From IMG/VR virus record IMGVR_UViG_3300010883_000007, positions 40,453 through 104,452 of that record: 64,000 bases of DNA. One strand, written 5' to 3'. The DNA comes from a virus. The translations under genes and the position numbers were made by a program. The first letter of the stretch is position 1, and each line of letters begins with the position of its first letter. A model generated the notes under the pieces. That model ran no database searches. It was given only the letters and a program-made list of their open reading frames with translations, and had not been told where the DNA came from. This document shows, one piece after another, positions 1 to 64,000 of this stretch.

Positions 1-334
1 GACGAGGAGAGTGTACAGTTCCCGATACCATCTCGACGTTGTCTCTACTATTGATCTCTTTTACCTTAAGGGCCTCGCCGGTGATATCCTTAAAAGCCGC
101 TTTAACCTCTTTTAACTTGTCACCTAAAAGTTGCACAGACTCCTGTGTAACCCTATCTACCTGTAGTCTCAAACTTTGCTCCTCTGCGAAGTGGACAACA
201 GCTACAAACTTAAGGACGAGCATATCGCCGTTCATGCTGTGGGTTATCGAAGTTGCACCTGATGGGCTTCCTTCGCGACCGAATGTGTTTGTCAGAACAC
301 TTCCAATTGCTTCAACGTGTTTCGCGCTTAACAT
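1..334 (-). CDS. Conserved-looking hypothetical protein, 3' end outside window
   Basis: An open frame of 111 codons begins at the ATG at 334-332 and runs off the left edge without a stop. It opens MLSAKHVEAIGSVL and continues with a charged, probably alpha/beta domain (for example LVLKFVAVVHFAEEQSLRLQ, then a helical stretch with DKLKEVKAAFKDITGEALK). A strong ribosome binding site, GGAGG, lies 6 bases before the ATG, which fixes the start. The gene follows the small zinc protein by 18 bases and belongs to the same minus-strand DNA-metabolism operon. I do not recognise the family. The plus-strand frame over the same bases is a shadow, because the minus frame has the ribosome binding site and the direction of every neighbour. 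Confidence 0.7.
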   Translation of the reverse strand, partial: MLSAKHVEAIGSVLTNTFGREGSPSGATSITHSMNGDMLVLKFVAVVHFAEEQSLRLQVDRVTQESVQLLGDKLKEVKAAFKDITGEALKVKEINSRDNVEMVSGTVHSPR

Positions 335-352
335 AGTTGCCTCCGTTGCTAG

Positions 353-649
353 TCACTTTACTAAATATGACGGATGATCACTGAGATCTCGTCGTCGGTT
401 GATAATTTCTTTCTCAGAGGGTCGCCAGCCAGTATTCCATCGACCCATATTGGGCTGGACGAAGTGCAACTCACAGTCCCGGCAGCACTCAACCCTATAA
501 TATGCCCTTACGTCATCTGTATCTCTCAATGCTAACTCACACACAGGACAATCAAGGGGTACCCAATCGGTGTCTGCGTCGGCCTCGGCGATAAGAAACC
601 CCTGATCGTGAACTCTGGTCCTTGACTCACTCACAGATAACCACAGCAT
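353..649 (-). CDS. Small zinc-ribbon protein of unknown function
   Basis: A protein of 98 residues with two Cys pairs: CPVC near residue 34, and a CCRDC cluster about 20 residues further on. This is the spacing of a zinc ribbon or rubredoxin-like knuckle. The ATG at 649 is chosen because GGGAG lies just upstream with proper spacing; it overlaps the end of the SbcD-SbcC gene by 23 bases, which suggests translational coupling. A GTG inside the overlap lacks a comparable ribosome binding site. The residues around the Cys pairs are polar with many Arg and Asp, and there is no membrane segment. Such proteins often touch nucleic acid or RNA polymerase, but nothing here shows a specific role. Placement beside recombination and replication genes suggests DNA metabolism (inference). 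Confidence 0.65.
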   Translation of the reverse strand: MLWLSVSESRTRVHDQGFLIAEADADTDWVPLDCPVCELALRDTDDVRAYYRVECCRDCELHFVQPNMGRWNTGWRPSEKEIINRRRDLSDHPSYLVK

Positions 650-3600
650 TCTTCTCCCGCTGGGAGATCTCAATTATATTGTCTACAGCATCCTTCACAG
701 CATCAACATGTGATATTACCAGAATGTGCTTAAACCAGCGTCGGAGAGAATCGAGCAGTCGAGTACACGCCTCAATATTCATCTCATCTAGAGCACCAAA
801 TCCCTCGTCGATGATGAGGAGATCTGTCTTGGGGAGGGAGCTAACATTAATAAGGGCTACACGGATTGCGAGGGATGCCATCATCTTCTCCATACCACTG
901 GCACACTCAATAACTCTGCGTGAGTCGCCGTAATCAATGTAGATATCCATGTCGTTCGTTCCGGCTTCAGCCTCAAGTTCCACAGTGAAGCCCACAACGC
1001 CTTGGAGAATCTTTGAGATCTCCTTATTAATCGAGGGGAGCTGAGATGCCATTATCTGAAGGGGAATGCCCTTCTTGGAAACAGCCCCCAGGAGGAGCTC
1101 GTACATCTTCCACTGTTCAACCAACTCACTGTATTTCTCCTTGTCCTTCTTATGGAGGGCCATCTCCGCGTCGAGATGGCCGATGGATTCAGTGAGCTTA
1201 ATGCGTTGCGCGTCGAAGCCGTTAATCTTGTCGTTGATCGTATCCATTTCCTGCCGGGCTGCGCTGACCTTTTGGGCCTCAGTGGATGTAGAAACCCGGA
1301 GTCGCATGCCTTGGAGTTCTCTATCTGCAGCATCGATCAGATCCTGGAGAACTTTCTTTCGATTGTTCACCCTCGTCAAGTCAAGTCGCTGGTTGGAGAG
1401 TTTCAACACAAGATTGTTCTCACGGGTCAGAATCTTATCGTACCTCTCGATCTTCTCTGTAAGATTCTCCCTCGTTAAGACCTTCAGCGACTTTCTCGAT
1501 GCTTTGACCTTGTCCAGCGACTCTGTAACTAAACGATCCTGATTATCTAGCCGCTTCTTGTTCTCGTGGGATGACTTGATGAACTTACAGGTGGGAAATG
1601 TGTCACCACACGGAACTTCTTTAAGCAACTTAATAGATTTCTTCTGGGTCTTGAGAAGCGTCTTTTCTCTCTCGTGAGTGTGACTCAGTTCTACCAAAAC
1701 ACGCTCGAGATCCTGCTGTGCGTCGCGTCGCTGTCGAAGATCGTCAATTGGAAACTGATCCTTCACTGTACCAATCGATTTCAGAGTTGACTCAATTTCC
1801 CTAATCTTTCCTAGTGAGGTCTGGGATTTGTCTTCCATCCCGTCCAACTGTGTTCTAGAGACTACAAGTCCTGATTCCTTCTGACTCACGTCGTCCTCAG
1901 TCACTAAATCTTTGTTAGAATGTGTGGCAAGAGCAACTGTGATCTCCTGAAGCTGCTTTCGATGACGACTGATATTTTCCTCAATCTCACGACGTTCCTT
2001 CGCATTCTTTCGCTTGAGTGTGTGCTTCTCAGCTATAAGTGTATCCCAGTCTCTATCTGGGACGTTTCCCAGGATACTCTTTAGCTCAGAGGAGTCCTCC
2101 TTGGCAAGATTTAGAACATCATCAAATATATTGAGATCGAGAAATTTGGTGAGAATGGCCTTTCGCTGGGTTGCCTTGTGCCTGATGAAGTTATTCATCT
2201 CTCCCTGACTTGCTAGCGATGTCATTAGAAAGTCGTCGGCAGTTCCCACAATTTGTCTAAGGGTCTTTTCTGTCTCCCGCCTCTGAGCACCGTTCATGTC
2301 GACTATCTGGTTGTCTGCCTCATCGATCTCACTCAAGTTGAGGTGAGTCACTGCATTCTCGTCTCCTCGGCGGGAGGTCTTTCGAACAGACTGCCTCTCA
2401 ACGAGGTATCGCTTTCCGTTCGCGGTGAGAAAGACTCTTCCAAGACAGTATCCCTTTCGCATATTAATAATGTGAAGGTTCTTGACGGGCCCGCGGTCTG
2501 TAGTATTGAAGAGGGAATACATCATAGTGCCAGGTATAGATGACTTCCCAGCACGATTCTTGCCAAAGAGACCGAGAATCCCGCCCAGGGCATCAAAGTT
2601 AATGATATTTCCCTTGCCGTACGAGAAAGTATTATCAAACTCCATCCTCTGTACTGACCACTTGATGTTTCGAACAACATCTGTCTTGGATGCGGGCATC
2701 ACGTATTTAGCTATCAGCCCTTCCAGTCTTTCCCACTGCTCGTCTGAGATATCTATTTCTGAGTAATATTCCCTCATCAGGCGAACATGGGTGTTAACAT
2801 CTCGGAGATCCTCTGTGAAAAAGTCGCCGGCAGCGGTCTTGATTGTGGACACGTCAATAGTATGATCATGCTTAAAGACTATCTCTGTGGCATGCTTCTG
2901 ATTCTTGAGTGCACTGTGGAGGTGCTTTATCTCTGCCTGGGAGATCTGACTGTCTGTGCGAACCCTAAACCTTGATAGATTGGGATGTGCCATGGCGCGC
3001 GAGACTGTGTCTTTTACATTTCCCGCCCAATCGATCGTGACAAATGGGCACGAGTGAGGAATCTCGTAGAAGGTGCTGGTGAATGTATCCTTATCCTCAA
3101 TCTCCCAGAAGAGAAATCCCTTGCCTGGGTCCTCACCATAATTCTGCTGAATTGTCGATCCGGGATAGGCCACTCGCTTCTCATCGTCCAGATACTGCAG
3201 CTTGTGAATGTCGCCCAGGAAGGCAAAATCAAAGTCATCAAAGAATTCCAGGTCGACGTCACCCTCAATATCCCAATTAATATCGGTTGTTGATCCCTGA
3301 ACACCTCCGTGGAAGGTGGCTATATTAATCTCACCTGGGACTGGCTTCACGTCTGGCCATGTTTCCTCATCAAAACACGAGAAAACACACCAGTTATAGC
3401 CTGGAACACCAGTGGGATAAGCCCCGGAGGTCTTATAGAGGTGGAGATTGGGATTATCCAGAGCATTAATAATGGGTGATATCGCATCCTGTCGGTGCTT
3501 ATTCATTATCAGACCATCGTGGTTTCCCAAGATTATGTGGGTCGGAGCAATGTCCGCCATCTCTGAGAACCACCACGAGAGACAGTCTATTACCTCCGGC

Positions 3601-3770
3601 GAGATACCCTGTGTCTTGGAGTGAACAATGTCCCCTCCCACAAAGATGGCGTCCAGCTTCAGTTCCCTGAAGGTCTCGAACATCTGGCTGAAAGCCTCAC
3701 GATACTCATCATGTCTCGTGAGGCCTCTCCAGTGTATATCACTTAAATGGGCACACCTAAATGTCACCAT
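627..3770 (-). CDS. SbcD-SbcC (Mre11-Rad50, gp47-gp46) single-chain fusion nuclease
   Basis: A protein of 1047 residues carrying both halves of the Mre11-Rad50 complex. Residues 1-365 are a calcineurin-like phosphoesterase of the SbcD/gp47 type: D11 and H13 (SDIHW), D47 (GGDIVHS), N83-H84 (GNHDG), H154 (FHGG) and H189 (GDIHK) supply the expected metal ligands. From about residue 368 the SbcC/gp46 ATPase begins, with Walker A GKNRAGKSS at 403-411, then long coiled-coil arms. Near residue 721 lies a Cys pair (CGDTFPTC) where the zinc hook belongs, though its spacing is not the usual CxxC. The C-terminal ATPase half has an SGMEKMM signature and Walker B LLIIDEGFGALDE near residue 985. In T4 these are two genes that process DNA ends for recombination-dependent replication. 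The frame is continuous across the junction with no stop. It starts just after the primase, with GGAG before the ATG. Confidence 0.93.
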   Translation of the reverse strand: MVTFRCAHLSDIHWRGLTRHDEYREAFSQMFETFRELKLDAIFVGGDIVHSKTQGISPEVIDCLSWWFSEMADIAPTHIILGNHDGLIMNKHRQDAISPIINALDNPNLHLYKTSGAYPTGVPGYNWCVFSCFDEETWPDVKPVPGEINIATFHGGVQGSTTDINWDIEGDVDLEFFDDFDFAFLGDIHKLQYLDDEKRVAYPGSTIQQNYGEDPGKGFLFWEIEDKDTFTSTFYEIPHSCPFVTIDWAGNVKDTVSRAMAHPNLSRFRVRTDSQISQAEIKHLHSALKNQKHATEIVFKHDHTIDVSTIKTAAGDFFTEDLRDVNTHVRLMREYYSEIDISDEQWERLEGLIAKYVMPASKTDVVRNIKWSVQRMEFDNTFSYGKGNIINFDALGGILGLFGKNRAGKSSIPGTMMYSLFNTTDRGPVKNLHIINMRKGYCLGRVFLTANGKRYLVERQSVRKTSRRGDENAVTHLNLSEIDEADNQIVDMNGAQRRETEKTLRQIVGTADDFLMTSLASQGEMNNFIRHKATQRKAILTKFLDLNIFDDVLNLAKEDSSELKSILGNVPDRDWDTLIAEKHTLKRKNAKERREIEENISRHRKQLQEITVALATHSNKDLVTEDDVSQKESGLVVSRTQLDGMEDKSQTSLGKIREIESTLKSIGTVKDQFPIDDLRQRRDAQQDLERVLVELSHTHEREKTLLKTQKKSIKLLKEVPCGDTFPTCKFIKSSHENKKRLDNQDRLVTESLDKVKASRKSLKVLTRENLTEKIERYDKILTRENNLVLKLSNQRLDLTRVNNRKKVLQDLIDAADRELQGMRLRVSTSTEAQKVSAARQEMDTINDKINGFDAQRIKLTESIGHLDAEMALHKKDKEKYSELVEQWKMYELLLGAVSKKGIPLQIMASQLPSINKEISKILQGVVGFTVELEAEAGTNDMDIYIDYGDSRRVIECASGMEKMMASLAIRVALINVSSLPKTDLLIIDEGFGALDEMNIEACTRLLDSLRRWFKHILVISHVDAVKDAVDNIIEISQREKNAVVICE

Positions 3771-3775
3771 AACTC

Positions 3776-4744
3776 CTAAATAATTGAACCAGTTTTGATC
3801 CCATCAATAATCTCACACAGTCGGTGTGACGACTGCCACAACACTGCTTCCTGTCTTATCTTACTAAACTGAGCGCGGGAGAGATCCCCCACATCCAGCG
3901 CAGGGGGAAGGGCAGCTAGACGAACCCTAATCCCATATGACGATAGGACCCGGGCTAAATTGTGGGCCTTAAGTCTCGCATCAGTGTCGAGGGCTAACAC
4001 AATAGGTGTCTGATTTCTAATAATCTTTCGAAAGAGATTAGAGTCCTCCGCGAGATACGATCCCAGGAGACACGTCGCGTTGTCGTCACACTTCACCAGG
4101 TCGAGTGGTCCCTCGACAACTGTGAGCTCTTTATCCCACCTAATATTGAGCTCATTGAAGATCACCTGCTTCTTTGGGACCTTCGCATTGAGATACTTCA
4201 TGTGGGTGGTATCGTCAATTGATCGCGCTGCGTAGTAATTTAGATTCCCTTCAGCATCGAAAGATGGTATAATAGCTCTGCGCCTGAATCTTCCTTTCGT
4301 TGTTGTGCCCACCTTGTAGTACCACAAATCCCGAATGCTCATGCCGCGGCCGCGGATGTATCGGACTGTTTCCTTCACATCCGGATCTCGGCTGCTCAAG
4401 GAGTTGGCTAGAAGCACAAACCCCTGTGGGATCTCAATATCAGGCTCCTCATCCTCGATGGGGCCCACGGTTGATCGACCTCTGTCGCTCCAACCAAAAT
4501 CCTTGAGCTCCTCAACATGACTGGGTGCATACTTTCGAAAGAGGCTCGCAACCTTTCGTCCTTTAAGACCACAGACCCAACAGTGGTAACGACCATCGTC
4601 CAGCCTCACCACGAGTTTTCGCTTACTGGAACGTGCATCAGCACAATTGGGACACTTGACGGCCACATTGACCTGATCCCTGCTGATCTCCACACTACCA
4701 AAGGCACGCCGTAAGAGCGCAGCCTTACTCGAAAACAAATTCAT
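3776..4744 (-). CDS. DnaG-like DNA primase with zinc finger and TOPRIM domain
   Basis: A protein of 322 residues that would make RNA primers for lagging-strand synthesis. The N-terminus has a primase zinc ribbon with Cys at 31, 34, 55 and 58 (CPNC and CWVC). The middle holds the TOPRIM fold: the catalytic Glu is in VVEGPLDLVK near residue 209, and the metal-binding Asp pair is in LALDTDA near residue 252. The length is close to T4 gp61 (about 340) and far below bacterial DnaG (about 580), so the helicase-binding domain is missing or very short. It lies 19 bases after the resolvase gene and 5 bases before the SbcD-SbcC fusion, as expected for a replication-recombination cluster. There is no clear ribosome binding site before the ATG, so the start is the least certain part. 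Confidence 0.88.
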   Translation of the reverse strand: MNLFSSKAALLRRAFGSVEISRDQVNVAVKCPNCADARSSKRKLVVRLDDGRYHCWVCGLKGRKVASLFRKYAPSHVEELKDFGWSDRGRSTVGPIEDEEPDIEIPQGFVLLANSLSSRDPDVKETVRYIRGRGMSIRDLWYYKVGTTTKGRFRRRAIIPSFDAEGNLNYYAARSIDDTTHMKYLNAKVPKKQVIFNELNIRWDKELTVVEGPLDLVKCDDNATCLLGSYLAEDSNLFRKIIRNQTPIVLALDTDARLKAHNLARVLSSYGIRVRLAALPPALDVGDLSRAQFSKIRQEAVLWQSSHRLCEIIDGIKTGSII

Positions 4745-4763
4745 CAGTAGAAGTATACTATGT

Positions 4764-5336
4764 CTATGTATTGTTGTTCAACACGCCTGCAAAAGCCACA
4801 ACATACGCGTCTGCCATATCATAACACCCGGGCTCCAGAATCTCCTGGCCTCGTCTAGGGCCGCTCTTAAGCACTTTGAGCGGCCACTGATAATCATCAT
4901 CGAGACGATTGGAGACCCAGTCCAGGACCTGCTGCTTGGTTGTTTTCCCACAGACTGCTTCCTTCTGCAGACGGAGACCCACACTCTTTCTTGCAGAGTT
5001 CACATTAAGAAACTCAGGTCTTATCTTAAACGTCGATTCGCTCAAGTATGAGACCACACCGTTAAATCTGGCCAAGGAAGCTAAGGTCTTGGCAGATGAA
5101 AAACCCCTTCGAAAACGCTGTAGATTCTCCTCAACGAACACCCGTTCTACAGGATGTTGGCATTGCAACTCCTGGAGTACGTCTAGAACCCGCTGGGCCT
5201 TGCTGAAGGTATCTTTCCAACCACTTAGGTGTATACACCCCATTTCAACCTTAGATACGCTCTGGTGTTCATCTGTGTATAGAACACACCAGCCAGTCTT
5301 AGAGGTAGAAATATCCAGTCCCAAACAGCATAACAT
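4764..5336 (-). CDS. RuvC-like Holliday junction resolvase (RNase H fold)
   Basis: A protein of 190 residues that begins with the RuvC hallmark LGLDIS, whose Asp at about residue 8 is the first metal ligand. It continues with VFVEENL (Glu near residue 70) and ends with an acidic helix, YDMADAYVVAFA, as in RuvC-family resolvases. The predicted role is cutting branched DNA during recombination and before packaging, the task done in T4 by the unrelated endonuclease VII. The ATG at 5336 overlaps the stop of the upstream virion gene by one base (TGATG). A TTG one codon upstream is also open but less likely. The gene marks the switch from structural genes to DNA metabolism, so it is probably expressed with the late transcript unless an internal promoter exists. 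Confidence 0.82.
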   Translation of the reverse strand: MLCCLGLDISTSKTGWCVLYTDEHQSVSKVEMGCIHLSGWKDTFSKAQRVLDVLQELQCQHPVERVFVEENLQRFRRGFSSAKTLASLARFNGVVSYLSESTFKIRPEFLNVNSARKSVGLRLQKEAVCGKTTKQQVLDWVSNRLDDDYQWPLKVLKSGPRRGQEILEPGCYDMADAYVVAFAGVLNNNT

Positions 5337-8300
5337 CAATAATCGATCCTCAACCTAAAGAGATAACCATCTGAGTCCCTCTTCACAATGGGTTGGGCCA
5401 AGTTGGCCCTCCCTATTATATTAAAACTCTCATCGTGAAGATTTACACTTGTAATGTAATTAAATTGGGACGCTGTCTCATTGGCATAGTCTGTGGGCTT
5501 AAGCGCTTTAAACGTCGGATTGGAGGAGGAATTGACAGATCCCTTGGGACAGGGCACGTTTATCTCCAGAACGTGCACGTTGTGCTCGCCTTCGAAACTG
5601 GTCGTCCACTCATCAGCTCCGAAGATGGGGATGTTCGGTGTCTTCACAACAACAATACCCTCCTCGTAGATGATATTGCCCACAGCGTTCCACGTGGCGT
5701 GCTTCGATAGGGAATCTGCCCGATAGAGGCCTCCGTGTCCGTCATCCCTGAGGGTCACTGCTAAAACACCCCCAGATCCGGTTACACTAGTGTCAGTTAC
5801 CTGAAACGATCCGCGCCTAATCTGATTCCCATAAAAGAGGTTCGACACATCAAAGAATGCCACCTGATTTGAGGAGGGATCCTTCGTCCTATTCAGGATC
5901 GTCAGGATACCAGAGTTGGCTACCCCCGGATCCTCGGGTGGAGCACCCTCCAGCGAATTGGAAATGGAAACGTCGGTGTTATCCTTTCCTCCCGTGAATG
6001 CGGTCACTGTCCTATACAGGTTTGTGAGGTTGTGAGCTATAGCAGTATTCCCTATAGTCCCCACTGCCCGCTGATTGAGGGTTACCACTCCGGCGTAATC
6101 ATCGGTGTCGGTGGCATCTCTGCTGGCCAGGATTAGTCCTGCGTGTCCGGTGGATCCGTTGACAGCAGATACAAAATTGTCGTAAACAGTATCAGCATCA
6201 GAGCTGTTGGCATTGACTAACACCTTACCCCCCTGGACATCACCGGTGACAGACTCGACCTCGTACACGAACCGATAGACCTTCGTCACTCTGTCATATG
6301 TGTTTGTCACCGCGTTCTTTCGTAATCCCGTTAGACGTATAGTTGCCTGATCAGCTGTCTTGGTTGGTGTGTAGATAATCTCTGCAGAGGCAGCCTGAGT
6401 TCCTATTCCCTGCCTTCCGCGGTTCTCGCTGGTGATATCGATTAACCCCTCCGGCAGGGATGCAGTGCTTACCATGTTCGAGAGGTTGATGAGACCGTAG
6501 TCAACATTTCCAGCGTCATTGACAAATCGATCGATCAGTGAACCGGATACCGGAACTTCGGCCCGGGTGCCGGACTTGAGAAGACCGAATGATGGACTGA
6601 ACCTTCCGTTGTCACACGGAAGGACTGTGAGATTTCTCTTTCTCAGGGAAGCATTTCGGTAGAGCCACAGGTTACACAGCTCAGCCGTGTTGGTGGTCAC
6701 ATCAATTGTCGATCCTGTTAGATTGAAGAGACGGGGATAAAGACCGTTAACAAACTCTCGGGTGAAGTTTGGAAGGTTCAACATGTGACCGCCGACGCCG
6801 AATGACAGGGCAACGTTGAAGGGGTCATCTGTGGTTGATCGAACTGTCTGGAACGGCGTCTGCATCACCTCCCGCTCCTTGGTCTCCTTCACAAAGAAAG
6901 GGGGCACGTAGAAGATCAGGTCAGTCGGAAGGGGATCAGGGCCCGACTGGGCAGACAGGGCAATCTGTTGCAGAGAGTGGTAGGTATTGAATATCTTGAG
7001 ATCGTGGATCTCAGCCCTCAACGGGTGCGAGAACCTCACCTTGTGTTCTGCTATATCATTGTGTGTGGCATCCACATTGGACATGTCGTACGAGTCATTC
7101 GTGAACATGCTGGTAACGCCCTCACGGTGGGCAGCATTAGCGTTGAAGAACTGTGCCACAACTCCCGAGCCATCCAGGGTACCATTGTTGGGACCGTCGT
7201 AGAAATTACCCACAAAGACAGCGTCCGGATCACCAATCGGAGGTTCGAAAGCCTGGGGCATCACTGAAGCTGATGGTATTAAAAATGTCGCATCCTCCTT
7301 GCCGTCAATCACGAACGATCCCGTGCCGCTATTGACTGAGGCTCCCCACCGAATGGCGACATGATGCCAGTGATTCCTCATGAGCGCGTTGTCCTTCGAG
7401 AAGAACACAAGGTCGCTGGGAACTTCCTGGGTGCTACTGCCGAGAGTTGGAAAGGGCTGGCTCACATTATTAGACGTGACCGCAGTGTTCCTGGGGGATG
7501 TCTCAGCGCTGTTGCTTAGCTGCAACATTATCCTGAATCCATCAGTCTTGCCGTTAATATCCTTCGACGAGCCCGAAATCAGGCTCACTGCGTACGAGGA
7601 AGACATGTGAATGATCGTGCCCGGATGATACACTGTTCTTCCAGGCTCAGTGCCACCGGTAAATGTAGACGGAACGTTAACACTAGTACTTGCGTTCCAT
7701 GCCGCGGCGTTGTCTAGGGTAATTGCAGTATTACCCGCACTTGTTTTGACAGCACCTTGTGTGAGTAAGACTACTCCCGCAGAGGGATTTGTAGCTACTA
7801 TATCCAGGGATGATTGTGCATTAATCTTTGCAGCAAGATCTGCAGCAGTTCCCGTACCGCCGCCGCCGGCGGCAGCAATTCCACTTACAGCAATATCTCC
7901 GAGTCCCCCAGTGAAAGTTGAGGGGACATTTACACTGCACACGCTGTTCCAGTGAGCAGCGTCATTTACAGTGATTGTAGTATTACCACTTCTACCAGTA
8001 GTTGAACCTTGGGTAATGGTTATTGCAGCAGTAGATGCTGATGCTGTCATATCTAGCGCAGACTGAGCATTAATCTTTGCAGCAAGATCTGCAGCGGTTC
8101 CTGTGGCGCCGCCACCTGCAGCATAGATTCCGTTGAGTGCAATATTGCCTGCAGAGACACCGTTGTTCTCGTTATCAACTTCAAACGTAACTGAGGTTCC
8201 ATCACCATCAATCAAATTGATTGTACTGCCTTCGTTAGGTTTGTCAGTTAGCGTAAAGGTGGCTGCTGGTGGTTTAAGACCATTATTCTCGTTGTCTATT

Positions 8301-9019
8301 TCAAAAGCAACCGAAGTTCCATCGCTGTCTAGCAAGGTGACAGTGGACTCTTCAGTAGGCTTATCTGAGAACGTGAATGTTGCGGTAGAAGAGAATTTCG
8401 AGTCGTTCGGTTCAGACGAATACTTCGGATTGATATAGAAATCGAACGTGAACTCCTTGTGGGGTGAGTACATGAAGTTGTCGACCTCATTGGTCTCCCC
8501 GGAAGAAGTGGCTGCCGGGTATATCATCACAGATCCCGTGGGAGTTGTGTCGGACGTGAAGAAGTGCAGGGTGTGGTAGTTGGGATACGCCCACTGCAAG
8601 CTTGGGTACGTGCTCCGGTACGTGGGAAAGAGGACCTTCCTCACAACATTCTTACGAAGAGTGTTGCTGGTCAACTTGAAGGAGGGCTCGAATCGAATGA
8701 CTTCCACCTTCTTCTGGCGTGCGGGTGAGGCGGAGGAGGAGTTGACTGTCTCTAGATACTGACTTAGATTACCAGAAATATCAGATGAGCCTCGGGAATC
8801 CCTTACTGTCTGGACCCTCAGTTCCTCAATATCAGCTGTTCCCCAGCTATCACCACCGTAGTCCTCGAGGGGTTGTGCCTCCTTCTCAATAGTCGAGGCA
8901 CGAGAGAAGACTTTAACTGACCCTGTCAGTCCTGAGGAAGATGATGTGAATGTCCGGCGGGGGTTGGTTGTGAGAGTAAATCGTTCAAGATTCTCTATTG
9001 GTATTGGTATAATTGCCAT
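5336..9019 (-). CDS. Large virion protein: LamG-like domain interrupted by FTGG modules
   Basis: A protein of 1227 residues, probably a tail or baseplate appendage. Residues about 125-430 resemble a LamG/concanavalin jelly roll (FTFDFYINPKY, then GTIIHMSSSYAVSLISGSS), but the two halves are separated by about 250 residues of FTGG modules (7652-8395). A third module lies at 5985-6395 and ends AFTGGKDN. The last 120 residues (VGNIIYEEGIVVVKTPN, NVPCPKGS, SNPTF, then a final LFRLRIDY) match the C-terminal end of the next gene upstream, 9058-10338, so the two proteins share a terminal module. No signal peptide or membrane segment is visible. Its position among virion genes and the carbohydrate-binding type of fold suggest contact with host glycans; this is inference. 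Confidence 0.8.
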   Translation of the reverse strand: MAIIPIPIENLERFTLTTNPRRTFTSSSSGLTGSVKVFSRASTIEKEAQPLEDYGGDSWGTADIEELRVQTVRDSRGSSDISGNLSQYLETVNSSSASPARQKKVEVIRFEPSFKLTSNTLRKNVVRKVLFPTYRSTYPSLQWAYPNYHTLHFFTSDTTPTGSVMIYPAATSSGETNEVDNFMYSPHKEFTFDFYINPKYSSEPNDSKFSSTATFTFSDKPTEESTVTLLDSDGTSVAFEIDNENNGLKPPAATFTLTDKPNEGSTINLIDGDGTSVTFEVDNENNGVSAGNIALNGIYAAGGGATGTAADLAAKINAQSALDMTASASTAAITITQGSTTGRSGNTTITVNDAAHWNSVCSVNVPSTFTGGLGDIAVSGIAAAGGGGTGTAADLAAKINAQSSLDIVATNPSAGVVLLTQGAVKTSAGNTAITLDNAAAWNASTSVNVPSTFTGGTEPGRTVYHPGTIIHMSSSYAVSLISGSSKDINGKTDGFRIMLQLSNSAETSPRNTAVTSNNVSQPFPTLGSSTQEVPSDLVFFSKDNALMRNHWHHVAIRWGASVNSGTGSFVIDGKEDATFLIPSASVMPQAFEPPIGDPDAVFVGNFYDGPNNGTLDGSGVVAQFFNANAAHREGVTSMFTNDSYDMSNVDATHNDIAEHKVRFSHPLRAEIHDLKIFNTYHSLQQIALSAQSGPDPLPTDLIFYVPPFFVKETKEREVMQTPFQTVRSTTDDPFNVALSFGVGGHMLNLPNFTREFVNGLYPRLFNLTGSTIDVTTNTAELCNLWLYRNASLRKRNLTVLPCDNGRFSPSFGLLKSGTRAEVPVSGSLIDRFVNDAGNVDYGLINLSNMVSTASLPEGLIDITSENRGRQGIGTQAASAEIIYTPTKTADQATIRLTGLRKNAVTNTYDRVTKVYRFVYEVESVTGDVQGGKVLVNANSSDADTVYDNFVSAVNGSTGHAGLILASRDATDTDDYAGVVTLNQRAVGTIGNTAIAHNLTNLYRTVTAFTGGKDNTDVSISNSLEGAPPEDPGVANSGILTILNRTKDPSSNQVAFFDVSNLFYGNQIRRGSFQVTDTSVTGSGGVLAVTLRDDGHGGLYRADSLSKHATWNAVGNIIYEEGIVVVKTPNIPIFGADEWTTSFEGEHNVHVLEINVPCPKGSVNSSSNPTFKALKPTDYANETASQFNYITSVNLHDESFNIIGRANLAQPIVKRDSDGYLFRLRIDY
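5985..6395 (-). repeat. FTGG module, divergent copy in the 1227-residue virion protein
   Basis: A module of about 135 residues, boundaries approximate. It begins ASAEIIYTPTKTADQATIRLTG and shows the family pattern in order: a Y-x-F strand pair, an alpha-helix ending in STGHAGL, a VTLNQ strand, GNTAI, then LTN and the closing FTGG. It is diverged from the other copies in this gene, which suggests an older insertion. Confidence 0.6.
7652..8395 (-). repeat. Nested pair of FTGG modules
   Basis: Read in the coding direction: a module begins at about 8395 (STATFTFSDKP), runs to DNENNGLKP, is broken by a complete second module (about 8268 to 7904, AATFTLTDKP to the first FTGG), and resumes with GDIAVSGIAAAGGG to its own FTGG at 7652. 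The split falls at the same point where the intact copy reads DNENNGV then GNIALNG, so the inner copy sits inside the outer one. A 29-base stretch is identical between them (7818-7846 and 8067-8095). Confidence 0.75.
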
Positions 9020-9057
9020 TTAACGCCGTCATCTTGAAACTTCGGTTAACCGATTCA

Positions 9058-10338
9058 CTAAAAGTCCAAACGAACCCGGAAGGTGAGATCCCGCTCATCG
9101 TTCTTCTCAATAGGTCTAGAGAGTTTTGCAACTGCCAGTAAATTGCCGAACTCATCATGGAGGCCAATCGTTGTTGGGAAGGAGAACGATCTCTGTGTGT
9201 CCTGTCCCTGGTCGATCACTCGAACGCGACCGGATGAATTTGTGTACGTTGGGTTCGTAGAGAAGTTGAACTCATCTGCGGTCGCCCTGCAGAAGACCAG
9301 CGTTGAATTAATCATTGTGATATTCTGGAAGGTCATCGCTGTCAGGGTTCCCGAGGAGAATCGGGTGGTTGAGAGGTGGTTGATAATATCATCGATTGAC
9401 GCTGACACAACAAAATCTGGGATGTACTTCGCATTAGGATTACCCGAGAAGATTGACTTTGTAGCGTCAGCAACATTCTCAAAGCCGTGGCCTATTACCA
9501 TCGTTCCGGTGGCTAGAAGTCCGTCAGGTGAATACTGATTCATTGCCTTAATGACTCCGGAGACGTGCTGGGTACCCGATATCACCTTTGCGAGGTCGAG
9601 AAGCACTGTTCCATGATCGTAAAAGATCAGGCCGACTCGTCGGGCTGTGTTGGATGCGGCGACAATGTTCGCGACGTCGCCGCCGAATACTCGTCGAGTG
9701 TTGGTTGCAGCTCCAATGTCTGTAAAGATCACTGACCCCGACTCGCTGGTGATGTTCAGTGTAGGCCGAGGTGGGTGGTTGCCCGTCTCAGTGGCAGTCA
9801 TCGTTCCTGTCTGATAGAAACGCATCGCAAAGGTCTCTTTCTTGATCTTGTCCCTTGCAAATAGGCGTTTGAAGGAGACAAACATGGCCTCGTCGATCCG
9901 ATCACCCACGTCTGTGGACCCAACTGGCGAATAGAAGGCTGAATCTCCATTACCCAAGAGTGCCTGAGCGTACTGCTTGTATATATCCACCTTCTCTCTC
10001 ATCATTACTGAGCTCGATGCGAACAGAAGTTTTCCTGCGGAGTCTTGCCCTGTGGAAGCATTAGTTACTGTTGTTCCGGATGCATGGAGCCCCACAGTCA
10101 GGTCGAAGATTGGGTTGGCAGTTTGTAGCGAGAAGTCCTGATCATTTACTGTCTGGAACAGCGAAGAGGTTACTCCTGGGCCCACGCCTCCTGTAACAAA
10201 GACTTGGTACGCGCGGCGCGTCTGTGATCCAGATATGTCCTCTTGAATAATATCGACAAGCTGATTCAGCGTTGAGCGTCGGACCTTGATGTCCTCAGGT
10301 TGTATTCTCTTAAAGCTTCCACCTGTTAATTGTGGCAT
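9058..10338 (-). CDS. Virion protein, probable tail or baseplate appendage
   Basis: A protein of 426 residues opening MPQLTGGSFKRIQPEDIKV. The N-terminal two thirds describe a soluble beta-rich protein (VGLIFYDHGTVLLDL; TFQNITMINSTLVFCRA). The C-terminal part with CRATADEFNFS, NPTYTN and the closing strand FRVRLDF is shared with the C-terminus of the following gene, 5336-9019. A pattern of Cys-Arg-Ala, then SxNPTY, then GLHDEFGNLLAVAKLSRPI is familiar to me from structural proteins of T4-like phages, but I cannot attach a proven function. There is no membrane segment. It is separated from its downstream partner by 38 bases and from its upstream neighbour by 18 bases, so the two are probably made together and may occupy equivalent positions in the particle. 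Confidence 0.72.
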   Translation of the reverse strand: MPQLTGGSFKRIQPEDIKVRRSTLNQLVDIIQEDISGSQTRRAYQVFVTGGVGPGVTSSLFQTVNDQDFSLQTANPIFDLTVGLHASGTTVTNASTGQDSAGKLLFASSSVMMREKVDIYKQYAQALLGNGDSAFYSPVGSTDVGDRIDEAMFVSFKRLFARDKIKKETFAMRFYQTGTMTATETGNHPPRPTLNITSESGSVIFTDIGAATNTRRVFGGDVANIVAASNTARRVGLIFYDHGTVLLDLAKVISGTQHVSGVIKAMNQYSPDGLLATGTMVIGHGFENVADATKSIFSGNPNAKYIPDFVVSASIDDIINHLSTTRFSSGTLTAMTFQNITMINSTLVFCRATADEFNFSTNPTYTNSSGRVRVIDQGQDTQRSFSFPTTIGLHDEFGNLLAVAKLSRPIEKNDERDLTFRVRLDF

Positions 10339-10356
10339 TGTTTATCTTACCTCTAC

Positions 10357-11073
10357 TTACGCTGTGGGTCTTGTAATGGTCACAGTGAAGTCCTTTCGGT
10401 ACCCCGACTGATTACCCACCACTGCAACAACGCTTGTGATTGTATTCTTGTCCCCGAGATTTCCGTAAATTGTAAAAATTGTGTCATCGAGGCCTGGTTG
10501 AAGAACTAGGTTAAATCTCACCTGGGCTCCGTTCTTATTGTTGACCCCGGTCTGCTCAACAAGATAGGATGATATCCTCGTTGTGGACTCAATATTAAAG
10601 GGTGACCGCCCCTCCACAGCCAGAAATCTATCAGGTGTCATAACAATAAAGGAGGTGTCTGAAACACCCTCAGGAATTCTGGTCTCGCCTTCAATTGTCT
10701 GCTCAAACACCACTTCACGGGAGGAATTATTGCTTGTATTAAATGCTACTGTGTTTCCGGTGAGGCCCGCTGTCCCCTGCAGTGACACAGTTGGAAGGTT
10801 ACGAACCGTTGGGTCAGGAAGGCTCAACATGCGAAACTTCTGCGCAATACCCGACTGTGTCTGGGCTTCGAAGATCGGCGTGTTCTTAATGATCTTCTCC
10901 TTACCCACAGTCCTTCCAAACTTTTCGATAATGGTGTAGTCGATCTCATCGTCTGACAGAGAGAAGAAAGATATCATAAAGTCGCCCTTGTTAGCCGCCA
11001 AAAATTCTCTTCCGATATCTGTCAGGACAGCATCAACAATAATGTTATTGGTTGAATGATCAAGGAATCCCAT
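10357..11073 (-). CDS. Virion-associated protein with N-terminal TDxGR module
   Basis: A protein of 238 residues. The ATG at 11073 is preferred over an upstream GTG because GGGGAG stands 8 bases before it and the product then begins with the compact motif MGFLDHSTNNIIVDAVL. Residues 13-45 (VLTDIGREFLAANKGD, then FFSLSDDEIDY) resemble the N-terminus of the 313-residue product of 19719-20660 (IITEQGREQAANGE, then TFSDRDTFY), so the two are paralogous there. The rest is beta-rich (YGNLGDKNTITSVVAVVGN). There is no enzyme motif and no membrane segment. It sits in the middle of the virion block with a 158-base leader that contains a small open frame and a hairpin. The role is probably structural; no closer call is justified. 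Confidence 0.7.
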   Translation of the reverse strand: MGFLDHSTNNIIVDAVLTDIGREFLAANKGDFMISFFSLSDDEIDYTIIEKFGRTVGKEKIIKNTPIFEAQTQSGIAQKFRMLSLPDPTVRNLPTVSLQGTAGLTGNTVAFNTSNNSSREVVFEQTIEGETRIPEGVSDTSFIVMTPDRFLAVEGRSPFNIESTTRISSYLVEQTGVNNKNGAQVRFNLVLQPGLDDTIFTIYGNLGDKNTITSVVAVVGNQSGYRKDFTVTITRPTA

Positions 11074-11074
11074 C

Positions 11075-11149
11075 TTATTTCTCCCCTTGAGACTTTCCTG
11101 CACTCCACAGGAGTGAATGTTTAAGTACTCTATAACCTCTTGATATCAC
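11075..11149 (-). CDS. Possible 24-codon leader peptide before the TDxGR virion gene
   Basis: Within the 158-base gap upstream of 10357-11073 there is a frame starting GTG at 11149, with AGGAG exactly 6 bases before it. It has 24 sense codons (begins MISRGYRVLKHS) and its stop ends one base before the ATG of the next gene. The good ribosome binding site and tight coupling are visible in the sequence; whether it is translated is unknown. It could be a true micro-protein or a translational coupler, or chance. Confidence 0.3.
   Translation of the reverse strand: MISRGYRVLKHSLLWSAGKSQGEK
11101..11115 (-). other. Small perfect hairpin in the gap before the TDxGR virion gene
   Basis: CACTCC-TGT-GGAGTG forms a 6-base-pair stem with a 3-base loop. 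No U-run follows, so it is not a classical terminator. It lies inside the possible leader frame, 28 bases before the start codon of the next gene, and could pause ribosomes or mark an RNA-processing site. Confidence 0.35.
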
Positions 11150-11231
11150 GCTATTCTCCTAAACGCTTGCAGATAAGTATAATGAATATTAGCTAGACCG
11201 TAAACAGTATCTGCTGATATGAATCTTATCC

Positions 11232-13046
11232 TCATCGTCGCACACGACGCTGTGTCTGTCGATCTCTGAGGTTTATTGTCACTGTTCGAGCCTTCTGCCG
11301 GTCCACATTGATTATCTGGAATTTGTAAAGACCCTTGTCTCTGTCCGTTGCCAGAAGCTTTAAGTCCTCACCATGTTCGCCTCGAACTGTTAAGTATTCA
11401 GGATCTAGATAAATTCGCATGCTTTGATGACCGCTGTCCTTCATAACGTCCTCGGTTATCCTATTTGTCGTGATATTTTTCGAAAGAGTTGGACTCACAA
11501 ACATGTTGGGATACTGCTTAGGAGCGCCCGGTCTGGATATATTTTCTAACTTGAGAGAGTTGGTCATCCTGTCAAAGTACACTCTTGTTTGTGCACCGTA
11601 ATTGGATGTAAGGCTGTGAGCATCAATTGAGCACACTGTGTAGATAAAGTCGCTGTCCCTATCAAAATCAGCGTCAATAAAGTAGGTTCTGCTTCCAGGG
11701 AGCATATGATTTATACTCTCATCGACTGATTCGTTGGTATGTGACTTAATCTCAGAGTCATCAAAGTCAAGCTGCGCAATTATTGTAAAAGGCTCTTCTA
11801 TGTTTTTTCTACGAAAAACCTGGAACTTCTTAACATCTCGCTGGGATGATACTGGGAACTGCCAATTGATGTTTAAACCTGAGGACTCGGGCATGTAGTA
11901 GTAGAAAATGCCATCAGGCTCTGGGGGCGGCACATGTTCAACACACTGGACCACCACTTGTGGGCTTGGGCGGGACTTGACTAAAGCCCGTGCGAGATAA
12001 GTTCCTGCAGCCCTTCGACGAGTGGCATTCTGCCAATATGTTGCTTCAACAATAAACACAGCGCTGACAGTGTATGCGTACGACATACCGTATTTTAACT
12101 TGGAATCAATTGCGCTGGACACATGGGAGCCATTCATGTACATCCTCGTCTGTCTTCCTCGTGTGCCGTCAGAAAGTATCTCGTACTTGTCAATTACATA
12201 GCCTACAGCGCCTACTTCTGGTAGGCGAGAGTGTGTCACAAGAAGCTCTTGAAAGGTCCTTAAGTTTGGATCATAATCTACATCAATGTTTATCTCAGAA
12301 TTTGTATTCTGTCTGGCACTGCCCTGTCTTCTTACTAAGTAATCTGATCTCAATCCCTGTGATATCCCTGAGGCAGCTAAGGGATTGGCATACATCTGTC
12401 GGCTTATGTCGCCCAAAAATCTCTCGTCTGATTTCACTGTGAAACGAAAGTTAGACTGACTGGCTAGTGTGTCAGTCACTATCTTCTCTCCCACCTCGTT
12501 AACAAACGCAATTCCCTGCTCCTCCCGATCCAAAAGCAGCTCAAGAATTTGCTCCCCGGGGACCTCGTCAGGTGTTAGCGCGTTGATTGCCTCAGCGATC
12601 TCTGTCTGAGATGCACTTCCCTCTAGAGACGCATCTTTAACCCGATCCCTCATAAACTCATCCAATAGATCCTGCAGGCGGCGCTTAATGCCTGTGTCCT
12701 GAATTGTCATTCGCTTTTGAAAGGGAATCGAGATCTGATCCTCTGCTTGAATTCTGTATCTGTACTTCTGAACAAGGCCACTTCGTGCCTCAGCGTCATA
12801 CCGCCCATGATTAACTCGAATGGTTGGCCAATCAAGTCGAATGTATCTGGGCACTGTCTTTTCCGTTGTTTTATTGTCTATCAGCGCTTGTCGGCTCTCT
12901 GTTACCTCTCCGTAGGCAGCAGTAGCGCCAGAATCACTTACCTTCTCGTCTTTTACGAAAAAGTTATAGACAAAATTTGCTGTTATGCGAACTGGATCCG
13001 GAAAATTTGCGACACAGATCTCTTTAGATGGATAGCTCTCAGACAT
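11232..13046 (-). CDS. Virion protein with probable fibronectin type III-like segments
   Basis: A protein of 604 residues. Its middle reads like paired Ig or fibronectin-type beta-sandwiches: KLKYGMSYAYTVSAVFIVEATYW, followed by GLNINWQFPVSSQRDVKKFQVFRR, and a later pair-like strand SDFIYTVCSIDAHSLTSNYG. The N-terminus is mixed helical (residues 130-180, a LLDEFMRDRVKDASLEG stretch). No enzymatic motif or membrane segment is visible. It lies directly after the 1220-residue gene, 11 bases apart, and the 996-residue gene two positions upstream has similar sandwich-like strands. I infer a tail or baseplate component. I do not recognise a T4 counterpart. Confidence 0.72.
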   Translation of the reverse strand: MSESYPSKEICVANFPDPVRITANFVYNFFVKDEKVSDSGATAAYGEVTESRQALIDNKTTEKTVPRYIRLDWPTIRVNHGRYDAEARSGLVQKYRYRIQAEDQISIPFQKRMTIQDTGIKRRLQDLLDEFMRDRVKDASLEGSASQTEIAEAINALTPDEVPGEQILELLLDREEQGIAFVNEVGEKIVTDTLASQSNFRFTVKSDERFLGDISRQMYANPLAASGISQGLRSDYLVRRQGSARQNTNSEINIDVDYDPNLRTFQELLVTHSRLPEVGAVGYVIDKYEILSDGTRGRQTRMYMNGSHVSSAIDSKLKYGMSYAYTVSAVFIVEATYWQNATRRRAAGTYLARALVKSRPSPQVVVQCVEHVPPPEPDGIFYYYMPESSGLNINWQFPVSSQRDVKKFQVFRRKNIEEPFTIIAQLDFDDSEIKSHTNESVDESINHMLPGSRTYFIDADFDRDSDFIYTVCSIDAHSLTSNYGAQTRVYFDRMTNSLKLENISRPGAPKQYPNMFVSPTLSKNITTNRITEDVMKDSGHQSMRIYLDPEYLTVRGEHGEDLKLLATDRDKGLYKFQIINVDRQKARTVTINLRDRQTQRRVRR

Positions 13047-13057
13047 ATGTCACTTTC

Positions 13058-16000
13058 CTAACCCACCAGGTCAACTTCACAGTAGTATCCATTGATGTCT
13101 CCTTTCATCCAGTTTTTATAATAGTGTTGACGAACTTGCCACTGGGTGTGGCGCTGTGCGAATCCAGCGTAATCCCGAGACTCGATCATGATATTAAAGA
13201 TTCTATCAAACTGAGAGGGGCTTAGGACACGTTCACGGCGGAGACGAGGTGTTAAGAGGCTTGATTTAGAAAGCATTAACCCTGCTCGAAGAGAATCTTT
13301 CTTTATCTCTGGAGGCTTTCGGGTTGTTATCGTCGTTCCAAACTCATTGCGGGTGCGCTCCCATCGTGATCTCAACATATGAGACAAAGTCGAACCGGTC
13401 TGGCACTTCAAATAGTCTACACCATTAACACGCTCTTGCACAAATATTCTATTGAATGTTGTTCCTGTAATATCCAACAATTCAGCTATCTCATCCTTGC
13501 CAAGTAACTTACTCAATCTATCTCGTGTCTCTTTGTCTAACATGGGATTCAAGAGATTGCCCTGGAAGAGGAAATTCTTCTCATTTAACGGAAGACCTGA
13601 GACTTCGTAGATCATCAGCTCATACAGATGACTCTTCATGTGATTGTTGAGAATAGGCGCCACTGAGGGATCTTCTTTTCTTAGATCAGCCCCCAGATTA
13701 GCTGAGATTATTCTTCCTGATCGAATCCTATACCAGACAGATGTGTCGACAATGATCTGAAGAGATAGGGCTCCCTGATTTACCCCTTGTATCTCCTCAG
13801 ACACACGAATAGAATCTGGAAGAAGAAAGAGCTCAGTGTCAAACTGGAACTCTAGAGGAGTCCACGAAGAAAGGCCGGTGTGAAGCTCACTCACCCGGTG
13901 GACACGTATGCTAACACCTGATGCATCCGGATCAGCAAAGTCAACCGAGGCACCCCCGTCGCCGTCTAATACAGGACGTCGGAGTGCTCTCATCATTCCC
14001 ACAGGAAGGCCTACTGAAAGGACTATACCATCACCCGGGTATGTAATATCAGCAACGTGTGGCCCAGCAGCAAAGTTGTTCACAGCCAATCTCTGGGCTG
14101 GTGTTAATATCAAGTCGGACTCTAGTTGAGCTGCAGTTAAACTATTGGGGTCAGACCTCATCTTATCAACTAACTTGAGGCTCGTCTGATCTGGCGTTAA
14201 ATATTTGAGTGACTGACGTCCGGAAGGGCTCTTGGCTAGGCGGACCAGTGCTTCATGGACATCTGAGGTTAACTCAGAGTCCTCCTTCTGGGTAACTTCT
14301 GGATCAGATAGAGCACTGTAAACCTGACTTGATAAATCAGAGGCTCGGAGAATCTCATTGCCAGTAGCTTTCAAGAGAGACACAATCATCTTTATGAACT
14401 TTCGGTGATTTATTGCTGATGTCATCATGCTCGTCAGCTCATCGGCTACAACCTTTTGTGCACCCTTACCCAAGAATGATGTTGTTCTAGTTACAGACGG
14501 GACTGATGCTGATTCTCCACTATCTAGCCACATTGTATCTAGAGCTACACCTGACTGAGTTGTTAGAATCAGGGACTCCAGAAAGTCTCTTAATTTTCGA
14601 AAACTGGGTGGGTGCCATGCAATTGTACATCGGGGTGAGTGAGCCGCGGTCAGGGTCCGTCTGTACCCATATGGGTGATTAGTCTGATAATATATCTTGA
14701 AAAAGTGGCTTGAGAGAGACATTAGAATCTCTTGAACCACAGCTACGATCATATTATCATCCCACTTATTAAATCTCGTATAACCGCTCGCATCTAGATA
14801 AGAGGCAGAGGACTTCTCCCGCTGAGCCAGATTCATTGCCTCCCGCTGGAGCTCTCTAGCTATCTGGACCGGTGATTCCATAAGGCTCATATCATCCGGG
14901 TTGTCAGCAGATCTCATGTTTCCGACAGGAGCAAACTTTCCTGTTTTTGTCCAGCCCTTAGCTGCAGTAACGTTTGTGGTGATGGTTTGTGCAGAAACAG
15001 AGCTACCTATATTTGCTAACTGCCACTCTAAGGCATTGCCCCTGGCCATGTCAAATATAGCTTCAATATCATTTTGTGAAGCACCTAAATCTCCTGCCTG
15101 TGTTCTATTAGGCACATAACTCTTATCAGTTAACTGTTGATCAAACTCTTCCCTAAATCTCAGTGTTACACCCAACAGGCTCTCTCGGGCGGACACCTGG
15201 CCAACAGCTGTCCTTGCTCGATATGTGGCTGAGGTGTTGGAGGAACAATTAGCATAGAGGGCTGCTGAAGTATACGTTACGCGAGGAATATTGCCTGACT
15301 CAAATGTCTCAGACATGAATGAAGCCACTTTATGGAGCTCTGATAAACACCTTACTAGCACTCCCTGGGGAGTTAGCGGCATTTCTTTCTCACCCAATGC
15401 AAGAAGCTCTTCCAAGTAGTTGCTAACATCCTGTGTGGTATCAGATAATTTCGATGCGTAACTCATGTACGAATCAACGTGATTCCCACCGGGAAATCTT
15501 AGGGGGCCCTCGACAAAGAAGTCTGCACCCGATGTTAGGGTTTTCCCTGAGGCTCTCACGGGAGCTGCTTCAAAAGGTAGTACAGTCCTCTGGGCATTAT
15601 TCTGTGTCTCGTTCAGAACAATAAAGTCTGCCAAGCTTCCGGGTTTTGTTGTCATTGATGTGATGTCAATATTACTCACAGACGTCGAGATCCCAAGTGC
15701 ACCCAGCACTGGGTTTTCCTGAGTTACACCAAACCTATTTCCAATGGGCATTCCAGACAGACGACCTATGCCAGCTGAGACTGTTAGCTCATTAGAGAGC
15801 AGCGTTGCTAACACAAGGGCTCTATCTAAACCAGTAAGTGGGCCAGAAGAAATATTCCCCCCTGCGGTATTACCTGTTCCAGCACCCATGGGGGACTTTA
15901 TACCAGATCGATTCCCGATGTGTGCGCAATCTAACTGATGCCTTTGACCTGGAGGAGCAATGTGCCTGCTGGATAATCTTGTAGCACCGGGATCTGTACG

Positions 16001-16720
16001 GTGTTGCCCATGATCTATCATTGTTGGATAGACACCGGTTATTGCAGACGAAAGCTCCCGAAGAAGTGTTGCGTAGGTCTTCGAATTAGAAAAAGCCCTG
16101 ACAGTCTGCCCCTGGAATCCACACCAAGACTCTAGAAGCTCGTCTACAGTGCTTGGGAAGGTCGTTGATGCTGCCTCATCCGGGTCCAATCCCTCACTGA
16201 GAATATCTTTTGCTGACGCCATCAGTGTCTCTGAGTTTCCGCGGAGGTTCAAAACCTTGACTACTTCATCAATTGCGTATCTCACTGTTCTCAGCGACTC
16301 AATCTCACTAGTGAGTTTATCAGCCTCCTGGATCTGCTCTTCTGTTAGCTCAGTGTAGATTCCGTCGGGATCTTGATCCTGAATTGCCTTGAACCCAGAT
16401 TCAATCTGAGCGTATCTCAAACCGGCCTCGAATCTTCTACTGTCTAGGAGACTCAGCACAAGAGGCGCATCTGAAAATTCCGACATCTCTACAGAGGCTA
16501 TTATCTCAGGTCTTACAGCAGACATTGACATGTCTAGCAGATCTTTCACTGATGCGTTGGTCTCCAGATTTATTCTCTTGGGTGCAGTTACTGCCTGAAT
16601 CTGGGCTTCCGCGGGGAACGGCTCTATTTCAGAGTTGAGTCCTTCCACTTCGACATGTGGTTCTGGGGCATTATCCCTCTCATTCGAAACTGCACTTGAG
16701 TTTGGAAAACCTCGAGGCAT
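13058..16720 (-). CDS. Very large virion-associated protein, unknown function
   Basis: A protein of 1220 residues beginning MPRGFPNSSAVSNERDN. Residues 1-60 are acidic and proline-rich, probably disordered. What follows is largely helical (for example residues 100-180, with TEEQIQEADKLTSEIESLRTV), then a Gly-rich stretch near 270-300 (GAGTGNTAGGNISSG), then mixed domains. The C-terminal 250 residues include LDKETRDRLSKLLGKDEIAELL. I find no Walker, protease, lysozyme or nuclease motif by eye. Its start overlaps the stop of the 996-residue gene by one base, so the two are translationally coupled. Its neighbours are all structural. It could be an internal or baseplate protein, but this is inference from position only. 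Confidence 0.7.
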   Translation of the reverse strand: MPRGFPNSSAVSNERDNAPEPHVEVEGLNSEIEPFPAEAQIQAVTAPKRINLETNASVKDLLDMSMSAVRPEIIASVEMSEFSDAPLVLSLLDSRRFEAGLRYAQIESGFKAIQDQDPDGIYTELTEEQIQEADKLTSEIESLRTVRYAIDEVVKVLNLRGNSETLMASAKDILSEGLDPDEAASTTFPSTVDELLESWCGFQGQTVRAFSNSKTYATLLRELSSAITGVYPTMIDHGQHRTDPGATRLSSRHIAPPGQRHQLDCAHIGNRSGIKSPMGAGTGNTAGGNISSGPLTGLDRALVLATLLSNELTVSAGIGRLSGMPIGNRFGVTQENPVLGALGISTSVSNIDITSMTTKPGSLADFIVLNETQNNAQRTVLPFEAAPVRASGKTLTSGADFFVEGPLRFPGGNHVDSYMSYASKLSDTTQDVSNYLEELLALGEKEMPLTPQGVLVRCLSELHKVASFMSETFESGNIPRVTYTSAALYANCSSNTSATYRARTAVGQVSARESLLGVTLRFREEFDQQLTDKSYVPNRTQAGDLGASQNDIEAIFDMARGNALEWQLANIGSSVSAQTITTNVTAAKGWTKTGKFAPVGNMRSADNPDDMSLMESPVQIARELQREAMNLAQREKSSASYLDASGYTRFNKWDDNMIVAVVQEILMSLSSHFFKIYYQTNHPYGYRRTLTAAHSPRCTIAWHPPSFRKLRDFLESLILTTQSGVALDTMWLDSGESASVPSVTRTTSFLGKGAQKVVADELTSMMTSAINHRKFIKMIVSLLKATGNEILRASDLSSQVYSALSDPEVTQKEDSELTSDVHEALVRLAKSPSGRQSLKYLTPDQTSLKLVDKMRSDPNSLTAAQLESDLILTPAQRLAVNNFAAGPHVADITYPGDGIVLSVGLPVGMMRALRRPVLDGDGGASVDFADPDASGVSIRVHRVSELHTGLSSWTPLEFQFDTELFLLPDSIRVSEEIQGVNQGALSLQIIVDTSVWYRIRSGRIISANLGADLRKEDPSVAPILNNHMKSHLYELMIYEVSGLPLNEKNFLFQGNLLNPMLDKETRDRLSKLLGKDEIAELLDITGTTFNRIFVQERVNGVDYLKCQTGSTLSHMLRSRWERTRNEFGTTITTRKPPEIKKDSLRAGLMLSKSSLLTPRLRRERVLSPSQFDRIFNIMIESRDYAGFAQRHTQWQVRQHYYKNWMKGDINGYYCEVDLVG

Positions 16721-19710
16721 TATTCAGAATCCTTCACTAGCTTGGGAATTTTCTCAAATCTTCTAGGCTTCTTGATCTTTGGCATCGAGCGGGGACGACG
16801 TTTAAGATTCTCTAGAAGTTCTGGGGGCATTGATCTCGTGCGTGTGATAGTCACAGGTTTAGACTGCTTTATTCTAGAGCAGTCTTCAAGCATTGCACCC
16901 ACCACGTACTCTACCTTGCCTACACGCCCAGAGAGCCGTCTATCAGTATACTTGAACTTATGACTACCCCCGTCATCACTATTCATAATCCTGGCTAACA
17001 CACCAAACGATCCTTTATATCTAGCAAAAATAAAGAAGCACTCGATTCGTTCGACAGCACCCTGGACCTCCCATGTAATAAGATTCTGGCCCCGGGAGGT
17101 TCTGGATCCCTTGATGTTCCCAATAGTTGGAGGTGGATTGGGCACTGTAACGTCTGTGTAAATCTCAATTCCTGTCATTCCCTGCTGCATGAGGGCTGAA
17201 ATACTCTGAGATGATCCTTTCTTCAGTTCTGTATCACTGGGTAACACACCGGGTGTTGTACCAAAAGCGTATAGGAATTTTTGCGCTAACACCTTTGTTT
17301 TGTCTGGCTGCGATCCTCCTGTTCCCTGGGCATGTTGTACCGGTATTGTAGTCATAGCTTCTCTAAAGAGTGCCTCAGGAGGTCGTAGACAGAGTTTTGC
17401 AATGTATCTATACGAGTGACCTGGCCTCAGAGGAGAGTTTTTATTATCGATCTGTGTCGATGTATTGTCAACAAACTTACCTGATGAGCTTAATCCTAAC
17501 ATCTCTCGGCGGCCGGTCTTAAGATCAAGTCGCTCTATAACATAGGCAGCAATTTCACTAACTCTATCACGATCTTTCTTCACCTCATCAATAAATGCCT
17601 GTGATACTCCCGAAGACTCGAGAATCTTGGCAAGTGCTTCTAACCCTTCGTGTGTGGGTTTTGTAGTAATAACAAAGGAAACCTCGTGGCCACCTAACTT
17701 AGAATTTTGATTTTTGTGATCGAGTAGGCTAGTCTCTCGTATGCCAGTTTTAACCGGCACGACTATCTGTGGTCTCCTGTGAACTATTACTTCGTCTCCG
17801 GTAGCCTCGACTGAAGGTCCAAATCTCATTCGAAGCTCAGCGCAGTATCGATACTTCTTGAGTGGTATCACATCAAGATCATCAAATCTCACACTCTTTT
17901 CGCCCTTGGGTATCATGATAACTGTTTTGTCTGTTCCATACTCCTTGATAGGGCGGAGTGGCCTGCTACTATTGGACACGAAAGAATCAGCAGACAGGTC
18001 TTCTCTCAATAGCGTTACAGCTATAGCCGCTGATGGGAGACGAGTGATATCTACTACAATTCTATCATAGTCATTTCTCGCGTGGATTGATACATGGGTC
18101 TCCTCGCTAACTGACGCAGAACCGGTGCCGGCTATGGGCTGAAGGCTCTTGACTACGACTGAATTGTACTCCTCTGATATTCGTCCTGTAGGGCCTATAC
18201 TACATGCTCTATAAACATTTACTGTCGTTCCCACATTGTCTACACCGGTGTCTGTTATAAGCTCTGGGCCCATGCCTACTGTGAGGTCTGCTAAAACAAC
18301 TGTCTTATATTTGCCTTCATTATCAGAACCTAAATTACTCGTTTGAGGATTGGATACTTTTCTCTGGACCAGTACTTTTGTCCCAACGGGATCCTGCTGT
18401 GTTACTGTTAGGATATTTCTGCCGCGCATGCGCGCGCTAGACACTATATCTGGGGGTGTCACAGGTGTCAGAAGCTCCTCTGTCTGTGCCCTGTGGCGTA
18501 CGCGATACACTCTGCTCATAAACGGCTCGAGTCTCTTCCGGCCGGCTATCTGTTTAATCCTCATAAGAGTGATCTCCCAGTAGAGAACGGGAGTTATGCC
18601 AGTTGTCTTAATAGGGACTGAAACAGTTCGTTCAACCTCAATCAGCCTCGACTCAAATTTGACAATGGCGGGCGGTGGAGGAGGGGTCCATGCTGTTGAC
18701 TTCGCAGTCTCGACATCCGGATTTTTTCCCCTGATTGGCTCAGGCGCAGATTCTAGCTTAGTTGCCTGCTGAACGATGGCTGCAATTGCTGGCGACCATA
18801 TGGAGTTTCTTCCAGTAGAGAACTTTGGAGGTGATAAGACTGGAGATTGACGCATTAGTGAGATTCTTGGGCCAGGGCGGCCGTGCCCCTGCCTCTTTTT
18901 CCTCCTTTGCTTCGTATTCTTTCGATTCTTTCTCTCGTTTCGACGCGTGGGAGTGCTGACAGTTATGCCTCCCAGCTTACTGCCTGAAATTCCTGCGGCA
19001 GGGTGTTGTGTCAGAGCAAAACTAGAAGGATCCTTCTTCTCCTGATGAAGGGCACTAAGAGCGAGTCGGTGAAATGATCCACCATCAGTTGTGCCGGCTT
19101 TGGAGCCTCGAATCATATTCTCATCAACTTTAAGATTAGAAGCAGCTCGTCCAACTCCTGAGACTTCTTTCTCTTTTAAGTCCTCCTCAGGCTCGTCTGT
19201 AACATATGTGTACACCTCAGGCTCAGGCTCTTTTCCCTCCTCCTGAAACCTTTTGAACTTCTCGAGGTCTTCCAGGCTTAGCTCGGCTCGAAGATTCACA
19301 ACTGTCCCACCCAGGGACCGCTTTTTCCGGCGCTTCTGGGAAACTACATGTGCCACAGGATTTTCAGCCTGATTTGTAGGGCCTGGTTCCTGCTCCTTCA
19401 TCGAGCCTATCATCTTGTGAACAGCTGCTCTTGATGTGTCAGTACTCCCAGACGATGTCTCACGGTTGGGATCCTCACTGTATACTTGAATTGATATATA
19501 CTTGACATTATTAGAGAGCGCCAAAAGGGAGTTTATGTAGAATTCTGTCTCATATATGAATTCCCCCTTTGCAGAGAGGATTCCCTCCCCGGGCTCTCGA
19601 GTATTGGGCTCTTCCTCGAGATCTTCAAGCATTGCCAAGCCACGTTCATGATCAACAACAAAAATATCATCAAAACTAGCAGACTGTGCTTCATCATGTG
19701 TAAGCCTCAT
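16720..19710 (-). CDS. Virion protein with Arg/Lys-rich linker and beta-sandwich repeats
   Basis: A protein of 996 residues. Residues 1-120 form an acidic N-terminal domain (FDDIFVVDHERG). Around residues 250-290 there is a strongly basic stretch rich in Arg, Lys and Asn (it includes KNRKNTKQRRKKRQGHG), followed by a proline run (TPPPPPAIV) near 345. The remaining 600 residues look like repeated fibronectin-like sandwiches, with strands such as LYWEITLMRIKQ, YRVRHRAQ and RIECFFIFARYKGSFGVLAR. The end is again basic and proline-rich (KRRPRSMPKIKKPRR). No enzyme motif is visible. The basic tracts might bind DNA, RNA or acidic partner proteins. It is coupled to the 1220-residue gene downstream and lies 8 bases after the 313-residue gene. 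Confidence 0.7.
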   Translation of the reverse strand: MRLTHDEAQSASFDDIFVVDHERGLAMLEDLEEEPNTREPGEGILSAKGEFIYETEFYINSLLALSNNVKYISIQVYSEDPNRETSSGSTDTSRAAVHKMIGSMKEQEPGPTNQAENPVAHVVSQKRRKKRSLGGTVVNLRAELSLEDLEKFKRFQEEGKEPEPEVYTYVTDEPEEDLKEKEVSGVGRAASNLKVDENMIRGSKAGTTDGGSFHRLALSALHQEKKDPSSFALTQHPAAGISGSKLGGITVSTPTRRNERKNRKNTKQRRKKRQGHGRPGPRISLMRQSPVLSPPKFSTGRNSIWSPAIAAIVQQATKLESAPEPIRGKNPDVETAKSTAWTPPPPPAIVKFESRLIEVERTVSVPIKTTGITPVLYWEITLMRIKQIAGRKRLEPFMSRVYRVRHRAQTEELLTPVTPPDIVSSARMRGRNILTVTQQDPVGTKVLVQRKVSNPQTSNLGSDNEGKYKTVVLADLTVGMGPELITDTGVDNVGTTVNVYRACSIGPTGRISEEYNSVVVKSLQPIAGTGSASVSEETHVSIHARNDYDRIVVDITRLPSAAIAVTLLREDLSADSFVSNSSRPLRPIKEYGTDKTVIMIPKGEKSVRFDDLDVIPLKKYRYCAELRMRFGPSVEATGDEVIVHRRPQIVVPVKTGIRETSLLDHKNQNSKLGGHEVSFVITTKPTHEGLEALAKILESSGVSQAFIDEVKKDRDRVSEIAAYVIERLDLKTGRREMLGLSSSGKFVDNTSTQIDNKNSPLRPGHSYRYIAKLCLRPPEALFREAMTTIPVQHAQGTGGSQPDKTKVLAQKFLYAFGTTPGVLPSDTELKKGSSQSISALMQQGMTGIEIYTDVTVPNPPPTIGNIKGSRTSRGQNLITWEVQGAVERIECFFIFARYKGSFGVLARIMNSDDGGSHKFKYTDRRLSGRVGKVEYVVGAMLEDCSRIKQSKPVTITRTRSMPPELLENLKRRPRSMPKIKKPRRFEKIPKLVKDSE

Positions 19711-19718
19711 ATAAACTC

Positions 19719-20660
19719 CTAGTCCAGAATAACTGTGAACATGTTAACAAATGTTGACGAGCCAAAGTGATCTTCCATAACCTTGCCCAGAAAGAAAACT
19801 CTTTTTCCCGGGGAAGCAGGATCCTCATCAGGAAACTCTCCAAAATCAATAATTGAAAGCTTCTGAATCCCCTCGTGACGAAACTCGAAAGGTTGTATTA
19901 CGATATTATTGTCCCGAGATGTATCAGTGAAATTAATGTCCACCCAGGGCTTCCCCTTGAGATCTTCCTGTAAAGCCTGCAGCGTCATGTGATTGGCCTG
20001 ACTTAGGTTGACATACCTTCCCAACAATCTTCCGGTGCCTTCGCCCAACATGGGAGGATTTCTGGGCGGTAGGTATTTATAGTTCGGAAGGTGGGAGAGA
20101 CGTTTGTCCTGAAAGAGGCTCTCGATGGACGAGATTGATGCCTCCTTTATCTTTCCCTGCTCAATGGGTGATGAATCAGTTATCTCGAATGTAACGTTCT
20201 CCTGATTAATCAGGAAATCAGTTGAGTCCGCAAAGGGATCTGTCTGCCCAATAATCATCTGATCAGTGAAATTCTTGGTCACATTGTCCACTATCTTTTC
20301 AGACAGGGACGAGTATTGGCTTCCCGTTAGGAGGGTCGATGATGCAGAGTCAGCGTAACTGAACGAGCCTGTCACTACATTTGTTCCGTCCAAATCAAAA
20401 TCTGCTGTCCGAAAGGGCTTCATAGTACCCTGGGGCGTTGTCTCTACAACTATTAGATCCTGGGCCCGGCCGGAGGCCTCGAAGAAAATACGACCATCAG
20501 CAGCTGCTGCAACACCGTCGAGATCCTTACTGTAAAAAGTGTCTCTGTCTGAGAAGGTCGCGTACTTTATCTGCAGTTCACCGTTAGCCGCTTGCTCACG
20601 GCCCTGCTCAGTGATTATGAAATCGATCACACGGGTCTTGCTGTTAAGAATTCCGGCCAT
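19719..20660 (-). CDS. Virion-associated protein with TDxGR-like N-terminal module
   Basis: A protein of 313 residues starting MAGILNSKTRVIDFIITEQGRE. The first 45 residues align by eye with the N-terminus of the 238-residue protein at 10357-11073: a hydrophobic strand, T-x-x-GR, an Ala-rich helix, then a strand with FSDRDTFY. It ends with a beta-rich domain (IQPFEFRHEGIQKLSIIDFG; VFFLGKVMEDHFGSSTFVNMFTVILD). There are no enzyme motifs. The two paralogues may occupy equivalent positions in one tail structure. The ribosome binding site is poor, which could mean low expression or dependence on translation from upstream. Confidence 0.7.
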   Translation of the reverse strand: MAGILNSKTRVIDFIITEQGREQAANGELQIKYATFSDRDTFYSKDLDGVAAAADGRIFFEASGRAQDLIVVETTPQGTMKPFRTADFDLDGTNVVTGSFSYADSASSTLLTGSQYSSLSEKIVDNVTKNFTDQMIIGQTDPFADSTDFLINQENVTFEITDSSPIEQGKIKEASISSIESLFQDKRLSHLPNYKYLPPRNPPMLGEGTGRLLGRYVNLSQANHMTLQALQEDLKGKPWVDINFTDTSRDNNIVIQPFEFRHEGIQKLSIIDFGEFPDEDPASPGKRVFFLGKVMEDHFGSSTFVNMFTVILD

Positions 20661-20724
20661 GTCTAGTAACTATCCCAACTATAAAATGTCAGACCCATCG
20701 ATTGTGAGATTCCAAAAGTCATCC

Positions 20725-21537
20725 CTAGAAGCCCGCGTAGAATAATATACCGTTCAAGCTAATATAGTCCTCGTTATCAGGCCAGCTAGCTCCTGTTCCA
20801 ATAGCTTGGGCCAAAACTCGACCGTCTGCCATTACCCAGAGTTTTGCAATGACATATGTTGTTCCAGTAGTGAAGGTGTCGCTGCCGGAATCGGTTATTG
20901 TACTCCCCGAGGAATCTTTCGCAAGGCCCGCAAAAAGAGCATTGTCTCCATCAACAGGCCTATAGCCGGTGGGTAGTGTAAAGATTGTAGTGCCTGCGGA
21001 ATTATGAGACGTCTTCGCTTGGCCACGGACATGGACAAATCCCTGGCTGTCCTTCATGAAAGAAACCTGTGTCTCATCAGCACTGTAATTGGTCCAGTAC
21101 TGAGCGAAGTCGTAGGTATTGCCTCCGCTGTACGCTGAGACAGCTGTCCACGAGGGTTGGGTCAGCTGCAGAACACCCGCAGTCGATACTTTGATTGCTG
21201 TGTTGTTGCTTATTGATGTTGTCCCCAGTTTGAGAGTGTCACTATCACTGTTATCGATGCCTAAACAGAAGGTCTTAGTCTCACCCAGGGCCCAGACGAT
21301 TTGTGGGTCACCAGTAGACGTATTATCGACCATTATTATGGTTGTGTCTGTTGCTGACGAGACAACCTCAAAATCATTCTCGGGACTAATCCTTCCTCCC
21401 ACAGCCACCTTACCCCCTACAGTGAGGACTATCTTAACTTCAGGATCTGTTCCCACGCCTGAAGTATTTCCGCCGGTTAGAATCTTGAGAGTTGTGTCCG
21501 GGAGCGGAAGGACATTATTTACCTTTATCTTACTCAT
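20725..21537 (-). CDS. Tail fibre or receptor-binding-like protein
   Basis: A protein of 270 residues. The N-terminal half is a Gly/Thr/Val-rich beta structure (LTVGGKVAVGGRISPENDFEV), a pattern common in fibre stalks and attachment domains. The C-terminal half has VSFMKDSQGFVHVRGQAK, FTLPTGYRP and a final LNGILFYAGF; this arrangement is typical of phage fibre head domains, where a conserved TLPxGYRP turn precedes the last strands. No signal or membrane segment is present. It lies beside the 160-residue gene and just after the 3137-residue gene in transcription order. A role in host recognition is likely but not proven by sequence alone. Confidence 0.68.
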   Translation of the reverse strand: MSKIKVNNVLPLPDTTLKILTGGNTSGVGTDPEVKIVLTVGGKVAVGGRISPENDFEVVSSATDTTIIMVDNTSTGDPQIVWALGETKTFCLGIDNSDSDTLKLGTTSISNNTAIKVSTAGVLQLTQPSWTAVSAYSGGNTYDFAQYWTNYSADETQVSFMKDSQGFVHVRGQAKTSHNSAGTTIFTLPTGYRPVDGDNALFAGLAKDSSGSTITDSGSDTFTTGTTYVIAKLWVMADGRVLAQAIGTGASWPDNEDYISLNGILFYAGF

Positions 21538-21555
21538 TCTTATGTCTCCTAGACA

Positions 21556-22038
21556 TTAAAACTCCCCAAAGGGAGGTATACAGAGGACTGATCCAGAGGA
21601 AATGGTCACAACTTTGCCCTCCTGTATTACAATTGGACTATAGTGGAGACCCTGGAAACCCTTTTCTATTGTGAACTCTTCACTCCCCAGAGACTTAAAA
21701 GTTCCGACCCCCACCATTCCGCTAGCTGCTGCCGGGGAGCCCTCATACATCAGTGTGGTACCGCTCACATACAGCAGGCTTCCAGTTGTTGGCCAGTTTG
21801 TGGGTTTATACTTTGCAGTCTCGCCGTCAACGACTCCGGGTGGGTACTCTTTGTCAGGAAAGGGTTGAAATTTCACACCCCATATAGCTCCAATTGGACT
21901 CGAAAACTCTGGTGACGGTAGGCCGACCTGCAGACCATTCGGAAAAATCACATTTGTTACCCTTCCCGCAATATCTTTAACCACATATTTCACCCTGCGT
22001 CGAACGAAATCTGGATGATCCTTAATAATCTTAGGCAT
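21556..22038 (-). CDS. Small virion-associated protein, unknown family
   Basis: A protein of 160 residues, beginning MPKIIKDHPDFVRRRVKYVVKD. It is beta-rich, with many Gly and Pro turns (FPNGLQVGLPSPEFSSPIG; TTGSLLYVSGTTLMYEG) and no Cys pairs until near the end. There is no membrane helix or catalytic motif. Its place between a 270-residue fibre-like protein and the giant 3137-residue protein, 10-20 bases from each, suggests an accessory of the same appendage, for example a trimer cap or adaptor. I do not recognise a family. Confidence 0.62.
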   Translation of the reverse strand: MPKIIKDHPDFVRRRVKYVVKDIAGRVTNVIFPNGLQVGLPSPEFSSPIGAIWGVKFQPFPDKEYPPGVVDGETAKYKPTNWPTTGSLLYVSGTTLMYEGSPAAASGMVGVGTFKSLGSEEFTIEKGFQGLHYSPIVIQEGKVVTISSGSVLCIPPFGEF

Positions 22039-22048
22039 AAATCACATC

Positions 22049-25000
22049 CTACTCAAATGTCAGCATAACACTGGTTCCTGAGGCGTCGTCAGGGTTAGTC
22101 GATCGATCCCGGGTTAGTCCATCAAAATACGGAAGTGAGGAGGTGCAGAAAACATCTAAGTTCTGACTGTGTGTGGATTCCGGATCTACGTTAACAGCTC
22201 GAGCGCCCTCATCGTCGGGTCGAGAAGTGAATGTTACACTAACAGGACCTGACTCTACACCGTCTTCAGTAAAGAAGCGAGTAAATCTACGGGCCTCGAG
22301 GAGATCTCTCACTTGACCGAACTTATTGTGGCGATACACAGCAGAAGAGTACATGGGTCGAATATTGGCCACTCCATACTTGAAACCTCTCAATATAACT
22401 TCAGATCCAACACCTATGTGCATACCCCCAGTCACATGGGTCGAAATATCGCGGTTAACCGCTGTCTGGACTGTTGTATAGCCCACGGGTTCTTTAGTTT
22501 TCTCCCTCTCGCTATACCAATAACGATAGTTGTTGTTAGCGGTGTTCCACGTGTAAGAACCCACTGGAGGAGCAATATAAGACTTACCATTGTGGGTGCC
22601 ACCGTCGCGCTGCGCTAGGTACTGGTCGATGTAGTAGACAAATTTGGAGTCCGACGAGTGCGGATACCCCCACGTGATCTGGACAGTAGTTACTGTTGAT
22701 ACACCGGATCTCACAAAGGATCCTGAGACAGGAATGGTCGCATTGCGATCCACAAGAATCCTCTGCCACTCAGTTCCGTCTCCCAGTAACCCTCCGCCAG
22801 TGAAGGATGTTGCTGTAATATTAGTCACAGTCGATGTGATTGTCGTGTTACTCTGACTACCCCCAACCTTCTGAGTTAGGGACATAGAGCCTTCTCCGTT
22901 GGCTGAGGGAGCTGTCCCCACAGCAATTACAGAGTCTGCGGTGTTGGCATTGTGCCCGTTGGTGTGATTGATTGCAGTCTTTAGCAGGGTTAAATAATCT
23001 CCCTGGTCCATGGCGCCAAGATCTGTTCTTATTGCAATACCTCCCACAGCAGCATCACCCTCAGATAGGGTGAATCCGTCGCCGAAGTCACCCACTGCAA
23101 GAACATCTCCTGTTACTATTGAGTTACCCTTTCCACTTGGTCCGATGCCAATAAGCACATACTTCTTTGTTACTCCAGCAGACGAGGTGATAGTGACTGT
23201 CTGTAGCTCGTTTGCAGACGTAAATGAGTTGAGATCGCCGTCTGCACAACCCAGGGATCCGGCTGCCCTGGAGCTATTGGGATGATCAGATGAGATCGTC
23301 ATTTGAGTGTCTGAGGAGATTGCAGTGACTATTGCAAATGTGCTTGATCCCAGCTCGCCGTACTGACTATGCGTAAAGTTAGATGCAGTAATATTCTGTG
23401 CATTAGCATCGACGGTAATAGCTGTGTTCATGGATCCTGAGGCGCCGGCGACCTGCTGATACAGCGCAAGTGTGTCTGTACCGGCGATGGCGTAAATATT
23501 AGAGACTCCATGCCCGTTGGCAGAATCTATACACGTCTTGAGCGAGGCAACTGCTGTCGCAAGACCAGATGCATTATTGAACACAAGAGGAGCGCTATTA
23601 TCAGACCAGATTGTCGCAGTTAAGTTAGTCACATCGTCGGGGGGTATAAAACCAGAACCTCCAGTGCCGACGGTCGCTTGGGCTAGTGTCATCGTGTTGC
23701 CTGATATCGAACAGGTAATCTTGGGGTTGTGGCCATTCTCGTGGTCAATGGCAGTCTTTAGCTGGGTTAAATAATCCCCCTGTGTAGACAGACCACCGCC
23801 CGTCAGGTTAATTGCAACAGCAACTCCACCTATGGCCAGATCATCATTTCCATAGCCTGATACTAACTTGTTACTTCCATAATCAGACCCTGCTGCCAAC
23901 ACATCACCGGTGGCCACCGAGGTTGCCGCGTCATCCACTAATACATACCGCTTGGACGTGCCATCAGTTGAGACAAGTGTAATTGCCTGAAGTTCAGACA
24001 TACCTGATGCTGCAGCTGCATTCGTAACTGTCACATCACATGAAGCCACTGTTGTTGAGCCAGTGCCGGCGGGAGAGAGGTTCTCGGCAGTACCTGCCCT
24101 ATAGTACTTTACTGTTGCCGCTGTATCGATGATGGCTATCGTGTCACCGGTAATAGGGCCAACTCCTCCAAACTGAATTGCGGCAGAAGATCTGGGTCCG
24201 TGTGTGCCAGTGCCCCCTTCTGGAGGGTTCGATCCACTCAACGCGATACGATCTCCTACCTTTATCTCTTTGGTAAACTTTGTGTTGATCCCAATAATCG
24301 TATCTGATTGATTGGTACTTGTGTGACCCTTAACGTGTATGGGTTCTGCATTCTTGTGTTGAAAGGTCTTAAATGCGGGCATACCAAAAAAGCCATCGCC
24401 AAAACCATAGTATAAGGAGTTGAGCATGGTTATCCCATCTATCTCATTAAATGTGAGATCACCGCCTCGTGGCCCTATTAGAGCGAGACCTGCGTGAGAG
24501 ACTGACTCTGTCACAGAGGATGAGAGTTCAGAGTATATGGGTCGACTTCGGCCGTCGCCTAAGCTGGCCACTGGAGCACCGCGCTGCCCGTCCACATCAG
24601 TCATGTCAATATCTTTAGTTCTCAAGAGATAGGACTGTAACCCTAACGAGCTCAGGAAAGTCTTAGAGCCTGAGATTGCTATGTGACTTATGGCGCCGGC
24701 GCGTATCACTTTACCCGTAGAGCCTGTGACCACATTAAAGGTTTTGTTACCCTTCCGCTCTGCCGCTAGACGTTTCACCTTCGAGTACTTTGGCTCAAAG
24801 GGAAATGAGAATGGAAGATCCCTGTCAAATATTTTATTCGGGCCGTCAATTGACGATCGAGGCTCAGATATTACTAAAACGTTAGCTTTGGGATCTAGCA
24901 TTCCCGCGTTGGGTGTTAAGCTAAGGCCAAAAGATATCTCTGTGCCTGCGTCATCAAAGAACTTTGAGTCGACAATGGCCTCGACTTTGAGACTCCTACC

Positions 25001-28000
25001 ATCAAATAGGGAGTCATTGTTGATGTCTAATATACCAGCAATTGATGGAAGCAGGGTATCATAGTATCGCTCCCGGTGGTCGACCAACTTGAGGCCACGA
25101 AGGAAAGAACCGGTAACGCCTGCTGTTCCCTCAGACACCCTTCCAATCACCTTTCGGTGCACACCCTTATTCTCAAGGAGATAAGACTCACTTCCGGATG
25201 TGGGAAGGGAACCTGTCATCATGTGACCAGCAATCACATTTTCCAGATAAGAACCCGAGTAGGCAAAGGATGGCTCTGTGTCATACTGATCATACACGTC
25301 TGTGCCCAGAAGAAGCGTCTCGTGTATTGCCTCAGAAGTCAGGGGCTGATTACTTGACGGTGTAATCTCCTGATCGCCTCGAAGCACAGATCCATACAAC
25401 ACTAACTTTCCAGCCCCAGGGTGCAACTCGAATGCTGGAGCGGCCAAATCTCCGGCGTAATTCAGCGGAGACTGGAATCCAAAGACTAACTTATCTCCCG
25501 GCATTAACATGTAGGGGGAGGTCACTCTGTCTGTTTTTGGCGCCTCTAGTCTGAACGTGTCTTGGTAGGCATCTACACTATACGCACGCTCGAATCCGCT
25601 AAACTCTCCGCCTCGAATGGCGCGTCCCGTGGGTATACCCAGACCGTTACGAGAGCCATTGATGAACCTGATAAGCAACGAGTCGTTGTCAGTGTCAGGT
25701 GTGGTGTCATTGAGTCCGGGGATTTCTATGTAATTCCCGCCCAGATCCCATGCTGAAGATCCTGGAGCTAATGCGGGAGCCCGAACTGGGGCAGCAAGTG
25801 TTAGTCGCTGGTGGGCCCAGGGAGAGGCAGTGTCAACAACAAGATCACAAAATGATCGAAGGTCTTCAACATACTTCTCAAACACTGTGGGATCATTCAC
25901 ATTTTTATCGGTGGTGAAGGTTCCTATCGTGGAAAATGTGACCAGGTCCCTTACAGTTCCCACCTCATCGTACTTGACAGGAATAATCTTTCGAATGGTC
26001 TGGGCTGTGTTGTCACCTATTCCTCCTGCGTCGCGGCCATCGGCAAAAGTGTTGAAGAGTCTGTTACTATAGAAGTCTGTTCCGTGTACAGAGGCAGCTG
26101 TTAGCCCGTTAGTCACTTGTCTGTTTCCCGAGGATCCATCTGCCAGCTGTGTCAACCTGAGAATGCCGCCGGCTCGACTTACAAGAAGCTTCCCATAGTG
26201 ACCGCTGTCGTTCTCAATACACTTCTGAAGTTGTAGAGCGATCTGGGCCGAGGTTCCTGTGCATGCAAACTCCATCTTAGAATGTGCAAAATTCGTATTA
26301 TTAGCTGCATAATACACTTTGGTTGTGTTGTCTGTCGACGTCAGTGTGACTGTCTCGCCGACAACAGGAACTTGGGCGTTGGTGTGTGACAGCTGTGAAA
26401 TATAACTCGAGGTAATAGACACTGCTGTTGTGTGTGCTTCCCCCGGTGTTAGGATTATTAGCTGGGCCCCGTTCGCCTGGGCCGGCACATCGCTCACCAG
26501 AAGCTTTCCGTTGTGACCGTTGGCATGCTCGATGGCAGCCTTGAGCTGGACCAGGAAGGCATTCTGTGTTGCTGGGGTTCCCGTTAAATCAATAGTCACA
26601 GCGGTACCGGATTGACTGGCGGTGGAGCCTCCCCCCACATCTGTTACACCACTGGTCACCACATCGCCGGTTGCGACTGCCGATGTGGCATCGTCCACGA
26701 TAATATAACTTTTGTTAATGCCGGCGGCTGAGATGTAGACACGCTCGTTTTTGGTCATTCCGCTAACTGCATCACCATCTACTACTGTTAGTGTGCTAGT
26801 CCCAAAAGTTATTACAGTTTTAGCCTGAGTCGCTTTGTCAGCGACGATAATCTCTGCATCGTTATTGATTCTTGTTACCCGAGCAGGCCTAGAGAGAAGG
26901 TTCCCCATTAGCTGTATGCTGTCACCCACCCTAAGCTCACTGGTGAACTTTGTTCCCGTTCCGGCAACCACCATTGATCCGGACACAGTCTTCGCAGCAG
27001 TTCCGGTTATGGTGTCATAGTCATACCCCTCACCAGAGCCATAGGCAGAGGAGTGTGGTGAAAGCTGCCACACAGTGGGTATTGTTCCGGAATATGGCAT
27101 CTCAATAGTTTCTTTTCCGGCGCCGGCTTCAGGGTGTTGGTCCCCCAATTTTGTTAAAACTGCTCGATTCTCAATTCCTGGATCTATATTTGCCGGTCTT
27201 TGGTTTAGAATGAAAAATGATATCCCCTCGCCGTACTTGGCCGAGGGTGTAGAGGTTTGTTTGTCCTTGAGTGATGCTGAGAACTCGTACACTATCTTCT
27301 CGACCAAAAACGGCCGGTCGATCAAACTAGATACATCAAAGACCTGTGATCCAGTGGCCGCGAACTTCGGGTGAAAGGGAAAGCCGAATGTATTAGTTGG
27401 CTGAGCGAACCCTGTCTCAATGGGTACCTTCTTGCCCTCAGACTTGAACCCCGGGGCGGAGGCATTGGCGGTGGACGAGGCCTCGGCAAGCTGCCAATGA
27501 CTTTGACCAAACCCAACCATCACAGTGTCTAACAGATTTCTTAATCGTGCACGATCCTCAGAGAGACCACCTCGTTGAGATTCGGGTATATGAGTATCCG
27601 GCTCCGGCCATGGCTTGTGTGAACCTACCCTCTCCCACTTCTTCTCATCAAAGTTGAAGTACACCATTGGGCCGGAGTCGGTCTGCCCCCCAGACTGTGC
27701 GTTCTTTGCAGTGTATTTTAATGATGTGGATAGAATTTTTGTCGAGGGCGTCAGGTCGATCTCTAGCCTGTGCTTGTCCCACAGTGGGGCAGATAGACCC
27801 GGGCCCACTATCGTTGGGTCAGATCCCGTCGAGTAGAAGGATCCACGAAGGGAGGGGTCTACAGTAAAGTTCGAATCCCATGTTAGGTCCGGATCATCAC
27901 CCTTCTTCGACCCAGAAACACGGTCAGAAGACATCACCGGTGTGTGACCAAACTGTGCAAAGAGATTAACCTCCCGATACGGCTCTAAATTCTGGGGATT

Positions 28001-31000
28001 TTCGCTTTTTCTGCGAGGATCATACGAGCTCCTGTGGGATCGTCCCGGTCCAAAGAGAGTAGTTGTGGTGTTGGGTGTTGAGAACGGTATACCGGTGTGA
28101 CCCCGGGGAAGGTTAAATGGAAAGTGGAGACCGTCTGTTGATCCCGTTAGAATTCCGAAGCTTCCACCACTGAAACCCAACGACTCCTTCCCAGGATCCC
28201 TTATAAGGTCCCCTCGGCCTCCCTCGATTCCCACCACACCTGGATCCAACTGTCTCCACTTGTGAGACCTTTGACCCACCTCGATCGTTCCGGTGACATT
28301 AGTCATAACGATTCGAGTGTTGCCCGAGGTTCCAGGTCGCATCTGAGTCAGATTGACTGTCTTATTCTGTGTCTCTGCATATATTCCCAGCGTGCCTGTC
28401 AGTTCGTTCACCTTCCTGGCAAACTCGGCCGCGGTCTGCTGGGGGGAGGAATACAGCAGGACGGGCACCTGGCTTGGCTTTCCACCTCTAAATTTGTGCG
28501 AGTAGATGGTACCGTAGACGTCTCTGTTTGATCCCAGCGAACCATCTGGGTGAGTAAAGTTAATCACGGTGTTACCGTAGTCACCAAACACATCCAGTGT
28601 TACCTGAGTTAGGCTGACGTTAGCGCGGGCTGCTGAGGCTGCTATCTTGCCAGCATGACCGGCGGCGGCGTTGATACATGCTATCAAGCTAGTGGCCAGG
28701 GCAGTTCTGGTTGCGCCGGCGAAAGTGGACCCTGTAGTTAACAATTGGGAGGAGGACTTTGTGTACGTCCGGCCAGTCCCATCAGTTGAGAAAATTGTAA
28801 TCGTCGTGTTATTATCGGGCACACTGCGAAAGAAGATTCGACCAAACGCGAGGCTCGCACTACGTACTGAGAGCTCGTACTTTGAATTCGCGACGAGGAC
28901 GAACTCTTTCACCCCTGCCGGAGAGGCATCAAGGCCCTGTGAGCCTGTTAGGGCCAATCTTCCCCATGCCATTCCTCGTTTGCTCTGGAGGAATTTTATA
29001 TTGGCTGTCGCGTAGCCAGAGAGAAACTCTGGAGTGTCACTGTCATCAAATGATGTGGTATACCTTCCTGTGAATCCTCGGGAGGTTACCAAGCGTGATG
29101 TTGTGGGATAAGCTCCGAGCTGATTGTCCCTATCTCTAATCTCCACACGCGGGGGGAGGCCGATAAAGCCTGACTGCTTCTTATACTGGCGGACACCCTT
29201 GAGTCCGGCGTAGTAGAGGGCACGTACGTCCTCAGTACTGAGCTGCTTGGACCACACAGCAGGCTCGAACATCTCACCGTTGAGAGAATCAGAATTAGAC
29301 GAGCCATCTCCTCGAAGATGGCCCAGGATGAAGTCTAACCCCTGGTTGGTGCCTCCCACAAAATTAGCTGCAGTGGCGTTCGTCGCGTTATCGGTTATTG
29401 TTTTGTTCCCGGTCGGGCCTGGTACCGCCTGGGTTAGGGTCAGTTTTCCGGCACCATCGTTGTGGACGTGTATCTTTACACTGCCTCCAGTAAAATTAGC
29501 CACAGTTACATTGGTGGCATCGCCTGTAACTACGGTGTTTCCACTGCTGCCAGCCACTGACTGGGTTAGTGTGATCGCCTGATTGCCGTCGGCCTGGGAC
29601 GGAACAGATCCCACCGCAATCTTGCCGTTGTGGCCGGCTGCGTGCTCAATTGCGGCCTTGAGCTGGACCAGATACGCATTCTGTGTGTGCGCTGGCAGAT
29701 TGATTGCAACAGCAATTCCGCCGATGGCTGTGTGACCTGCTGCAAGAGTGCTAGCGCCGTAGTCAGATCCCGCCGCTAGCACAACACCTGTTGCCACCGA
29801 TGTTGCGTCCGCGTCCACCAGAACGTACTTCCTGAGTGTCCCATCAGCTGAGGTTATTGTGATCGTCTGCAGCGCCGACATGCCTGATGCTGCGTCCCCG
29901 TCTGTGACTGTTACAGTGGTCGAAGCTTTGATCCCGTGACCGTTGGCTGTTTCGATGCACGCCTTGAGAGAGGTTGCGGCGGCCGCGAGGGTGGCTCCGT
30001 AAAACTTGGGTGGATCCGTCGTGAGATCTTGGGCTGTGGCAGTGGTGTTTGCGTAATATACTTTTGTTGTTCCGTCTGTCGAGATAATTGTGATTGTTCC
30101 GGCGTTGGCAGGCACACCCGTAAAAGTTATAGTGCCCTGGGCACCGTGTGCCGCAGACATTAGAGTGGGAGAGGGCGTTGTGTAGTCAGGTGTTACACCC
30201 GTGCCGCCGGCAATTAGGGAATTATACCTGCCCTCCTGGCCTGCAGTCTTGGTGTATCGATCACCGTTGATGTATATCTTGACTCCGGAGCCTGCGTATG
30301 ATGTTCCGGTGGCGCTGTAGTTATTGACACCGTTCTTCCAGCAGTCAGCAAGAAGGTCAGTTCCTGAAGATCCATCGTAGGTGACTGCAACATGCACCCA
30401 ATCACCTGTTGGGATCTGGGCAGAAACATCATCTGTATAAAATAGAAGTGCCTGTGTAGATAGCGGTCCACTTCGAAGCTCAAACTTAAGGCCAAGCGAG
30501 GAATAATAGAACTTATGACCTGCGGTCTCGCCGGCGGCGATCCCGGCGACACCGGCTACCACGGGAGGCGACAGCCCGAATATACCAAAAGTTGTATCTG
30601 TTGTCTTCAGCCACACCGCAAAGGAGAAGGGTCCGTCAACCACCTTGTGAGGATCCTTACCCGTATCGACAAAGTGAAAGTCCTTGTGGGCCGCGGCACT
30701 GATGTACGAGTCTGAAGATGTGAACCGGCCGGCAAGGACGGGCGGATCAGACTCAACGTGGGATCCGGAGTGGGGTGACACCCGAACATCGTGGCCTGGA
30801 CGTGTGCCCGAGGCAAAGGTTAAGCCGGGGACAGATGTGCTGGTGGGATCGCTGTTGCCTCCCGTGAAGGACGTTGCTGTTACACCGGTGAGACCCACAG
30901 TGACAGTGGTATTACCACTGTGTCCCAGTGTTACCTGAGTCAGGGTTAGTACCCCACTTCCGTTGTCGACCACAGTAATCTTACCATTGTGGCCGCCGGA

Positions 31001-31462
31001 GGCATCTTCTATACATGCCTTAAGCGAGGTGGCAGCGAGTGCTGCAGTGGCCCCATGAAATGTACAGGGATCAGCGCCCAGGTCCTGGGCGGCCGCCTTA
31101 GGATAAATCTTGGTGGTACCGTCAGTGGAGATGATCGTGATTGTCTGCGTGTTGGTTGGCACTCCGGCGAAGGTCACAGTAGCAGTGGCCGCAGCTTGGG
31201 CCCAGGTGTCGAATCCGTGGTGGGGATCGAGTCCACTGTAGGACGCGTGGTGTCCATTTCCGGAGAGATCCCTAATACTTCCACTGCTCATGGGAAGGAA
31301 GGGATCAGAGTGCTTTGTGAATCTCCAGTGTGCAACCAACGAGTCGGCTGCTGTGTAGTGCAGCCGGCCCACGTGAGTGCCACCCGTCATCCCCGCAGAG
31401 ACCTGAAAGTTGGTGTCAAAGCGGGCCCCTGTGATCTTCTTACTTAACTTAACTTTAGCCAT
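22049..31462 (-). CDS. Giant 3137-residue virion protein, LamG-like core invaded by nested FTGG modules
   Basis: The longest gene in the window. It begins with a LamG-like jelly roll: LVAHWRF near residue 43, DLSGNGHHA, PFSFAVWLK, WVHVAVTYDG, VKIYING and GEMFEPAVWSKQLSTEDV. These strands are spread over residues 40 to about 760, because one FTGG module (30858-31192) and one nested pair (29352-30140) interrupt the fold. Another module lies at about 28558-28850, another nested pair at 26045-26820, a third nested pair at 23364-24190 and a single copy at 22795-23265. Between them are virion domains (for example VFDVSSLIDRPFLVEKI) and a smaller twice-used motif (GTKFTSELRVGDSIQL and NTKFTKEIKVGDRIAL), the second interrupted by a module. 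It is probably a long tail or baseplate appendage. No chain-cleaving or enzymatic motif was seen. It starts 3 bases after the 1051-residue gene, which carries the same modules. Confidence 0.85.
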   Translation of the reverse strand: MAKVKLSKKITGARFDTNFQVSAGMTGGTHVGRLHYTAADSLVAHWRFTKHSDPFLPMSSGSIRDLSGNGHHASYSGLDPHHGFDTWAQAAATATVTFAGVPTNTQTITIISTDGTTKIYPKAAAQDLGADPCTFHGATAALAATSLKACIEDASGGHNGKITVVDNGSGVLTLTQVTLGHSGNTTVTVGLTGVTATSFTGGNSDPTSTSVPGLTFASGTRPGHDVRVSPHSGSHVESDPPVLAGRFTSSDSYISAAAHKDFHFVDTGKDPHKVVDGPFSFAVWLKTTDTTFGIFGLSPPVVAGVAGIAAGETAGHKFYYSSLGLKFELRSGPLSTQALLFYTDDVSAQIPTGDWVHVAVTYDGSSGTDLLADCWKNGVNNYSATGTSYAGSGVKIYINGDRYTKTAGQEGRYNSLIAGGTGVTPDYTTPSPTLMSAAHGAQGTITFTGVPANAGTITIISTDGTTKVYYANTTATAQDLTTDPPKFYGATLAAAATSLKACIETANGHGIKASTTVTVTDGDAASGMSALQTITITSADGTLRKYVLVDADATSVATGVVLAAGSDYGASTLAAGHTAIGGIAVAINLPAHTQNAYLVQLKAAIEHAAGHNGKIAVGSVPSQADGNQAITLTQSVAGSSGNTVVTGDATNVTVANFTGGSVKIHVHNDGAGKLTLTQAVPGPTGNKTITDNATNATAANFVGGTNQGLDFILGHLRGDGSSNSDSLNGEMFEPAVWSKQLSTEDVRALYYAGLKGVRQYKKQSGFIGLPPRVEIRDRDNQLGAYPTTSRLVTSRGFTGRYTTSFDDSDTPEFLSGYATANIKFLQSKRGMAWGRLALTGSQGLDASPAGVKEFVLVANSKYELSVRSASLAFGRIFFRSVPDNNTTITIFSTDGTGRTYTKSSSQLLTTGSTFAGATRTALATSLIACINAAAGHAGKIAASAARANVSLTQVTLDVFGDYGNTVINFTHPDGSLGSNRDVYGTIYSHKFRGGKPSQVPVLLYSSPQQTAAEFARKVNELTGTLGIYAETQNKTVNLTQMRPGTSGNTRIVMTNVTGTIEVGQRSHKWRQLDPGVVGIEGGRGDLIRDPGKESLGFSGGSFGILTGSTDGLHFPFNLPRGHTGIPFSTPNTTTTLFGPGRSHRSSYDPRRKSENPQNLEPYREVNLFAQFGHTPVMSSDRVSGSKKGDDPDLTWDSNFTVDPSLRGSFYSTGSDPTIVGPGLSAPLWDKHRLEIDLTPSTKILSTSLKYTAKNAQSGGQTDSGPMVYFNFDEKKWERVGSHKPWPEPDTHIPESQRGGLSEDRARLRNLLDTVMVGFGQSHWQLAEASSTANASAPGFKSEGKKVPIETGFAQPTNTFGFPFHPKFAATGSQVFDVSSLIDRPFLVEKIVYEFSASLKDKQTSTPSAKYGEGISFFILNQRPANIDPGIENRAVLTKLGDQHPEAGAGKETIEMPYSGTIPTVWQLSPHSSAYGSGEGYDYDTITGTAAKTVSGSMVVAGTGTKFTSELRVGDSIQLMGNLLSRPARVTRINNDAEIIVADKATQAKTVITFGTSTLTVVDGDAVSGMTKNERVYISAAGINKSYIIVDDATSAVATGDVVTSGVTDVGGGSTASQSGTAVTIDLTGTPATQNAFLVQLKAAIEHANGHNGKLLVSDVPAQANGAQLIILTPGEAHTTAVSITSSYISQLSHTNAQVPVVGETVTLTSTDNTTKVYYAANNTNFAHSKMEFACTGTSAQIALQLQKCIENDSGHYGKLLVSRAGGILRLTQLADGSSGNRQVTNGLTAASVHGTDFYSNRLFNTFADGRDAGGIGDNTAQTIRKIIPVKYDEVGTVRDLVTFSTIGTFTTDKNVNDPTVFEKYVEDLRSFCDLVVDTASPWAHQRLTLAAPVRAPALAPGSSAWDLGGNYIEIPGLNDTTPDTDNDSLLIRFINGSRNGLGIPTGRAIRGGEFSGFERAYSVDAYQDTFRLEAPKTDRVTSPYMLMPGDKLVFGFQSPLNYAGDLAAPAFELHPGAGKLVLYGSVLRGDQEITPSSNQPLTSEAIHETLLLGTDVYDQYDTEPSFAYSGSYLENVIAGHMMTGSLPTSGSESYLLENKGVHRKVIGRVSEGTAGVTGSFLRGLKLVDHRERYYDTLLPSIAGILDINNDSLFDGRSLKVEAIVDSKFFDDAGTEISFGLSLTPNAGMLDPKANVLVISEPRSSIDGPNKIFDRDLPFSFPFEPKYSKVKRLAAERKGNKTFNVVTGSTGKVIRAGAISHIAISGSKTFLSSLGLQSYLLRTKDIDMTDVDGQRGAPVASLGDGRSRPIYSELSSSVTESVSHAGLALIGPRGGDLTFNEIDGITMLNSLYYGFGDGFFGMPAFKTFQHKNAEPIHVKGHTSTNQSDTIIGINTKFTKEIKVGDRIALSGSNPPEGGTGTHGPRSSAAIQFGGVGPITGDTIAIIDTAATVKYYRAGTAENLSPAGTGSTTVASCDVTVTNAAAASGMSELQAITLVSTDGTSKRYVLVDDAATSVATGDVLAAGSDYGSNKLVSGYGNDDLAIGGVAVAINLTGGGLSTQGDYLTQLKTAIDHENGHNPKITCSISGNTMTLAQATVGTGGSGFIPPDDVTNLTATIWSDNSAPLVFNNASGLATAVASLKTCIDSANGHGVSNIYAIAGTDTLALYQQVAGASGSMNTAITVDANAQNITASNFTHSQYGELGSSTFAIVTAISSDTQMTISSDHPNSSRAAGSLGCADGDLNSFTSANELQTVTITSSAGVTKKYVLIGIGPSGKGNSIVTGDVLAVGDFGDGFTLSEGDAAVGGIAIRTDLGAMDQGDYLTLLKTAINHTNGHNANTADSVIAVGTAPSANGEGSMSLTQKVGGSQSNTTITSTVTNITATSFTGGGLLGDGTEWQRILVDRNATIPVSGSFVRSGVSTVTTVQITWGYPHSSDSKFVYYIDQYLAQRDGGTHNGKSYIAPPVGSYTWNTANNNYRYWYSEREKTKEPVGYTTVQTAVNRDISTHVTGGMHIGVGSEVILRGFKYGVANIRPMYSSAVYRHNKFGQVRDLLEARRFTRFFTEDGVESGPVSVTFTSRPDDEGARAVNVDPESTHSQNLDVFCTSSLPYFDGLTRDRSTNPDDASGTSVMLTFE
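22795..23265 (-). repeat. FTGG module, type B
   Basis: Boundaries approximate. It contains the type B sequence of features: ELQTVTITSSAGVTKKYVLI, VTGDVLAVGDFG, AVGGIAI, a helix YLTLLKTAINHTNGHN, SLTQKVGG, NTTITSTVTNITATSFTGG. It follows a short Asp/Ser-rich linker after the second KFT-VGD motif of the giant protein. Confidence 0.65.
23364..24190 (-). repeat. Nested FTGG modules: type B inside type A
   Basis: The outer type A module begins SAAIQFGGVGPITGDTIAI at about 24190, is interrupted after STTVAS at about 24040, and resumes near 23600 with LATAVASLKTCIDSANGHG to the degenerate end ASNFTHSQ at 23364. The intervening type B copy begins TVTNAAAASGMSELQ. The whole insert splits the second KFT-VGD motif: VGDRIALSGSNPPE before it and AIVTAISSDTQMTIS after it, compared with an uninterrupted copy at about 26840-26950. 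Confidence 0.65.
26045..26820 (-). repeat. Nested FTGG modules: type B near the start of type A
   Basis: An outer strand KTVITFG at about 26820 is followed at once by a type B copy (VVDGDAVSGM through LIILTPGEAHTTAVSIT). The type A body then resumes at about 26370 (NAQVPVVGETVTLTS) and runs to NGLTAASVHG at about 26080. The outer ends have drifted (no FTGG), which suggests an older event than the copies at 29-31 kb. Confidence 0.55.
28558..28850 (-). repeat. FTGG-family module, degenerate type A
   Basis: RIFFRSVPDNNTTITIFSTDGTGRTY, then ALATSLIACINAAAGHAGKIA, VSLTQ and GNTVINF. The closing FTGG is lost. It lies between LASVRSASLAFG-like strands and a GTIYSHKFRGGKPS segment of the giant protein. 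Confidence 0.55.
29352..30140 (-). repeat. Nested FTGG modules, clearest case (type B inside type A)
   Basis: The outer type A copy starts GTITFTGVPANAGTITI at about 30140 and reaches ANGHGIKAS at about 29921. A complete type B copy then follows (TTVTVTDGDAASGM to ANFTGG at 29482). The outer copy resumes with KIHVHNDGAGKLTLTQ and ends FVGG at 29352. An intact type A copy reads straight from GHNGKI to LTLTQ, so the break is inside one structural unit. The pair itself sits between two strands of the LamG-like fold (VKIYINGDRYT before, LNGEMFEPAVW after). Confidence 0.75.
30858..31192 (-). repeat. FTGG module, type A, inside LamG-like fold
   Basis: ATATVTFAGVPTNTQTITI to ATSFTGG, about 112 residues, the cleanest single type A copy. 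It separates DLSGNGHHASYSG from GLTFASGTRPG and the later FSFAVWLK strand of the same LamG-like domain, so it occupies a surface loop of the host fold. Confidence 0.72.
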
Positions 31463-31465
31463 ATT

Positions 31466-34400
31466 CTACTTCTTGAGACCCCCGAATGCTATGGAGTCTG
31501 TGCCCTTATCCATACCAATATACACAAAACCTGCTCCGGCGGAAACATGGTTTCTCTTGAGACGGTCTTGAGCTGAGCCCGTCATGGCTGCCAGAGCAGT
31601 CGTCATTATGCCGTCTGCCAGACCTCCGGACTCACCTCCTGTGAAGGATGTTGCGACAGCATTTGTTAGGTTATCAGTCACAGTGGTGTTTCCTTCAGGA
31701 CCGCCGTCTGCCTGTGTTAGGGTTAACAGAGAGGTTCCGGATGGGTTAACCACAGTTATCTTTCCGTTGTGCCCAAGGGCTGTTTCGATGCACGCCTTGA
31801 GGGATACAGCAGCGGCGATCGGAGTGGCTCCGTAAAACTTGGGTGGATCCGTCGTGAGGTCCTCTGTCGCAGCACTGGTATTTGCGTAATACGCTTTTGA
31901 TGTTCCACTCCTTGAGATGATTGTGACAGTTCCACCATTGGCCGGAATCCGCATATCAACACTAAAATTGGCCACGGTTGAGGTTATAACAGTAGTCCAG
32001 CTGTCTCCGCTGGCCTGGGTTAACGAAAGGACCTGAGCTCCATTCGCCTGGGTTGGGACTGCTCCAACTGTTAGCCTACTACCGTGTCCCTTGGGATGTT
32101 CAATGGCCGCCTTGAGCTGAACCAGGAACTCATTCTGTGTGTCCAGGGAAGATCCGGTCGCCTTAATTGCGACAGCGATATCCCCATCATCCGCTGTTGT
32201 TGCAGAGCCCGTGTCTGACCCATCCTCCAACACAGCTCCCGTAGTAACGGTTGAGAGCTCCTCATCGACGATCCTGTAGACTCTCGTCCTGGGGGTCGTC
32301 GTACCCTTTATCGAGACAATTGTCACCTTCTGCCCCTCAGCCATGCCCGAGGCCGCATCGCCGTCGGCGACCGACACGTTCGCTAGTGCGTCATCACCCA
32401 AGACGGCAGACGGAAACTGGACTGTCGCTGTGGCCTTGATGTCTGTCCGCGTCTGCTCGTCCGTGATGCCCGCTATTCTTATGTACGCGTCCGATCCCTC
32501 TTTAAAGGGCTCGAGCTGATTAGTCCTGGGCGCAAACAGGCCCTGCATTGTGACTGGACCTGTTGATGTTGCGCCGGGGGGGAGTCTTGCTTCGAAGGTC
32601 TCGTCATCCTCCTGGGAATTAAAGGCCTGAAAGGTCGGCTCTAGAAGATCAAGCCCAAAGGTCTCAACTCCGTCGAAGTACATATCCATACCCGTCTCAT
32701 TGGGATCGTACTGCTGATCCATAAGGGTCGACTGCCTGAATATATCCTCTGTACACATATCAGCACGGATGCCGCGCGCGGTGTAGGGCAGCTCAATTGA
32801 GGATCGATCTGCGAGGCCTCTGATTGGAAATACCTCCATCACACCATCCATTAGGCTACGAGCTGATGCATCAACCATCATCTCCGGAACGACCAAGCTG
32901 AGTGGTGGTGTTCGAACAATATCAGCAGCGTTGGTAGTCATTAGGTCGTTGTACTCACTGCCGTCTTGGTAAACGTACAGCGCCTGCCCGAGGTCACGCT
33001 GGTCCCTGGCGTGATTGATTGCCACACCCAGGCCGGAACTTCTGGTGGATGTGTCAAGCTGTGGGAGGGATTTCACACCCCATGCAGGCTCGCGAATGGG
33101 AGAGTTGACCTCTAGAGATATATCAGTTAATGCCCATAGATCGTTCGACCCAGAAGCATGGTTAACTTGTACCCACTTTACACTCCATGGGCCGGGGCCA
33201 TACGGACTTAGTGACTCTGTAACTGATAAAACTGTTCCTGCTGCTAGCCCGTAGTCGCCTCCGCCGATAAAAGATACTACTGAACCACTCGCTAGGGTCT
33301 CAATTATTGTGGTGTTACCTGCGGGCCCGGTTGATGCCTGTGTAAGTGTTAACACACCTGAACTGTTATCAGCCATAGTCACCTTTCCATTGTGCCCAGT
33401 GGCTGCTGCAATACAGGCTGCGAGAGAAGTGGCGGATGCGGCGGCGGTACCGATGGTGGGGACTGGGGGGATTGCTAACAAGTCCTGTGCTGCACCAAAC
33501 GTATACACTCTAGAAGTTTCATCTGTTGAAACAATTGTTACCGCTTCGCCCGTTATAGTTGATCCGGTAAATGTCACAATTGCTGTCGCAGATGTATCTG
33601 CAGTCGCATGAGTCCTTACTGTATTCCAGGATCCGCCCTGACCAGAGAGGTCACCCCTTATCTGAAAGTGTAAATCCTGATCAGCACCGGGAACTCCGCC
33701 AGCAGAGGTCATTCCGGAAATAGCGCCCTCGGGCCCTGAAGACGTGTCGCCTCGAATCACACGATACTTTACAGTTACTTTATCCTGTAAGCTATTTGCC
33801 CTCACACCCCCCAAGCTTCCCGTGACACTCAAAAATCTATCGCCTGTGTCTGATCCCCCTACAAACCCTGAAGATGTCACATTAGTGAGTGAATTCACAA
33901 TTGTCGTATTTCCAGAAGTTCCAACAGCAGCTTGGGTTAGCTCAATCTCAACAGACTCATAATTTACTGTAATGCTGCCATTGTGACCGTTAGCGTGAGC
34001 TATACAATCTGATAAAGATTCTGCTGCACCTTCTTCATCGGTGTTTAAGAACTTTGGTGGATCTGATGTAAGATCTTCGGAGGCGGCGGCGACATATGCT
34101 TTTACCAGGCCTGCGTGGTCAGTTATCTCTATTGTCTCTCCAACTACGGTTGCGCCATCGAAAACAATAATTGCTGTGGCTGCCTTGAGAGGCTGTCCTC
34201 TCATAACCCACCACTTGTTGCCTGTTGTAGTAGCTGTGAGTACTGCCGGTGCGGTACCGGGATGCGTGCTTCCATTCGCCTCAAAAATATCAACGTTTAG
34301 GGTACCAATTGCAGCATCAAACGATCCCGCGGATGTACCGGATGCCGATCGGCTTGAGGACACAGCCATATTGCTCGGCGCGTCTAGATCATTATAGAAT

Positions 34401-34621
34401 CTATACGTCTCCATTCGCTGGCCATCGACAATCTTAACAGGGTCATTGATAGGCTGGGGCTTAAGCCCTATAAATCCGTACAGGTGATCCATTGTTCGGC
34501 AGTTGATTCCCTGCCGATACTGGTCTATTGCTGTGGTTCCGGACAGGGAGGGCGGGTATACCAGGATTGCTTGGCTTCCCTTGGAGTGGGAACCTGACAG
34601 GACTCTCTGTGTTGACGCCAT
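31466..34621 (-). CDS. Virion protein carrying three FTGG module insertions
   Basis: A protein of 1051 residues. The N-terminal 130 residues begin MASTQRVLSGSHSKGSQAILVYPPSLSG, and residues from about 345 to 680 and the C-terminal 50 form a unique virion domain (for example EPTFQAFNSQEDDETFEARLPPGATST, and near the end GAGFVYIGMDKGTDSIAFGGL). Between them sit type A modules at 33858-34185 and 33258-33600 and a nested pair at 31635-32440. Taking these out would leave about 550 residues. No enzyme motif is visible. It lies 3 bases upstream of the giant gene and directly abuts the 1205-residue gene, so all three are translated in sequence and probably form one complex near the baseplate (inference). 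Confidence 0.8.
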   Translation of the reverse strand: MASTQRVLSGSHSKGSQAILVYPPSLSGTTAIDQYRQGINCRTMDHLYGFIGLKPQPINDPVKIVDGQRMETYRFYNDLDAPSNMAVSSSRSASGTSAGSFDAAIGTLNVDIFEANGSTHPGTAPAVLTATTTGNKWWVMRGQPLKAATAIIVFDGATVVGETIEITDHAGLVKAYVAAASEDLTSDPPKFLNTDEEGAAESLSDCIAHANGHNGSITVNYESVEIELTQAAVGTSGNTTIVNSLTNVTSSGFVGGSDTGDRFLSVTGSLGGVRANSLQDKVTVKYRVIRGDTSSGPEGAISGMTSAGGVPGADQDLHFQIRGDLSGQGGSWNTVRTHATADTSATAIVTFTGSTITGEAVTIVSTDETSRVYTFGAAQDLLAIPPVPTIGTAAASATSLAACIAAATGHNGKVTMADNSSGVLTLTQASTGPAGNTTIIETLASGSVVSFIGGGDYGLAAGTVLSVTESLSPYGPGPWSVKWVQVNHASGSNDLWALTDISLEVNSPIREPAWGVKSLPQLDTSTRSSGLGVAINHARDQRDLGQALYVYQDGSEYNDLMTTNAADIVRTPPLSLVVPEMMVDASARSLMDGVMEVFPIRGLADRSSIELPYTARGIRADMCTEDIFRQSTLMDQQYDPNETGMDMYFDGVETFGLDLLEPTFQAFNSQEDDETFEARLPPGATSTGPVTMQGLFAPRTNQLEPFKEGSDAYIRIAGITDEQTRTDIKATATVQFPSAVLGDDALANVSVADGDAASGMAEGQKVTIVSIKGTTTPRTRVYRIVDEELSTVTTGAVLEDGSDTGSATTADDGDIAVAIKATGSSLDTQNEFLVQLKAAIEHPKGHGSRLTVGAVPTQANGAQVLSLTQASGDSWTTVITSTVANFSVDMRIPANGGTVTIISRSGTSKAYYANTSAATEDLTTDPPKFYGATPIAAAVSLKACIETALGHNGKITVVNPSGTSLLTLTQADGGPEGNTTVTDNLTNAVATSFTGGESGGLADGIMTTALAAMTGSAQDRLKRNHVSAGAGFVYIGMDKGTDSIAFGGLKK
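31635..32440 (-). repeat. Nested FTGG modules: type B inside the first strand of type A
   Basis: ATATVQFPS at about 32440 is broken by a type B copy (NVSVADGDAASGMAEGQ to TSTVANFS, about 32410-31960). Type A then resumes MRIPANGGTVTIIS and runs to SFTGG at 31635. Within this copy, 31824-31858 is identical over 35 bases to 29991-30025 in the giant gene, and 31778-31801 is identical over 24 bases to 29945-29968. Confidence 0.72.
33258..33600 (-). repeat. FTGG-family module, type A (ends FIGG)
   Basis: SATAIVTFTGSTITGEAVTIV to VSFIGG, about 114 residues, inserted between the ordinary virion strands WNTVRTHATADT and LAAGTVLSVTESL. Confidence 0.68.
33858..34185 (-). repeat. FTGG-family module, type A (ends FVGG)
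   Basis: ATAIIVFDGATVVGETIEI to SSGFVGG, about 110 residues. The flanking text WWVMRGQPLKA and DRFLSVTGSLGGV reads as one continuous strand region interrupted by the module. Confidence 0.68.
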
Positions 34622-37600
34622 CTAGAACCTCCGGAGGTGGGCTATAAACTGCTGCATCAGTATTTGCCCCTTGAGGCCGTGCCTGTCATTGGGACCGAGA
34701 TACATGTCGTGGTAGGCATGGTGATACTTGGCACGCTCGAACATGTGTGACTCAACGACAAAGTTGACACCCAGGAACTTCGTCTTTCGTGGCACCAACC
34801 TCTCAATCATCATTCCCATCGAGCTATCGAACCACTTGAAAAACTCAAAGAATTTCTTGTAATTGACTTTGTCAGTCAGGCGGTTAAAATATATATCCCT
34901 GAGATCAACTAAGTCCGGGTAGTCGGGCGAAAAAACCAATTCTGGGGCTCCCAAGATATTATCCAGAAGATCCAGCGTCGAGAATAGGGAAACCATATCC
35001 TCATTCAATGCCTGAATACCTGACACTTCAATTGAAAATCTCGTGTCATCCACCGGGTTCTCGTTGGGTGGGATAGCATAAATTGGTGCGAACGAGGTCC
35101 CGAACTTCTTCACGTTACTCTTATGCTTATGACTCCTGACTCGAACTTTGTTTCCGGTGCGGGCCTGATCAAAGTTAGGAGACAGCATCGAGTATCTAAA
35201 CTTCTCCGGGTGTATCATCTGCTTCAATGGCTCAAAGCCGGATCCCGTCAGGTGAAAATTTCCCTGTGAGAAATCAAATATTGAGAGCTCCCCGTCGGCA
35301 TTGGACTTTGTGACAGACTGGTCAGTGGAAGCATCAATTCTGAGCCTTCCGAAGGATCCTGATCTGCTCGTCTTAAAATTGAAGTTGATGTGTGGATCGT
35401 CGCTTCCCAGGGACTTGAAATTGTAGATGTGCTCCTGTGTCTCGCGATCAGTCATCTCCTTTGACCAGAACCTAATATGTCCAACTCTCCCTGCGAAGAA
35501 GGTATGTCTGAACATGCTGTCGTAGGTCGTCCTGTTGAGGAGATTAGAATTAACAGACATGGATATACTCTGGGAGCCTATTACGAAAAATGATCCGGAG
35601 ATATTGTGAGTTGTCGACACGTTCTCCAGGAGATTATAGGTCGTGCTTTCACCATGATCGTTGAAATACTTGGCATTGCTCTCATACGCAGTAAGTCGTC
35701 CCTCATTGATCTTTCCGGCGTGGAGATAGTACGATGAAGACGTGATAGACCCAGTGAGATCATTTCGAGCTCGACCCATGGTGATGTGCCATTTATCTCC
35801 ATCAAAGATATCAACACCGGTTAGGGGAAGCACCATGGGAATTACTCCCGATATTGTCGGCTTGGCAATGAGAGATAGGGATCCTGTCTGCTGGTCTTCC
35901 AAAGACCCAGAGAAAGCCAAGAGATTCATTATGAGTCCACCGGTACCGGAGGCGTCGCCGGCAGTTGTGGTGCCGGTCACGCAGAATCTGGCCAGACTCT
36001 GGGTTAACGGATAACCTGATCGACCCATACTGCCCCTTCGGCCTGGAAACTGGTAGATTGCCTCGTAGGTCCACGATCCTGATGTCAGCAGTCCATCGTT
36101 GGGGCTGTTAGAGATGCCGTGAGGGCTGTAATCATAATTCCGCTCGACGGACTTGTCAAGTGTCTGGTAGTTAGTCAGGTGCTGCACCATGGTTCCCACG
36201 ACATTCGGAATACCAGGCTCAATTCTGGACGCTGAGAGGTGTGGTGATGTTATGAAGGGCTTGTTGAGATCATTTCCTTGTGCTGTTAGGTTCTGACTCA
36301 CATTTGCAAAGGTTCCGGAGAAGTCCAGCATTGTACTCACCTCCGACGTAATATCCCTCACGTCCGAGATCCTTCTCGTCTTTGCACCACCAAACTCTCT
36401 AAACCTGAAAGACTTGTCCGGATTGATACCCATATCCCTCATCAGGGTCTTGATGCTGTGTATTGTCCCCTTGGATCGGACAATCTCTCCCATGTCGGCC
36501 AGAATTCTCCTCCAGATCTGATTCTGGACGTACTGCAGTGGACGATTGCTTATGATACTGTCAACTGTCATATCTACACCGTCGGAGAATTGGGACAGAG
36601 AGGCATCAGACGCCATGTCAGGCAGAACGAATCCATGAGCACTTCCCAAAGATAACAAGAATTGATCAGCAATCGAGCCCTCAGGAACCTGATCAACAAA
36701 AGTAAGCTTGCCAAACTGGTCCAAGTGCATTTTTATCTCATCAAAGAACTTGGCCCAGACAAAGAGGAAAGCACTAATAATCTGGGGGGATCCTAGCTTT
36801 CCCCCACCGGGCATATCCTTGCTCGATCCATAATCTTCACCCCATTCGCCTGTCTCCTTCTCGAAACCCTCAAAGTGAGAGGCCTCCAGCAGATAGTGCT
36901 TGGGAATAAGCTTCGTGATCATATTGGGATTGTTGGAATCGTACACAGAGGCAGACGAGAGGAGGCGCTGATTGAGCGTTATGAGATCTGGATACGTTGG
37001 AAACAGAACAGGGCAGTCCTCATCTGACTCCCTGGCAACCGGTATGCTTAAGCCCCGAAGTATCCTTAGATCTGTGATATAGTTCACAACTGTTGAGTGA
37101 AGTGCGTTTCCTGAGCTATCTAACACCAAATCATTAGAGGAGTATGAACCGGTTGGCTCATTGAATTTGAAGTACAGACGAAGATCCTTGCGTGGATAGA
37201 TCGTCTTGTTGCCTTCCTTCTTCTGCATTCCCACGCTTCTGGGTTCGTGGAATACTCGAAACTCATCAAGAGAACCAGATAGAGTCTGCTGGAACTCTAG
37301 AGCCACATCGCCCTCGGATTCCCATAACCCGGCATCGTGCTTGGTTCCGCTCCCAATCAGGAGGGGAGAGGTAGTTATACCAAAGTCTCCCATCTCGACC
37401 CTCGAGGATGTGGTAATAAGAGCAAAATCCCGATAGAGCTGCATCCTGTGTATATTGGGTGTTCGATTCAGTGTGGCACACACGTGATGAAACTTACCCT
37501 TCTCTAGCTGCATGGAAGCACTCATATATCTGGATCCAGACGAGGCCAGGAACACAACAGACGATGATGGAACTGTTGATGTCGATGAGGAGAGGAATAG

Positions 37601-38239
37601 TGTGAATCCGTCACTACCCGTGAGCTTCTGGGCAATTACTTGATTTCCCGTGTCTACCCCCAAGTCCGGAACTCGAAAGTGAAAGTCAAACGAGACTGTT
37701 TTAGTGCCCGGGTCAACAACAGGCTCACCAGATCGATTCCTGGCCAGGGAGGGATAATATGATCCAGCAGAGTCGCTGACCCTTATATGAGTCCCTAGCT
37801 CTGCAGCGAATCCCCCTTCTGGATTTTCATCTGTCTGTGTCCCAGAGAAGTGTAGAAAACCCCTGTGTTTTGGAAAAGAATCGTAGACATACTTCTCAAA
37901 TCCTGTGAGGTTGTCATAGAATACGAGTACATCCGGGCGCTGGCCATCGAATGGGAAGGAGTTGATTATCTGATCGAACGCCGTGTTGACCTTGGCTTCG
38001 GCCGAGTTGAAGAAGGTGTGGTTCTCAAACTTGGACCAGTCGACCGGGAGTTGCTGTGTTGACTTGACACCCGCATCGGGAGGGTCGTATCTAAAGGATC
38101 CTGTTTTGCTCTGGATCGATCCACTGTGGAGGGCTGCTGTCTGATTGGCAACAGTGGATCTATTCGATGTTAGCTCCCTCAAGACAGACGGTGAAAAGAG
38201 GGCTTTCCCTCCTCCAAAGTACGAACTATCTCGAGCCAT
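34622..38239 (-). CDS. Large baseplate-region structural protein with LamG-like domains
   Basis: A protein of 1205 residues, beginning MARDSSYFGGGKALFSPSVLRELTS. Residues about 170-350 resemble a LamG fold: VSFDFHFRVPDL, KFHHVCATLNR, MQLYRDFALI, SGSLDEFRVFHEP. A second, similar region with LIAKPTISG, KWHITMGRAR, VGHIRFWSKEMTD occupies about 740-950. The C-terminal 250 residues are helical and conserved-looking (RDIYFNRLTDKVNYKKFFEFFKWFD), ending HHAYHDMYLGPNDRHG. Unlike its two downstream neighbours it carries no FTGG module. The gene follows gp25, gp6 and a 516-residue protein, the position held by wedge proteins gp7 and gp8 in T4, so it may be a wedge component; the sequence itself does not prove this. 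Its ATG overlaps the previous stop by one base. Confidence 0.78.
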   Translation of the reverse strand: MARDSSYFGGGKALFSPSVLRELTSNRSTVANQTAALHSGSIQSKTGSFRYDPPDAGVKSTQQLPVDWSKFENHTFFNSAEAKVNTAFDQIINSFPFDGQRPDVLVFYDNLTGFEKYVYDSFPKHRGFLHFSGTQTDENPEGGFAAELGTHIRVSDSAGSYYPSLARNRSGEPVVDPGTKTVSFDFHFRVPDLGVDTGNQVIAQKLTGSDGFTLFLSSSTSTVPSSSVVFLASSGSRYMSASMQLEKGKFHHVCATLNRTPNIHRMQLYRDFALITTSSRVEMGDFGITTSPLLIGSGTKHDAGLWESEGDVALEFQQTLSGSLDEFRVFHEPRSVGMQKKEGNKTIYPRKDLRLYFKFNEPTGSYSSNDLVLDSSGNALHSTVVNYITDLRILRGLSIPVARESDEDCPVLFPTYPDLITLNQRLLSSASVYDSNNPNMITKLIPKHYLLEASHFEGFEKETGEWGEDYGSSKDMPGGGKLGSPQIISAFLFVWAKFFDEIKMHLDQFGKLTFVDQVPEGSIADQFLLSLGSAHGFVLPDMASDASLSQFSDGVDMTVDSIISNRPLQYVQNQIWRRILADMGEIVRSKGTIHSIKTLMRDMGINPDKSFRFREFGGAKTRRISDVRDITSEVSTMLDFSGTFANVSQNLTAQGNDLNKPFITSPHLSASRIEPGIPNVVGTMVQHLTNYQTLDKSVERNYDYSPHGISNSPNDGLLTSGSWTYEAIYQFPGRRGSMGRSGYPLTQSLARFCVTGTTTAGDASGTGGLIMNLLAFSGSLEDQQTGSLSLIAKPTISGVIPMVLPLTGVDIFDGDKWHITMGRARNDLTGSITSSSYYLHAGKINEGRLTAYESNAKYFNDHGESTTYNLLENVSTTHNISGSFFVIGSQSISMSVNSNLLNRTTYDSMFRHTFFAGRVGHIRFWSKEMTDRETQEHIYNFKSLGSDDPHINFNFKTSRSGSFGRLRIDASTDQSVTKSNADGELSIFDFSQGNFHLTGSGFEPLKQMIHPEKFRYSMLSPNFDQARTGNKVRVRSHKHKSNVKKFGTSFAPIYAIPPNENPVDDTRFSIEVSGIQALNEDMVSLFSTLDLLDNILGAPELVFSPDYPDLVDLRDIYFNRLTDKVNYKKFFEFFKWFDSSMGMMIERLVPRKTKFLGVNFVVESHMFERAKYHHAYHDMYLGPNDRHGLKGQILMQQFIAHLRRF

Positions 38240-39789
38240 TATGGATCCACTCTAAACCGCAGTGCCAGGTCATCGATGACATACTCTTGACCCCTGTCAA
38301 CAATAAGAAACTCAAAACTATAAACCCTTCCAATAAACAAATTGGACATATGAAACTCAAAATACATTCCGGCACTGTCGGATGATAACCTCGTTCCACT
38401 GCCTGTTTTCTGGAAAGGAATAGCTATATCGCCTGATAGTGTATCTCGAACCCGGTAGTACACCTCTTCCAGAATCACACTCTTAAGCTCGTAGCTTCGC
38501 TTCTTTGGCGCAGCGCGCTCGGCCTCGTGGTCCTGAGCAAAGACTCTGAACTTTACTTTATCCCCACGAGTGTAATCTCCCTTAGCATTTGTTATAATGA
38601 TAGAGGGTTTTCGAGAGGTAAAGTTGGAAGCTGTTCGAGTTGGAGCTTCCAGCGTCAGGCTTCCCGTGTGGAAGGCAACAGTCCCATCGAGAGAATGCCA
38701 GATCTCGTCAAAGGTGAGTGATCCACTCTTAATAGCGAAGTCTGTCACCCGATCAGTCGATATTACAGTGGATGTCTCACTCATAGGAATCGCAAAAGAT
38801 GCAGAGTACACACCTGGAAGACCTACAGCGGGTGTTGTGGAAGCAACATGTTGGGATGCTGTCACCACCTTCGAGAAGGAACCTGACATTATCGTGACAG
38901 CCAAACAGTTGTTGCCTGACAAGTCTGTTAATGCAGAGCCTGATACTATATTCGCGGGCCGGCCGCGATGGAAGTTATTCAGAAAGACAGATCCCGAAAC
39001 ATCAAAGAAAAATCCGCGGTGGTGATCGTGAATCGTGTCATCAAATGACACATGAATCATGGGTTGCTTGTAGATCTGGCGACTATGTCGGGAGAAGAAT
39101 CGCTTGACAAAGCGTGTCTTTGTATCTGTCTCCTCAGTTCCAGAGTATGACAGGCGGAACCCGTGATTGGGTATCATTCCAGCGAGGATACCTGATACTA
39201 CAGTTGTCACATCAACACTCAGGTCTTCGTTACCGTCTTTAAAGACCTGAACTGCGAAGAGATCCTGCAGACCGTCTCCATCATTAAGGTTACCCGAGGC
39301 TATTATATCAATACTACTCTCACCCAACTGCCCCAGCGCATCGGCGCCGGCGGTGTTCCATGCTACAACTGCTCCATCTGCATATGAGGCAGTTATGAAA
39401 TTGCATGCATCCAGATCGCCGTAGCTTCCCACGTCGCGACCGATACCCTCGTCAAAACTCTGCGAGAGGGGAAAGACTGCCAGACGAAAGTTCTGGGGTG
39501 TTGCTTGGCCTGCCCTTAAGGCCTTCATCTTGAGAGAGCATTTGAACGAGCTGTGATTGACATCCAGAATGGATCCGGTAAGCTCTATCAGCTTGTCAAA
39601 ATCAAATTTGATAAGTGATCTCGAGAGCTCAATAGGGTTTGTCTCGCCGGCGAGGGTTGATTCACTGTACAGCTTGAAGAGGTCCAGGGTACCCGCACGC
39701 CCGGTATTGGCGTCGGTTGCCCTGAACTTATTGCTCAAGATCTTGTTTGTGATGTATGCATCCCTGCTAGACGTGATTATCAGGTACAT
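38239..39789 (-). CDS. Baseplate-region structural protein
   Basis: A protein of 516 residues opening MYLIITSSRDAYITNKILSNKF. This start, followed by LDLFKLYSES and LIKFDFDKL, resembles the DNRLRE-type beta-sandwich often found in fibre and baseplate proteins, where a strand with SSRDAYI precedes a statement of linear elements. The middle has repeated strand pairs (HVSFDDTIHDHHRGFFFDVSGSVFL) and the end a soluble domain (YSFEFLIVDRGQEYVIDDLALRFRV). No catalytic motif or membrane helix is present. It lies between gp6 and the 1205-residue protein, separated by 9 bases and by a one-base overlap. I infer a baseplate wedge or fibre-attachment part. Confidence 0.75.
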   Translation of the reverse strand: MYLIITSSRDAYITNKILSNKFRATDANTGRAGTLDLFKLYSESTLAGETNPIELSRSLIKFDFDKLIELTGSILDVNHSSFKCSLKMKALRAGQATPQNFRLAVFPLSQSFDEGIGRDVGSYGDLDACNFITASYADGAVVAWNTAGADALGQLGESSIDIIASGNLNDGDGLQDLFAVQVFKDGNEDLSVDVTTVVSGILAGMIPNHGFRLSYSGTEETDTKTRFVKRFFSRHSRQIYKQPMIHVSFDDTIHDHHRGFFFDVSGSVFLNNFHRGRPANIVSGSALTDLSGNNCLAVTIMSGSFSKVVTASQHVASTTPAVGLPGVYSASFAIPMSETSTVISTDRVTDFAIKSGSLTFDEIWHSLDGTVAFHTGSLTLEAPTRTASNFTSRKPSIIITNAKGDYTRGDKVKFRVFAQDHEAERAAPKKRSYELKSVILEEVYYRVRDTLSGDIAIPFQKTGSGTRLSSDSAGMYFEFHMSNLFIGRVYSFEFLIVDRGQEYVIDDLALRFRVDP

Positions 39790-39798
39790 CTATATCTC

Positions 39799-41646
39799 CT
39801 ACGATGATGTTCCAACGATGTCATGATCTGCAAACTTCAGTTCAAATATTGATCCTGGTGGGCCCACAATCATTCGATTCTTGGTCGCGTTCTTAAAGTT
39901 GAAGGTTGCAGAGCTGTACTTCCTGCCTGAAATAGTCCCATTGATGGGTGAAACCTCTAGATTTATGAGTGATACAACACCCGGTGTGTTGATAATAACA
40001 TTGACGAGATCATCCAGGAGGACAGGTTGGTCTATTTGAAAGTTCTTAATATGCAGTACATCGCTTAAACGGGTAATAACCGTTTGTATCAGAGACGACT
40101 TGTTACTCCCCGGTGTTGACAGGATTCCAAACTTTACCCCAAAGTTAATAATCTGGGCGTCAAGGATGTCCATTGCATCAGAGATAAGACGGAACTCATT
40201 TAAGTACAGACTTAAGTTCTGCTTGAGGGAATCCGGACATATGTCTAGATCACCATCCTCATTTCTGCTGGCAACAAATAACTGAGTGGAGAGGGGATTT
40301 GTGGGATTCTGCCTTATTCCTGCCCGATAGACACGACCGAATCGATTGGGAAGCGTGTAGATCCTCGATATGAGATCCTGCTTACTCACAATCCTAGATT
40401 GCATCTGCTTGGCAGACGGGACTTGTGCTCTTAACTCATCTAGCGTTGGGGCTCGATCTCCTCCTCGAGCAGGTCCGGCGTTTTTTACGTCGATCGACTC
40501 TCTAACGAATGCTGCGTCAGTAATAGAAGGCGCGCGCCGAAATTCCAGCTTGAGATCACTTACGAATCGAATTGACTCTGCAGCTGCGTTGTGAGAGAGA
40601 CCGCCACCATACCGGTAGACCACTGTTACTGTTGTATTCTTTGGAGCCAATCCCAGGGTGTGTGTCTCCAGTAGCGCATTGGGATCTATAGAGAATCTCG
40701 AGAACGTCGTCTTACCATATAACTCAAGGGACAACTCGCTGGGATCAGGTATAATGTCATCATCCAACGAGTCAGTATTTCCCGATCCGAATCTGATCTT
40801 TGTCAGTCTGGTGATGGGACTCAACTTTGCGGTAAATCGATAGGGCGCTGCAGATATCTCTAGATTCATGGGTACCAAAACACCATCCGGGCTCATATTG
40901 AGGACACCCTTGAAGATTGTATCCTGTGAGAGCGATTCCACCTGATAGTACTCATTGCCTTCTGTATCTCTAACAGATATAATGTCTGAGACACTGTCAT
41001 TCATCAGCACCAGTTCCCGAAATGGCTTGTGTGTGTTGGGAATTGAGAAAGCCTCAGATGTCTCCACACCTGATACACACAGGCCTGAGCGAATCATAAT
41101 ATAGGTCGCGGGGGACCCGTCGGTATCTGTCGTCTTTGTCAACACTTTAGCACGAAGATTTCCATCGGAGTCCAGCGCACCGAAGTCGAGATCTTCTGTC
41201 AAATTAAACTGGAGGTCGGCATCTGACCTTAGTACTGTTCCCTGGCGTATTATGGGTAGTGCTGAAGTCTTTGGTACATACTTTCCGCTGGAGATTCTCG
41301 TTGAGGGCACTACAATGTAAAAGTTGACCCTCACTGAGGCAGGGCTTGCGCCCACGATCTTAACACCGGCGTTTCTCAGGTGATTGACAATATTAGATGA
41401 CTCGACCGCGGTCAGAGGATTCAGCTCCCCAAACTGGTGATCCAAATAGAATGACATCGTGTCGCCGACCATCGATGCCATGTCCAGAAACAGGCCACCT
41501 AAGCTGGCTTCAGAGAAATCCTGAATCTTATCGGGAAAATACGTACGAGCATAATTCAGGAGCTCAGCGCGAAAGGCATTAAAGTCCTTTGCGAGAAAGC
41601 TCCTGTTCCTCTCTTTTTTTAGCTTCTTCTTAATGTCAATTGCCAT
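39799..41646 (-). CDS. Baseplate wedge protein, T4 gp6-like
   Basis: A protein of 615 residues close in length to T4 gp6 (660). The N-terminus FLAKDFNAFRAELLNYARTYFPDKIQDFSEASLGGLFLDMASMVGDTMSFYLDHQFGE is typical of gp6 and the related baseplate J family: a helix pair that packs against gp25 and gp53. Further on are the beta-rich mid-domain and the YRAGIRQNP region before the C-terminal ring-forming domain (QTVITRLSDVLHIKNFQIDQPVLLDDLVN). In contractile tails gp6 dimers make the inner ring of the baseplate. It comes right after gp25 in transcription order, as in T4 relatives. Confidence 0.88.
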   Translation of the reverse strand: MAIDIKKKLKKERNRSFLAKDFNAFRAELLNYARTYFPDKIQDFSEASLGGLFLDMASMVGDTMSFYLDHQFGELNPLTAVESSNIVNHLRNAGVKIVGASPASVRVNFYIVVPSTRISSGKYVPKTSALPIIRQGTVLRSDADLQFNLTEDLDFGALDSDGNLRAKVLTKTTDTDGSPATYIMIRSGLCVSGVETSEAFSIPNTHKPFRELVLMNDSVSDIISVRDTEGNEYYQVESLSQDTIFKGVLNMSPDGVLVPMNLEISAAPYRFTAKLSPITRLTKIRFGSGNTDSLDDDIIPDPSELSLELYGKTTFSRFSIDPNALLETHTLGLAPKNTTVTVVYRYGGGLSHNAAAESIRFVSDLKLEFRRAPSITDAAFVRESIDVKNAGPARGGDRAPTLDELRAQVPSAKQMQSRIVSKQDLISRIYTLPNRFGRVYRAGIRQNPTNPLSTQLFVASRNEDGDLDICPDSLKQNLSLYLNEFRLISDAMDILDAQIINFGVKFGILSTPGSNKSSLIQTVITRLSDVLHIKNFQIDQPVLLDDLVNVIINTPGVVSLINLEVSPINGTISGRKYSSATFNFKNATKNRMIVGPPGSIFELKFADHDIVGTSS

Positions 41647-41658
41647 GTTAACACCTTA

Positions 41659-42141
41659 TCAGACTGAGTACAGCACAACCTCTATGGCGCGCTTCTTTGA
41701 TTCAAGTTTTGGAATCTTGTAGGTCACCCTGATTCCTATCTTAGCTATATCCTTATCATTCTTCAAGACGAGAGGTTCAAAATTCTCCAGAGAAATGAAT
41801 GACATGTACTTCTTTGTTGTTCTAGTAATCCTTCTCATCGCCTCAGTGTCACCGTCTTCAGTCCCCATCTCAAATGTGAGCTCTGTGAGATTTGCCCCGA
41901 AGTCGTACATCCCAAACCTATCCCCATGATTTGTCATAATCAGATTTCGAAAATTATCGGCGAGCTGATCCTGTAGATTCTTGTGCATCTTAAAGAGGCC
42001 CTCGTGATCGGATCCCATCTGTAGAGGTGTCGCGATTCCCACAGGCTGAGCTCGGTCTGCGAGCTCAGCTGTACGACGTCTCTGAAAGTCAGTATCCAGT
42101 TCTCCAACGCTACTAAAATCGTATTTTTTTAGGTATGACAT
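41659..42141 (-). CDS. Baseplate wedge protein, T4 gp25/GPW-like
   Basis: A protein of 160 residues that belongs to the gp25 (lysozyme-like fold without activity) family. Seen in the sequence: YDFSSVGELD at the start, then PLQMGSDHEGLFKMHKNLQDQLADNFRNLIMTNHGDRFGMYDFGANL, which is the family core, where a glycine-rich GExxF turn normally occurs. The C-terminal strand pair IAKIGIRVTYKIP is also as expected. The ATG at 42141 is chosen; a TTG two codons upstream is nearer to the GAGG site, so either could be used. gp25 joins the sheath to the baseplate in contractile tails. It lies 12 bases before gp6. Confidence 0.87.
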   Translation of the reverse strand: MSYLKKYDFSSVGELDTDFQRRRTAELADRAQPVGIATPLQMGSDHEGLFKMHKNLQDQLADNFRNLIMTNHGDRFGMYDFGANLTELTFEMGTEDGDTEAMRRITRTTKKYMSFISLENFEPLVLKNDKDIAKIGIRVTYKIPKLESKKRAIEVVLYSV

Positions 42142-42163
42142 AGACAATACACCTCTCGCTTAA

Positions 42164-42177
42164 GGCTAAGTATAGCC
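42164..42177 (-). other. Small hairpin in the gap upstream of gp25
   Basis: GGCTA-TACT-TAGCC: five base pairs and a 4-base loop, with no following U-run. It lies in a 66-base gap between the hydrophobic 368-residue gene and gp25, just before the GAGG site. It may slow ribosomes or mark RNA processing. Confidence 0.3.
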
Positions 42178-42207
42178 AGACTGAACTTGTCAGTGCACCT
42201 GTTTGTC

Positions 42208-43314
42208 CTAGAAAGGCAGCACTAAGGGTATCATTCCTCCAATTCTCAGATCAACAGGAGGCACGTGAGCAGCGCCCCAAGCGAAAATAGCCTTTGCCAT
42301 GGGATCCTTAAGCATTGATACCGACGTCAGGCTGCTAGGTGACACGATAACCAGGGGAGATCCTGGAACGGGTGGTACAGACATTAGAGTAGCTGATCCC
42401 TGCATCTGCTTCGTCTGGATCTCTGTTAAAACATCCAAACTTAAACCGAGGAGAATTAGGGTGTAGGCCAAGATAATATTAGCAATTGACATGGCAGCTG
42501 CAGCAATTGCAGCCGGAACAGCATGGGGTGGTAATTCCTCCACAGACGCAATGAGCTCATCGATCTTCGAGTGATTGATGGGACCCCAGCCCAAGCAATC
42601 CAGGATAAGTGGCAAGCCCAGGCCCAAGACAATTGCAGGTGCTGGAATGGGAGGGATGGGCATCACCAGGTATGACAGACGAAGGAGTGGTCCTATTATC
42701 TTCTCAAGACACTCAAGAGGCGCCACATCGTCAACAGAACCCTCCGGGTCAACAAGCATCATTACCTTGACAAAGGGCATGAGAGGAATCACAGGCAAGT
42801 TCATGGGATCATCCGGAATAGGAACCCCTCCTGACAGGACTACAGCCTCATTTACCTTGGCCTGGATCGCATTGAAAAAATCCTCTCCACCGTCCTCAAG
42901 AACCTCTCCGGCGCACTCCAGAACAGCAGGTAATAGTATCTTAGGATCTCTAGGGTCGTCCTCAGGACCTATGGCATTCAACTTCTGAAAGACACACTTG
43001 AGAATATCCGTCGCGTCGTCTTGAGACATACCCGGCATGGTTGCTAGCCTGTTAGAAACATACACCAGAGCCCCGTTACCCATGACTGCCACAGACGAGG
43101 GTGTTCCACTGCCGTCTGATGCATTACTAACTGCTCCTGCAGATAGGGCTGCTGCAGCATCTTGCTCCTGCTGGCTTAGATCCCTATTATCTGGTGGACC
43201 GGTGTTCTGGAAAGCAGCAGTGTCAGCCTGGATTATCTCCTGGGCTGTTTTAGCACCACTTGTGTCTGAAGACTTTAAGTGTTTTAGATGCTCAGGTATC
43301 TGATTAACTGGCAT
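42208..43314 (-). CDS. Virion-region protein with several hydrophobic segments
   Basis: A protein of 368 residues. Residues 1-85 are polar, Asp/Gln/Ala-rich and probably disordered. From about residue 130 it becomes strikingly hydrophobic with many Pro: LPVIPLMPFVKVMMLV, LLRLSYLVMPIPPIPAPAIVLGLGLPLILDCLGWG, and VPAAIAAAAMSIANIILAYTLILLGLSLDV. These could form two or three membrane helices or a buried helical core. The C-terminal part has GSPLVIVSPSSL. It is placed between the gp5-like hub gene and gp25 (one base from the former). A protein of this kind could be a tail-tip protein that enters the membrane during infection, or a structural chaperone. I do not recognise a family. Confidence 0.7.
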   Translation of the reverse strand: MPVNQIPEHLKHLKSSDTSGAKTAQEIIQADTAAFQNTGPPDNRDLSQQEQDAAAALSAGAVSNASDGSGTPSSVAVMGNGALVYVSNRLATMPGMSQDDATDILKCVFQKLNAIGPEDDPRDPKILLPAVLECAGEVLEDGGEDFFNAIQAKVNEAVVLSGGVPIPDDPMNLPVIPLMPFVKVMMLVDPEGSVDDVAPLECLEKIIGPLLRLSYLVMPIPPIPAPAIVLGLGLPLILDCLGWGPINHSKIDELIASVEELPPHAVPAAIAAAAMSIANIILAYTLILLGLSLDVLTEIQTKQMQGSATLMSVPPVPGSPLVIVSPSSLTSVSMLKDPMAKAIFAWGAAHVPPVDLRIGGMIPLVLPF

Positions 43315-44937
43315 CTACTTCACCTTTGCGACGGAGCTCTTGAAGTTATCCAACGATGCAGCCAGGGTCTCACACGCTACCTTGAGGTTAACCAGAGGGA
43401 ATCCCTGGTTTCCCATCTCGTTCTTAGCTGTGTCACAGAATGTCTTGAGCATATCTGCCAACGTGTCACCCAGTACAACCGGCTCCTCGGCTGCTTCACC
43501 GAGAAATATCTGTCCGTCTCTGCCATCTCCAATTACAATTGTCTTCGCATCAATGAGAAGCTTGCCACCCGGAAGAAGAACTATCGCGCAGATGTCCTCT
43601 GCCTTCTCATCCTGTCGAATGATGCGTATTGATCCTTCTTCCTTTGGAATCTCACCCCAGTCTCCCGACTCCTCCTTAGAGTTTCTGGCAACGATTCTCA
43701 CCTGATTCGACTTGGCAATAATGTAGGGTTGTCCATCGACTGCCTTTACATTATGTTCGTCCTTCATAAAACCCGGGGTCATCCCGTCCAGGTCGAAGTT
43801 CTTGTCCCCGTCTGTGTTCATAGAGATATACACCCGGGCAGCGTCGTGCATAAAGTCCGGGTCGCCCTCAGCTGGATGAGAGAGGCGATTTTCCTCGTGG
43901 TCTCCCCTCTTACTTCCTCCGCCGAGGGCGCTGTCATCACCGTTTGCAGTCGGATTCTTGTCTGTCTCGAATGTGTCTCTTGCGTTCTTGATCGCCCTAG
44001 GGCGTGTCTCCCGAAGAGGTTTCTTCTCATCCGGGTCACCAAAATATCTTCCGCGGCCGGCTACGAGGTCGATTGTTCCGGAGAAAGCCCGTGGTGGTGT
44101 GTCCTCGGGATCTGTAGCATTCGACTTTGTGCCGTCCGGGCGATCGGTAACCCCCCAACCGCGGTCTTGGCCGAGGCAGATCAGGGCGTTGTTCGACCCC
44201 TGAAGAACTAGATCCCCGGGGCGGCTGGTGAATCGAGGCACAGGCTCCGGCAGAAAGGACTTGCCTGCCAGTGAGCCCGTAAAGATCATCTCGTATGCTT
44301 CAACTTCAGACAGGGTAGTCGTATCTTTCGTCTCGGCCGGACCATTGGGAAAGCCGGGGATAAAGGGTGACTCTAGTCCCTCATCAGCCCCCTCGTCTGC
44401 ATCATCCTCGGTCTCGCCGGCGTCTTCCAACGCCTTAGCTGCATCACTAGTGTCTTGGTCCTGCTTACCCACGTTAAGCTCGAACTTCCGGTCGCCGTGA
44501 GTGTAGTTAACGTCATCGACAAAGTTGGCCTCTGTAATTCGACACATCCAGTAACCTACACTCTGGGGTACATCCAGGGATTCCAGGAGTACCCAGATTT
44601 GTTCCCCCTGCTTAACAGGTAGTGTTAAGTGGGGTGGAAAGAAGGGGTAGCACAGAAGATCACCAGCTGAACTCTTGTCTGCAGCATTCGTGTAGATTCT
44701 GGCAATTATTGAATTCCTGGGTGCTGACTGTAGCTTGGTGGGGTTAGTGAGGGACTTGGCCAGCTCATCCAACTCCTCCGGTGTTCGAAGGGAAGTATCA
44801 CTCAAGATCTCGACAACGACAGCGCGCTGGAGAATATTGATGGGAGCAGCAGTCTGCAGAGCTGTCAGCTCTTCGGATATATCCCGGACGCCGGCAGCCA
44901 TCTGGCGGACAGCATCTACGCCCTGGCCGCTTCCCAT
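43315..44937 (-). CDS. gp5-like baseplate hub/spike protein
   Basis: A protein of 540 residues. Residues about 60-150 look like the OB-fold of gp5/VgrG hubs (NSIIARIYTNAAD, LPVKQGEQIWVLLESLDVPQSVGYWMCRI). A long acidic linker follows (EDAGETEDDADEGADEG), then a central domain (RPGDLVLQGSNNALICLGQDRG) and a C-terminal strand-rich segment (GGKLLIDAKTIVIGDG) as in spike stems. The lysozyme domain of T4 gp5 is absent: I see no catalytic Glu-Asp motif and no lysozyme length insertion, so peptidoglycan cleavage must be done by another protein. Its neighbours are gp25 and gp6, with the hydrophobic gene in between. The assignment rests on context and the OB-like segment. Confidence 0.72.
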   Translation of the reverse strand: MGSGQGVDAVRQMAAGVRDISEELTALQTAAPINILQRAVVVEILSDTSLRTPEELDELAKSLTNPTKLQSAPRNSIIARIYTNAADKSSAGDLLCYPFFPPHLTLPVKQGEQIWVLLESLDVPQSVGYWMCRITEANFVDDVNYTHGDRKFELNVGKQDQDTSDAAKALEDAGETEDDADEGADEGLESPFIPGFPNGPAETKDTTTLSEVEAYEMIFTGSLAGKSFLPEPVPRFTSRPGDLVLQGSNNALICLGQDRGWGVTDRPDGTKSNATDPEDTPPRAFSGTIDLVAGRGRYFGDPDEKKPLRETRPRAIKNARDTFETDKNPTANGDDSALGGGSKRGDHEENRLSHPAEGDPDFMHDAARVYISMNTDGDKNFDLDGMTPGFMKDEHNVKAVDGQPYIIAKSNQVRIVARNSKEESGDWGEIPKEEGSIRIIRQDEKAEDICAIVLLPGGKLLIDAKTIVIGDGRDGQIFLGEAAEEPVVLGDTLADMLKTFCDTAKNEMGNQGFPLVNLKVACETLAASLDNFKSSVAKVK

Positions 44938-44943
44938 AGTCTG

Positions 44944-45315
44944 TTACTCCCCTGAGCCTATCTTTTCGAATAATTCATTAGGATCGATCTTTGCATCATA
45001 ATCCTGAGCCTTCGCGATGAGCTCGGCTAGCCTGAGAATCTGCTCGTTCGACTTACACATTCGCTCCAGGTACTTCGACATCACAGACCCTAGAGTTACA
45101 TGCTCTGAAGCGCCTCCCGTCATCTGCTTCCACGCGTCGGTAAAGAGCAACGACGCGTTCTCCCGATCTAGCAGGGCGTTCTCGTATATCTCCTTCCACA
45201 GGAGCTTCTTCTTCTCCTCTGTTGAGGAGAGATGTTCCAGGATGTCAGCGAAGCGCTCGATCTTCTTGTCAGCCTTACTCATCTTATCCATCATATCGCT
45301 TAGTGCTTTGGACAT
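44944..45315 (-). CDS. Small helical protein between sigma factor and hub
   Basis: A protein of 123 residues beginning MSKALSDMMDKMSKADKKIERFADIL, mainly helical with Lys/Glu/Leu heptad-like spacing. The C-terminal helix NEQILRLAELIAKAQDYDAKIDPNELFEKI is well defined. The longer frame (start 45438) overlaps most of the end of the sigma gene and is unlikely; the ATG at 45315 has AGGAT upstream and begins 11 bases after the sigma stop. There is no zinc motif. By position between a late sigma factor and the first tail gene it might be an assembly or transcription co-factor (the T4 counterpart gp33 is also a short helical protein), but I see no sequence match and state this only as a possibility. 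Confidence 0.62.
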   Translation of the reverse strand: MSKALSDMMDKMSKADKKIERFADILEHLSSTEEKKKLLWKEIYENALLDRENASLLFTDAWKQMTGGASEHVTLGSVMSKYLERMCKSNEQILRLAELIAKAQDYDAKIDPNELFEKIGSGE

Positions 45316-45325
45316 ATTTGCTATC

Positions 45326-46060
45326 CTAAAAGAGGGTGTACTTGGCGTCGGGACCGACGAGTCTTCGATAGTGCTTTCGTATTGAAGACATCGCGACTGA
45401 AAGCTGCTTGGGTGACAGGCCTGATATATCACGAACATAGATTAGGACTGCCCGCTTGTTTAAAAAGTCCAGGTCGTCAATATTCTTGAAGACAGTAATT
45501 ACTGCGCTAATACAGGTCTTCTCTGTCTCACTAGTCACTAAACCGGAGATTTCCTTCAGTACTGCCTGAATCTCGTCCTTCAGGCCGGCGCGAATGAGTA
45601 TTTCATCAGGAGCGGGAATTACATCGTGTGACTCAAAGATAGCCTTTTGACGCATTGTCATTCCGTGGGGATTGTCGATACTCACATGGCGCTTAACCCG
45701 CTTTCTCTGCTGCCTGGACCTGATTATCAGCCAGTTCTTGGCCACTACGTTGAAGTATGAGAAAGCCTTTGTGCCTCGTTCGGGTTTCCACTTGTGTATG
45801 GACTCGTAGAGAAAGGAGACACAATCTGTCTTAAGGTCACTAAACGTATCATACGGTGTTTTAAATCCGTATACGAAAATGAGGTTCTCTACCAGTTTCT
45901 CAAAGGCAGGCTGAATCTCAGCAAGATACCTCTTTGTCTTATCATCCATCACCTCTAGTGTCTGATAATCAATTATTGCTGCCTGGGTATCCATGGTGAA
46001 GTACATATTACGTGTCTTCCCAGGATTTCGCCGTATCTTTCTTTTAACTCGCCTAGCCAC
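45326..46060 (-). CDS. Late transcription sigma factor, T4 gp55-like
   Basis: A protein of 244 residues related to sigma region 2. The helices ETKRYLAEI, TFSDLKTDCVSFLYESIHKWKPERGTKAFSYFNVVAKNWLIIRSRQQRKRVKRH give the conserved core (the pattern of KWKP.RGTKAFSYF followed by an Arg/Lys-rich helix is shared with gp55 of marine T4-like phages). The C-terminal third is helical and lacks a normal region 4, as in gp55, which binds host RNA polymerase and the sliding clamp to read TATAAATA-type late promoters. The start is GTG at 46060, with GGAG 8 bases upstream, overlapping the small membrane-protein gene by 8 bases. All tail genes downstream would be its targets. I did not find a clear TATAAATA ahead of them. 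Confidence 0.85.
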   Translation of the reverse strand: MARRVKRKIRRNPGKTRNMYFTMDTQAAIIDYQTLEVMDDKTKRYLAEIQPAFEKLVENLIFVYGFKTPYDTFSDLKTDCVSFLYESIHKWKPERGTKAFSYFNVVAKNWLIIRSRQQRKRVKRHVSIDNPHGMTMRQKAIFESHDVIPAPDEILIRAGLKDEIQAVLKEISGLVTSETEKTCISAVITVFKNIDDLDFLNKRAVLIYVRDISGLSPKQLSVAMSSIRKHYRRLVGPDAKYTLF

Positions 46061-46382
46061 TTATGATCTCCTCGAAATCTGATCCGGTTTCTTCGACGGC
46101 CTCTTCGTCCACGGCTGCTAGAGTTCTTGCTATCAAGAGAATCTCATCTCGGCACACCCGGACATCCTGTAGGACTGTCCTAATCTCATTACTATCGTAA
46201 TACAAGGGAATCTGGAGTATCTTACCAATTGATTTATAACGATCATCAAGCACATCCAGTGACCCCTCTATGGCATCTTGCACTGCTAGAATGATAAGAC
46301 CAAACCTAATTGCATAGAAACACGTCACCCCTAGAAGCACTAGTAGTCCAATAATTATGTATGTACTAATATCAAGCATCAT
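46053..46382 (-). CDS. Small membrane-anchored protein, unknown function
   Basis: A protein of 109 residues with one N-terminal membrane helix (YIIIGLLVLLGVTCFYAIRFGLIILAV, residues about 8-34), then a helical soluble part with many Asp, Glu and Arg (DVLDDRYKSIGKILQIP; RTVLQDVRVCRDEILLIARTLAAV) and an acidic tail. It overlaps both neighbours, glycosyltransferase stop by 4 bases (ATGA) and sigma gene start by 8, so it is clearly part of one transcript. I do not know the family. A possible role at the host membrane (for example host takeover or lysis timing) is conjecture. Confidence 0.65.
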   Translation of the reverse strand: MMLDISTYIIIGLLVLLGVTCFYAIRFGLIILAVQDAIEGSLDVLDDRYKSIGKILQIPLYYDSNEIRTVLQDVRVCRDEILLIARTLAAVDEEAVEETGSDFEEIISG

Positions 46383-47560
46383 TCTTCTTCTATCAATTTA
46401 GCCAGATTTTTTTCGTACACTAAGCGGATGCTCTCGTAGCTGTGACTCTCACGAAGTGAGTCCCTTAGCTTCAGGGCCCATTGCCTGGGAATCTCGGACT
46501 TTTTATAGAATGTCCTCAGCTTCTTCTTGGCATCTGCCTCCACTGGATTAGCCCACTTAGAATTCTCAACAAAAATATGATTGTCAACACGTGATGGGTG
46601 TATCTTGTTTAGGGAGTAGTTCACACCAATGAATTTGCCCTGGCGCATAAAATCCATGTGTCCAGACCAGGCTGTGGCTATAACCGGTAGGCCGGATGCT
46701 GCAGCCTCTAGAATCGGTAGACCGAAGCCCTCACCACGGGTAAGTGTCACCATAGCTTTTATCTTCTGATGACGATAGAGCGCAGCTACCTGATCATCGT
46801 CCATATGACCGTGAAGTAGGTATACCTTGGGATACTCCCCACGGCGGACTTCCCTAACCACTTGGGAGAATATCTTCTCTGTGATAATTCTATCTATCTT
46901 GGTCATCCTTCCGGAGTTAGACTTCACAACAATGCCCACATCGGAATCAGTGCTAAATTCTTCGCAGATCCACTTAAGCGTGTAGAAGAGGTTCTTTCGA
47001 TCATTATCTGGGTTATTGCCGGTAAGCTGACCAAAGAGTAGAAAATTGAATTCAGACTTCAAGTTTAAGTCTAGCTTTGGAAGCTCATTATCATCGAAAC
47101 TACAGGCGTCGTGAAAGGCTTCTGGTATCACAATAATTGGAACACTAAGATTCCCTGGCGACTTGAGAACCTTCTTAGTATGCTCTGACGGAACTACTAC
47201 AGCTGTCATCCTATTACATGCTTCTACCCACTCGGGATGACACCTGTCTGTCTCCACAGCTGCTGTGATCCCTATATTAACTCTGGCCAGTTCGGGATCC
47301 CACTCGTTAGGAAGCTGGATCTGGAGAGACACGTCATAGGGCGCGCCCTCTTTTGGCTCATGAAGCGATAATTTCATAATCTCACCCACTAGGCCCCCGA
47401 GATTCGAAGGATTTGTGTGCCACGGTGTGATCCCCCATGGAAGTAGCTGTGTTCGGACTTGGAAGTCTTTTCTAGAAAGTGCCCACCGCACTACCTGTCT
47501 GGAGTGTACACCATACCCAGACATTGTTAGAAGCGGACCTCGGACAACAACACTTTTCAT
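46379..47560 (-). CDS. Glycosyltransferase, GT4 (group 1) family
   Basis: A protein of 393 residues with a GT-B fold. The C-terminal nucleotide-sugar site is clear: TRGEGFGLPILEAAASGLPVIATAWSG, the EX7E-type motif of GT4 enzymes. The N-terminal domain opens MKSVVVRGPLLTMSGYGVHSR, where the Gly-rich turn belongs. The longer frame adds 19 residues before the ATG at 47560; they overlap the upstream gene and are unlikely. The substrate cannot be told. The gene follows the other GT4 gene with no gap and precedes the small membrane protein. It could build phage-specified sugar on the host surface or on virion protein. Confidence 0.82.
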   Translation of the reverse strand: MKSVVVRGPLLTMSGYGVHSRQVVRWALSRKDFQVRTQLLPWGITPWHTNPSNLGGLVGEIMKLSLHEPKEGAPYDVSLQIQLPNEWDPELARVNIGITAAVETDRCHPEWVEACNRMTAVVVPSEHTKKVLKSPGNLSVPIIVIPEAFHDACSFDDNELPKLDLNLKSEFNFLLFGQLTGNNPDNDRKNLFYTLKWICEEFSTDSDVGIVVKSNSGRMTKIDRIITEKIFSQVVREVRRGEYPKVYLLHGHMDDDQVAALYRHQKIKAMVTLTRGEGFGLPILEAAASGLPVIATAWSGHMDFMRQGKFIGVNYSLNKIHPSRVDNHIFVENSKWANPVEADAKKKLRTFYKKSEIPRQWALKLRDSLRESHSYESIRLVYEKNLAKLIEEE

Positions 47561-47561
47561 C

Positions 47562-48815
47562 CTATATCTCCCTGATTGACCACGCTTCTCGGCGTTGTCG
47601 CTCTGGCCACTCCTCAATTAGCTTCACTAATGAATTGTGCCACATATCAATTGTGTCATTAATTGCGAACTCGGACAGGGCATAGTCACGTGCCTTTTGT
47701 CCGAGCTCTGACCTGCCATCTGGGCCCATATTGTATAGCTTGAGGAAGCCGGCGGCTACTGTCTCAACAGATGTGTACTCCTCATAAATGTACGGGACCT
47801 GTTGTGAACCTACCATTGTCTTAAACTCAATTGGAAGGGCCACACCGTTCTCGGATCCGTCGCGGTGGTCTACAACTTGGCGAGTCAGTCCGCCTGTACA
47901 AGTGGCAATAATGGGCTTTCCGCACTGCATGGACTCTAGGGTTGATAGCCCGAATCCCTCAGCATAGCTCATCTGAATACAGCAGTCAGTGATATTGTGG
48001 AGAACATTCATCCTCTCAAACTCGACCCTGTCCGGGGAGAAGACCACGCTGTCAACAATTCCCAACATCTCCGCTGTCACCAGTAAATTGGGACCCTCGT
48101 TATCCTGGGGCTGTGTGTGAAGGAGGAGTGTTGCCTTTCGGTGACCATGCTCTTTCTCAAGCTTGTCCAAAAATATCTTCCATGCCCAGAGAAGATCGTT
48201 GGGTCGTTTGCGCTTAGCGTTTCTATTAACCCAAAAGGCGACAAAGTGATCCTGCCTCTCTGGACCCAGAATCTCAGTCTTGTACCTTGCAATATCCTGT
48301 GGGTTCAGAGGAAAGAATAGATCCTGGGGAAGAGCATGGGGAATGAAGTTGGTCTTCTCAGGAAACCACTTGCTTACAAAATCATATGTCAGATGTGAGT
48401 GGCAATTAATTAGATCTGTGGACTCATACAACACCTTATTATACTCTGGCGCCGGATAATTGTCCCAGACATGCCAATATGCTATAGGGCATACCTGATG
48501 TACCTCATCCTCCATCTCCCATAGCCAGACAAAGAATCTTGGATCTGTGAATATCAGGAGAACATCGGGCTGCTCCTGAGCCAATGTTGTCATAAGCATC
48601 TCTCGGCTGCCAAAGCCATCGATGGGCTTTATGATAAAGTCATCATTGATCACCACAACACGGTAATCATCATGCTTTATTGCAGCGCCGAACTGCCTGA
48701 CTGACCAAGTCCCTTTCTCTATCAGACCGTTGATCAAAAATCTGCTCTGGCAACCCACTCCGGAGCTGCTAAGGGCATGGTCCGAAAGCATCAATATTTT
48801 CTTCTTCTGCGTCAT
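47562..48815 (-). CDS. Glycosyltransferase, GT4 (group 1) family
   Basis: A protein of 417 residues. The N-terminus KKKILMLSDHALSSSGVGCQSRFL and the C-terminal YAEGFGLSTLESMQCGKPIIATCTGGLTRQVV give the GT-B fold, and the EGFGxxxxE donor-sugar motif is intact. The middle includes FWVNRNAKRKRPNDLLWAW, often seen in GT4 enzymes of marine phages. The predicted reaction is transfer of a hexose from a nucleotide sugar. Its stop lies 2 bases before the next GT4 start, so the pair are co-translated and probably act in series. A 13-codon frame in the 72-base gap before it ends in ATGA overlapping its start codon; I place no weight on it. Confidence 0.82.
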   Translation of the reverse strand: MTQKKKILMLSDHALSSSGVGCQSRFLINGLIEKGTWSVRQFGAAIKHDDYRVVVINDDFIIKPIDGFGSREMLMTTLAQEQPDVLLIFTDPRFFVWLWEMEDEVHQVCPIAYWHVWDNYPAPEYNKVLYESTDLINCHSHLTYDFVSKWFPEKTNFIPHALPQDLFFPLNPQDIARYKTEILGPERQDHFVAFWVNRNAKRKRPNDLLWAWKIFLDKLEKEHGHRKATLLLHTQPQDNEGPNLLVTAEMLGIVDSVVFSPDRVEFERMNVLHNITDCCIQMSYAEGFGLSTLESMQCGKPIIATCTGGLTRQVVDHRDGSENGVALPIEFKTMVGSQQVPYIYEEYTSVETVAAGFLKLYNMGPDGRSELGQKARDYALSEFAINDTIDMWHNSLVKLIEEWPERQRREAWSIREI

Positions 48816-48887
48816 ACTTGGTACTTCACTCCATCAATGGACCTACCAATCATAACAAACGGAAGATATCAGTAAAAGCTAGTCTGC

Positions 48888-49739
48888 TCAGGGACAGGCA
48901 GGTGTGTTCTTAAACTCACAAAATCTGCACGACTGGCGATTCTTGAGAGTGATACCTTTTTGTAGACCCCAGATCATATTATTTACCATCTTATTGGCCT
49001 TGTCCAAAGTCTTAGGTCCTGTGGACACTTCAAATAAACTGCAGACATTCGGCCCACTGGATCCTCTCTTGAGGAGAATGAATCCTGTCTTGACATCTTT
49101 GAGGGGAATGTTATTCTTCTCAGCCCAGTAACTCTTGTAGAGCGCAATCTGAGCAAGTGTCAGAAAGTCCTGTTTCTTCTGCCGATGCCAGCCTCGAGGG
49201 CTCGCGGTCTTCCAGTCGAGGATCCAGTACTTCATCTGGCCTCGCTTATTCTTAGCTTTGAGGACTACATCAATATAACCCTTAAAGGTCACAGCCTCAT
49301 TGTCTTTGATAGACTCGTAGAGTGGCTCCTCCGCGCTGACACACTCCCATCCAGGGAACTCTGTGTCTAGAAAGCCGGACACTTCACTGAGTGTATCTTT
49401 AGCCCACTGGATCCAATTCTCAACAGGATCATGCTTATATGTCCAACCCTGGTTTCGCGCTTCACGCTGGCGCCTCTTAACGAACTCTTCCTCATCAAAC
49501 CCATGTGTTTCCCACGCAGCCTCGATAGCGTCAATCGCCGGCTGGGGATCCATAACTCCAGTCTTGAGAAACGACTCACAGCACTCATGAATAGCAGTAC
49601 CATAATCTAGATAGGGAGAGGCAATATCCTGTCCGAGCTTGTCGATGTATAGCAGCTTGTGCTTCCATGGACACTCCTTCCAGTTCTTCACCTCAGAGTA
49701 GGATACATGAGCTTTACCGGTAGGTAGTAATGAGTTCAT
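48888..49739 (-). CDS. PD-(D/E)XK nuclease, Cas4/RecB type, with Fe-S cysteine set
   Basis: A protein of 283 residues. It begins HVSYSEVKNWKECPWKHKLLYID, where the Cys near residue 22 is the first cluster ligand. The nuclease core is GTAIHECCESF, then GWECVSAEEPLYESIKDNEAVTFKGYIDVVLKA (the Asp of GYIDVV), and KYWILDWKTASP (D..K motif). It ends CRFCEFKNTPACP, giving the three closing Cys of a 4Fe-4S cluster as in Cas4 and AddB. The role is probably 5' or 3' end resection or recombination. The ATG at 49739 is favoured because the product then begins just before the conserved motif. It stands alone among glycosyltransferases, 49 bases after the epimerase gene, so it may have its own expression. 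Confidence 0.87.
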   Translation of the reverse strand: MNSLLPTGKAHVSYSEVKNWKECPWKHKLLYIDKLGQDIASPYLDYGTAIHECCESFLKTGVMDPQPAIDAIEAAWETHGFDEEEFVKRRQREARNQGWTYKHDPVENWIQWAKDTLSEVSGFLDTEFPGWECVSAEEPLYESIKDNEAVTFKGYIDVVLKAKNKRGQMKYWILDWKTASPRGWHRQKKQDFLTLAQIALYKSYWAEKNNIPLKDVKTGFILLKRGSSGPNVCSLFEVSTGPKTLDKANKMVNNMIWGLQKGITLKNRQSCRFCEFKNTPACP

Positions 49740-49750
49740 AAACCTATTAT

Positions 49751-49761
49751 ACCTCGAGGTA
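49751..49761. other. Perfect 12-base palindrome just upstream of the nuclease start
   Basis: TACCTCGAGGTA spans 49750-49761, 11 bases before the nuclease ATG, and overlaps its likely ribosome-binding region. It could be an operator or just an XhoI-containing chance palindrome; no repeat copy was seen elsewhere. Confidence 0.25.
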
Positions 49762-49787
49762 CAGCGCTTTATCACGTAGCATAAAAA

Positions 49788-50654
49788 TTAAGCTTCGACA
49801 AATTTACGTACGTACATTTCAAGATTGATCTGAGGGTCCCAGCCGGTAGCTTCTCTCATTTCGGTGTAGTCAGCCAATGTAATCCATGCCTCGCCCGGGC
49901 GCTTCTGAACGTACTCCACCTCGCCGCCAAACATTGTGGCTAACTCATTGATTGAGTAGTTCTCACCTGTTCCCAGCTGAAATATCTCTGAGTTCCACTT
50001 GCCATCACCCAGGGTCTTGAATCCCGACACAATATCACTCACGTGTGTGAAATCGCGGCGCTGTTCGCCTGTTCCTGTGATGGTTAATGGGTTACCATCT
50101 GAGTGCTGCTGCTGGAAGACACCCACCACAGTGGCATACGGTCCTGATGTTGGCTGTCGATCGCCGTAGACATTGAAAAATCTGGCAATAACTGTGCTAA
50201 GTCCGTAGACCTGACTGTATAATTCACATGTACGTTCCCCAGTGTGTTTGGCGAAAGCGTAGGGATTAAGCATCTCTCCACCGTATGCTGATGAGGATCC
50301 CGCATACACAACTTTGGCGTCGGCAGTTCGGGCGAACTCCAAAACATTCGCGGTGCCCCACGCGTCTATTGAGATATATTTGAGAGGATCCTTGAAGCTC
50401 GGCTGGATTCTGGCTAGCGCTGCCAAGTGGTAAATTACATCAAAACCCTGTGCGGCATCCTGCTGGTATCGGTATGTATTGATGTTCCTTACATCGTCGA
50501 TCCAGTACGTCACTCCCTCACACTGATAGCTTCGGTTGCTGGACTCAGAACAAAGGTTGTCCATGACAGTTAGATCGTGGCCCTCCTGTATCAAAGCTTC
50601 CACAAGGTGTGAGCCAATAAATCCCAACCCTCCGGTCACTAAAACTCTAGACAT
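49788..50654 (-). CDS. NAD-dependent nucleotide-sugar epimerase/dehydratase (SDR)
   Basis: A protein of 288 residues of the extended short-chain dehydrogenase family. The Rossmann turn VTGGLGFIGSH (residues 6-16), a Ser in GSSSAYGG, and the catalytic Tyr-Lys pair in NPYAFAKHTGE are all present. It includes RFFNVYGDRQ, typical of UDP-hexose 4-epimerases and related enzymes. Length is somewhat below the usual 310-340. The reaction is probably C4 epimerisation or dehydration of a UDP- or GDP-sugar. It pairs with the nucleotide-sugar dehydrogenase just upstream (8 bases apart) as in exopolysaccharide clusters. The exact sugar cannot be told from sequence. Confidence 0.85.
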   Translation of the reverse strand: MSRVLVTGGLGFIGSHLVEALIQEGHDLTVMDNLCSESSNRSYQCEGVTYWIDDVRNINTYRYQQDAAQGFDVIYHLAALARIQPSFKDPLKYISIDAWGTANVLEFARTADAKVVYAGSSSAYGGEMLNPYAFAKHTGERTCELYSQVYGLSTVIARFFNVYGDRQPTSGPYATVVGVFQQQHSDGNPLTITGTGEQRRDFTHVSDIVSGFKTLGDGKWNSEIFQLGTGENYSINELATMFGGEVEYVQKRPGEAWITLADYTEMREATGWDPQINLEMYVRKFVEA

Positions 50655-50662
50655 GTCTTCTC

Positions 50663-51520
50663 CTAATCATCACTCACTGCTCGGCCGGGCATCTTTTCCC
50701 AATCACGATCATCTCGAACTTCATCATTTTTCTCCTTAACTGCCTGGAGAACTGTCGATTTTAGGCCGCGCTCCGCGAATACTGTTATCATTGCATTCAA
50801 GTCCTTGGGAAAGCAGTGTCCGCCGAACCCAAACGATCCGTCTGGACCTGGGACAGAAAAGTGTGTAGGCCCAAGGCGTTTATCATAAAGCGCATACTCA
50901 ACCACCTTATCGTAGTCTAAACCGAGGCGGGTGCACAGCTGGTACATCTCGTTCGAGAACGAGACTTTGGCAGATAGGAAGCAGTTTATAAAGTACTTCA
51001 CCATCTCCGCATGATCAGAGCTTGTCTTAATGATAGGCACAGCTGGGAATGCTTTGCGAAACAGGGTTTTTACTATCGACGATGCGGGTCGAGGCCCACC
51101 AACAATTATTCTAGTCTGATTCTTGAAGTCATTGACTGCATTAGCCTCTGTCAGAAACTCCGGACAGAACACCACTGTTATATCATCGAACTCCTCGTTT
51201 AGAGAGCTTGTGGTGCCAGGAGGCACAGTTGATTTGAGGATCACAATTCGATCCTTGAATTTAAGCTCTCGACACAAGTCGTTTACTTCTTCAACAACGT
51301 CTTCAACAATTCTAATGTCACACGATCCATCAGGACGCATAGGTGTTGGAAGACACACAAAAATAATTCTGCATGTCTCGACTACTTCTCTAAGGGACAT
51401 GCAATTGCACAGGGCCCGATTAATATCAAATGTTCGTAAATTGTAGAAGCCTGAAAGGCCTTCGCGAATTGCTCCGCCCACAAATCCCTGACCAACAATT
51501 CCTACTGAATTAAGGCTCAT
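50663..51520 (-). CDS. UDP-glucose/GDP-mannose dehydrogenase-like protein, short form
   Basis: A protein of 285 residues. The Rossmann domain reads VGIVGQGFVGGAIREGL; the second domain has ILKSTVPPGTT, FCPEFLTEANAVNDF and the catalytic Cys motif GFGGHCFPKDLNAM near residue 240. Normal members are about 390-450 residues and end with a UDP-binding domain; this one stops soon after the Cys motif, so that domain is missing. It may still oxidise a nucleotide sugar to a uronate, perhaps with help from a partner. Its start has AGGAGG upstream, and a hairpin lies just before it. It precedes the epimerase by 8 bases. Confidence 0.83.
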   Translation of the reverse strand: MSLNSVGIVGQGFVGGAIREGLSGFYNLRTFDINRALCNCMSLREVVETCRIIFVCLPTPMRPDGSCDIRIVEDVVEEVNDLCRELKFKDRIVILKSTVPPGTTSSLNEEFDDITVVFCPEFLTEANAVNDFKNQTRIIVGGPRPASSIVKTLFRKAFPAVPIIKTSSDHAEMVKYFINCFLSAKVSFSNEMYQLCTRLGLDYDKVVEYALYDKRLGPTHFSVPGPDGSFGFGGHCFPKDLNAMITVFAERGLKSTVLQAVKEKNDEVRDDRDWEKMPGRAVSDD

Positions 51521-51534
51521 CTATTCTACCTCCT

Positions 51535-51555
51535 AGCATTGCGGCCTGCAGTGCT
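51535..51555 (-). other. Hairpin just upstream of the nucleotide-sugar dehydrogenase
   Basis: In the minus strand AGCACTGC-AGGCC-GCAATGCT forms an 8-base-pair stem with one mismatch and a 5-base loop, ending two bases before the AGGAGG site of 50663-51520. No U-run follows, so it is more likely to tune translation or mark RNA processing than to stop transcription. The remainder of the 80-base gap contains nothing I can name. Confidence 0.4.
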
Positions 51556-51600
51556 GGGTGTAACTGTACCGCGTATTTCTCGAACTTTTAGGTCGTTTCA

Positions 51601-52284
51601 CTAACCAATACACGACCACGTAGCTCCATTAGGTGTCCAGAAGTGGTGACACCTCAAATTTGGGTCAAAGACAAAGTGCATACCCAACTCCACTAGAGCA
51701 GCTGCCCAGTATCTGTCTTCCTTTCCCGAAAGGTTCTCATCGAAGGGAAGCTCCTGCCACACGTCTGTCCTGATAAAAGAGAATGCATTGTGGAAGAAAA
51801 ACCTCCCCTCTGGGTTGTTTATTTCAAGGGGATTTTTGACCCTCTCTTCAGACAAAAAATTAGTCCACACATACCTGGGTGTCACTTTCTTGCCCCTGTA
51901 TATGGGAATCTGGCAGCCGAGAACGGCGAAACACCCATTCTCGTCTAGCGTCTTCGATATCGACTTGGGATCAGTCTGAGTTATCTTACAGTGTGATGAT
52001 AAGATACCGGTAAACTTCACATCGCGTTGTGTCATGTACATCACTCCCGCATTGAGGGCTCGTCCCGGTGTGTACACAGTGTCAGGAATGTTTATCACAT
52101 TAATATCGTAGAACTTTCTCGGAAATAACTGGACTACCTTGAGTGTCTCATCTGTGGAGTCGTTGTCGACTATTACAATGGGTGTCTTCTTTCCGAAGGT
52201 GTCCAAGATAGACTGGATCGCGTAACCTATGTGCCGCTCCTCATTTCTTGATCGGACAACAAAACCAAACTCAGGTTGTGTCAT
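51601..52284 (-). CDS. Glycosyltransferase, GT2 family
   Basis: A protein of 227 residues. It opens GFVVRSRNEERHIGYAIQSIL and continues with IVIVDNDSTDETLKVV, the GT-A donor-binding part of GT2 enzymes; the variant SSHCKI replaces the usual DxD, so the metal site may be altered. The middle has PGRALNAGV and the C-terminus ENLSGKEDRYWAAALVELGM, where ExxxW-like acceptor motif positions would be. The first codons overlap the neuB gene by 14 bases. The sugar is not defined. It is one of several GT2 enzymes in this block. Confidence 0.8.
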   Translation of the reverse strand: MTQPEFGFVVRSRNEERHIGYAIQSILDTFGKKTPIVIVDNDSTDETLKVVQLFPRKFYDINVINIPDTVYTPGRALNAGVMYMTQRDVKFTGILSSHCKITQTDPKSISKTLDENGCFAVLGCQIPIYRGKKVTPRYVWTNFLSEERVKNPLEINNPEGRFFFHNAFSFIRTDVWQELPFDENLSGKEDRYWAAALVELGMHFVFDPNLRCHHFWTPNGATWSCIG

Positions 52285-53101
52285 TTACCCACCTTCCTCG
52301 ATAGTTTTCCCGGGAGTCTGACTCACACTTCAAGTAGTTCCTTCCGCTGTAGTACAGCATCTGCTCTCGGGCCTTGATATACTTGCTTATTTGAGATAGC
52401 TCTCCTGGGAGGATTGCAAACTTGTTGTCCCGGCCCGGGAGGTTGTGGTTGACAGTAAAGTGCTTCTCAATAACCTCAACACCCATCTCCAAACTGGCCA
52501 GGGCGTCGAATATTCCCGGGAAGTGACCACTATAGCCCACCCTCTCGTGGAGATCGCTCAGATCCTTTATCCTCATGAGATTACACCTCTCTGGCAAGCA
52601 GGGGTAAGAGGAGACACAGTGAAGGAGTGTAAAGTTCATGTCTGCTTCAGCTAATGTGTCGCGCGCTTGAATTACCTCGTCCCAGACACAGGAACCTGTA
52701 GAGAGGTACACGTGATGTCTGGGATTAGTTCCGAAGACTCTCACAATCTCATCAATTAATGCTGTATTCGACAACTCAGTACTTGGTACTTTCACTTCAT
52801 CACAGAGACTTTCCACCATCTCCACACTATCAGTGGAAAAACAGGATGTCAAGAACTTAACACCATTCTGATTACAGTGATCTCTCAGGAGAATGTGATT
52901 TTCCATCGTGAGCTCAGCCTGCTGATAGATTTGTCGGCGGCCGTCTTCGTCCCAGGGCCCAGGCTTGAGACTCTTTTCTGACCATGTTTGGAATTTCACA
53001 GTATCAGCGCCGGCTGCAGCTGCCTCCTGAATCATCGTTTTAGCCAGACCCATGTCTCCCATGTGGTTCCAGCCAACCTCAGCAATTAGTTTTACAGTCA
53101 T
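52271..53101 (-). CDS. neuB: N-acetylneuraminate synthase-like protein (NeuB), SAF domain missing
   Basis: A protein of 276 residues of the NeuB TIM-barrel family: KLIAEVGWNHMGDMGLAKTMIQEAAAAGADTVKFQTW at the start, then VKFLTSCFSTDSVEMV, VYLSTGSCVWDEV, LLHCVSSYPCLPE and VEVIEKHFTVNHNLPGRDNKFAILPGEL. NeuB makes sialic acid or a close relation from an N-acetyl-mannosamine type sugar and phosphoenolpyruvate. Usual members are about 340-350 residues with a C-terminal SAF (antifreeze-like) domain; this one ends after the barrel, so the SAF part that caps the neighbouring subunit is absent. It precedes the GT2 gene with a 14-base overlap. The 109-base gap before it holds a 15-codon frame with a strong ribosome-binding site. 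Confidence 0.87.
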   Translation of the reverse strand: MTVKLIAEVGWNHMGDMGLAKTMIQEAAAAGADTVKFQTWSEKSLKPGPWDEDGRRQIYQQAELTMENHILLRDHCNQNGVKFLTSCFSTDSVEMVESLCDEVKVPSTELSNTALIDEIVRVFGTNPRHHVYLSTGSCVWDEVIQARDTLAEADMNFTLLHCVSSYPCLPERCNLMRIKDLSDLHERVGYSGHFPGIFDALASLEMGVEVIEKHFTVNHNLPGRDNKFAILPGELSQISKYIKAREQMLYYSGRNYLKCESDSRENYRGRWVNDTT

Positions 53102-53119
53102 CCTCTACCTCTCGTTCAT

Positions 53120-53167
53120 CTATATCTTGTTATTAGTATACGAAGGATGCTTCTCAATGTGAATCAA
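53120..53167 (-). other. Orphan ribosome-binding site with a 15-codon frame before neuB
   Basis: AGGAGG at 53174-53179 is followed 6 bases later by TTG at 53167, then 15 sense codons (IHIEKHPSYTNNKI after the start) and a stop at 53120. The signal is better than that of many true genes here, but the frame is too short to be an ordinary gene. It may be a leftover start of a lost gene or a leader peptide. The rest of the 109-base gap shows nothing more. Confidence 0.3.
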
Positions 53168-53210
53168 CTTACACCTCCTGAGTATCCCATGGTGTGATTA
53201 TCGCCTGAAT

Positions 53211-54161
53211 TCATGAAGTTTTATCCGGTGGCCACGATGCGAGCCTTCGAACGGCGTGATTGTATGCGATGGCCTGGGCGTCTGATGTCGAGCCACCCAC
53301 ATGTGGTGTGATAGTTACCCTATCGTTTCCCAAACTGAGCAGAGGAGATTCAAGGGGTCTGGCAAACTCATTCTCCAGGACATCAGTCGCATAGTGGCCG
53401 AGATTGCCTGTTTTCAGCCACGCAGTGACAGCATGCTCGTCGACGATTGCGCCTCTTGATGTATTGATCAGTATGAGATTCTTCCTGCAATTGGAGAGTG
53501 TCTCCTTATTAATCATATGGTGTGTCTCGCTGGTCACATGGACATGCAGGGAGACAATATCACTGGACGCGACTAGATCCTCTAAACTCAGAGACATCTC
53601 ATAGGGACAATCTGACACGTAGGGATCAGCGATAAGAACCTGGGCCCCGAATGCACTGCAGTACTTTGCCATCATCTTTCCGAGGCGGCCGTATCCCACA
53701 ATTCCCACTGTGAGGCAGTTCAGTTGCCTCGCTAGAAAGGGTTCCCAGGTCCAGGAGCCATCCCTCACAGACTGATTGCCGCAGTTTATCTTTCTCAGAG
53801 ATGACATCATAAGCGCAAAAGCATGCTCAGCAGTTGACGTAATTCGTTCCAACACATGCATGTCTCTTGTTATAGAGATAATGTGGATCTTATTTTTCTC
53901 ACAGAACTCACTGTCTATATGATTAGTTCCCGTAGAAGCTGTACAGATAACCCTCACACCTGTCCCACTAAGGATCTCACTCCCAAGAATAAACCCCTGC
54001 ATGTTAGGGTTGGTAAAGATTACATCACAACCATCACTGAGTAGCGCTTCTCGGGTTGTTATAGCTGTCGGGTGTGGCAGATAAAATACATCACCTAGCT
54101 TATCGAGCCCTGAACGCACGCCCACTATATGATCGATTGGTGTAATACAGGCAATTCTCAC
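53211..54161 (-). CDS. D-isomer specific 2-hydroxyacid dehydrogenase
   Basis: A protein of 316 residues of the D-2-hydroxyacid dehydrogenase family (with phosphoglycerate dehydrogenase). The NAD site is VGIVGYGRLGKMMAKYC (residues about 150-166). The catalytic triad is visible: Arg in INTSRGAIVDEHAV, Glu in ATDVLENEFARP, His in VTITPHVGGSTSD. The start is GTG overlapping the NeuA stop by 4 bases, so it is made with NeuA. Its place between neuA and neuB suggests it makes or uses an acidic sugar precursor, or a hydroxy acid side-group for the surface sugar; the substrate is unknown. Confidence 0.85.
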   Translation of the reverse strand: MRIACITPIDHIVGVRSGLDKLGDVFYLPHPTAITTREALLSDGCDVIFTNPNMQGFILGSEILSGTGVRVICTASTGTNHIDSEFCEKNKIHIISITRDMHVLERITSTAEHAFALMMSSLRKINCGNQSVRDGSWTWEPFLARQLNCLTVGIVGYGRLGKMMAKYCSAFGAQVLIADPYVSDCPYEMSLSLEDLVASSDIVSLHVHVTSETHHMINKETLSNCRKNLILINTSRGAIVDEHAVTAWLKTGNLGHYATDVLENEFARPLESPLLSLGNDRVTITPHVGGSTSDAQAIAYNHAVRRLASWPPDKTS

Positions 54162-54850
54162 AGGGATCCCTTTCCCTCGATAACTGCTTGTGCTATGTAC
54201 AGATCAATTGGCTCGTCTATGTTGATCGATCGTTCTGCGGGCATAACGTAAGGGCGTGTCACAGGGCCCAGGCGGCGCCCAGTCGATAATAGGGACTCCC
54301 GAGTAGATGCGTAGATTGAACCATTCCTGATGTATGCTGGCGGGGACAAATCCTGGCGGCGGCTCTCCGGTATCTCTGGATAGAAATCCATCAGCCTATC
54401 ATTCTCAATATACTTCACACGACTGGGGTGCGCGTCCCATACCCTGGACACAGACACAACTGAGTCTGATCCTGTGGTCACTAACTTCTTGATCACACTA
54501 TCGATATCATGGGCTGTCTTGAGGGGATTTGTTGCCATGAGCTCCACAATAATTTCGTATTCCTCGAAACATTCTACAACATCGATGAGTGCGGCCGCTG
54601 ACGTTGTCGTGTCCAGCGCTAACTCATTGGGGCGCTTGTGATAATCGATATTGTGATTCCTACAGACGCTAGCAATATTGGTGTCTTCTGTAGACACAAT
54701 GTACTTGTCAATATACATGCTCTTTTGGACCTCGAGGAAGGTGTAGCAGATAAGGGGCAGGCCGGCGATAGGAGCGATATTCTTGCTCGGTATTCGCTTA
54801 GAGCCACCTCGGGCTAGGGTAACTGCTAGAACTCTCTTTCCGGAAAACAC
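54158..54850 (-). CDS. neuA: Acylneuraminate cytidylyltransferase (NeuA-like)
   Basis: A protein of 230 residues. The nucleotide-binding start is VLAVTLARGGSKRIPSKNIAPIAGLPLICYT, and further motifs include YIVSTEDTNIASVC, RPNELALDTTTSAAAL, ATNPLKTAHDIDSVI and SINIDEPIDLYIAQ, all in the order found in CMP-sialic acid synthetases. It would activate a sialic-acid type sugar with CTP. The start is GTG with GAGG 8 bases upstream; an ATG close by is in another frame. neuA, the 2-hydroxyacid dehydrogenase and neuB are consecutive, while no neuC or neuD is seen in this window, so the host may provide the N-acetyl-mannosamine type substrate. The product may be sialic acid, legionaminic or pseudaminic acid. 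Confidence 0.88.
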   Translation of the reverse strand: MFSGKRVLAVTLARGGSKRIPSKNIAPIAGLPLICYTFLEVQKSMYIDKYIVSTEDTNIASVCRNHNIDYHKRPNELALDTTTSAAALIDVVECFEEYEIIVELMATNPLKTAHDIDSVIKKLVTTGSDSVVSVSRVWDAHPSRVKYIENDRLMDFYPEIPESRRQDLSPPAYIRNGSIYASTRESLLSTGRRLGPVTRPYVMPAERSINIDEPIDLYIAQAVIEGKGSL

Positions 54851-54915
54851 TGGTCCATCCTCGACCTTCCTACAAACAAATCATATGAAACTATCGTCAG
54901 TTTTACAATTAGTTC

Positions 54916-55833
54916 TCAGATCTGATCGAACTGGTCCTTCAGAATAACTCTAATCTCTTCTAAGCTGTCAGTACCGAACTTTTGACGATTAGCGCTGAAT
55001 TTGTGGGTCTCTATAAAAGGCTCTGGGTGGAGGGATTGGATCGTAGCTGTCTGGTCTGCAAATTTATTCTCTGTATCAAATCGAGACTGTAAGAATATTG
55101 CATTATTGGATCTTCCGACGGTGATATTCTCTTGCATCACGTGAACCAAACGATACCCAAATCTTCCTGTAAGATCTGTTAGGGCTTTGAGGCTCACACC
55201 GTAGTTGGATGATCCTGCTGTAAAGATGCCATCCTTGCTGTCATCGGCTGTGTAACACTTGGTGTACGACTCGTCAAAACTAAATGCTGGATTGAACTCT
55301 GCAATTAGTAAGTTCGACAAGTAGTCGGCTTCCAACATTTCTTTCAGGACCCAGTAGTCCATATTGTCGATGTCCAGGGAGATGAAGTCCATCCTCTTTG
55401 GGCAGCCCAGTGTGGATAAGCAATCGCACACATTTTCCCTAGTAATCCATTCTTTAACTACGTGGGCATCGTTGTGCTTATTTTCTCCATCAATTAGAAG
55501 CGCTTTTATTTTAATGTTACTCTGCCCTTGTTGGAAAAGGCTGTCAGCCCTCGACCCAACAATAGGTACCACATTTGATGCCATCGTCGAGTAGGCACCG
55601 ATATCAAGAACAAAGTCAAACTCTAAACCAATATTATCAAAGATGTGTCGTGTAACACCGACGTTACCGTCTTCTGTTCCGTACAAATCCCACGGGAAGT
55701 ACTCTTCTATCGGGATGCGTTTTTCTAGATGGAAGAGAGGCGCATACTTCGCTGCTAGACTGAGATTACTATAGTGGCCACCTATCTCACCCCGATAGCC
55801 CTCAAGTTCATCTAGAAAATACTTTTCGCTCAT
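54916..55833 (-). CDS. FkbM-like or methyltransferase-like protein
   Basis: A protein of 305 residues. The middle has a Rossmann-like region: EFDFVLDIGAYSTMASNVV, IKALLIDGENKHND, MDFISLDIDNMDYWVLKEML and NLLIAEFNPAF, which recall FkbM-family methyltransferases (the DxG turn, ExxN and the SxDIDNxDYW motif). The N-terminus mentions IPIEEYFPWDLYGTEDGN, and the C-terminal quarter is less distinct. The role is probably methylation or other decoration of a sugar. The gene is 65 bases upstream of neuA and 13 bases after the next glycosyltransferase-like gene. I am confident of the fold, less so of the reaction. Confidence 0.65.
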   Translation of the reverse strand: MSEKYFLDELEGYRGEIGGHYSNLSLAAKYAPLFHLEKRIPIEEYFPWDLYGTEDGNVGVTRHIFDNIGLEFDFVLDIGAYSTMASNVVPIVGSRADSLFQQGQSNIKIKALLIDGENKHNDAHVVKEWITRENVCDCLSTLGCPKRMDFISLDIDNMDYWVLKEMLEADYLSNLLIAEFNPAFSFDESYTKCYTADDSKDGIFTAGSSNYGVSLKALTDLTGRFGYRLVHVMQENITVGRSNNAIFLQSRFDTENKFADQTATIQSLHPEPFIETHKFSANRQKFGTDSLEEIRVILKDQFDQI

Positions 55834-55846
55834 ATCCCTTTATCCC

Positions 55847-56818
55847 CTACAGCTCGAATGTCTTGATTGGTCCTTTTCGATAGTCATGTGTCATAAAATC
55901 ATGTAGCAAGGTTCCCTCGTAAGCATCGATCTCCTCAGGACTCAATCGGCCAAGGGCCTTTTGCCAATCCCTATTGAACCCCCACTTCTCCTCCCACCTG
56001 GGATAGTGTCTATCATGAGATGAGAAGTGAACCCTGTCACCGGACTTTGCTGCAAAAAAGGAGTTGGCAGGAATCTGGTACTTCGATTTCAGATCCTGGT
56101 CGTGATACACATAGAAATCTCCCAGGGTCACATTGTAGACACCCGCTTTGAGGAACTGTAGGCATACATCGTCTCCCCAGCAGAAGTGGTGGAACCACTC
56201 ATCGGTCTCAATATGCTCTGTGTAGGTGTCAACATTGATCATCAGGTTCATATCAACAACACTCTCAACAGCAATATTCTTTCCCCACACATTCCAGAGC
56301 ATGGAGAAATCGCTGGGTCTGTACCAACCTGCGCCGGGGACTCTGGTGAGCACTGCTCGTCCCATCACACCACAGTAGACACCCTCCATGGAGCGGGTCT
56401 GGAACTGCTTCTCTGACATCGTGTACTTCTTCCATATTGTGTTGAAGCCCACAGCACCAAACTGGTCGAGGGAGCCTGTGGCTATCTTGTCGGAAAGCTT
56501 TCTAAGCATCCCCTCTGTCATTGGATAACAGTCATGAGTCAACCAGTACACGTACTTACAATTGGGAAAGCTTTCTTTAGCTATCCTGATTGCTGTTGCC
56601 GCGGCGCAGTGCAGGCCTCGTCCTGAATTCTCTGTGAAAATGATGTCATTCTCCTCACAGATCTTTCTTCCCAGCACCTGCTGCTCTGGTGATGAACCAT
56701 CATCCACGTTGATCAACGAAAATCCGGAGAGATCGACATTCTTGAGAACTTCCCCGGAGAGCATCTCATAGTTGTTTCTCGAGGAGATGTAGATCACCAT
56801 GTTGGCGTCGCTACTCAT
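55847..56818 (-). CDS. Glycosyltransferase-like protein (GT2/GT-A type)
   Basis: A protein of 323 residues. The N-terminus NMVIYISSRNNYEMLSGEVLKNV, then FSLINVDDGSSPEQQVLGRKIC, has a GT2-like start with the donor-binding Asp in VDDGSS. The middle gives CKYVYWLTHDCYPMTEGML, where HDC could stand for DxD, and GVMGRAVLTRVPGAGW. The end includes WFHHFCWGDDVCLQFLKAGVY, another GT-A pattern (GDDVCL). The ATG at 56818 overlaps the upstream stop by 8 bases. The sugar is unknown. Confidence 0.7.
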   Translation of the reverse strand: MSSDANMVIYISSRNNYEMLSGEVLKNVDLSGFSLINVDDGSSPEQQVLGRKICEENDIIFTENSGRGLHCAAATAIRIAKESFPNCKYVYWLTHDCYPMTEGMLRKLSDKIATGSLDQFGAVGFNTIWKKYTMSEKQFQTRSMEGVYCGVMGRAVLTRVPGAGWYRPSDFSMLWNVWGKNIAVESVVDMNLMINVDTYTEHIETDEWFHHFCWGDDVCLQFLKAGVYNVTLGDFYVYHDQDLKSKYQIPANSFFAAKSGDRVHFSSHDRHYPRWEEKWGFNRDWQKALGRLSPEEIDAYEGTLLHDFMTHDYRKGPIKTFEL

Positions 56819-57626
56819 CAACTGTCTCCACAGTCAGTGTCTCTAGACCTACGTTGTAGAGACACTGAAATATCTCACAACCACAGTCCATAGCATGCTT
56901 GTCTGGGTGCTCGTACTGGGCTATCCTTCCCATTAACTGATCGTTTGTGGGAAGGTCACCGCAGATTCTCATTCCTGTCTCGTAGAACTCAATCATGTGC
57001 TCGGCCTCACCAATAACACAACCGACATTCATATGTCGATATCTCGTGCCGTGATGCTCTGCCATCTTGAGATCTCGCGCGGTCAGTTTGTGCACATAGT
57101 CGTCGAGTACGGGATGGTGAACGTACTTGGGCAGATCGAATCGAGGCCAGTTGTTGTCTTCCGTGCACCACGAGGACTTGTGACTTGAGAACTTTTCGAT
57201 GTGTTCCTCCAGAATATCATTTGGGTGCTTCAAGAAAACAACGTCACCTGCATCCATGGCCATGATGTACTTTGTGTTTATCTCACCTGACTTGAGAGCC
57301 TTGAGAGTCTCGTATGCTTTAGCCTTGGATGCTTCCCAGAAGGCAGTGATATGACTTGGCCATGGAAGCAACTTTATGGGTACACCAAACTTCTCACAGG
57401 ACTCCTCGAGGACAGTCACTGTGTTTGCGTACTTTCCACCCTTCCATGTTACAATTGTCAGGTCATCCCTTAACGGCTTCTGCTCTGGGCTGGAAGCTCT
57501 GAACTGCCTCATGATTTCTGGCCAGGAATCAGCGAAGGGCTTTCCAGCCTTCTTCGCCATTCCGTTTGCGTGTATGACAGTAGGTGTTGTTCCTGTCTCT
57601 CGATTTGTTACTCTAACGTAGCTCAC
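56811..57626 (-). CDS. PLOD-like (procollagen-type) glycosyltransferase
   Basis: A protein of 271 residues. The features are TPTVIHANGMAKK near the start, then DLTIVTWKGGKYANTVTVLEESCEKFGV, KYIMAMDAGDVVFLKHPND (DxD-like site DAGD), HRHMNVGCVIGEAEHMIEFY and TNDQLMGRIAQYE. This order is that of the glycosyltransferase domain of PLOD/collagen glucosyltransferases and of similar viral proteins. It could attach a hexose to a protein or polysaccharide. It is translated from a GTG overlapping the previous gene by 14 bases. Confidence 0.72.
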   Translation of the reverse strand: MSYVRVTNRETGTTPTVIHANGMAKKAGKPFADSWPEIMRQFRASSPEQKPLRDDLTIVTWKGGKYANTVTVLEESCEKFGVPIKLLPWPSHITAFWEASKAKAYETLKALKSGEINTKYIMAMDAGDVVFLKHPNDILEEHIEKFSSHKSSWCTEDNNWPRFDLPKYVHHPVLDDYVHKLTARDLKMAEHHGTRYRHMNVGCVIGEAEHMIEFYETGMRICGDLPTNDQLMGRIAQYEHPDKHAMDCGCEIFQCLYNVGLETLTVETVDE

Positions 57627-58746
57627 TTATAGTCTCCTCAATTCCTCTAATGAATGCCTGTGTTGATGTAAATGTGCTTCCACCTTCAATAGCAGGCTCT
57701 AAAAATTCTCTTCGGGCAGCCGGGTCTAGCGGATTTAGCCACTCGCTGTAATCGTCACCCAGGGATACGACCCCCGGATAGTCTCGAAAGTTTCCCACAT
57801 AACCCAATTCCTCAAATATCACTGTAGGAACTGACATTTGTATCGGTTTGAATGCGACAGTCGACCCATAGGTTAGGACACATGATGCTGAACCAAGCAT
57901 CTGGTTCTCATCTGGGTGGTCTGGAATGATGGTGTACATCAACCCCTTGGGTAGCGCTGCCTCAAGGGCTCTAATCTCCGCGACCAAGTCAGTGTCTATT
58001 CTGTGCTTTACCTTAAAAACCACGGGCTTGTTGAGCTTTTTCTGTAGCTCTAACAGGCGCATTGCCTCAAGGGCCTCTTTATCATATACACTGTTCCTAC
58101 CACACTCGAACTTATCCTGTGGGAGCTGATGCTTGAGTAGAAAGTTCGTGATCACCAGGATGTAGTCTGACTTTCTTCGGACGTCACTAAGCGCATCATT
58201 GCTAGGAATGCCGCCTAACAGAAAAAAATCCTCACAGCCCTCAGTAATGAGATCATCCCGATCATCGCTTCCAAACACGAACATCCTGTCAAAGAATCCC
58301 TTCTGACCGTGCCCATACCACTTCTTTCTTGATTTGAAGTTCATATTACCGTGGGCGTTGGCGATAACAGGCACTCCCAGATCATTACACCGCTGATACA
58401 CAGCTGCCTCAGCATTCTTATTCCTCGAGTCATCCATTACAACACACGCCACAGATTCCCAGTCGATAGTATCGTAGAGCTTATTCAAACCCTTTCGATA
58501 ACCCGGTGTTCCTATGTCCCGCTTAGATCTCAGTTTTGGTGAATCAAGGATTTTCATGAATCTCTTCTGATTCTCCTCAATATAGATCTGGTATCTATCC
58601 TTTGCTGCGTAGTCTGTGTGTTTGCTGGCCTGACCCAGATTCACCAGAGTGATATCATACTTGTCAGACATGTCGACAGCAGCTGTGATCATTCGTTCTG
58701 CCATTCTGTGGATTGTCGAGATAAACACCAGCTGCTCCTTACCCAC
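57613..58746 (-). CDS. GT-B fold protein, possible glycosyltransferase or CDP-glycerol transferase-like
   Basis: A protein of 377 residues, start GTG at 58746. It begins EQLVFISTIHRMAERMITAA. The Rossmann-like C-terminal domain includes GLMYTIIPDHPDENQMLGSASCVLTYGSTVAFKPIQMSVPTVIFEELGYVGNF, which matches GT-B proteins in which a Ser/Thr-rich loop holds the donor (as in CDP-glycerol transferase and UDP-GlcNAc epimerase relatives). A His-Gly-Asn stretch (ANAHGNMNF) lies in the middle. The reaction is uncertain. It is adjacent to the carbamoyltransferase with no gap. Confidence 0.65.
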   Translation of the reverse strand: MGKEQLVFISTIHRMAERMITAAVDMSDKYDITLVNLGQASKHTDYAAKDRYQIYIEENQKRFMKILDSPKLRSKRDIGTPGYRKGLNKLYDTIDWESVACVVMDDSRNKNAEAAVYQRCNDLGVPVIANAHGNMNFKSRKKWYGHGQKGFFDRMFVFGSDDRDDLITEGCEDFFLLGGIPSNDALSDVRRKSDYILVITNFLLKHQLPQDKFECGRNSVYDKEALEAMRLLELQKKLNKPVVFKVKHRIDTDLVAEIRALEAALPKGLMYTIIPDHPDENQMLGSASCVLTYGSTVAFKPIQMSVPTVIFEELGYVGNFRDYPGVVSLGDDYSEWLNPLDPAARREFLEPAIEGGSTFTSTQAFIRGIEETISELR

Positions 58747-60387
58747 TTAGGCCTTCCTAGACACCAGTATTTCGTGCTCAGGAAAAAACAGGTAGTCAAT
58801 CTCTGTGCCGAGGAAACACTTCAGAGCATGTCTGGCATTCTCACAGATGGGTTCTCGATCATTAAAACTTGTGTTCAAGATTATTGGTACACCCGATTTC
58901 TTCCACCACACGTGGAGGAAATTATGGTACCACTCATTGTCTGCCTTCTTAACTGTCTGGAGTCTAGCTGTTCCATCACAGTGAACAACAGCCGGAACTA
59001 GTTTCATTCGTTCTTCCCTGAACTTTAGCACAAATTGCATGTAAGGACTCTCCTGATAGTCGACAAACCAGTCACTCACAGCCTCATCCAGAATAGATGG
59101 TGCAAACGGACGGAACCACTGCCTATGTTTCACCTTCTTATTAATGATGTCCTTCATATCCGAACTTCGTGGGTCAGCCAAGATACTCCTATTACCTAAG
59201 GCTCGTCGTCCTGACTCAGACCCCCCGTTAAAAACTGATACAATTTTTTGATCATCAAGAAGATCAACAACTCTGTCAATATTACAGCTCTCAACAGTGA
59301 TAGTTTCCTTGTGCTCCTCTAAAACTTCATCAATGTGATCCCTGTTCCAGGCCTCGCCGAGATAGGGTGTAATATTAGCATCCCACTTGATTCTCGGATT
59401 CTTGAGGGTCTGGTGCCACAAAATCTGTGCGGCCCCAATTGAGAGACCACCGTCGTAGGGAACAGGTGGGATGTATATGTCATCGATCCTGCCAGGGAAC
59501 CACTCCTTTATCTTTCCCATCGCGACAGAGTTCAGTGTCACGCCCCCCGAGAGACACAGATTTCTGATGTTGGGATATGCCTCGAGGACGCTTTTTAGGA
59601 GCTCCTTTATAAGCTCCTCAGTCGCCGACTGAAGGCCGGCTGCGAGGTCAAATATGTCCTGCTCTGACTGCTGACCTATTTGGGCCCAAGGATCCAAGTA
59701 CGGATGAACGGGATCCTTGCCTGGGACATAGGCACCCAGGGGTTGGCCTGGTGGCTTGAATCCCGCAGCAATCTTATCAACTGTGAGCATCTTCCAAAAG
59801 TCATCATGGTATTTCTTAGCATCACCAAAAGCAGCCATGGCCATGACTGAACCTTCCTGGCCTCCCAAGGGCCAGCCGTTCTGCAGCTTGAAGATGTATC
59901 GGGTCACTCGGGTCCAGACACCACCTATGTTTATCTCGGCCGGTGAGAAAACCCGAACCGGTGTGAGTTTCGTATCGTCGCCGAACCACACTGTGCACGC
60001 AGACTCTGCCCCTCCAGTATTCTCCACACCACCGCCATCCATCGTTATGACAACAGCCTGATTAAAGTTGCTAGAGTAGAACGCATTGGCTGCGTGAGCC
60101 TTGTGATGGGGAAAGACCCAAACCTTTCCTCCATTTTCGGCAACTATCTCTTCTAGCTTCTGGTAGCTCTCCTTGTACTGACTGACTTTAACCCGTGGGT
60201 GACATGTTGCCGCGTGGACAATCTGGCTGGCTTCCTCAGGCAGCCTCTCGAACAGAAGCTCTGCGGCATCTCCTTGGGGTGATTTTTCCCTGTTGTAACG
60301 CTCGAGTTCCGCGTGCACTGTGGGAACTCCATTCTCCAACACACAGAACGAGCAATCGTGTCCCGACCAGATACCTACAACCTTCAC
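58747..60387 (-). CDS. Carbamoyltransferase, NodU/CmcH/TobZ family
   Basis: A protein of 546 residues. The N-terminal Kae1-like domain has WVFPHHKAHAANAFYSSNF (metal His residues), VVITMDGGG, GSVMAMAAFGD and LCLSGGVTLNSVAMGKI. The C-terminal YrdC-related part has VVSVFNGGSESGRRALGNRSILADPRS and WFRPFAPSILDE, both family signatures. It would carbamoylate a sugar, probably a hydroxyl group of the surface polysaccharide or of a modified base. The start is GTG with GGAGG upstream, overlapping the GT2 stop by 4 bases. Its length is close to other members. Confidence 0.88.
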   Translation of the reverse strand: MKVVGIWSGHDCSFCVLENGVPTVHAELERYNREKSPQGDAAELLFERLPEEASQIVHAATCHPRVKVSQYKESYQKLEEIVAENGGKVWVFPHHKAHAANAFYSSNFNQAVVITMDGGGVENTGGAESACTVWFGDDTKLTPVRVFSPAEINIGGVWTRVTRYIFKLQNGWPLGGQEGSVMAMAAFGDAKKYHDDFWKMLTVDKIAAGFKPPGQPLGAYVPGKDPVHPYLDPWAQIGQQSEQDIFDLAAGLQSATEELIKELLKSVLEAYPNIRNLCLSGGVTLNSVAMGKIKEWFPGRIDDIYIPPVPYDGGLSIGAAQILWHQTLKNPRIKWDANITPYLGEAWNRDHIDEVLEEHKETITVESCNIDRVVDLLDDQKIVSVFNGGSESGRRALGNRSILADPRSSDMKDIINKKVKHRQWFRPFAPSILDEAVSDWFVDYQESPYMQFVLKFREERMKLVPAVVHCDGTARLQTVKKADNEWYHNFLHVWWKKSGVPIILNTSFNDREPICENARHALKCFLGTEIDYLFFPEHEILVSRKA

Positions 60388-61391
60388 TCTTCACCTCCAT
60401 CGGACTCGAGCCAGTCACCCAAGTAGTCATCTGTCTCTGAAATTATCTCCTGACTATGGGTAGTAGCTCCCGTCTCTATAACAACAGTAGGTCCTTGCTC
60501 CTTGACCAGATGCTGACCATACTTTAATTGATCACCATCTGGTTGCTTAGCGTACTCCCATCCGAGCGGCACAGCTACATCAATAAATCCTAGAACATCA
60601 TCTTGATCGAGGAGAAGTTCAACCTTCTCGTCTGTCATCATCTCGTAGTAGAGACCAGAGGGATCAGGCGGGGGTAGGTAGTGCCCGTAACGAATATTCT
60701 CCCTTATAAACGCATACCCACCTCTCGGGTCATTCCATACAGAAGGAAATACCGGAACCTGGCCTAAAACATTTTTGAGTGTATTAGGTGGGTATTTCTG
60801 GGTAATCAGTTTATCATAGTGATCCTCAGATCGGCCCCAGTTCTCCTGAACTTTCTCCCAATCTGTTGGATAAGAACCGAGGTTCCTAAAGACTTGTGCT
60901 TTGAACAGGCCTGTTGTTGGAAAGTGATTGTGTCTGTTCATCCAGTACTTTCTCTTTCCATCCGGGGATATAACAGGCTCAATACCCACAGTCCAATCAT
61001 TCAGAGTAGACTTTCGAACTGCACTAATACTCAGCGATAGAGCATTCATCTCTAAGAAGTCGCTGATGTAAGTCTGGATTAGCTGAGGTGTGCCGATAAA
61101 CTGGCTGTCATCCTGCATGAAGAGGATTACCTCTTTGGATGCCATCTCAATTAGCTTATTCCTGGCTATGTACTCATCGTTAATCCAGTCTCGGTCTCCT
61201 GTCCTAAGCTCTAGCTTGTCGAGCAGACAACCTTCTGCCTCAGTCAGATACTCAGAAAGTCCTGGCTCTGACGAGCAGTTGTCCACCAATACAATCTCTG
61301 CGCCGGCTGATCGCAGATCTTGCAGGCTATTAATCAGCGCCCTCGTGTAGAGGAGCCTATTACATGATGTAATTGCTATTGTTAATTCCAT
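60384..61391 (-). CDS. Glycosyltransferase, GT2 family
   Basis: A protein of 335 residues. It opens LTIAITSCNRLLYTRALINSL and EIVLVDNCSSEPGLSEYL, the usual GT2 donor site, with the metal-binding DDS in VILFMQDDSQF. The C-terminal part includes NHFPTTGLFKAQVFRNLG and EDHYDKLITQKYP, followed by a long acidic tail (YLGDWLESDGGEE). The gene is the first in a run that is read together with the carbamoyltransferase. The acceptor is unknown. Confidence 0.8.
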   Translation of the reverse strand: MELTIAITSCNRLLYTRALINSLQDLRSAGAEIVLVDNCSSEPGLSEYLTEAEGCLLDKLELRTGDRDWINDEYIARNKLIEMASKEVILFMQDDSQFIGTPQLIQTYISDFLEMNALSLSISAVRKSTLNDWTVGIEPVISPDGKRKYWMNRHNHFPTTGLFKAQVFRNLGSYPTDWEKVQENWGRSEDHYDKLITQKYPPNTLKNVLGQVPVFPSVWNDPRGGYAFIRENIRYGHYLPPPDPSGLYYEMMTDEKVELLLDQDDVLGFIDVAVPLGWEYAKQPDGDQLKYGQHLVKEQGPTVVIETGATTHSQEIISETDDYLGDWLESDGGEE

Positions 61392-61393
61392 TA

Positions 61394-61765
61394 CTAATCG
61401 CCCTTTTTTATTCTATGACTATCTTCATCAAAGTGTTGTGTTGAGAACTCAAAGAGCTCTGTATCTTCCAGCGCAATCATCTGATGTCGAAGTCCCCTAT
61501 AAACATGAAAGTTGTCCCCGGGTGTGAGTATAACTTCTCTTGCAGCATTTAGATCATCTCTGTTCGAGTACAGTACACGTATCCGCCCAGATTGGACATA
61601 AAAGACCTCATCCTTTAGCTCGTGGTAATGCCAGGAACACCGCTTTCCCTTAACAAAGTAGAGAAGCTTCCCACAGTATTCCTCACAGTTGACAATCCAC
61701 TTCTCAAATCCCCAACCCTTTGAGACAAACTTGATGGGTACTTCTACACTCTGGGACTTAGTCAC
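61394..61765 (-). CDS. Cupin-type sugar-phosphate isomerase-like protein
   Basis: A protein of 123 residues with the cupin barrel: RCSWHYHELKDEVFYVQSGRIRVL (metal His-x-His and Glu), then LTPGDNFHVYRGLRHQMIAL (second motif). GWGFEKWIVNCEEYCGKLL at the start resembles mannose-6-phosphate isomerase type II cupin domains. It may isomerise or bind a sugar phosphate. The start is a GTG overlapping the HAD gene stop by 4 bases (GTGA). Confidence 0.72.
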   Translation of the reverse strand: MTKSQSVEVPIKFVSKGWGFEKWIVNCEEYCGKLLYFVKGKRCSWHYHELKDEVFYVQSGRIRVLYSNRDDLNAAREVILTPGDNFHVYRGLRHQMIALEDTELFEFSTQHFDEDSHRIKKGD

Positions 61766-62112
61766 TCGAAACTGCTCACTTCGAAAAAGCTCGTAGCATT
61801 AGTTCCCTTATCGTCGATGTATACATCTCCAGCAGGCTTACCGAGGATCAACTCATGGTGCTTAGCTCCCCACTCTGCTAGCTGGGATTTTGTCAACTCA
61901 TAAAAGAGCTCGTATGCCTCAGCGGTTTTCCCCTCAGTCCTTCCCATGCCGCGCGCAGTGAAATACACGATCGTGTGACCGGCATCATGCAGTAGGTTCA
62001 CATGTCGAATTCTATCTGGTATTGGAACTGCAGCTGCATAGTCATCAACACCGATCGGCTGCTCGCAAATTGTCCCGTCAATATCAATCACGAACTTAGA
62101 CACAAACTTCAC
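61762..62112 (-). CDS. HAD-family sugar-phosphate phosphatase
   Basis: A protein of 116 residues using the GTG at 62112 (GAGG is 6 bases before). The motifs are FVIDIDGTIC (catalytic Asp pair), TIVYFTARG (second motif, Thr), KPAGDVYIDDKG (Lys and Asp of motifs III and IV). This arrangement is that of short HAD phosphatases in capsule and heptose clusters. Likely function: dephosphorylation of a sugar phosphate, perhaps the heptose-bisphosphate made by the kinase next door. The longer frame (start 62145) lies within the kinase gene and is less likely. Confidence 0.75.
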   Translation of the reverse strand: MKFVSKFVIDIDGTICEQPIGVDDYAAAVPIPDRIRHVNLLHDAGHTIVYFTARGMGRTEGKTAEAYELFYELTKSQLAEWGAKHHELILGKPAGDVYIDDKGTNATSFFEVSSFE

Positions 62113-62893
62113 GCTCAACCTCTTCCAATGAGACATTATACACACCCATGTGCCTCACGGAAATCCCTGCAGCAATATTGGCGTACACAATTGAGCTGCT
62201 CATGTCTCCCTGCGTCTGCAGATAACGAACAGCAAGCGCTGCCAGAAAAGTGTCGCCGGCTCCGCAGACATCAAATACCGGTGTCTCTCCAGCAGGAAAG
62301 TACTTGTCACCAAAGACAGCTCCCTTTCCACCCATTGTCACAATTAGTTGGTGATCAGATGGTAGTGCTGAAATTTCTCTGCTCTCTTTCTCGTTTATCT
62401 TAATAATACACTTCTCATAGGGTGTCAGGTCTGTCTTCTTGCTATCAACAAAGATGGGCCCAGGAAGTTTGGGCAGTATCTCACGTATCATTGCTGCAGA
62501 TAAGAATCCCTTATTGTAGTCAGATATCACAGTGGCATCGTATGTCTCTTCCTCTAGCGCAAGATCCACGAACTCCATGGTAAGTGACTCACATTGATCG
62601 TGAATGTCTACTCTAAGAATTTGTTGTCCGTATCTTGCGTCAACAATCCGCTCCTTGATTATCACCTCACTATTAGTGACCAGAATTGCCTCTGCCCCCA
62701 GTGCTTTGATGTTGAGGCTCACATTGGCTGCCATACCGGGCCGGCTTTCGCTATCAGTCTCTAGAAAAATCGGAACAGGCGCTTCAGCGCTTATTCGATC
62801 ACACCTTCCAAATCGATAGCGATCATCACAGGACTCACCTATGACTAGAATCTTGAATTGTCTTGGTTGTTGAGTATCCATGGATGATGTCAA
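62096..62893 (-). CDS. Heptose kinase, HldE N-terminal (PfkB family) domain protein
   Basis: A protein of 265 residues. It carries the PfkB signature: VIGESCDDRYRFGRCDRISAEAPVPIF at the start, then RPGMAANVSLNIKALGAEAILV, VISDYNKGFLSAAMIREIL, and VFDVCGAGDTFLAALAVRYL (the catalytic GAGD and DTF). This is the kinase half of HldE, which phosphorylates D-glycero-D-manno-heptose 7-phosphate. The start is uncertain: a TTG at 62893 has the better spacing to GAGG, and an ATG at 62881 is also possible. In E. coli the kinase and adenylyltransferase form one protein; here they are separate genes, and the adenylyltransferase is upstream. Confidence 0.85.
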   Translation of the reverse strand: MTSSMDTQQPRQFKILVIGESCDDRYRFGRCDRISAEAPVPIFLETDSESRPGMAANVSLNIKALGAEAILVTNSEVIIKERIVDARYGQQILRVDIHDQCESLTMEFVDLALEEETYDATVISDYNKGFLSAAMIREILPKLPGPIFVDSKKTDLTPYEKCIIKINEKESREISALPSDHQLIVTMGGKGAVFGDKYFPAGETPVFDVCGAGDTFLAALAVRYLQTQGDMSSSIVYANIAAGISVRHMGVYNVSLEEVEREVCV

Positions 62894-63242
62894 AAATTAC
62901 TACCTCAGCGAGGTGACAGCCCACAACCTGATCCTCTGCATAATCGCTACCCTTAACAATAGTATCAGGTAATAGATTTTGTATCAGTCTGAGTGGAGTT
63001 TTCTCGTAAAACACAATCACCTCATCAACAGATCTCAGCTCCTCGAGCATTGCTTTTCTATCTTCCTGAGTATTGAGAGGTCTCGTTGGACCCTTAATTA
63101 CACGAGTACTTGAGTCACTGTTAAGACCCACAATAACACGATCGCCCAGTGTTCTACAGAATTTGAGCAACTCGATATGACCTCGGTGGAGAACATCGAA
63201 GCACCCATTGGTGAAAACCACTGTCTCTTTCTGATCAGACAC
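62835..63242 (-). CDS. Heptose 1-phosphate adenylyltransferase, HldE C-terminal type
   Basis: A protein of 135 residues of the nucleotidyltransferase family with TNGCFDVLHRGHIELLKFCRTLG (the HxGH-like motif is in LHRGHIELL) and a C-terminal IKGSDYAEDQVVGCHLAEVVIF. It would add AMP to heptose 1-phosphate to make ADP-heptose. It overlaps the kinase gene by 59 bases if the TTG start is used. GmhA and HldD, the other steps, are not in this window, so the phage either encodes them elsewhere or relies on the host. Confidence 0.86.
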   Translation of the reverse strand: MSDQKETVVFTNGCFDVLHRGHIELLKFCRTLGDRVIVGLNSDSSTRVIKGPTRPLNTQEDRKAMLEELRSVDEVIVFYEKTPLRLIQNLLPDTIVKGSDYAEDQVVGCHLAEVVIFDIIHGYSTTKTIQDSSHR

Positions 63243-64000
63243 TTTTCCTCAACTTCGCTCGAATTGCTTCTAGAATCTCCCTGGGATCGTGTGTATCAGC
63301 TTCAAGCTTACACTTGCTGCATAGCACTTTCATTCCACACGGGCCGTGGTCGGATCCGATCCAGATATTCGTATTGTTGGGATATCCTGACAAACCGGGG
63401 CTGTTGAATCCTGTAAAGACGATAACACTATCAGTTTCGACTGCAGTGGCACCGTGCATCAAACCGCCCTCACCGGATGTCAGCAGATCTGCTGCCTCGA
63501 TGACCAGACATGCTTCTCTAAAGGTCGTTTTTCCCAGGAGATCAATCACTCCTGTTAAGCGGTGTTCACTAGACGATAGGCCCACCTGAACCACAGTTAT
63601 CTCATCCTGAAGCTGATCGACTATCCATTGCCACTTCTCTGTCGGGTATTTCTTGTTGACTGTGTACTCATCGAAGGCCTGGGGCTCTACGACGATGAAT
63701 GGTCGGGGAACTCCCCTCAGGAGCTTTCTCACAGTTGATCGTTCCTCAGATGTGAAGTATATCTCACACCTCAGGTCTGGTTGAGGGACTCCATAAACCT
63801 CACAAATCTGTCCTATCATGTGTTTGTCACACCGAAGGACAGCACGCTGGGGAGTATCCTCCTTGCAGTAATTTGTGTGGGGATTGTTGAGCTGTAAAGG
63901 GAACACCAGTGTTGTCTCCTCGATGTTCTGTAGGATGTGTGGATTGCCCAGAAAAATGTCATCCTTAATAACCTTCATTAAGCCACCGGTGTACACCTCA
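63235..64000 (-). CDS. Glycosyltransferase family 9 (heptosyltransferase-like), 5' end outside window
   Basis: A frame of 255 codons that is open to the right edge. It has the C-terminal GT9 features: PFIVVEPQAFDEYTVNKKYPTEKWQWIVDQL (the conserved PxxxxxxKxWP-like turn), TVVQVGLSSSEHRLTGVIDLLGKT, ADLLTSGEGGLMHGATAVETDSVIVFTGFNSP (the GGLMHGA donor site), and a Cys cluster at the end, CGMKVLCSKCKLEAD. The first residues (VYTGGLMKVIKDDIFLGNPHILQNI) read like the middle of the N-terminal domain, so I treat the true start as upstream of base 64000; an ATG at 63978 is the alternative. Substrate is probably a heptose or similar sugar. It overlaps the adenylyltransferase by 8 bases, placing both in one pathway. 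Confidence 0.78.
   Translation of the reverse strand, partial: EVYTGGLMKVIKDDIFLGNPHILQNIEETTLVFPLQLNNPHTNYCKEDTPQRAVLRCDKHMIGQICEVYGVPQPDLRCEIYFTSEERSTVRKLLRGVPRPFIVVEPQAFDEYTVNKKYPTEKWQWIVDQLQDEITVVQVGLSSSEHRLTGVIDLLGKTTFREACLVIEAADLLTSGEGGLMHGATAVETDSVIVFTGFNSPGLSGYPNNTNIWIGSDHGPCGMKVLCSKCKLEADTHDPREILEAIRAKLRKSV

Follow-up and report, generated by a model that had tools for sequence, protein, structure and literature searches.

The window, a stretch of 64,000 nucleotides of viral DNA that corresponds to positions 40453-104452 of an IMG/VR virus record of 104,452 bases, raises the question of whether one reading frame can hold both partners of the Mre11-Rad50 (SbcD-SbcC) complex as a single, intact chain and, if so, whether such a chain is new. 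The frame lies on the minus strand at 627-3770, begins with an ATG at 3770, ends with a stop codon at 627-629 and encodes 1047 amino acids with no stop inside; it is also uninterrupted in its own 104-kb virus record. The features of the locus are listed below, with residue numbers of the fusion protein.

627..3770, minus strand: fused Mre11 (SbcD)-Rad50 (SbcC) gene, 1047 aa (frame, family matches, invariant residues, AlphaFold2)
3036..3770, minus strand: Mre11 calcineurin-like nuclease domain, residues 1-245, with D11, H13, D47, H50, N83, H84, H154, D187 and H189 (Metallophos, invariant residues, SbcD fold match)
2799..3035, minus strand: Mre11 capping region, residues 246-324, of low confidence at 303-318 (AlphaFold2; PDB fold match to SbcD, S. 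aureus SbcD nuclease-plus-cap)
2688..2798, minus strand: presumed Rad50-binding helix-loop-helix, residues 325-361, helices 325-335 and 343-361 (model helices; alignment to the T4 gp47 C-terminus)
2664..2687, minus strand: linker of 8 residues, 362-369, from the Mre11 end to the Rad50 start (T4 alignment, AlphaFold2; purifying selection)
2133..2663, minus strand: Rad50 N-terminal ATPase lobe, residues 370-546, with Walker A GKNRAGKSS 403-411 at window 2538-2564 (Pfam, alignment, AlphaFold2)
1617..2132, minus strand: ascending coiled coil, residues 547-718 (AlphaFold2)
1578..1616, minus strand: coiled-coil apex, residues 719-731, CX6C with C721 and C728 (VPCGDTFPTCKFI), candidate variant zinc hook (AlphaFold2 loop between long helices; relatives)
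1080..1577, minus strand: descending coiled coil, residues 732-897 (AlphaFold2)
630..1079, minus strand: Rad50 C-terminal ATPase lobe, residues 898-1047, with signature SGMEK 958-962, Walker B LLIIDE 984-989, D-loop and H1021 (Pfam, phmmer, alignment)
353..628, minus strand: small conserved ORF of ~91 aa with a CPVC motif, directly downstream of the fusion (92 of 94 loci)
3776..4744, minus strand: DNA primase (phrog_47), conserved neighbour (PHROGs; near the fusion in 84 of 94 loci)
4764..5339, minus strand: RuvC-like Holliday junction resolvase (phrog_159), conserved neighbour (PHROGs; 76 of 94 loci)

The frame had been read from its letters as SbcD followed by SbcC with no stop between them, and this was borne out by the open reading frame, Pfam and PHROGs. 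The Pfam search of the fusion protein returned Metallophos at residues 5-190 (E 2e-10), together with SMC_N at 374-1040 and SbcC_Walker_B at 951-1007, both of the latter under the curated cut-offs. In PHROGs, the SbcD-like phrog_100 matched residues 3-360 (E 6e-31) and the SbcC-like phrog_77 matched residues 270-1044 (E 1e-56), and a phmmer search of the PDB with the fusion protein recovered SbcC, Rad50 and Mre11 chains. The structure search of the PDB matched the nuclease domain to the fold of E. coli SbcD and the protein as a whole also to SbcCD heads and to Rad50 of archaea, bacteria and eukaryotes.

The residues that the sequence-only reading assigned to the nuclease (D11, H13, D47, N83, H84, H154 and H189) were correctly named, all of them being invariant in an alignment of 54 sequences. 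The phosphoesterase motifs DxH, GDxx(D/H), GNHD/E, H and G(H/D)xH are present without exception, as D11/H13, D47/H50, N83/H84/D85, H154 and D187/H189, and are likewise invariant (n = 54). The nuclease domain is followed by the capping domain and C-terminal helix-loop-helix that characterize Mre11/SbcD (AlphaFold2 and gp47 alignment), the latter with a predicted role in Rad50 binding. The same reading placed a split ATPase in the second half, with Walker A at 403-411 and Walker B near 985, and was equally accurate there: G408, K409 and S410 of Walker A and D988/E989 of Walker B are invariant in the alignment (n = 54). As in Rad50/SbcC, the split ABC ATPase (Walker A, signature and Walker B) is arranged around a long antiparallel coiled coil.

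An AlphaFold2 model computed from the 54-row alignment (mean pLDDT 85, pTM 0.48) gave the domain order nuclease, cap, helix-loop-helix 325-361, linker of eight residues, Rad50 N-lobe, coiled coil and C-lobe. Alignment to split phage proteins placed the end of T4 gp47 in the helix-loop-helix and the start of gp46 at the first Rad50 strand, which coincide exactly with the join, and the fusion therefore consists of two complete proteins joined together. The suggestion that the nuclease sits at the base of the ATPase head agrees with this predicted anatomy of a helix-loop-helix and short linker, and contact between the nuclease and the base of the coiled coil is plausible from the model, in which the relative placement of nuclease and ATPase is uncertain because the pTM is only 0.48.

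The same single-chain fusion was present in each of 13 IMG/VR contigs with 46-91% identity, and an alignment-guided scan found many more. In the clade of the window, 90 full-length relatives (71 at 90% non-redundancy) read through the junction, and a sister clade, searched with the nuclease half alone, yielded 67 full-length fusions through the junction and zero Mre11-only genes. Compared with the closest relative, L004 (91% identical), the whole gene had a dN of 0.047, a dS of 1.10 and a dN/dS of about 0.04, with a dN/dS of 0.017 at the helix-loop-helix and linker. Two loci, L319 and L231, have the gene broken by stops or frameshifts into several frames in a row and are either pseudogenes or poorly assembled.

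Two separate genes are the arrangement in T4 and most characterised phages, and a sequencing or assembly error that deleted the stop between two adjacent genes would give a frame of this kind. The chance of this is practically negligible, since about 160 contigs have the same unbroken junction with purifying selection across it, and the record of a cultured phage, Microcystis phage Mel-JY01, is fused too. An undetected frameshift near base 2670, which had been considered a possible flaw, is excluded in the same way, by about 160 uninterrupted relatives and a dN/dS of 0.04 across the gene, and the frame is intact there. Another alternative is a specialised role of the fused protein in defence or counter-defence in place of that of main recombination nuclease. 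PADLOC reported weak matches to the MADS components mad3 (638-1044) and mad8 (394-579); these seem to reflect a general resemblance among ABC/SMC proteins, Rad50-like ATPases of diverse types show matches to each other, and membership in a defence system was rejected. The fusion is, moreover, the only Mre11/Rad50 copy found in the record and adjoins primase and RuvC genes in most relatives, which makes a defence role highly unlikely. The 104-kb record fragment was searched for a separate SbcC or SbcD gene and gave none; a second phrog_77 match in the record was rejected as a separate SbcC because it is a weak match to the middle of the profile. The gene is very probably a single-chain version of the phage Mre11-Rad50 (gp47-gp46, SbcDC) complex.

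The gene order is RuvC-like resolvase, primase, fusion and small conserved ORF, the last of which (353..628) had zero matches in Pfam or PHROGs. In 76-94 of 94 loci, the fusion is accompanied by these neighbours and by terminase and portal genes. The remainder of the record encodes a DNA polymerase, major head protein, portal, protease, terminase, tail sheath and baseplate genes, and the presence of head, portal, terminase, sheath and baseplate genes in the same record assigns it to a contractile-tailed (myovirus-like) phage. Elsewhere in the window, positions 58747-60387 strongly match a Nol-like carbamoyltransferase (phrog_1601), which together with glycosyltransferases at 46379-48815 probably forms a phage sugar-modification cluster, and a 3137-aa open frame lies amid probable tail genes at 22049-31462. 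One relative of the fusion is located on a 108,871-base contig of a Halobacteriovorax MAG, a binning that says little on the host.

The fusion had been put forward as unusual. Its identity stood, on family matches and anatomy, but its novelty did not: such fusions are widespread, as the many IMG/VR contigs attest, and well documented, Mre11/Rad50 fusions having been reported in Mimivirus (R555), Bacillus phage 0305phi8-36, plasmids, bacteria and eukaryotes (Yoshida, Claverie and Ogata 2011; PMC3175470). The same authors noted the geometry of helix-loop-helix and linker, for which they proposed 9-12 residues, and made the case that homologues of R555 are plentiful in aquatic viruses, which may be phages and which they named as the main home of such proteins; their paper contains no discussion of hooks (PMC3175470). 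The window protein is one chain with an Mre11-like N-terminus, a Rad50-like C-terminus and a helix-loop-helix plus short linker at the join; it is a fusion of the R555 kind, described in 2011, and as a fusion it is ordinary. It shares with R555 the domain order and also the unusual active-site substitutions GDxxH and D (here D187) for the first His of GHxH, but is about 300 aa shorter, occurs in a myovirus-like phage and has a CX6C hook. A Foldseek search of viral models (BFVD) returned Tupanvirus, Harvfovirus, Yasminevirus and other giant-virus fusions first, followed by Tenacibaculum and Listeria phages. In a tree with thin split sampling, long branches and R555 left out, 14 fused rows were separated from five split phage pairs (100/100), which, within those limits of sampling and branch length, is consistent with an old fusion.

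The split systems contain the same enzyme parts. In T4, the enzyme is encoded by two genes, with 46.1 and 46.2 between them, whereas the window has a single frame; gp46 has a CPTC hook and 560 aa versus about 678 for the Rad50 part here, with very low sequence identity. E. coli SbcCD shares the SbcD fold and the Rad50 head fold, and is made of two chains with a longer coiled coil and a CXXC hook. Mel-JY01 (WWT39521.1) and the L099-like sister clade have an uninterrupted fusion with 27-28% identity to that of the window but differ in having a CXXC hook. The Mel-JY01 gene (L001, 3947-7144) is labelled 'AAA domain containing protein'; it is actually a full Mre11-Rad50 fusion, the nuclease half of which was missed.

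Unusual in the window protein and its clade is the apex of the coiled coil, where the CXXC zinc hook of Rad50/SbcC is replaced by CX6C, and the Rad50 half was therefore assigned as 'Rad50-like with variant hook'. The consensus VPCGDxFPxCKFI is present in 70 of 71 non-redundant members of the clade, the 71st having a longer cysteine-containing loop. In the sister fusions, CXXC occurs in 66 of 67 full frames, with one 5'-truncated frame as the exception, and CXXC is also found in T4, Mel-JY01 and huge-phage relatives. On a tree of the heads only, the CX6C label changed once. The Pfam zinc-hook model had no match in the window and none in the CXXC fusions either, so that its failure is weak counter-evidence; a tblastn search of phages with the hook region also gave no match.

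The CX6C tip might not be a zinc hook at all, with cysteines that are structural or bind another ligand and coiled coils that are joined otherwise. It departs from a pattern that a 2026 study of T4 called absolutely conserved in Rad50 (PMC13402864), and the hook work in PMC9569753 concerns CXXC only. However, the motif is located exactly at the coiled-coil apex of the AlphaFold2 model, and both cysteines are kept in those 70 of 71 non-redundant relatives, with divergence of the coiled coil on either side, which leaves a non-hook role rather unlikely. A split phage Rad50 has a similar VPCxD..PxC form: in the SbcC of Moorella phage MTATph1 (L105, 3495-5627), the hook-like sequence is VPCNDKLKPSC, a CX7C instead of a CXXC, so that related hook variants exist outside fusions. 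Judged from these sequence comparisons, the two-cysteine CX6C tip probably takes the place of the CXXC zinc hook and tethers partners, and would do so by binding zinc.

A hook-motif scan and a follow-up scan also uncovered relatives outside the window in which the fused gene has been split again. About 30 contigs of a related CX6C clade have a break within the nuclease part, immediately after the active-site GDIH, and its position, flanked by GDIHxxQxLxYRE and KKPWIAYPGS (residues ~195/197), does not vary. ORF 1 carries an added, conserved tail, VELEIDExDLxKYPGAEVI, and ORF 2 an added head, MSKKIRIRT; both are missing from uninterrupted relatives, and the start of the second ORF often overlaps the stop of the first (ATGA, GTGA or TTGA). 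These loci comprise L198, L214, L218, L249/L312, L264/L313, L306/L325, L273, L336 and about 25 more in L312-L391. In L273, L336 and L002, the gap holds a zinc-finger endonuclease ORF that matches homing or HNH endonuclease PHROGs. L002 (LR756508.1, 2944-7169) belongs to the CXXC sister clade and comes from an uncultured phage of 484 kb. Its break is at the same site, and its gap ORF (3665-4582) is a zinc-finger/TnsA-like endonuclease gene and apparently an independent insertion. In L355, positions 2831-2980 between the half genes appear to be an internally deleted endonuclease remnant. On a tree of non-redundant rows and references, from which L373 was left out as a 5'-cut contig, 31 confirmed split and 33 fused loci of one scan required seven label changes, a number that can be inflated by homing and recombination. 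For L002, a group I intron was rejected, as there was no Rfam match and the gap is occupied by the endonuclease ORF. A split intein was rejected for the re-split relatives as well: their tails, inspected by eye, are too short and do not have the expected Cys start or His-Asn end.

By its sequence pattern, the re-splitting looks like gene fission driven by homing endonucleases. In NrdA of phage Aeh1, insertion-derived tails reportedly help fragments of this sort to assemble. The resemblance to the Aeh1 nrdA gene-in-pieces with its mobE insertion (PMC2988022) lies in the interruption of a critical domain and in the endonuclease gene present at that point, whereas the enzyme is a different one and the re-split is absent from the window itself. 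Neither a variant Rad50 hook nor a phage Mre11-Rad50 gene in pieces was found reported in the open-access literature, a scope that leaves most subscription papers outside. A broader proposal, to which we give somewhat less than an even chance, is that the environmental-phage fusions use a redesigned CX6C zinc hook and have a recurrent homing-endonuclease target after GDIH, and that the halves persist and reassemble via insertion-borne tails, so that the enzyme would exist in three forms, a single chain, a pair of Mre11 and Rad50, and a pair of half-Mre11 and half-Mre11-Rad50.

As to function, the fusion would be a Mn2+/ATP-dependent DNA-end nuclease with both nuclease and ATPase activity. Two chains would most likely pair, each with one nuclease and one split ABC ATPase, and ATP would draw the heads together around a DNA end. 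Hydrolysis would then open the heads, and the nuclease, held at the coiled-coil base by the helix-loop-helix and the linker of about eight residues, could trim the end or cut hairpins. The product would be 3' ends for recombination-dependent replication, and the enzyme may help in dismantling DNA, as do gp46/gp47 of T4; dimerisation, nuclease polarity and the role in infection are all presumed in this scheme. The idea that a fusion fixes the ratio of the partners at one to one is weak, because the canonical Mre11-Rad50 complex is already a 2:2 complex and because relatives re-split the chain inside the nuclease.

Large groups of environmental tailed phages have the single-chain Mre11-Rad50 as a standard form, and it is no oddity; structural studies can draw on a wealth of compact, naturally fused versions of a complex that otherwise has to be put together from two proteins. 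A specialist might not expect the hook variant or the re-split relatives, both of them results at the level of sequence. The CX6C apex is a test case for whether CXXC, the zinc hook called 'absolutely conserved', can be replaced. The re-split relatives would amount to a natural and widespread example of an enzyme severed within its active domain, and deletion of their tails offers a way to test whether these drive reassembly.

Follow-up and report, generated by a model that had tools for sequence, protein, structure and literature searches.

The window analysed here makes up the final 64 kb of an IMG/VR virus record of 104,452 bases (G000). Three of its virion genes, P1, P2 and P3, carry 17 copies of a module ending in FTGG, detected by reading of the open reading frames (ORFs) and iterated profile searches; the first-pass annotation had put the number at about 16. 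An extra module lies outside the window in a sheath-like gene (G000:C1:19515-19832, locus L128). The module is about 110-150 residues long, starts AATATVTF and ends F(T/S)GG, and the residues just beyond both ends are unrelated. In type B, which is otherwise type A, the loop joining strand 3 to the helix is longer. Complete copies match the profile with E of about 1e-13 to 1e-37. No family in Pfam, PHROGs or NCBIfam covers the module, which also finds no match in the PDB by sequence. The host genes P1, P2 and P3 belong to no family recognised in Pfam or PHROGs, and none of the three has a Pfam match to an intein splicing (HINT) domain. A neighbouring gene, 39799-41646, has matches to baseplate wedge families, so that a place for P2 and P3 in the baseplate or at its periphery is probable. 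The list below includes comparisons with a close relative, G001 (IMG/VR record L001, partly also L002), in which a neighbouring gene is 90% identical in protein.

P1, 5336-9019 (-): ORF with 3 module copies
5987..6355 (-): P1 simple copy, profile match at P1 residues 892-1011, E 9e-17; also in G001
8279..8392 (-): P1 nested pair, outer N-half, profile 1-34
7904..8278 (-): P1 nested pair, complete inner copy, profile 1-109; G001 nested likewise
7652..7903 (-): P1 nested pair, outer C-half, profile 34-109
P2, 22049-31462 (-): ORF with 10 module copies
30854..31192 (-): P2-1, clean type A copy, E 2e-37; G001 copy at the same place only 55% identical
29924..30142 (-): P2-2 outer N-half (type A), profile 2-70
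29474..29923 (-): P2-2 inner type B copy, absent from G001
29348..29473 (-): P2-2 outer C-half, profile 67-109
28847..28909 (-): P2-3 divergent outer module, N-part; uninterrupted in G001, rejoined halves scoring 205 v 37 for the inner copy
28508..28846 (-): P2-3 inner type A copy (sixth nested case), profile E 2e-24; absent from G001
28274..28465 (-): P2-3 divergent outer module, C-part, profile 45-98, E 3e-4
26804..26830 (-): P2-4 outer copy, first strand only; orthologous to an uninterrupted G001 copy
26384..26803 (-): P2-4 inner type B copy, type B profile E 2e-35; absent at this place in G001
26048..26383 (-): P2-4 outer copy, remainder, profile 6-106
24059..24187 (-): P2-5 outer N-half, from alignment with the uninterrupted G001 copy
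23600..24058 (-): P2-5 inner type B copy, type B profile E 1e-37; absent from G001
23363..23599 (-): P2-5 outer C-half, profile 39-107
22790..23269 (-): P2-6 type B copy, profile match; also in G001
P3, 31466-34621 (-): ORF with 4 module copies
33854..34195 (-): P3-1, type A; site empty in G001
33248..33592 (-): P3-2, also type A; site likewise empty in G001
32399..32434 (-): P3-3 outer copy, first strand, from ORF reading and G001 alignment
31961..32398 (-): P3-3 inner type B copy, profile match; no module in the P3 homologues L003, L007, L008 and L010
31634..31960 (-): P3-3 outer copy, remainder, profile 8-108

Elsewhere in the window, the virion protein encoded at 34622-38239, which is conserved, has a LamG-like domain (Pfam Laminin_G_3) and matches gp7-helical weakly; about 190 uncultured viral contigs have it, and none of the phage records searched does. 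A Nol-like carbamoyltransferase gene and two adjacent glycosyltransferase genes (58747-60387, 46379-48815) adjoin virion genes.

Split copies and their uninterrupted counterparts

The five places at which one copy had been described as cut by another are all real, with coordinates that agree to within a few bases, and the outer copy does resume at the matching point, as seen from profile splits of 34|34, 70|67, 8|7, 8|6 and 42|39. A sixth case, beyond those first described, lies at 28508-28846 within the divergent module (28847-28909 and 28274-28465). Across ten split copies from the window and its relatives, the profile position at which the N-half stops and that at which the C-half resumes are correlated (r = 0.98, permutation p = 2e-5), the split positions of P3-3, P2-4, P2-5 and L117, which have very short or weak N-halves, being taken from alignments or weak matches. 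Half-modules are always ordered N-half, whole copy, C-half, and the reversed order was found in none of 66 non-redundant module-bearing ORFs with 128 detected copies or half-copies, collected by searches of IMG/VR viral contigs. Interruption of a module by a homologous module reaches several levels, and every nested pair requires insertion at some time.

Comparison with G001 supplies the counterparts without inner copies. There, four of the six outer copies run on without a break, the inner copies of P2-2, P2-3, P2-4 and P2-5 being missing, and orthologue alignment places clean empty sites at P3-1 and P3-2; conversely, G001 has one type B copy at a place that is empty in the window. The sites in P1, P2-1, P2-6 and P3-3 are occupied in both. 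Wherever an uninterrupted orthologue is available (four cases from G000/G001, one from L098/L116), the rejoined outer halves outscore the inner copy against it, by 245 v 96, 205 v 37, 153 v 44, 165 v 64 and 240 v 113. For P3-1, P3-2 and the inner copies of P2, the difference between G000 and G001 may be either gain or loss. As a separate observation, an in-frame TAA at L001:14682-14684 splits the G001 homologue of P2 into 845 and 1909 aa, and the window continues in frame at that point; the TAA may be real nonsense, recoding or a sequencing error.

Other loci give the direction of change. Since none of the P3 homologues L003, L007, L008 and L010 has a module, the gain of the P3-3 pair is placed on the G000/G001 line. 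In L109, a 330-nt in-frame copy stands between two Gly codons and is absent in L098/L099 (89% DNA identity); its site is also empty in the more distant L096 and, by sequence, in L116. Uninterrupted and empty orthologues of these kinds support the earlier proposal of repeated in-frame insertion of a coding module, into itself included.

In the wider family, empty-site homologues, with both flanks and no module, exist for 34 of the 68 simple junctions that were tested. Hosts include tail sheath proteins (PHROG 23; L103, L105, L114, L142, L158, L163), homologues of P2 (L102, with the module elsewhere in the protein) and homologues of the window gene 38239-39789 (L101). The module is thus found in several unrelated virion proteins and at differing sites in homologues, including several differing positions among sheath homologues, and its copies are not fixed at ancestral places in every relative. 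Between the tail-sheath-like genes of L128 and L163, the module site of each is empty in the other. At the sensitivity used, neither the module nor the host proteins matched any of 50,697 phage records, and cultured phages gave no match; a scan of genome contigs yielded no family member, and queries of viral contigs with a single module or with the first alignment gave nothing usable.

The deepest nest is found in L093:4138-8568, which encodes a 1,477-aa protein made almost wholly of nested modules and is practically identical in a second record, L094. Its order is eight N-halves, two whole copies and eight C-halves, with one opening half sitting between the two whole copies. Half-profiles give eight N-type matches of at least 4 bits (mean in shuffles, 0.01), of which six are opening halves and two belong to the whole copies; a further two opening halves score weakly (1.7 and -0.6 bits), yet retain all or most of the strand motif. 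The half-profile search supports every one of the eight closing halves at E of about 1e-5 or better. At least six and probably eight copies would be nested around the core, giving a nest of at least seven and probably nine levels, as judged from these matches. An unusual break, 73|71, falls at the matching rank of the stack, and the remaining halves would be paired according to their order; a joined-half pairing test is weakly informative (p = 0.14), one of the eight break points being decisive. A search for relatives of the L093 host protein with fewer levels found none.

AlphaFold2 models of nested pairs (the A-in-A pair of L098, pLDDT 81; P3-3, pLDDT 75) both consist of strands, one helix and strands, and the outer halves are mostly confident in pLDDT and show secondary structure. 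Break points, at profile positions of about 8, 34-50 and 67-73, fall in or adjoin predicted loops. The view that the outer units are interrupted domains, and not ordinary tandem ones, gains indirect backing, judged by pLDDT and secondary structure, from the predicted position of the breaks and the confident modelling of the outer halves. In Foldseek searches of the PDB, sheath proteins lead the matches, with T7-type nozzle proteins and FliD also listed; the matches to sheath protruding domains have a probability of 0.95-1.00 at modest E (0.0056-0.04), and the predicted fold may resemble these domains. Assignment to the Ig-like domains is not indicated, as no Pfam Ig family matches, the model has a central helix and Foldseek leads to sheath.

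Turnover at module edges and the origin of the copies

Between G000 and G001, the P3 module block has dN of 0.33-0.44 and dS of 1.3-1.5, as against dN of 0.01-0.06 and dS of 0.4-1.0 in the P3 flanks, so that modules turn over independently of what surrounds them. The P1 nested block (7652-8392) compared with G001 has dS of 0.21, about a third of the 0.60 of its host gene, and looks as if it had been recently exchanged. Between L096 and L098 the outer halves are 89% identical and the inner copies 60%, and similarity among module copies does not follow position. Such jumps in divergence at module edges would fit replacement and exchange. Exact direct repeats of at least 17 bp in the whole window measure 35, 29, 24 and 17 bp and all lie between module copies; the outer copies of P2-2 and P3-3, in different genes, have runs of 35 and 24 bp in common. 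Phage recombination genes in the window include an exonuclease (48888-49775) and an SbcC/Rad50-like gene (627-3770). Foreign base composition of the modules was considered and rejected as inconsistent (third-position GC in P1 0.40 v 0.60 in the host gene; P2 and P3 near host).

The module is probably a self-compatible surface domain of the virion that is gained, swapped and lost by recombination. It would fold independently, and its sharp ends suggest that the termini lie close together, which would let it fit exposed loops of many virion proteins, its own fold included, with the host fold left intact. Ordinary phage recombination acting on existing copies, within one genome and between co-infecting phages, could then produce in-frame gain, replacement and loss in sheath, baseplate-like and other virion genes, and selection would retain those in-frame events that leave the particle functional. 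The benefit is probably variable decoration of the virion surface, as an adhesion or interaction surface, and the module is a plausible candidate for a diversity generator of that surface.

An unlikely variant is that a domain without an enzyme of its own is spread by a dedicated, hidden phage process that prefers gene loops and the domain's own copies, with nine-level nests. Rather improbable, too, is a dedicated mobile element, moved by a phage recombinase, a homing-type nuclease or a retro-copying system, as might be suggested by the sharp ends, the many targets, self-insertion and the module-only exact repeats. Against it, no Pfam domain lies in the module, no recognised enzyme domain points to a transposase of its own, and module DNA is poorly conserved beyond protein constraint. 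The L109 junction, a single one seen at near nucleotide resolution, has no target-site duplication, GGT and GGT being present in L098 as well. G000, a possibly incomplete record, has no match to RVT_1, RecT or RecA, and with no RVT_1 there it does not qualify as a carrier of a diversity-generating retroelement. The earlier description of the module as mobile or recombination-prone therefore stands in its second part, given the turnover at module edges and the exact repeats, and not in its first, because no reverse transcriptase, RecT or RecA was found; these absences, with those of an enzyme domain and a target-site duplication, leave the term parasite without support. Gly-Gly microhomology as a required target was also rejected: the empty sites of L109 and P3-1 read G|G, but those of L101, L102, L140 and many others do not, so that the GG is mostly carried by the module.

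It is very doubtful that the N-N-C-C pattern arose by separate partial duplications of half-modules, or as domain-swapped tandem repeats, instead of by insertion of whole copies. The order of the halves fits both, and the eight break points of L093 include a single informative one; however, break points are complementary in ten cases, five orthologues have an intact outer copy with the whole inner copy absent, and the same whole module has been gained in unrelated hosts. Highly improbable is an ancient, fixed multidomain architecture in which all copies are ancestral and the differences are losses. The P1 pair, P2-1, P2-6 and P3-3 do stand at the same place in G001, but the outer copy must predate the inner in any nest, the L109 gain is set against three empty relatives, the four P3 homologues have no module, and sheath homologues differ in module position, with reciprocal occupied and empty sites in L128 and L163. 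An assembly or chimera artefact can arise at repeats in metagenome contigs, but here it is scarcely credible given practically identical record pairs from differently numbered datasets (L093/L094, L001/L002, L098/L099), reading frames open throughout, nested pairs common to diverged genomes and a longest exact repeat in the window of 35 bp.

Relation to known domain insertions

Two known kinds of system come closest, promiscuous domains of virions (PMC9022992) and recursive insertion of domains (SI3; PMC13114784). Virions of tailed phages carry Ig-like domains of the Big_1, Big_2, I-set and FN3 types (Fraser 2006, summarised in PMC9022992). Like the module, these are promiscuous accessory domains of several virion protein classes; they are sometimes placed between strands of a host domain (YSD1), and often surface exposed and dispensable for tube formation (PMC9022992). 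The module is unlike them in its predicted central-helix fold, its lack of a Pfam match, its self-insertion, its many copies per genome and its presence/absence variation between close relatives. The SI3 of cyanobacterial RNA polymerase (rpoC2) is a recursive insertion of hybrid-motif domains nested to 6 levels (PMC13114784), as compared with at least 7 and probably 9, by sequence, in one module protein; SI3 is ancient and fixed in a cellular enzyme, whereas the module sits in phage virions and varies between relatives. In a survey of domain mosaicism in phage proteins, the word 'nested' never occurs in the text (PMC10684548), and the module differs in that one family invades many hosts and itself. 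The best PDB fold matches are the protruding domains of sheath proteins (Milano, phiTE, Mu, 7-7-1 and cyanophage A-1(L)) and a T7-type nozzle; several module hosts are themselves sheath proteins, and no nesting of protruding domains is described in the literature searched. The B-in-A model also matches FliD D2-D3 weakly (184-189 columns, E about 0.05-0.08). In FliD, D3 is an insertion in D2, an architecture that is fixed, whereas that of the module varies.

What is new here is an unnamed family that does both, inserting promiscuously and recursively, and varies between close relatives. The L093 nest would surpass the six-level example of a 2026 survey of 48,551 insertion events (PMC13114784), and protein engineers gain a naturally occurring scaffold into several of whose loops its own copies can be inserted. 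As a rule, domain insertion is inferred for ancient proteins; in this family it differs between close relatives, in frame, with empty sites, repeated gains and self-nesting, so that natural phage populations allow its tempo, its target rules and the structural tolerance for it to be measured. Altogether, an unnamed domain family shapes the virion proteins of uncultured phages.

Follow-up and report, generated by a model that had tools for sequence, protein, structure and literature searches.

A D2/D3-like beta domain that appears to nest within a copy of itself in a phage virion protein

Results

The locus and its gene setting

The window, the whole stretch of 64,000 nucleotides analysed here, belongs to a 104-kb IMG/VR virus contig. 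It carries the gene of P1227 (Table 1), and a baseplate wedge gene of the same cluster lies at 39799-41646. No sheath family match was found for P1227 in PHROGs or Pfam. Its C-terminal domain (residues 1147-1227; window 5339-5581) is common to a neighbouring 426-residue protein and to protein Rm378p128 of Rhodothermus phage RM378. A Nol-like carbamoyltransferase gene (phrog_1601; 58747-60387, minus strand) and glycosyltransferase genes (46379-48815) occupy the same half of the genome and are possible modification genes.

Table 1. Features in the window, with residue numbers of the encoding protein
Feature	Position	Strand	Remarks
P1227, 1227-residue marine phage virion protein carrying the nest	5336..9019	-	within tail/baseplate/fibre gene cluster; syntenic homologues L066, L067
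LamG-like host domain, split by the insert	6950..8494	-	about residues 176-690, limits approximate; PF13385 in L067/L066, alignment
Left host flank FYINPKY	8420..8440	-	residues 194-200
Outer module, first part (H1)	8279..8386	-	residues 212-247; strands 1-3
Inner complete module (H2+T2)	7904..8266	-	residues 252-372
Outer module, second part (T1)	7652..7900	-	residues 374-456
Right host flank GTIIHMSSSYAVSLISGSS	7565..7621	-	residues 467-485
Second, divergent module in P1227	5987..6391	-	residues 877-1011; also in L066, not in L067
Second self-nest, in a 3137-residue protein (22049-31462)	29351..30142	-	outer 29927-30142 + 29351-29482, inner 29483-29926; divergent subfamilies
Four divergent modules in a 1051-residue protein (31466-34621)	31634..34180	-	iE 2e-9 to 6e-20

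One module inside another

The original prediction, made from the letters of the DNA, was that 7652-8395 holds a truncated start, a full copy and a headless copy, best read as one copy carrying another inside. On the minus strand, 8395..7652 is exactly residues 209-456 of the open reading frame at 5336-9019, and the three pieces are as described: searched against its own genome, the inner copy returns itself at 100%, flanked by the truncated start at E 1e-12 and the headless copy at E 7e-25, values that rule out chance similarity. The chain reads FYINPKYSSEPNDSKFSS-TATFTFSDKPTEE...DNENNG-LKPP-AATFTLTDKPNEG...DNENNGVSAGNIALNGI...SVNVPSTFTGG-LG-DIAVSGIAAAGGG...SVNVPSTFTGG-TEPGRTVYHP-GTIIHMS, and the module ends are near-constant, [A]TATFTF...FTGG.

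With H for the opening ~37 residues of a module and T for its closing ~81, the order in P1227 is H1, H2, T2, T1. H1 (212-247) is 71% identical to H2 in amino acids and 68% in DNA; T1 (376-456) is 64% and 65% identical to T2 (292-372). When profile hits were parsed with a stack, blind to the sites, the stretch ahead of the inner copy covered profile positions 2-39 of the outer module and the stretch behind it 41-122; joined, the two outer parts make exactly one module. The arrangement H1-[H2-T2]-T1 is thus that of a ~120-residue module inserted into another of its kind, at the loop that follows strand 3. The same nest is present in a contig from another metagenome (L005, 93% identity) and the same order in more contigs, which rules out an assembly artefact.

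Predicted structure of the nest

For the 258-residue nest, given together with 28 relatives, AlphaFold2 returned a confident, symmetric, nested model (pLDDT 85.3, pTM 0.74). The outer copy starts with strands 8-13, 22-26 and 32-37. The inner module then runs through strands 47-53, 62-66, 72-77 and 89-91, helix 100-113, strands 120-125, 128-133 and 144-147, and a last helix, 150-155, after which the outer copy is completed by 172-174, helix 183-196, 203-206, 212-217, 228-231 and helix 234-239. Each of the nine elements of the inner copy has its own counterpart among nine in the outer copy, and H2+T2 and H1+T1 are each predicted to fold as one domain. Two of the three levels originally proposed, the module and the inner module, are supported by this pairing and by the complementarity of H1 and T1 in one profile.

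Taken alone, the inner stretch (model 44-168) matches single solved domains end to end at Z 7-9, which leaves H1 and T1 for each other; the two would presumably be in contact. Its best match is the sheath of cyanophage A-1(L) (8kee; Z 9.0, 91 residues, rmsd 2.5), and the PhiTE sheath scores Z 8.9. Flagellar proteins come next: FliD D2-D3 (5xlk; Z 8.0, 97 aligned residues, rmsd 3.0), 4nx9 (Z 7.3), 5fhy (Z 7.2) and flagellin outer domains (Z about 7), with the insertion domain of the T7 nozzle (6r21 149-247) at about 6. Rhodobacter phage RcTitan is also represented among the structural matches. The module fold is FliD/flagellin D2-D3-like, and at such middling Z this is fold likeness rather than kinship. 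For a Campylobacter flagellar cap-complex chain (9gsx 419-554, 136 residues), 106 residues align over model 2-254 in an alignment known by its end residues only, a span that would suit an outer module continuing past the inner one. The match list is filled by flagellar chains and phage chains such as sheaths, and the absence of other folds from it is no evidence; in Pfam nothing but chance hits appeared at E<10, none of them to Ig-like phage surface families (Big_2, I-set and similar) beyond chance, and a relation to these is conceivable.

The host domain and its empty site

A scan with the neighbouring 604-residue protein turned up two gene clusters that are, as a whole, distantly related to this one; L066 and L067/L068 are their P1227 homologues. 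Relatives had been predicted that would join FYINPKY to GTIIHMS directly, and the syntenic L067 does so. In L067/L068 (782 residues) the site reads FNFWINPRYAFES-PGTILHFSGA with zero insert, L067 passing from FWINPRYAFES straight into PGTILHFSG, and in L066 a 15-residue linker takes the place of the nest. Laminin_G_3 (PF13385) spans the empty site in L067 (residues 173-302, E 5e-7); the isolated segment scores 30.4 bits and its L066 counterpart 29.9, both above the curated cut-off of 27.6, while P1227 is sub-threshold, its C-terminal half alone reaching 23.4. The match runs across the join in L067, which places the nest within a LamG-like domain and upholds the host-fold level of the prediction. 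The further claim, that the two flanks would otherwise be consecutive strands, draws its support from the alignment to Laminin_G_3 and from the relative with the empty site rather than from a structure: a model of the host domain, for which a jelly-roll beta-sandwich would be expected, reached pLDDT 29 from four sequences, and the host is LamG-like by sequence.

The second module of P1227 is one of several that vary. L066 (1180 residues) has a third divergent module at 636-759, at a site that is empty in P1227 and L067. Because the divergent modules differ among P1227, L066 and L067, the family gains or loses modules at several sites.

Other modules in this genome

The 3137-residue protein, for which no family was found in PHROGs or Pfam, has at least eight module matches. 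In its nest the outer parts score iE 4e-13 and 4e-8 and the inner module 2e-15, and the outer module is broken near profile 71-85. The modules of the 1051-residue protein lie at residues 148-255, 345-446, 759-885 and 892-996; the third stops short of a complete module, lacking the end, and the fourth may be inserted at the third loop. Outside the window, the same genome has a single canonical module (L002, G000:C1:19479-19823) in the N-terminal part of a 1147-residue tail sheath, with a third-position GC of 23% against 56% in the rest of the sheath gene.

The module family in other viruses

Module-alignment searches found the canonical module in 42 virus records, this one and 41 other IMG/VR contigs. 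Its hosts are tail sheaths (by PHROGs and Pfam), a 359-residue protein and several unknown proteins, and the contiguous module occurs as a stand-alone insert in many of its hosts. The 359-residue host adjoins proteins judged by eye to be tail-fibre-like and terminase-like; a search of INPHARED found no empty-site relative of it. GTDB genomes, INPHARED and PLSDB gave no relative of the module at the sensitivity used. Pfam (flagellar models included), PHROGs and PDB sequences gave no relevant match, so that the module falls in no family known to these collections.

Nests of the order H-H-T-T or deeper occur at the same loop in 13 contigs, an unrelated host protein among their carriers. In L028 (IMGVR_UViG_3300009103_001640), residues 135-502 of a 5920-residue open frame read H-H-H-T-T-T, three levels. 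Residues 1478-1973 of a 3452-residue protein in L012 (IMGVR_UViG_3300030419_007734) form a branched nest, A(B(C)D), in which A is split into three (T 1-41, 39-68, 64-81) and B is split once (T 1-63, 64-80), while C and D are complete; the breaks fall at two further module loops. The nested reading of P1227 gains further backing from these cases. In L013, L023, L026 and L092 the outer module is divergent and the inner canonical. By iterated profile and simple stack parser, again blind to the sites, outer modules break at profile 39-41, 78-82 and 103-106, all predicted loops, and resume within about four profile positions, L092 being one fuzzier case. Inner and outer copies in one protein are roughly 50-85% identical. 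Simple tandem repeats with distinct folds, the arrangement named beforehand as speaking against nesting, were not found at the P1227 site; the one direct tandem encountered joins divergent modules of L026.

Composition of the insert

Third-position GC is 34% in the P1227 insert and 59% in the flanking host codons. The best change-point segment, residues 233-465, has a log-likelihood ratio of 28.7 (shuffles at most 10.2), and the shift fits a foreign origin. As proof of recent transfer it is weakened, since after correction for amino-acid make-up the shift (z -3.8) is surpassed elsewhere in this genome, where other segments reach -5.4.

Discussion

The order of the pieces, their complementarity, the empty host site and the recurrence in unrelated proteins can be read directly from sequence, and the nested arrangement itself we regard as very probable indeed. 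An H-H-T-T order could also come from two separate partial duplications, one doubling the head and one the tail, which would merely look nested. A lone double nest could be made in this way, and divergence is similar for head and tail copies. Each case would nevertheless take two matching events, and the H-H-H-T-T-T of L028 four; the outer module of L012 is cut elsewhere, and its pieces still total one module; and partial duplications of one copy cannot give divergent outer modules split around canonical inner ones. We consider this origin highly improbable, and give no more credence to a swapped tandem in which H1 pairs with T2 and H2 with T1. The copies are similar enough for either pairing to be chemically conceivable, but the contiguous inner stretch corresponds end to end to single solved domains, the contiguous module stands alone as an insert in many proteins, and in L013, L023, L026 and L092 it is a complete canonical module within a divergent outer one.

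How the copies moved is a further matter. The near-constant ends, the many unrelated hosts, the self-insertion and the sharp third-position GC shift at the insert would all suit a mobile DNA unit that inserts by a mechanism of its own and prefers copies of itself as targets. An unsystematic look at the junctions that were read noticed no recombinase, endonuclease or target duplication, however; copies from one genome or protein are only 54-84% identical in DNA, and insertion-tolerant loops account for the choice of site. We find such a unit improbable, and it is scarcely less unlikely that the family spreads by repeated insertion into its own loops, with open-ended, tree-like or bracket-grammar architectures such as A(B(C)D), through dedicated or strongly biased DNA insertion in place of chance events sieved by selection. 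Compatible with our main explanation is a history in which a single event made the loop-1 nest, and unrelated host proteins later received the double module as a whole. A single clade of all outer copies is not rejected (AU p 0.40), the signature NEESW...RFEIDN is common to the outer heads of L015, L018 and L028, and independent nest origins, suggested by the first tree, were not upheld by the AU test. Against it, the outer copies are dispersed over the free tree (three changes, of which starred branches force two), with the P1227 outer copy grouping with inner copies of the 359-residue family, and the nests at other loops (L012, L026 and the 3137-residue protein of the window) must be separate events in any case. 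The outer and middle copies of L028 are sisters (100/96). For the loop-1 nest, one origin with transfer of the composite and several origins are both plausible, the single origin being a serious candidate that we would not bet on.

Our preferred explanation, to which we assign a probability of roughly 0.85, is a D2/D3-like beta domain inserted into itself within a LamG-like host. The second copy would sit in the loop between the third strand and the short strand before the helix of the first, and the pair would occupy a surface loop of a LamG-like domain in a phage tail or fibre-region protein. The chain ends of the module are probably close together, which would let it be spliced into loops of many proteins with the host fold unbroken, and the loops of its own fold would be tolerant targets as well. 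New copies could arise by in-gene duplication or by transfer from another phage protein, selection would retain insertions only in tolerant loops, and every insertion would shift one more domain outward. The most likely role of the stack would be that of a spacer of variable length at the surface, or of an adhesive decoration, surrounding the lectin-like LamG domain, as has been proposed in part of the tail-sheath literature for extra sheath domains (PMC9230969), although this assignment of function is tentative and we put it somewhat below even odds.

We are drawn to this family by the questions it may serve. The copies are alike enough for the order of nesting to be read, and together they provide a natural series of empty, single, double and triple sites in which to ask by what route insertions come about, which loops accept them, and how a chain folds if one of its domains is interrupted two or three times. 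The module, as yet unclassified, seems to serve marine phages as a decoration of their sheath, fibre and LamG proteins, and its fold is common to flagellar surface domains.

Comparison with known systems

Domain insertion as such is familiar, and nested insertion of a domain of this kind is known at the level of fold, since Head 2 of FliD is a loop insertion within Head 1 (PMC5072837) and D4 and D5 of Helicobacter pylori FliD resemble D2 and D3 (PMC8306008). The D2/D3 domains of FliD (Head 1/Head 2) and flagellin FliC are alike in fold to our module (5xlk, 4nx9 and 5fhy, above), but no sequence relationship was detected in Pfam or PDB sequences, and the phage copies differ in being roughly 50-85% identical, in reaching three levels and branching, and in occupying unrelated phage proteins. 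The closest fold is that of the extra tail-sheath domains (cyanophage A-1(L), ~91-185; PhiTE), and the module itself is found inside sheaths, here and elsewhere. Beyond the conserved sheath core, large phages carry additional domains of this sort, for which passages of one account suggest adhesion or stability (PMC9230969); in the parts of the sheath literature covered, recursive self-insertion of one family is unreported. The insertion domain of the T7-type nozzle protein gp12 has a similar fold by a weak score, but is a single insertion with no detected sequence similarity to the module. Laminin_G_3 or ConA-like lectin domains provide, by sequence match, the host of the P1227 nest, and differ in that the host domain of P1227 and L005 is interrupted by a nest of ~260 residues. 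No description of a self-nesting family was found in open-access papers. As far as searched, then, a sequence family that nests in itself in phage virion proteins, to three levels and with branching, and for which empty-site relatives exist, is new.
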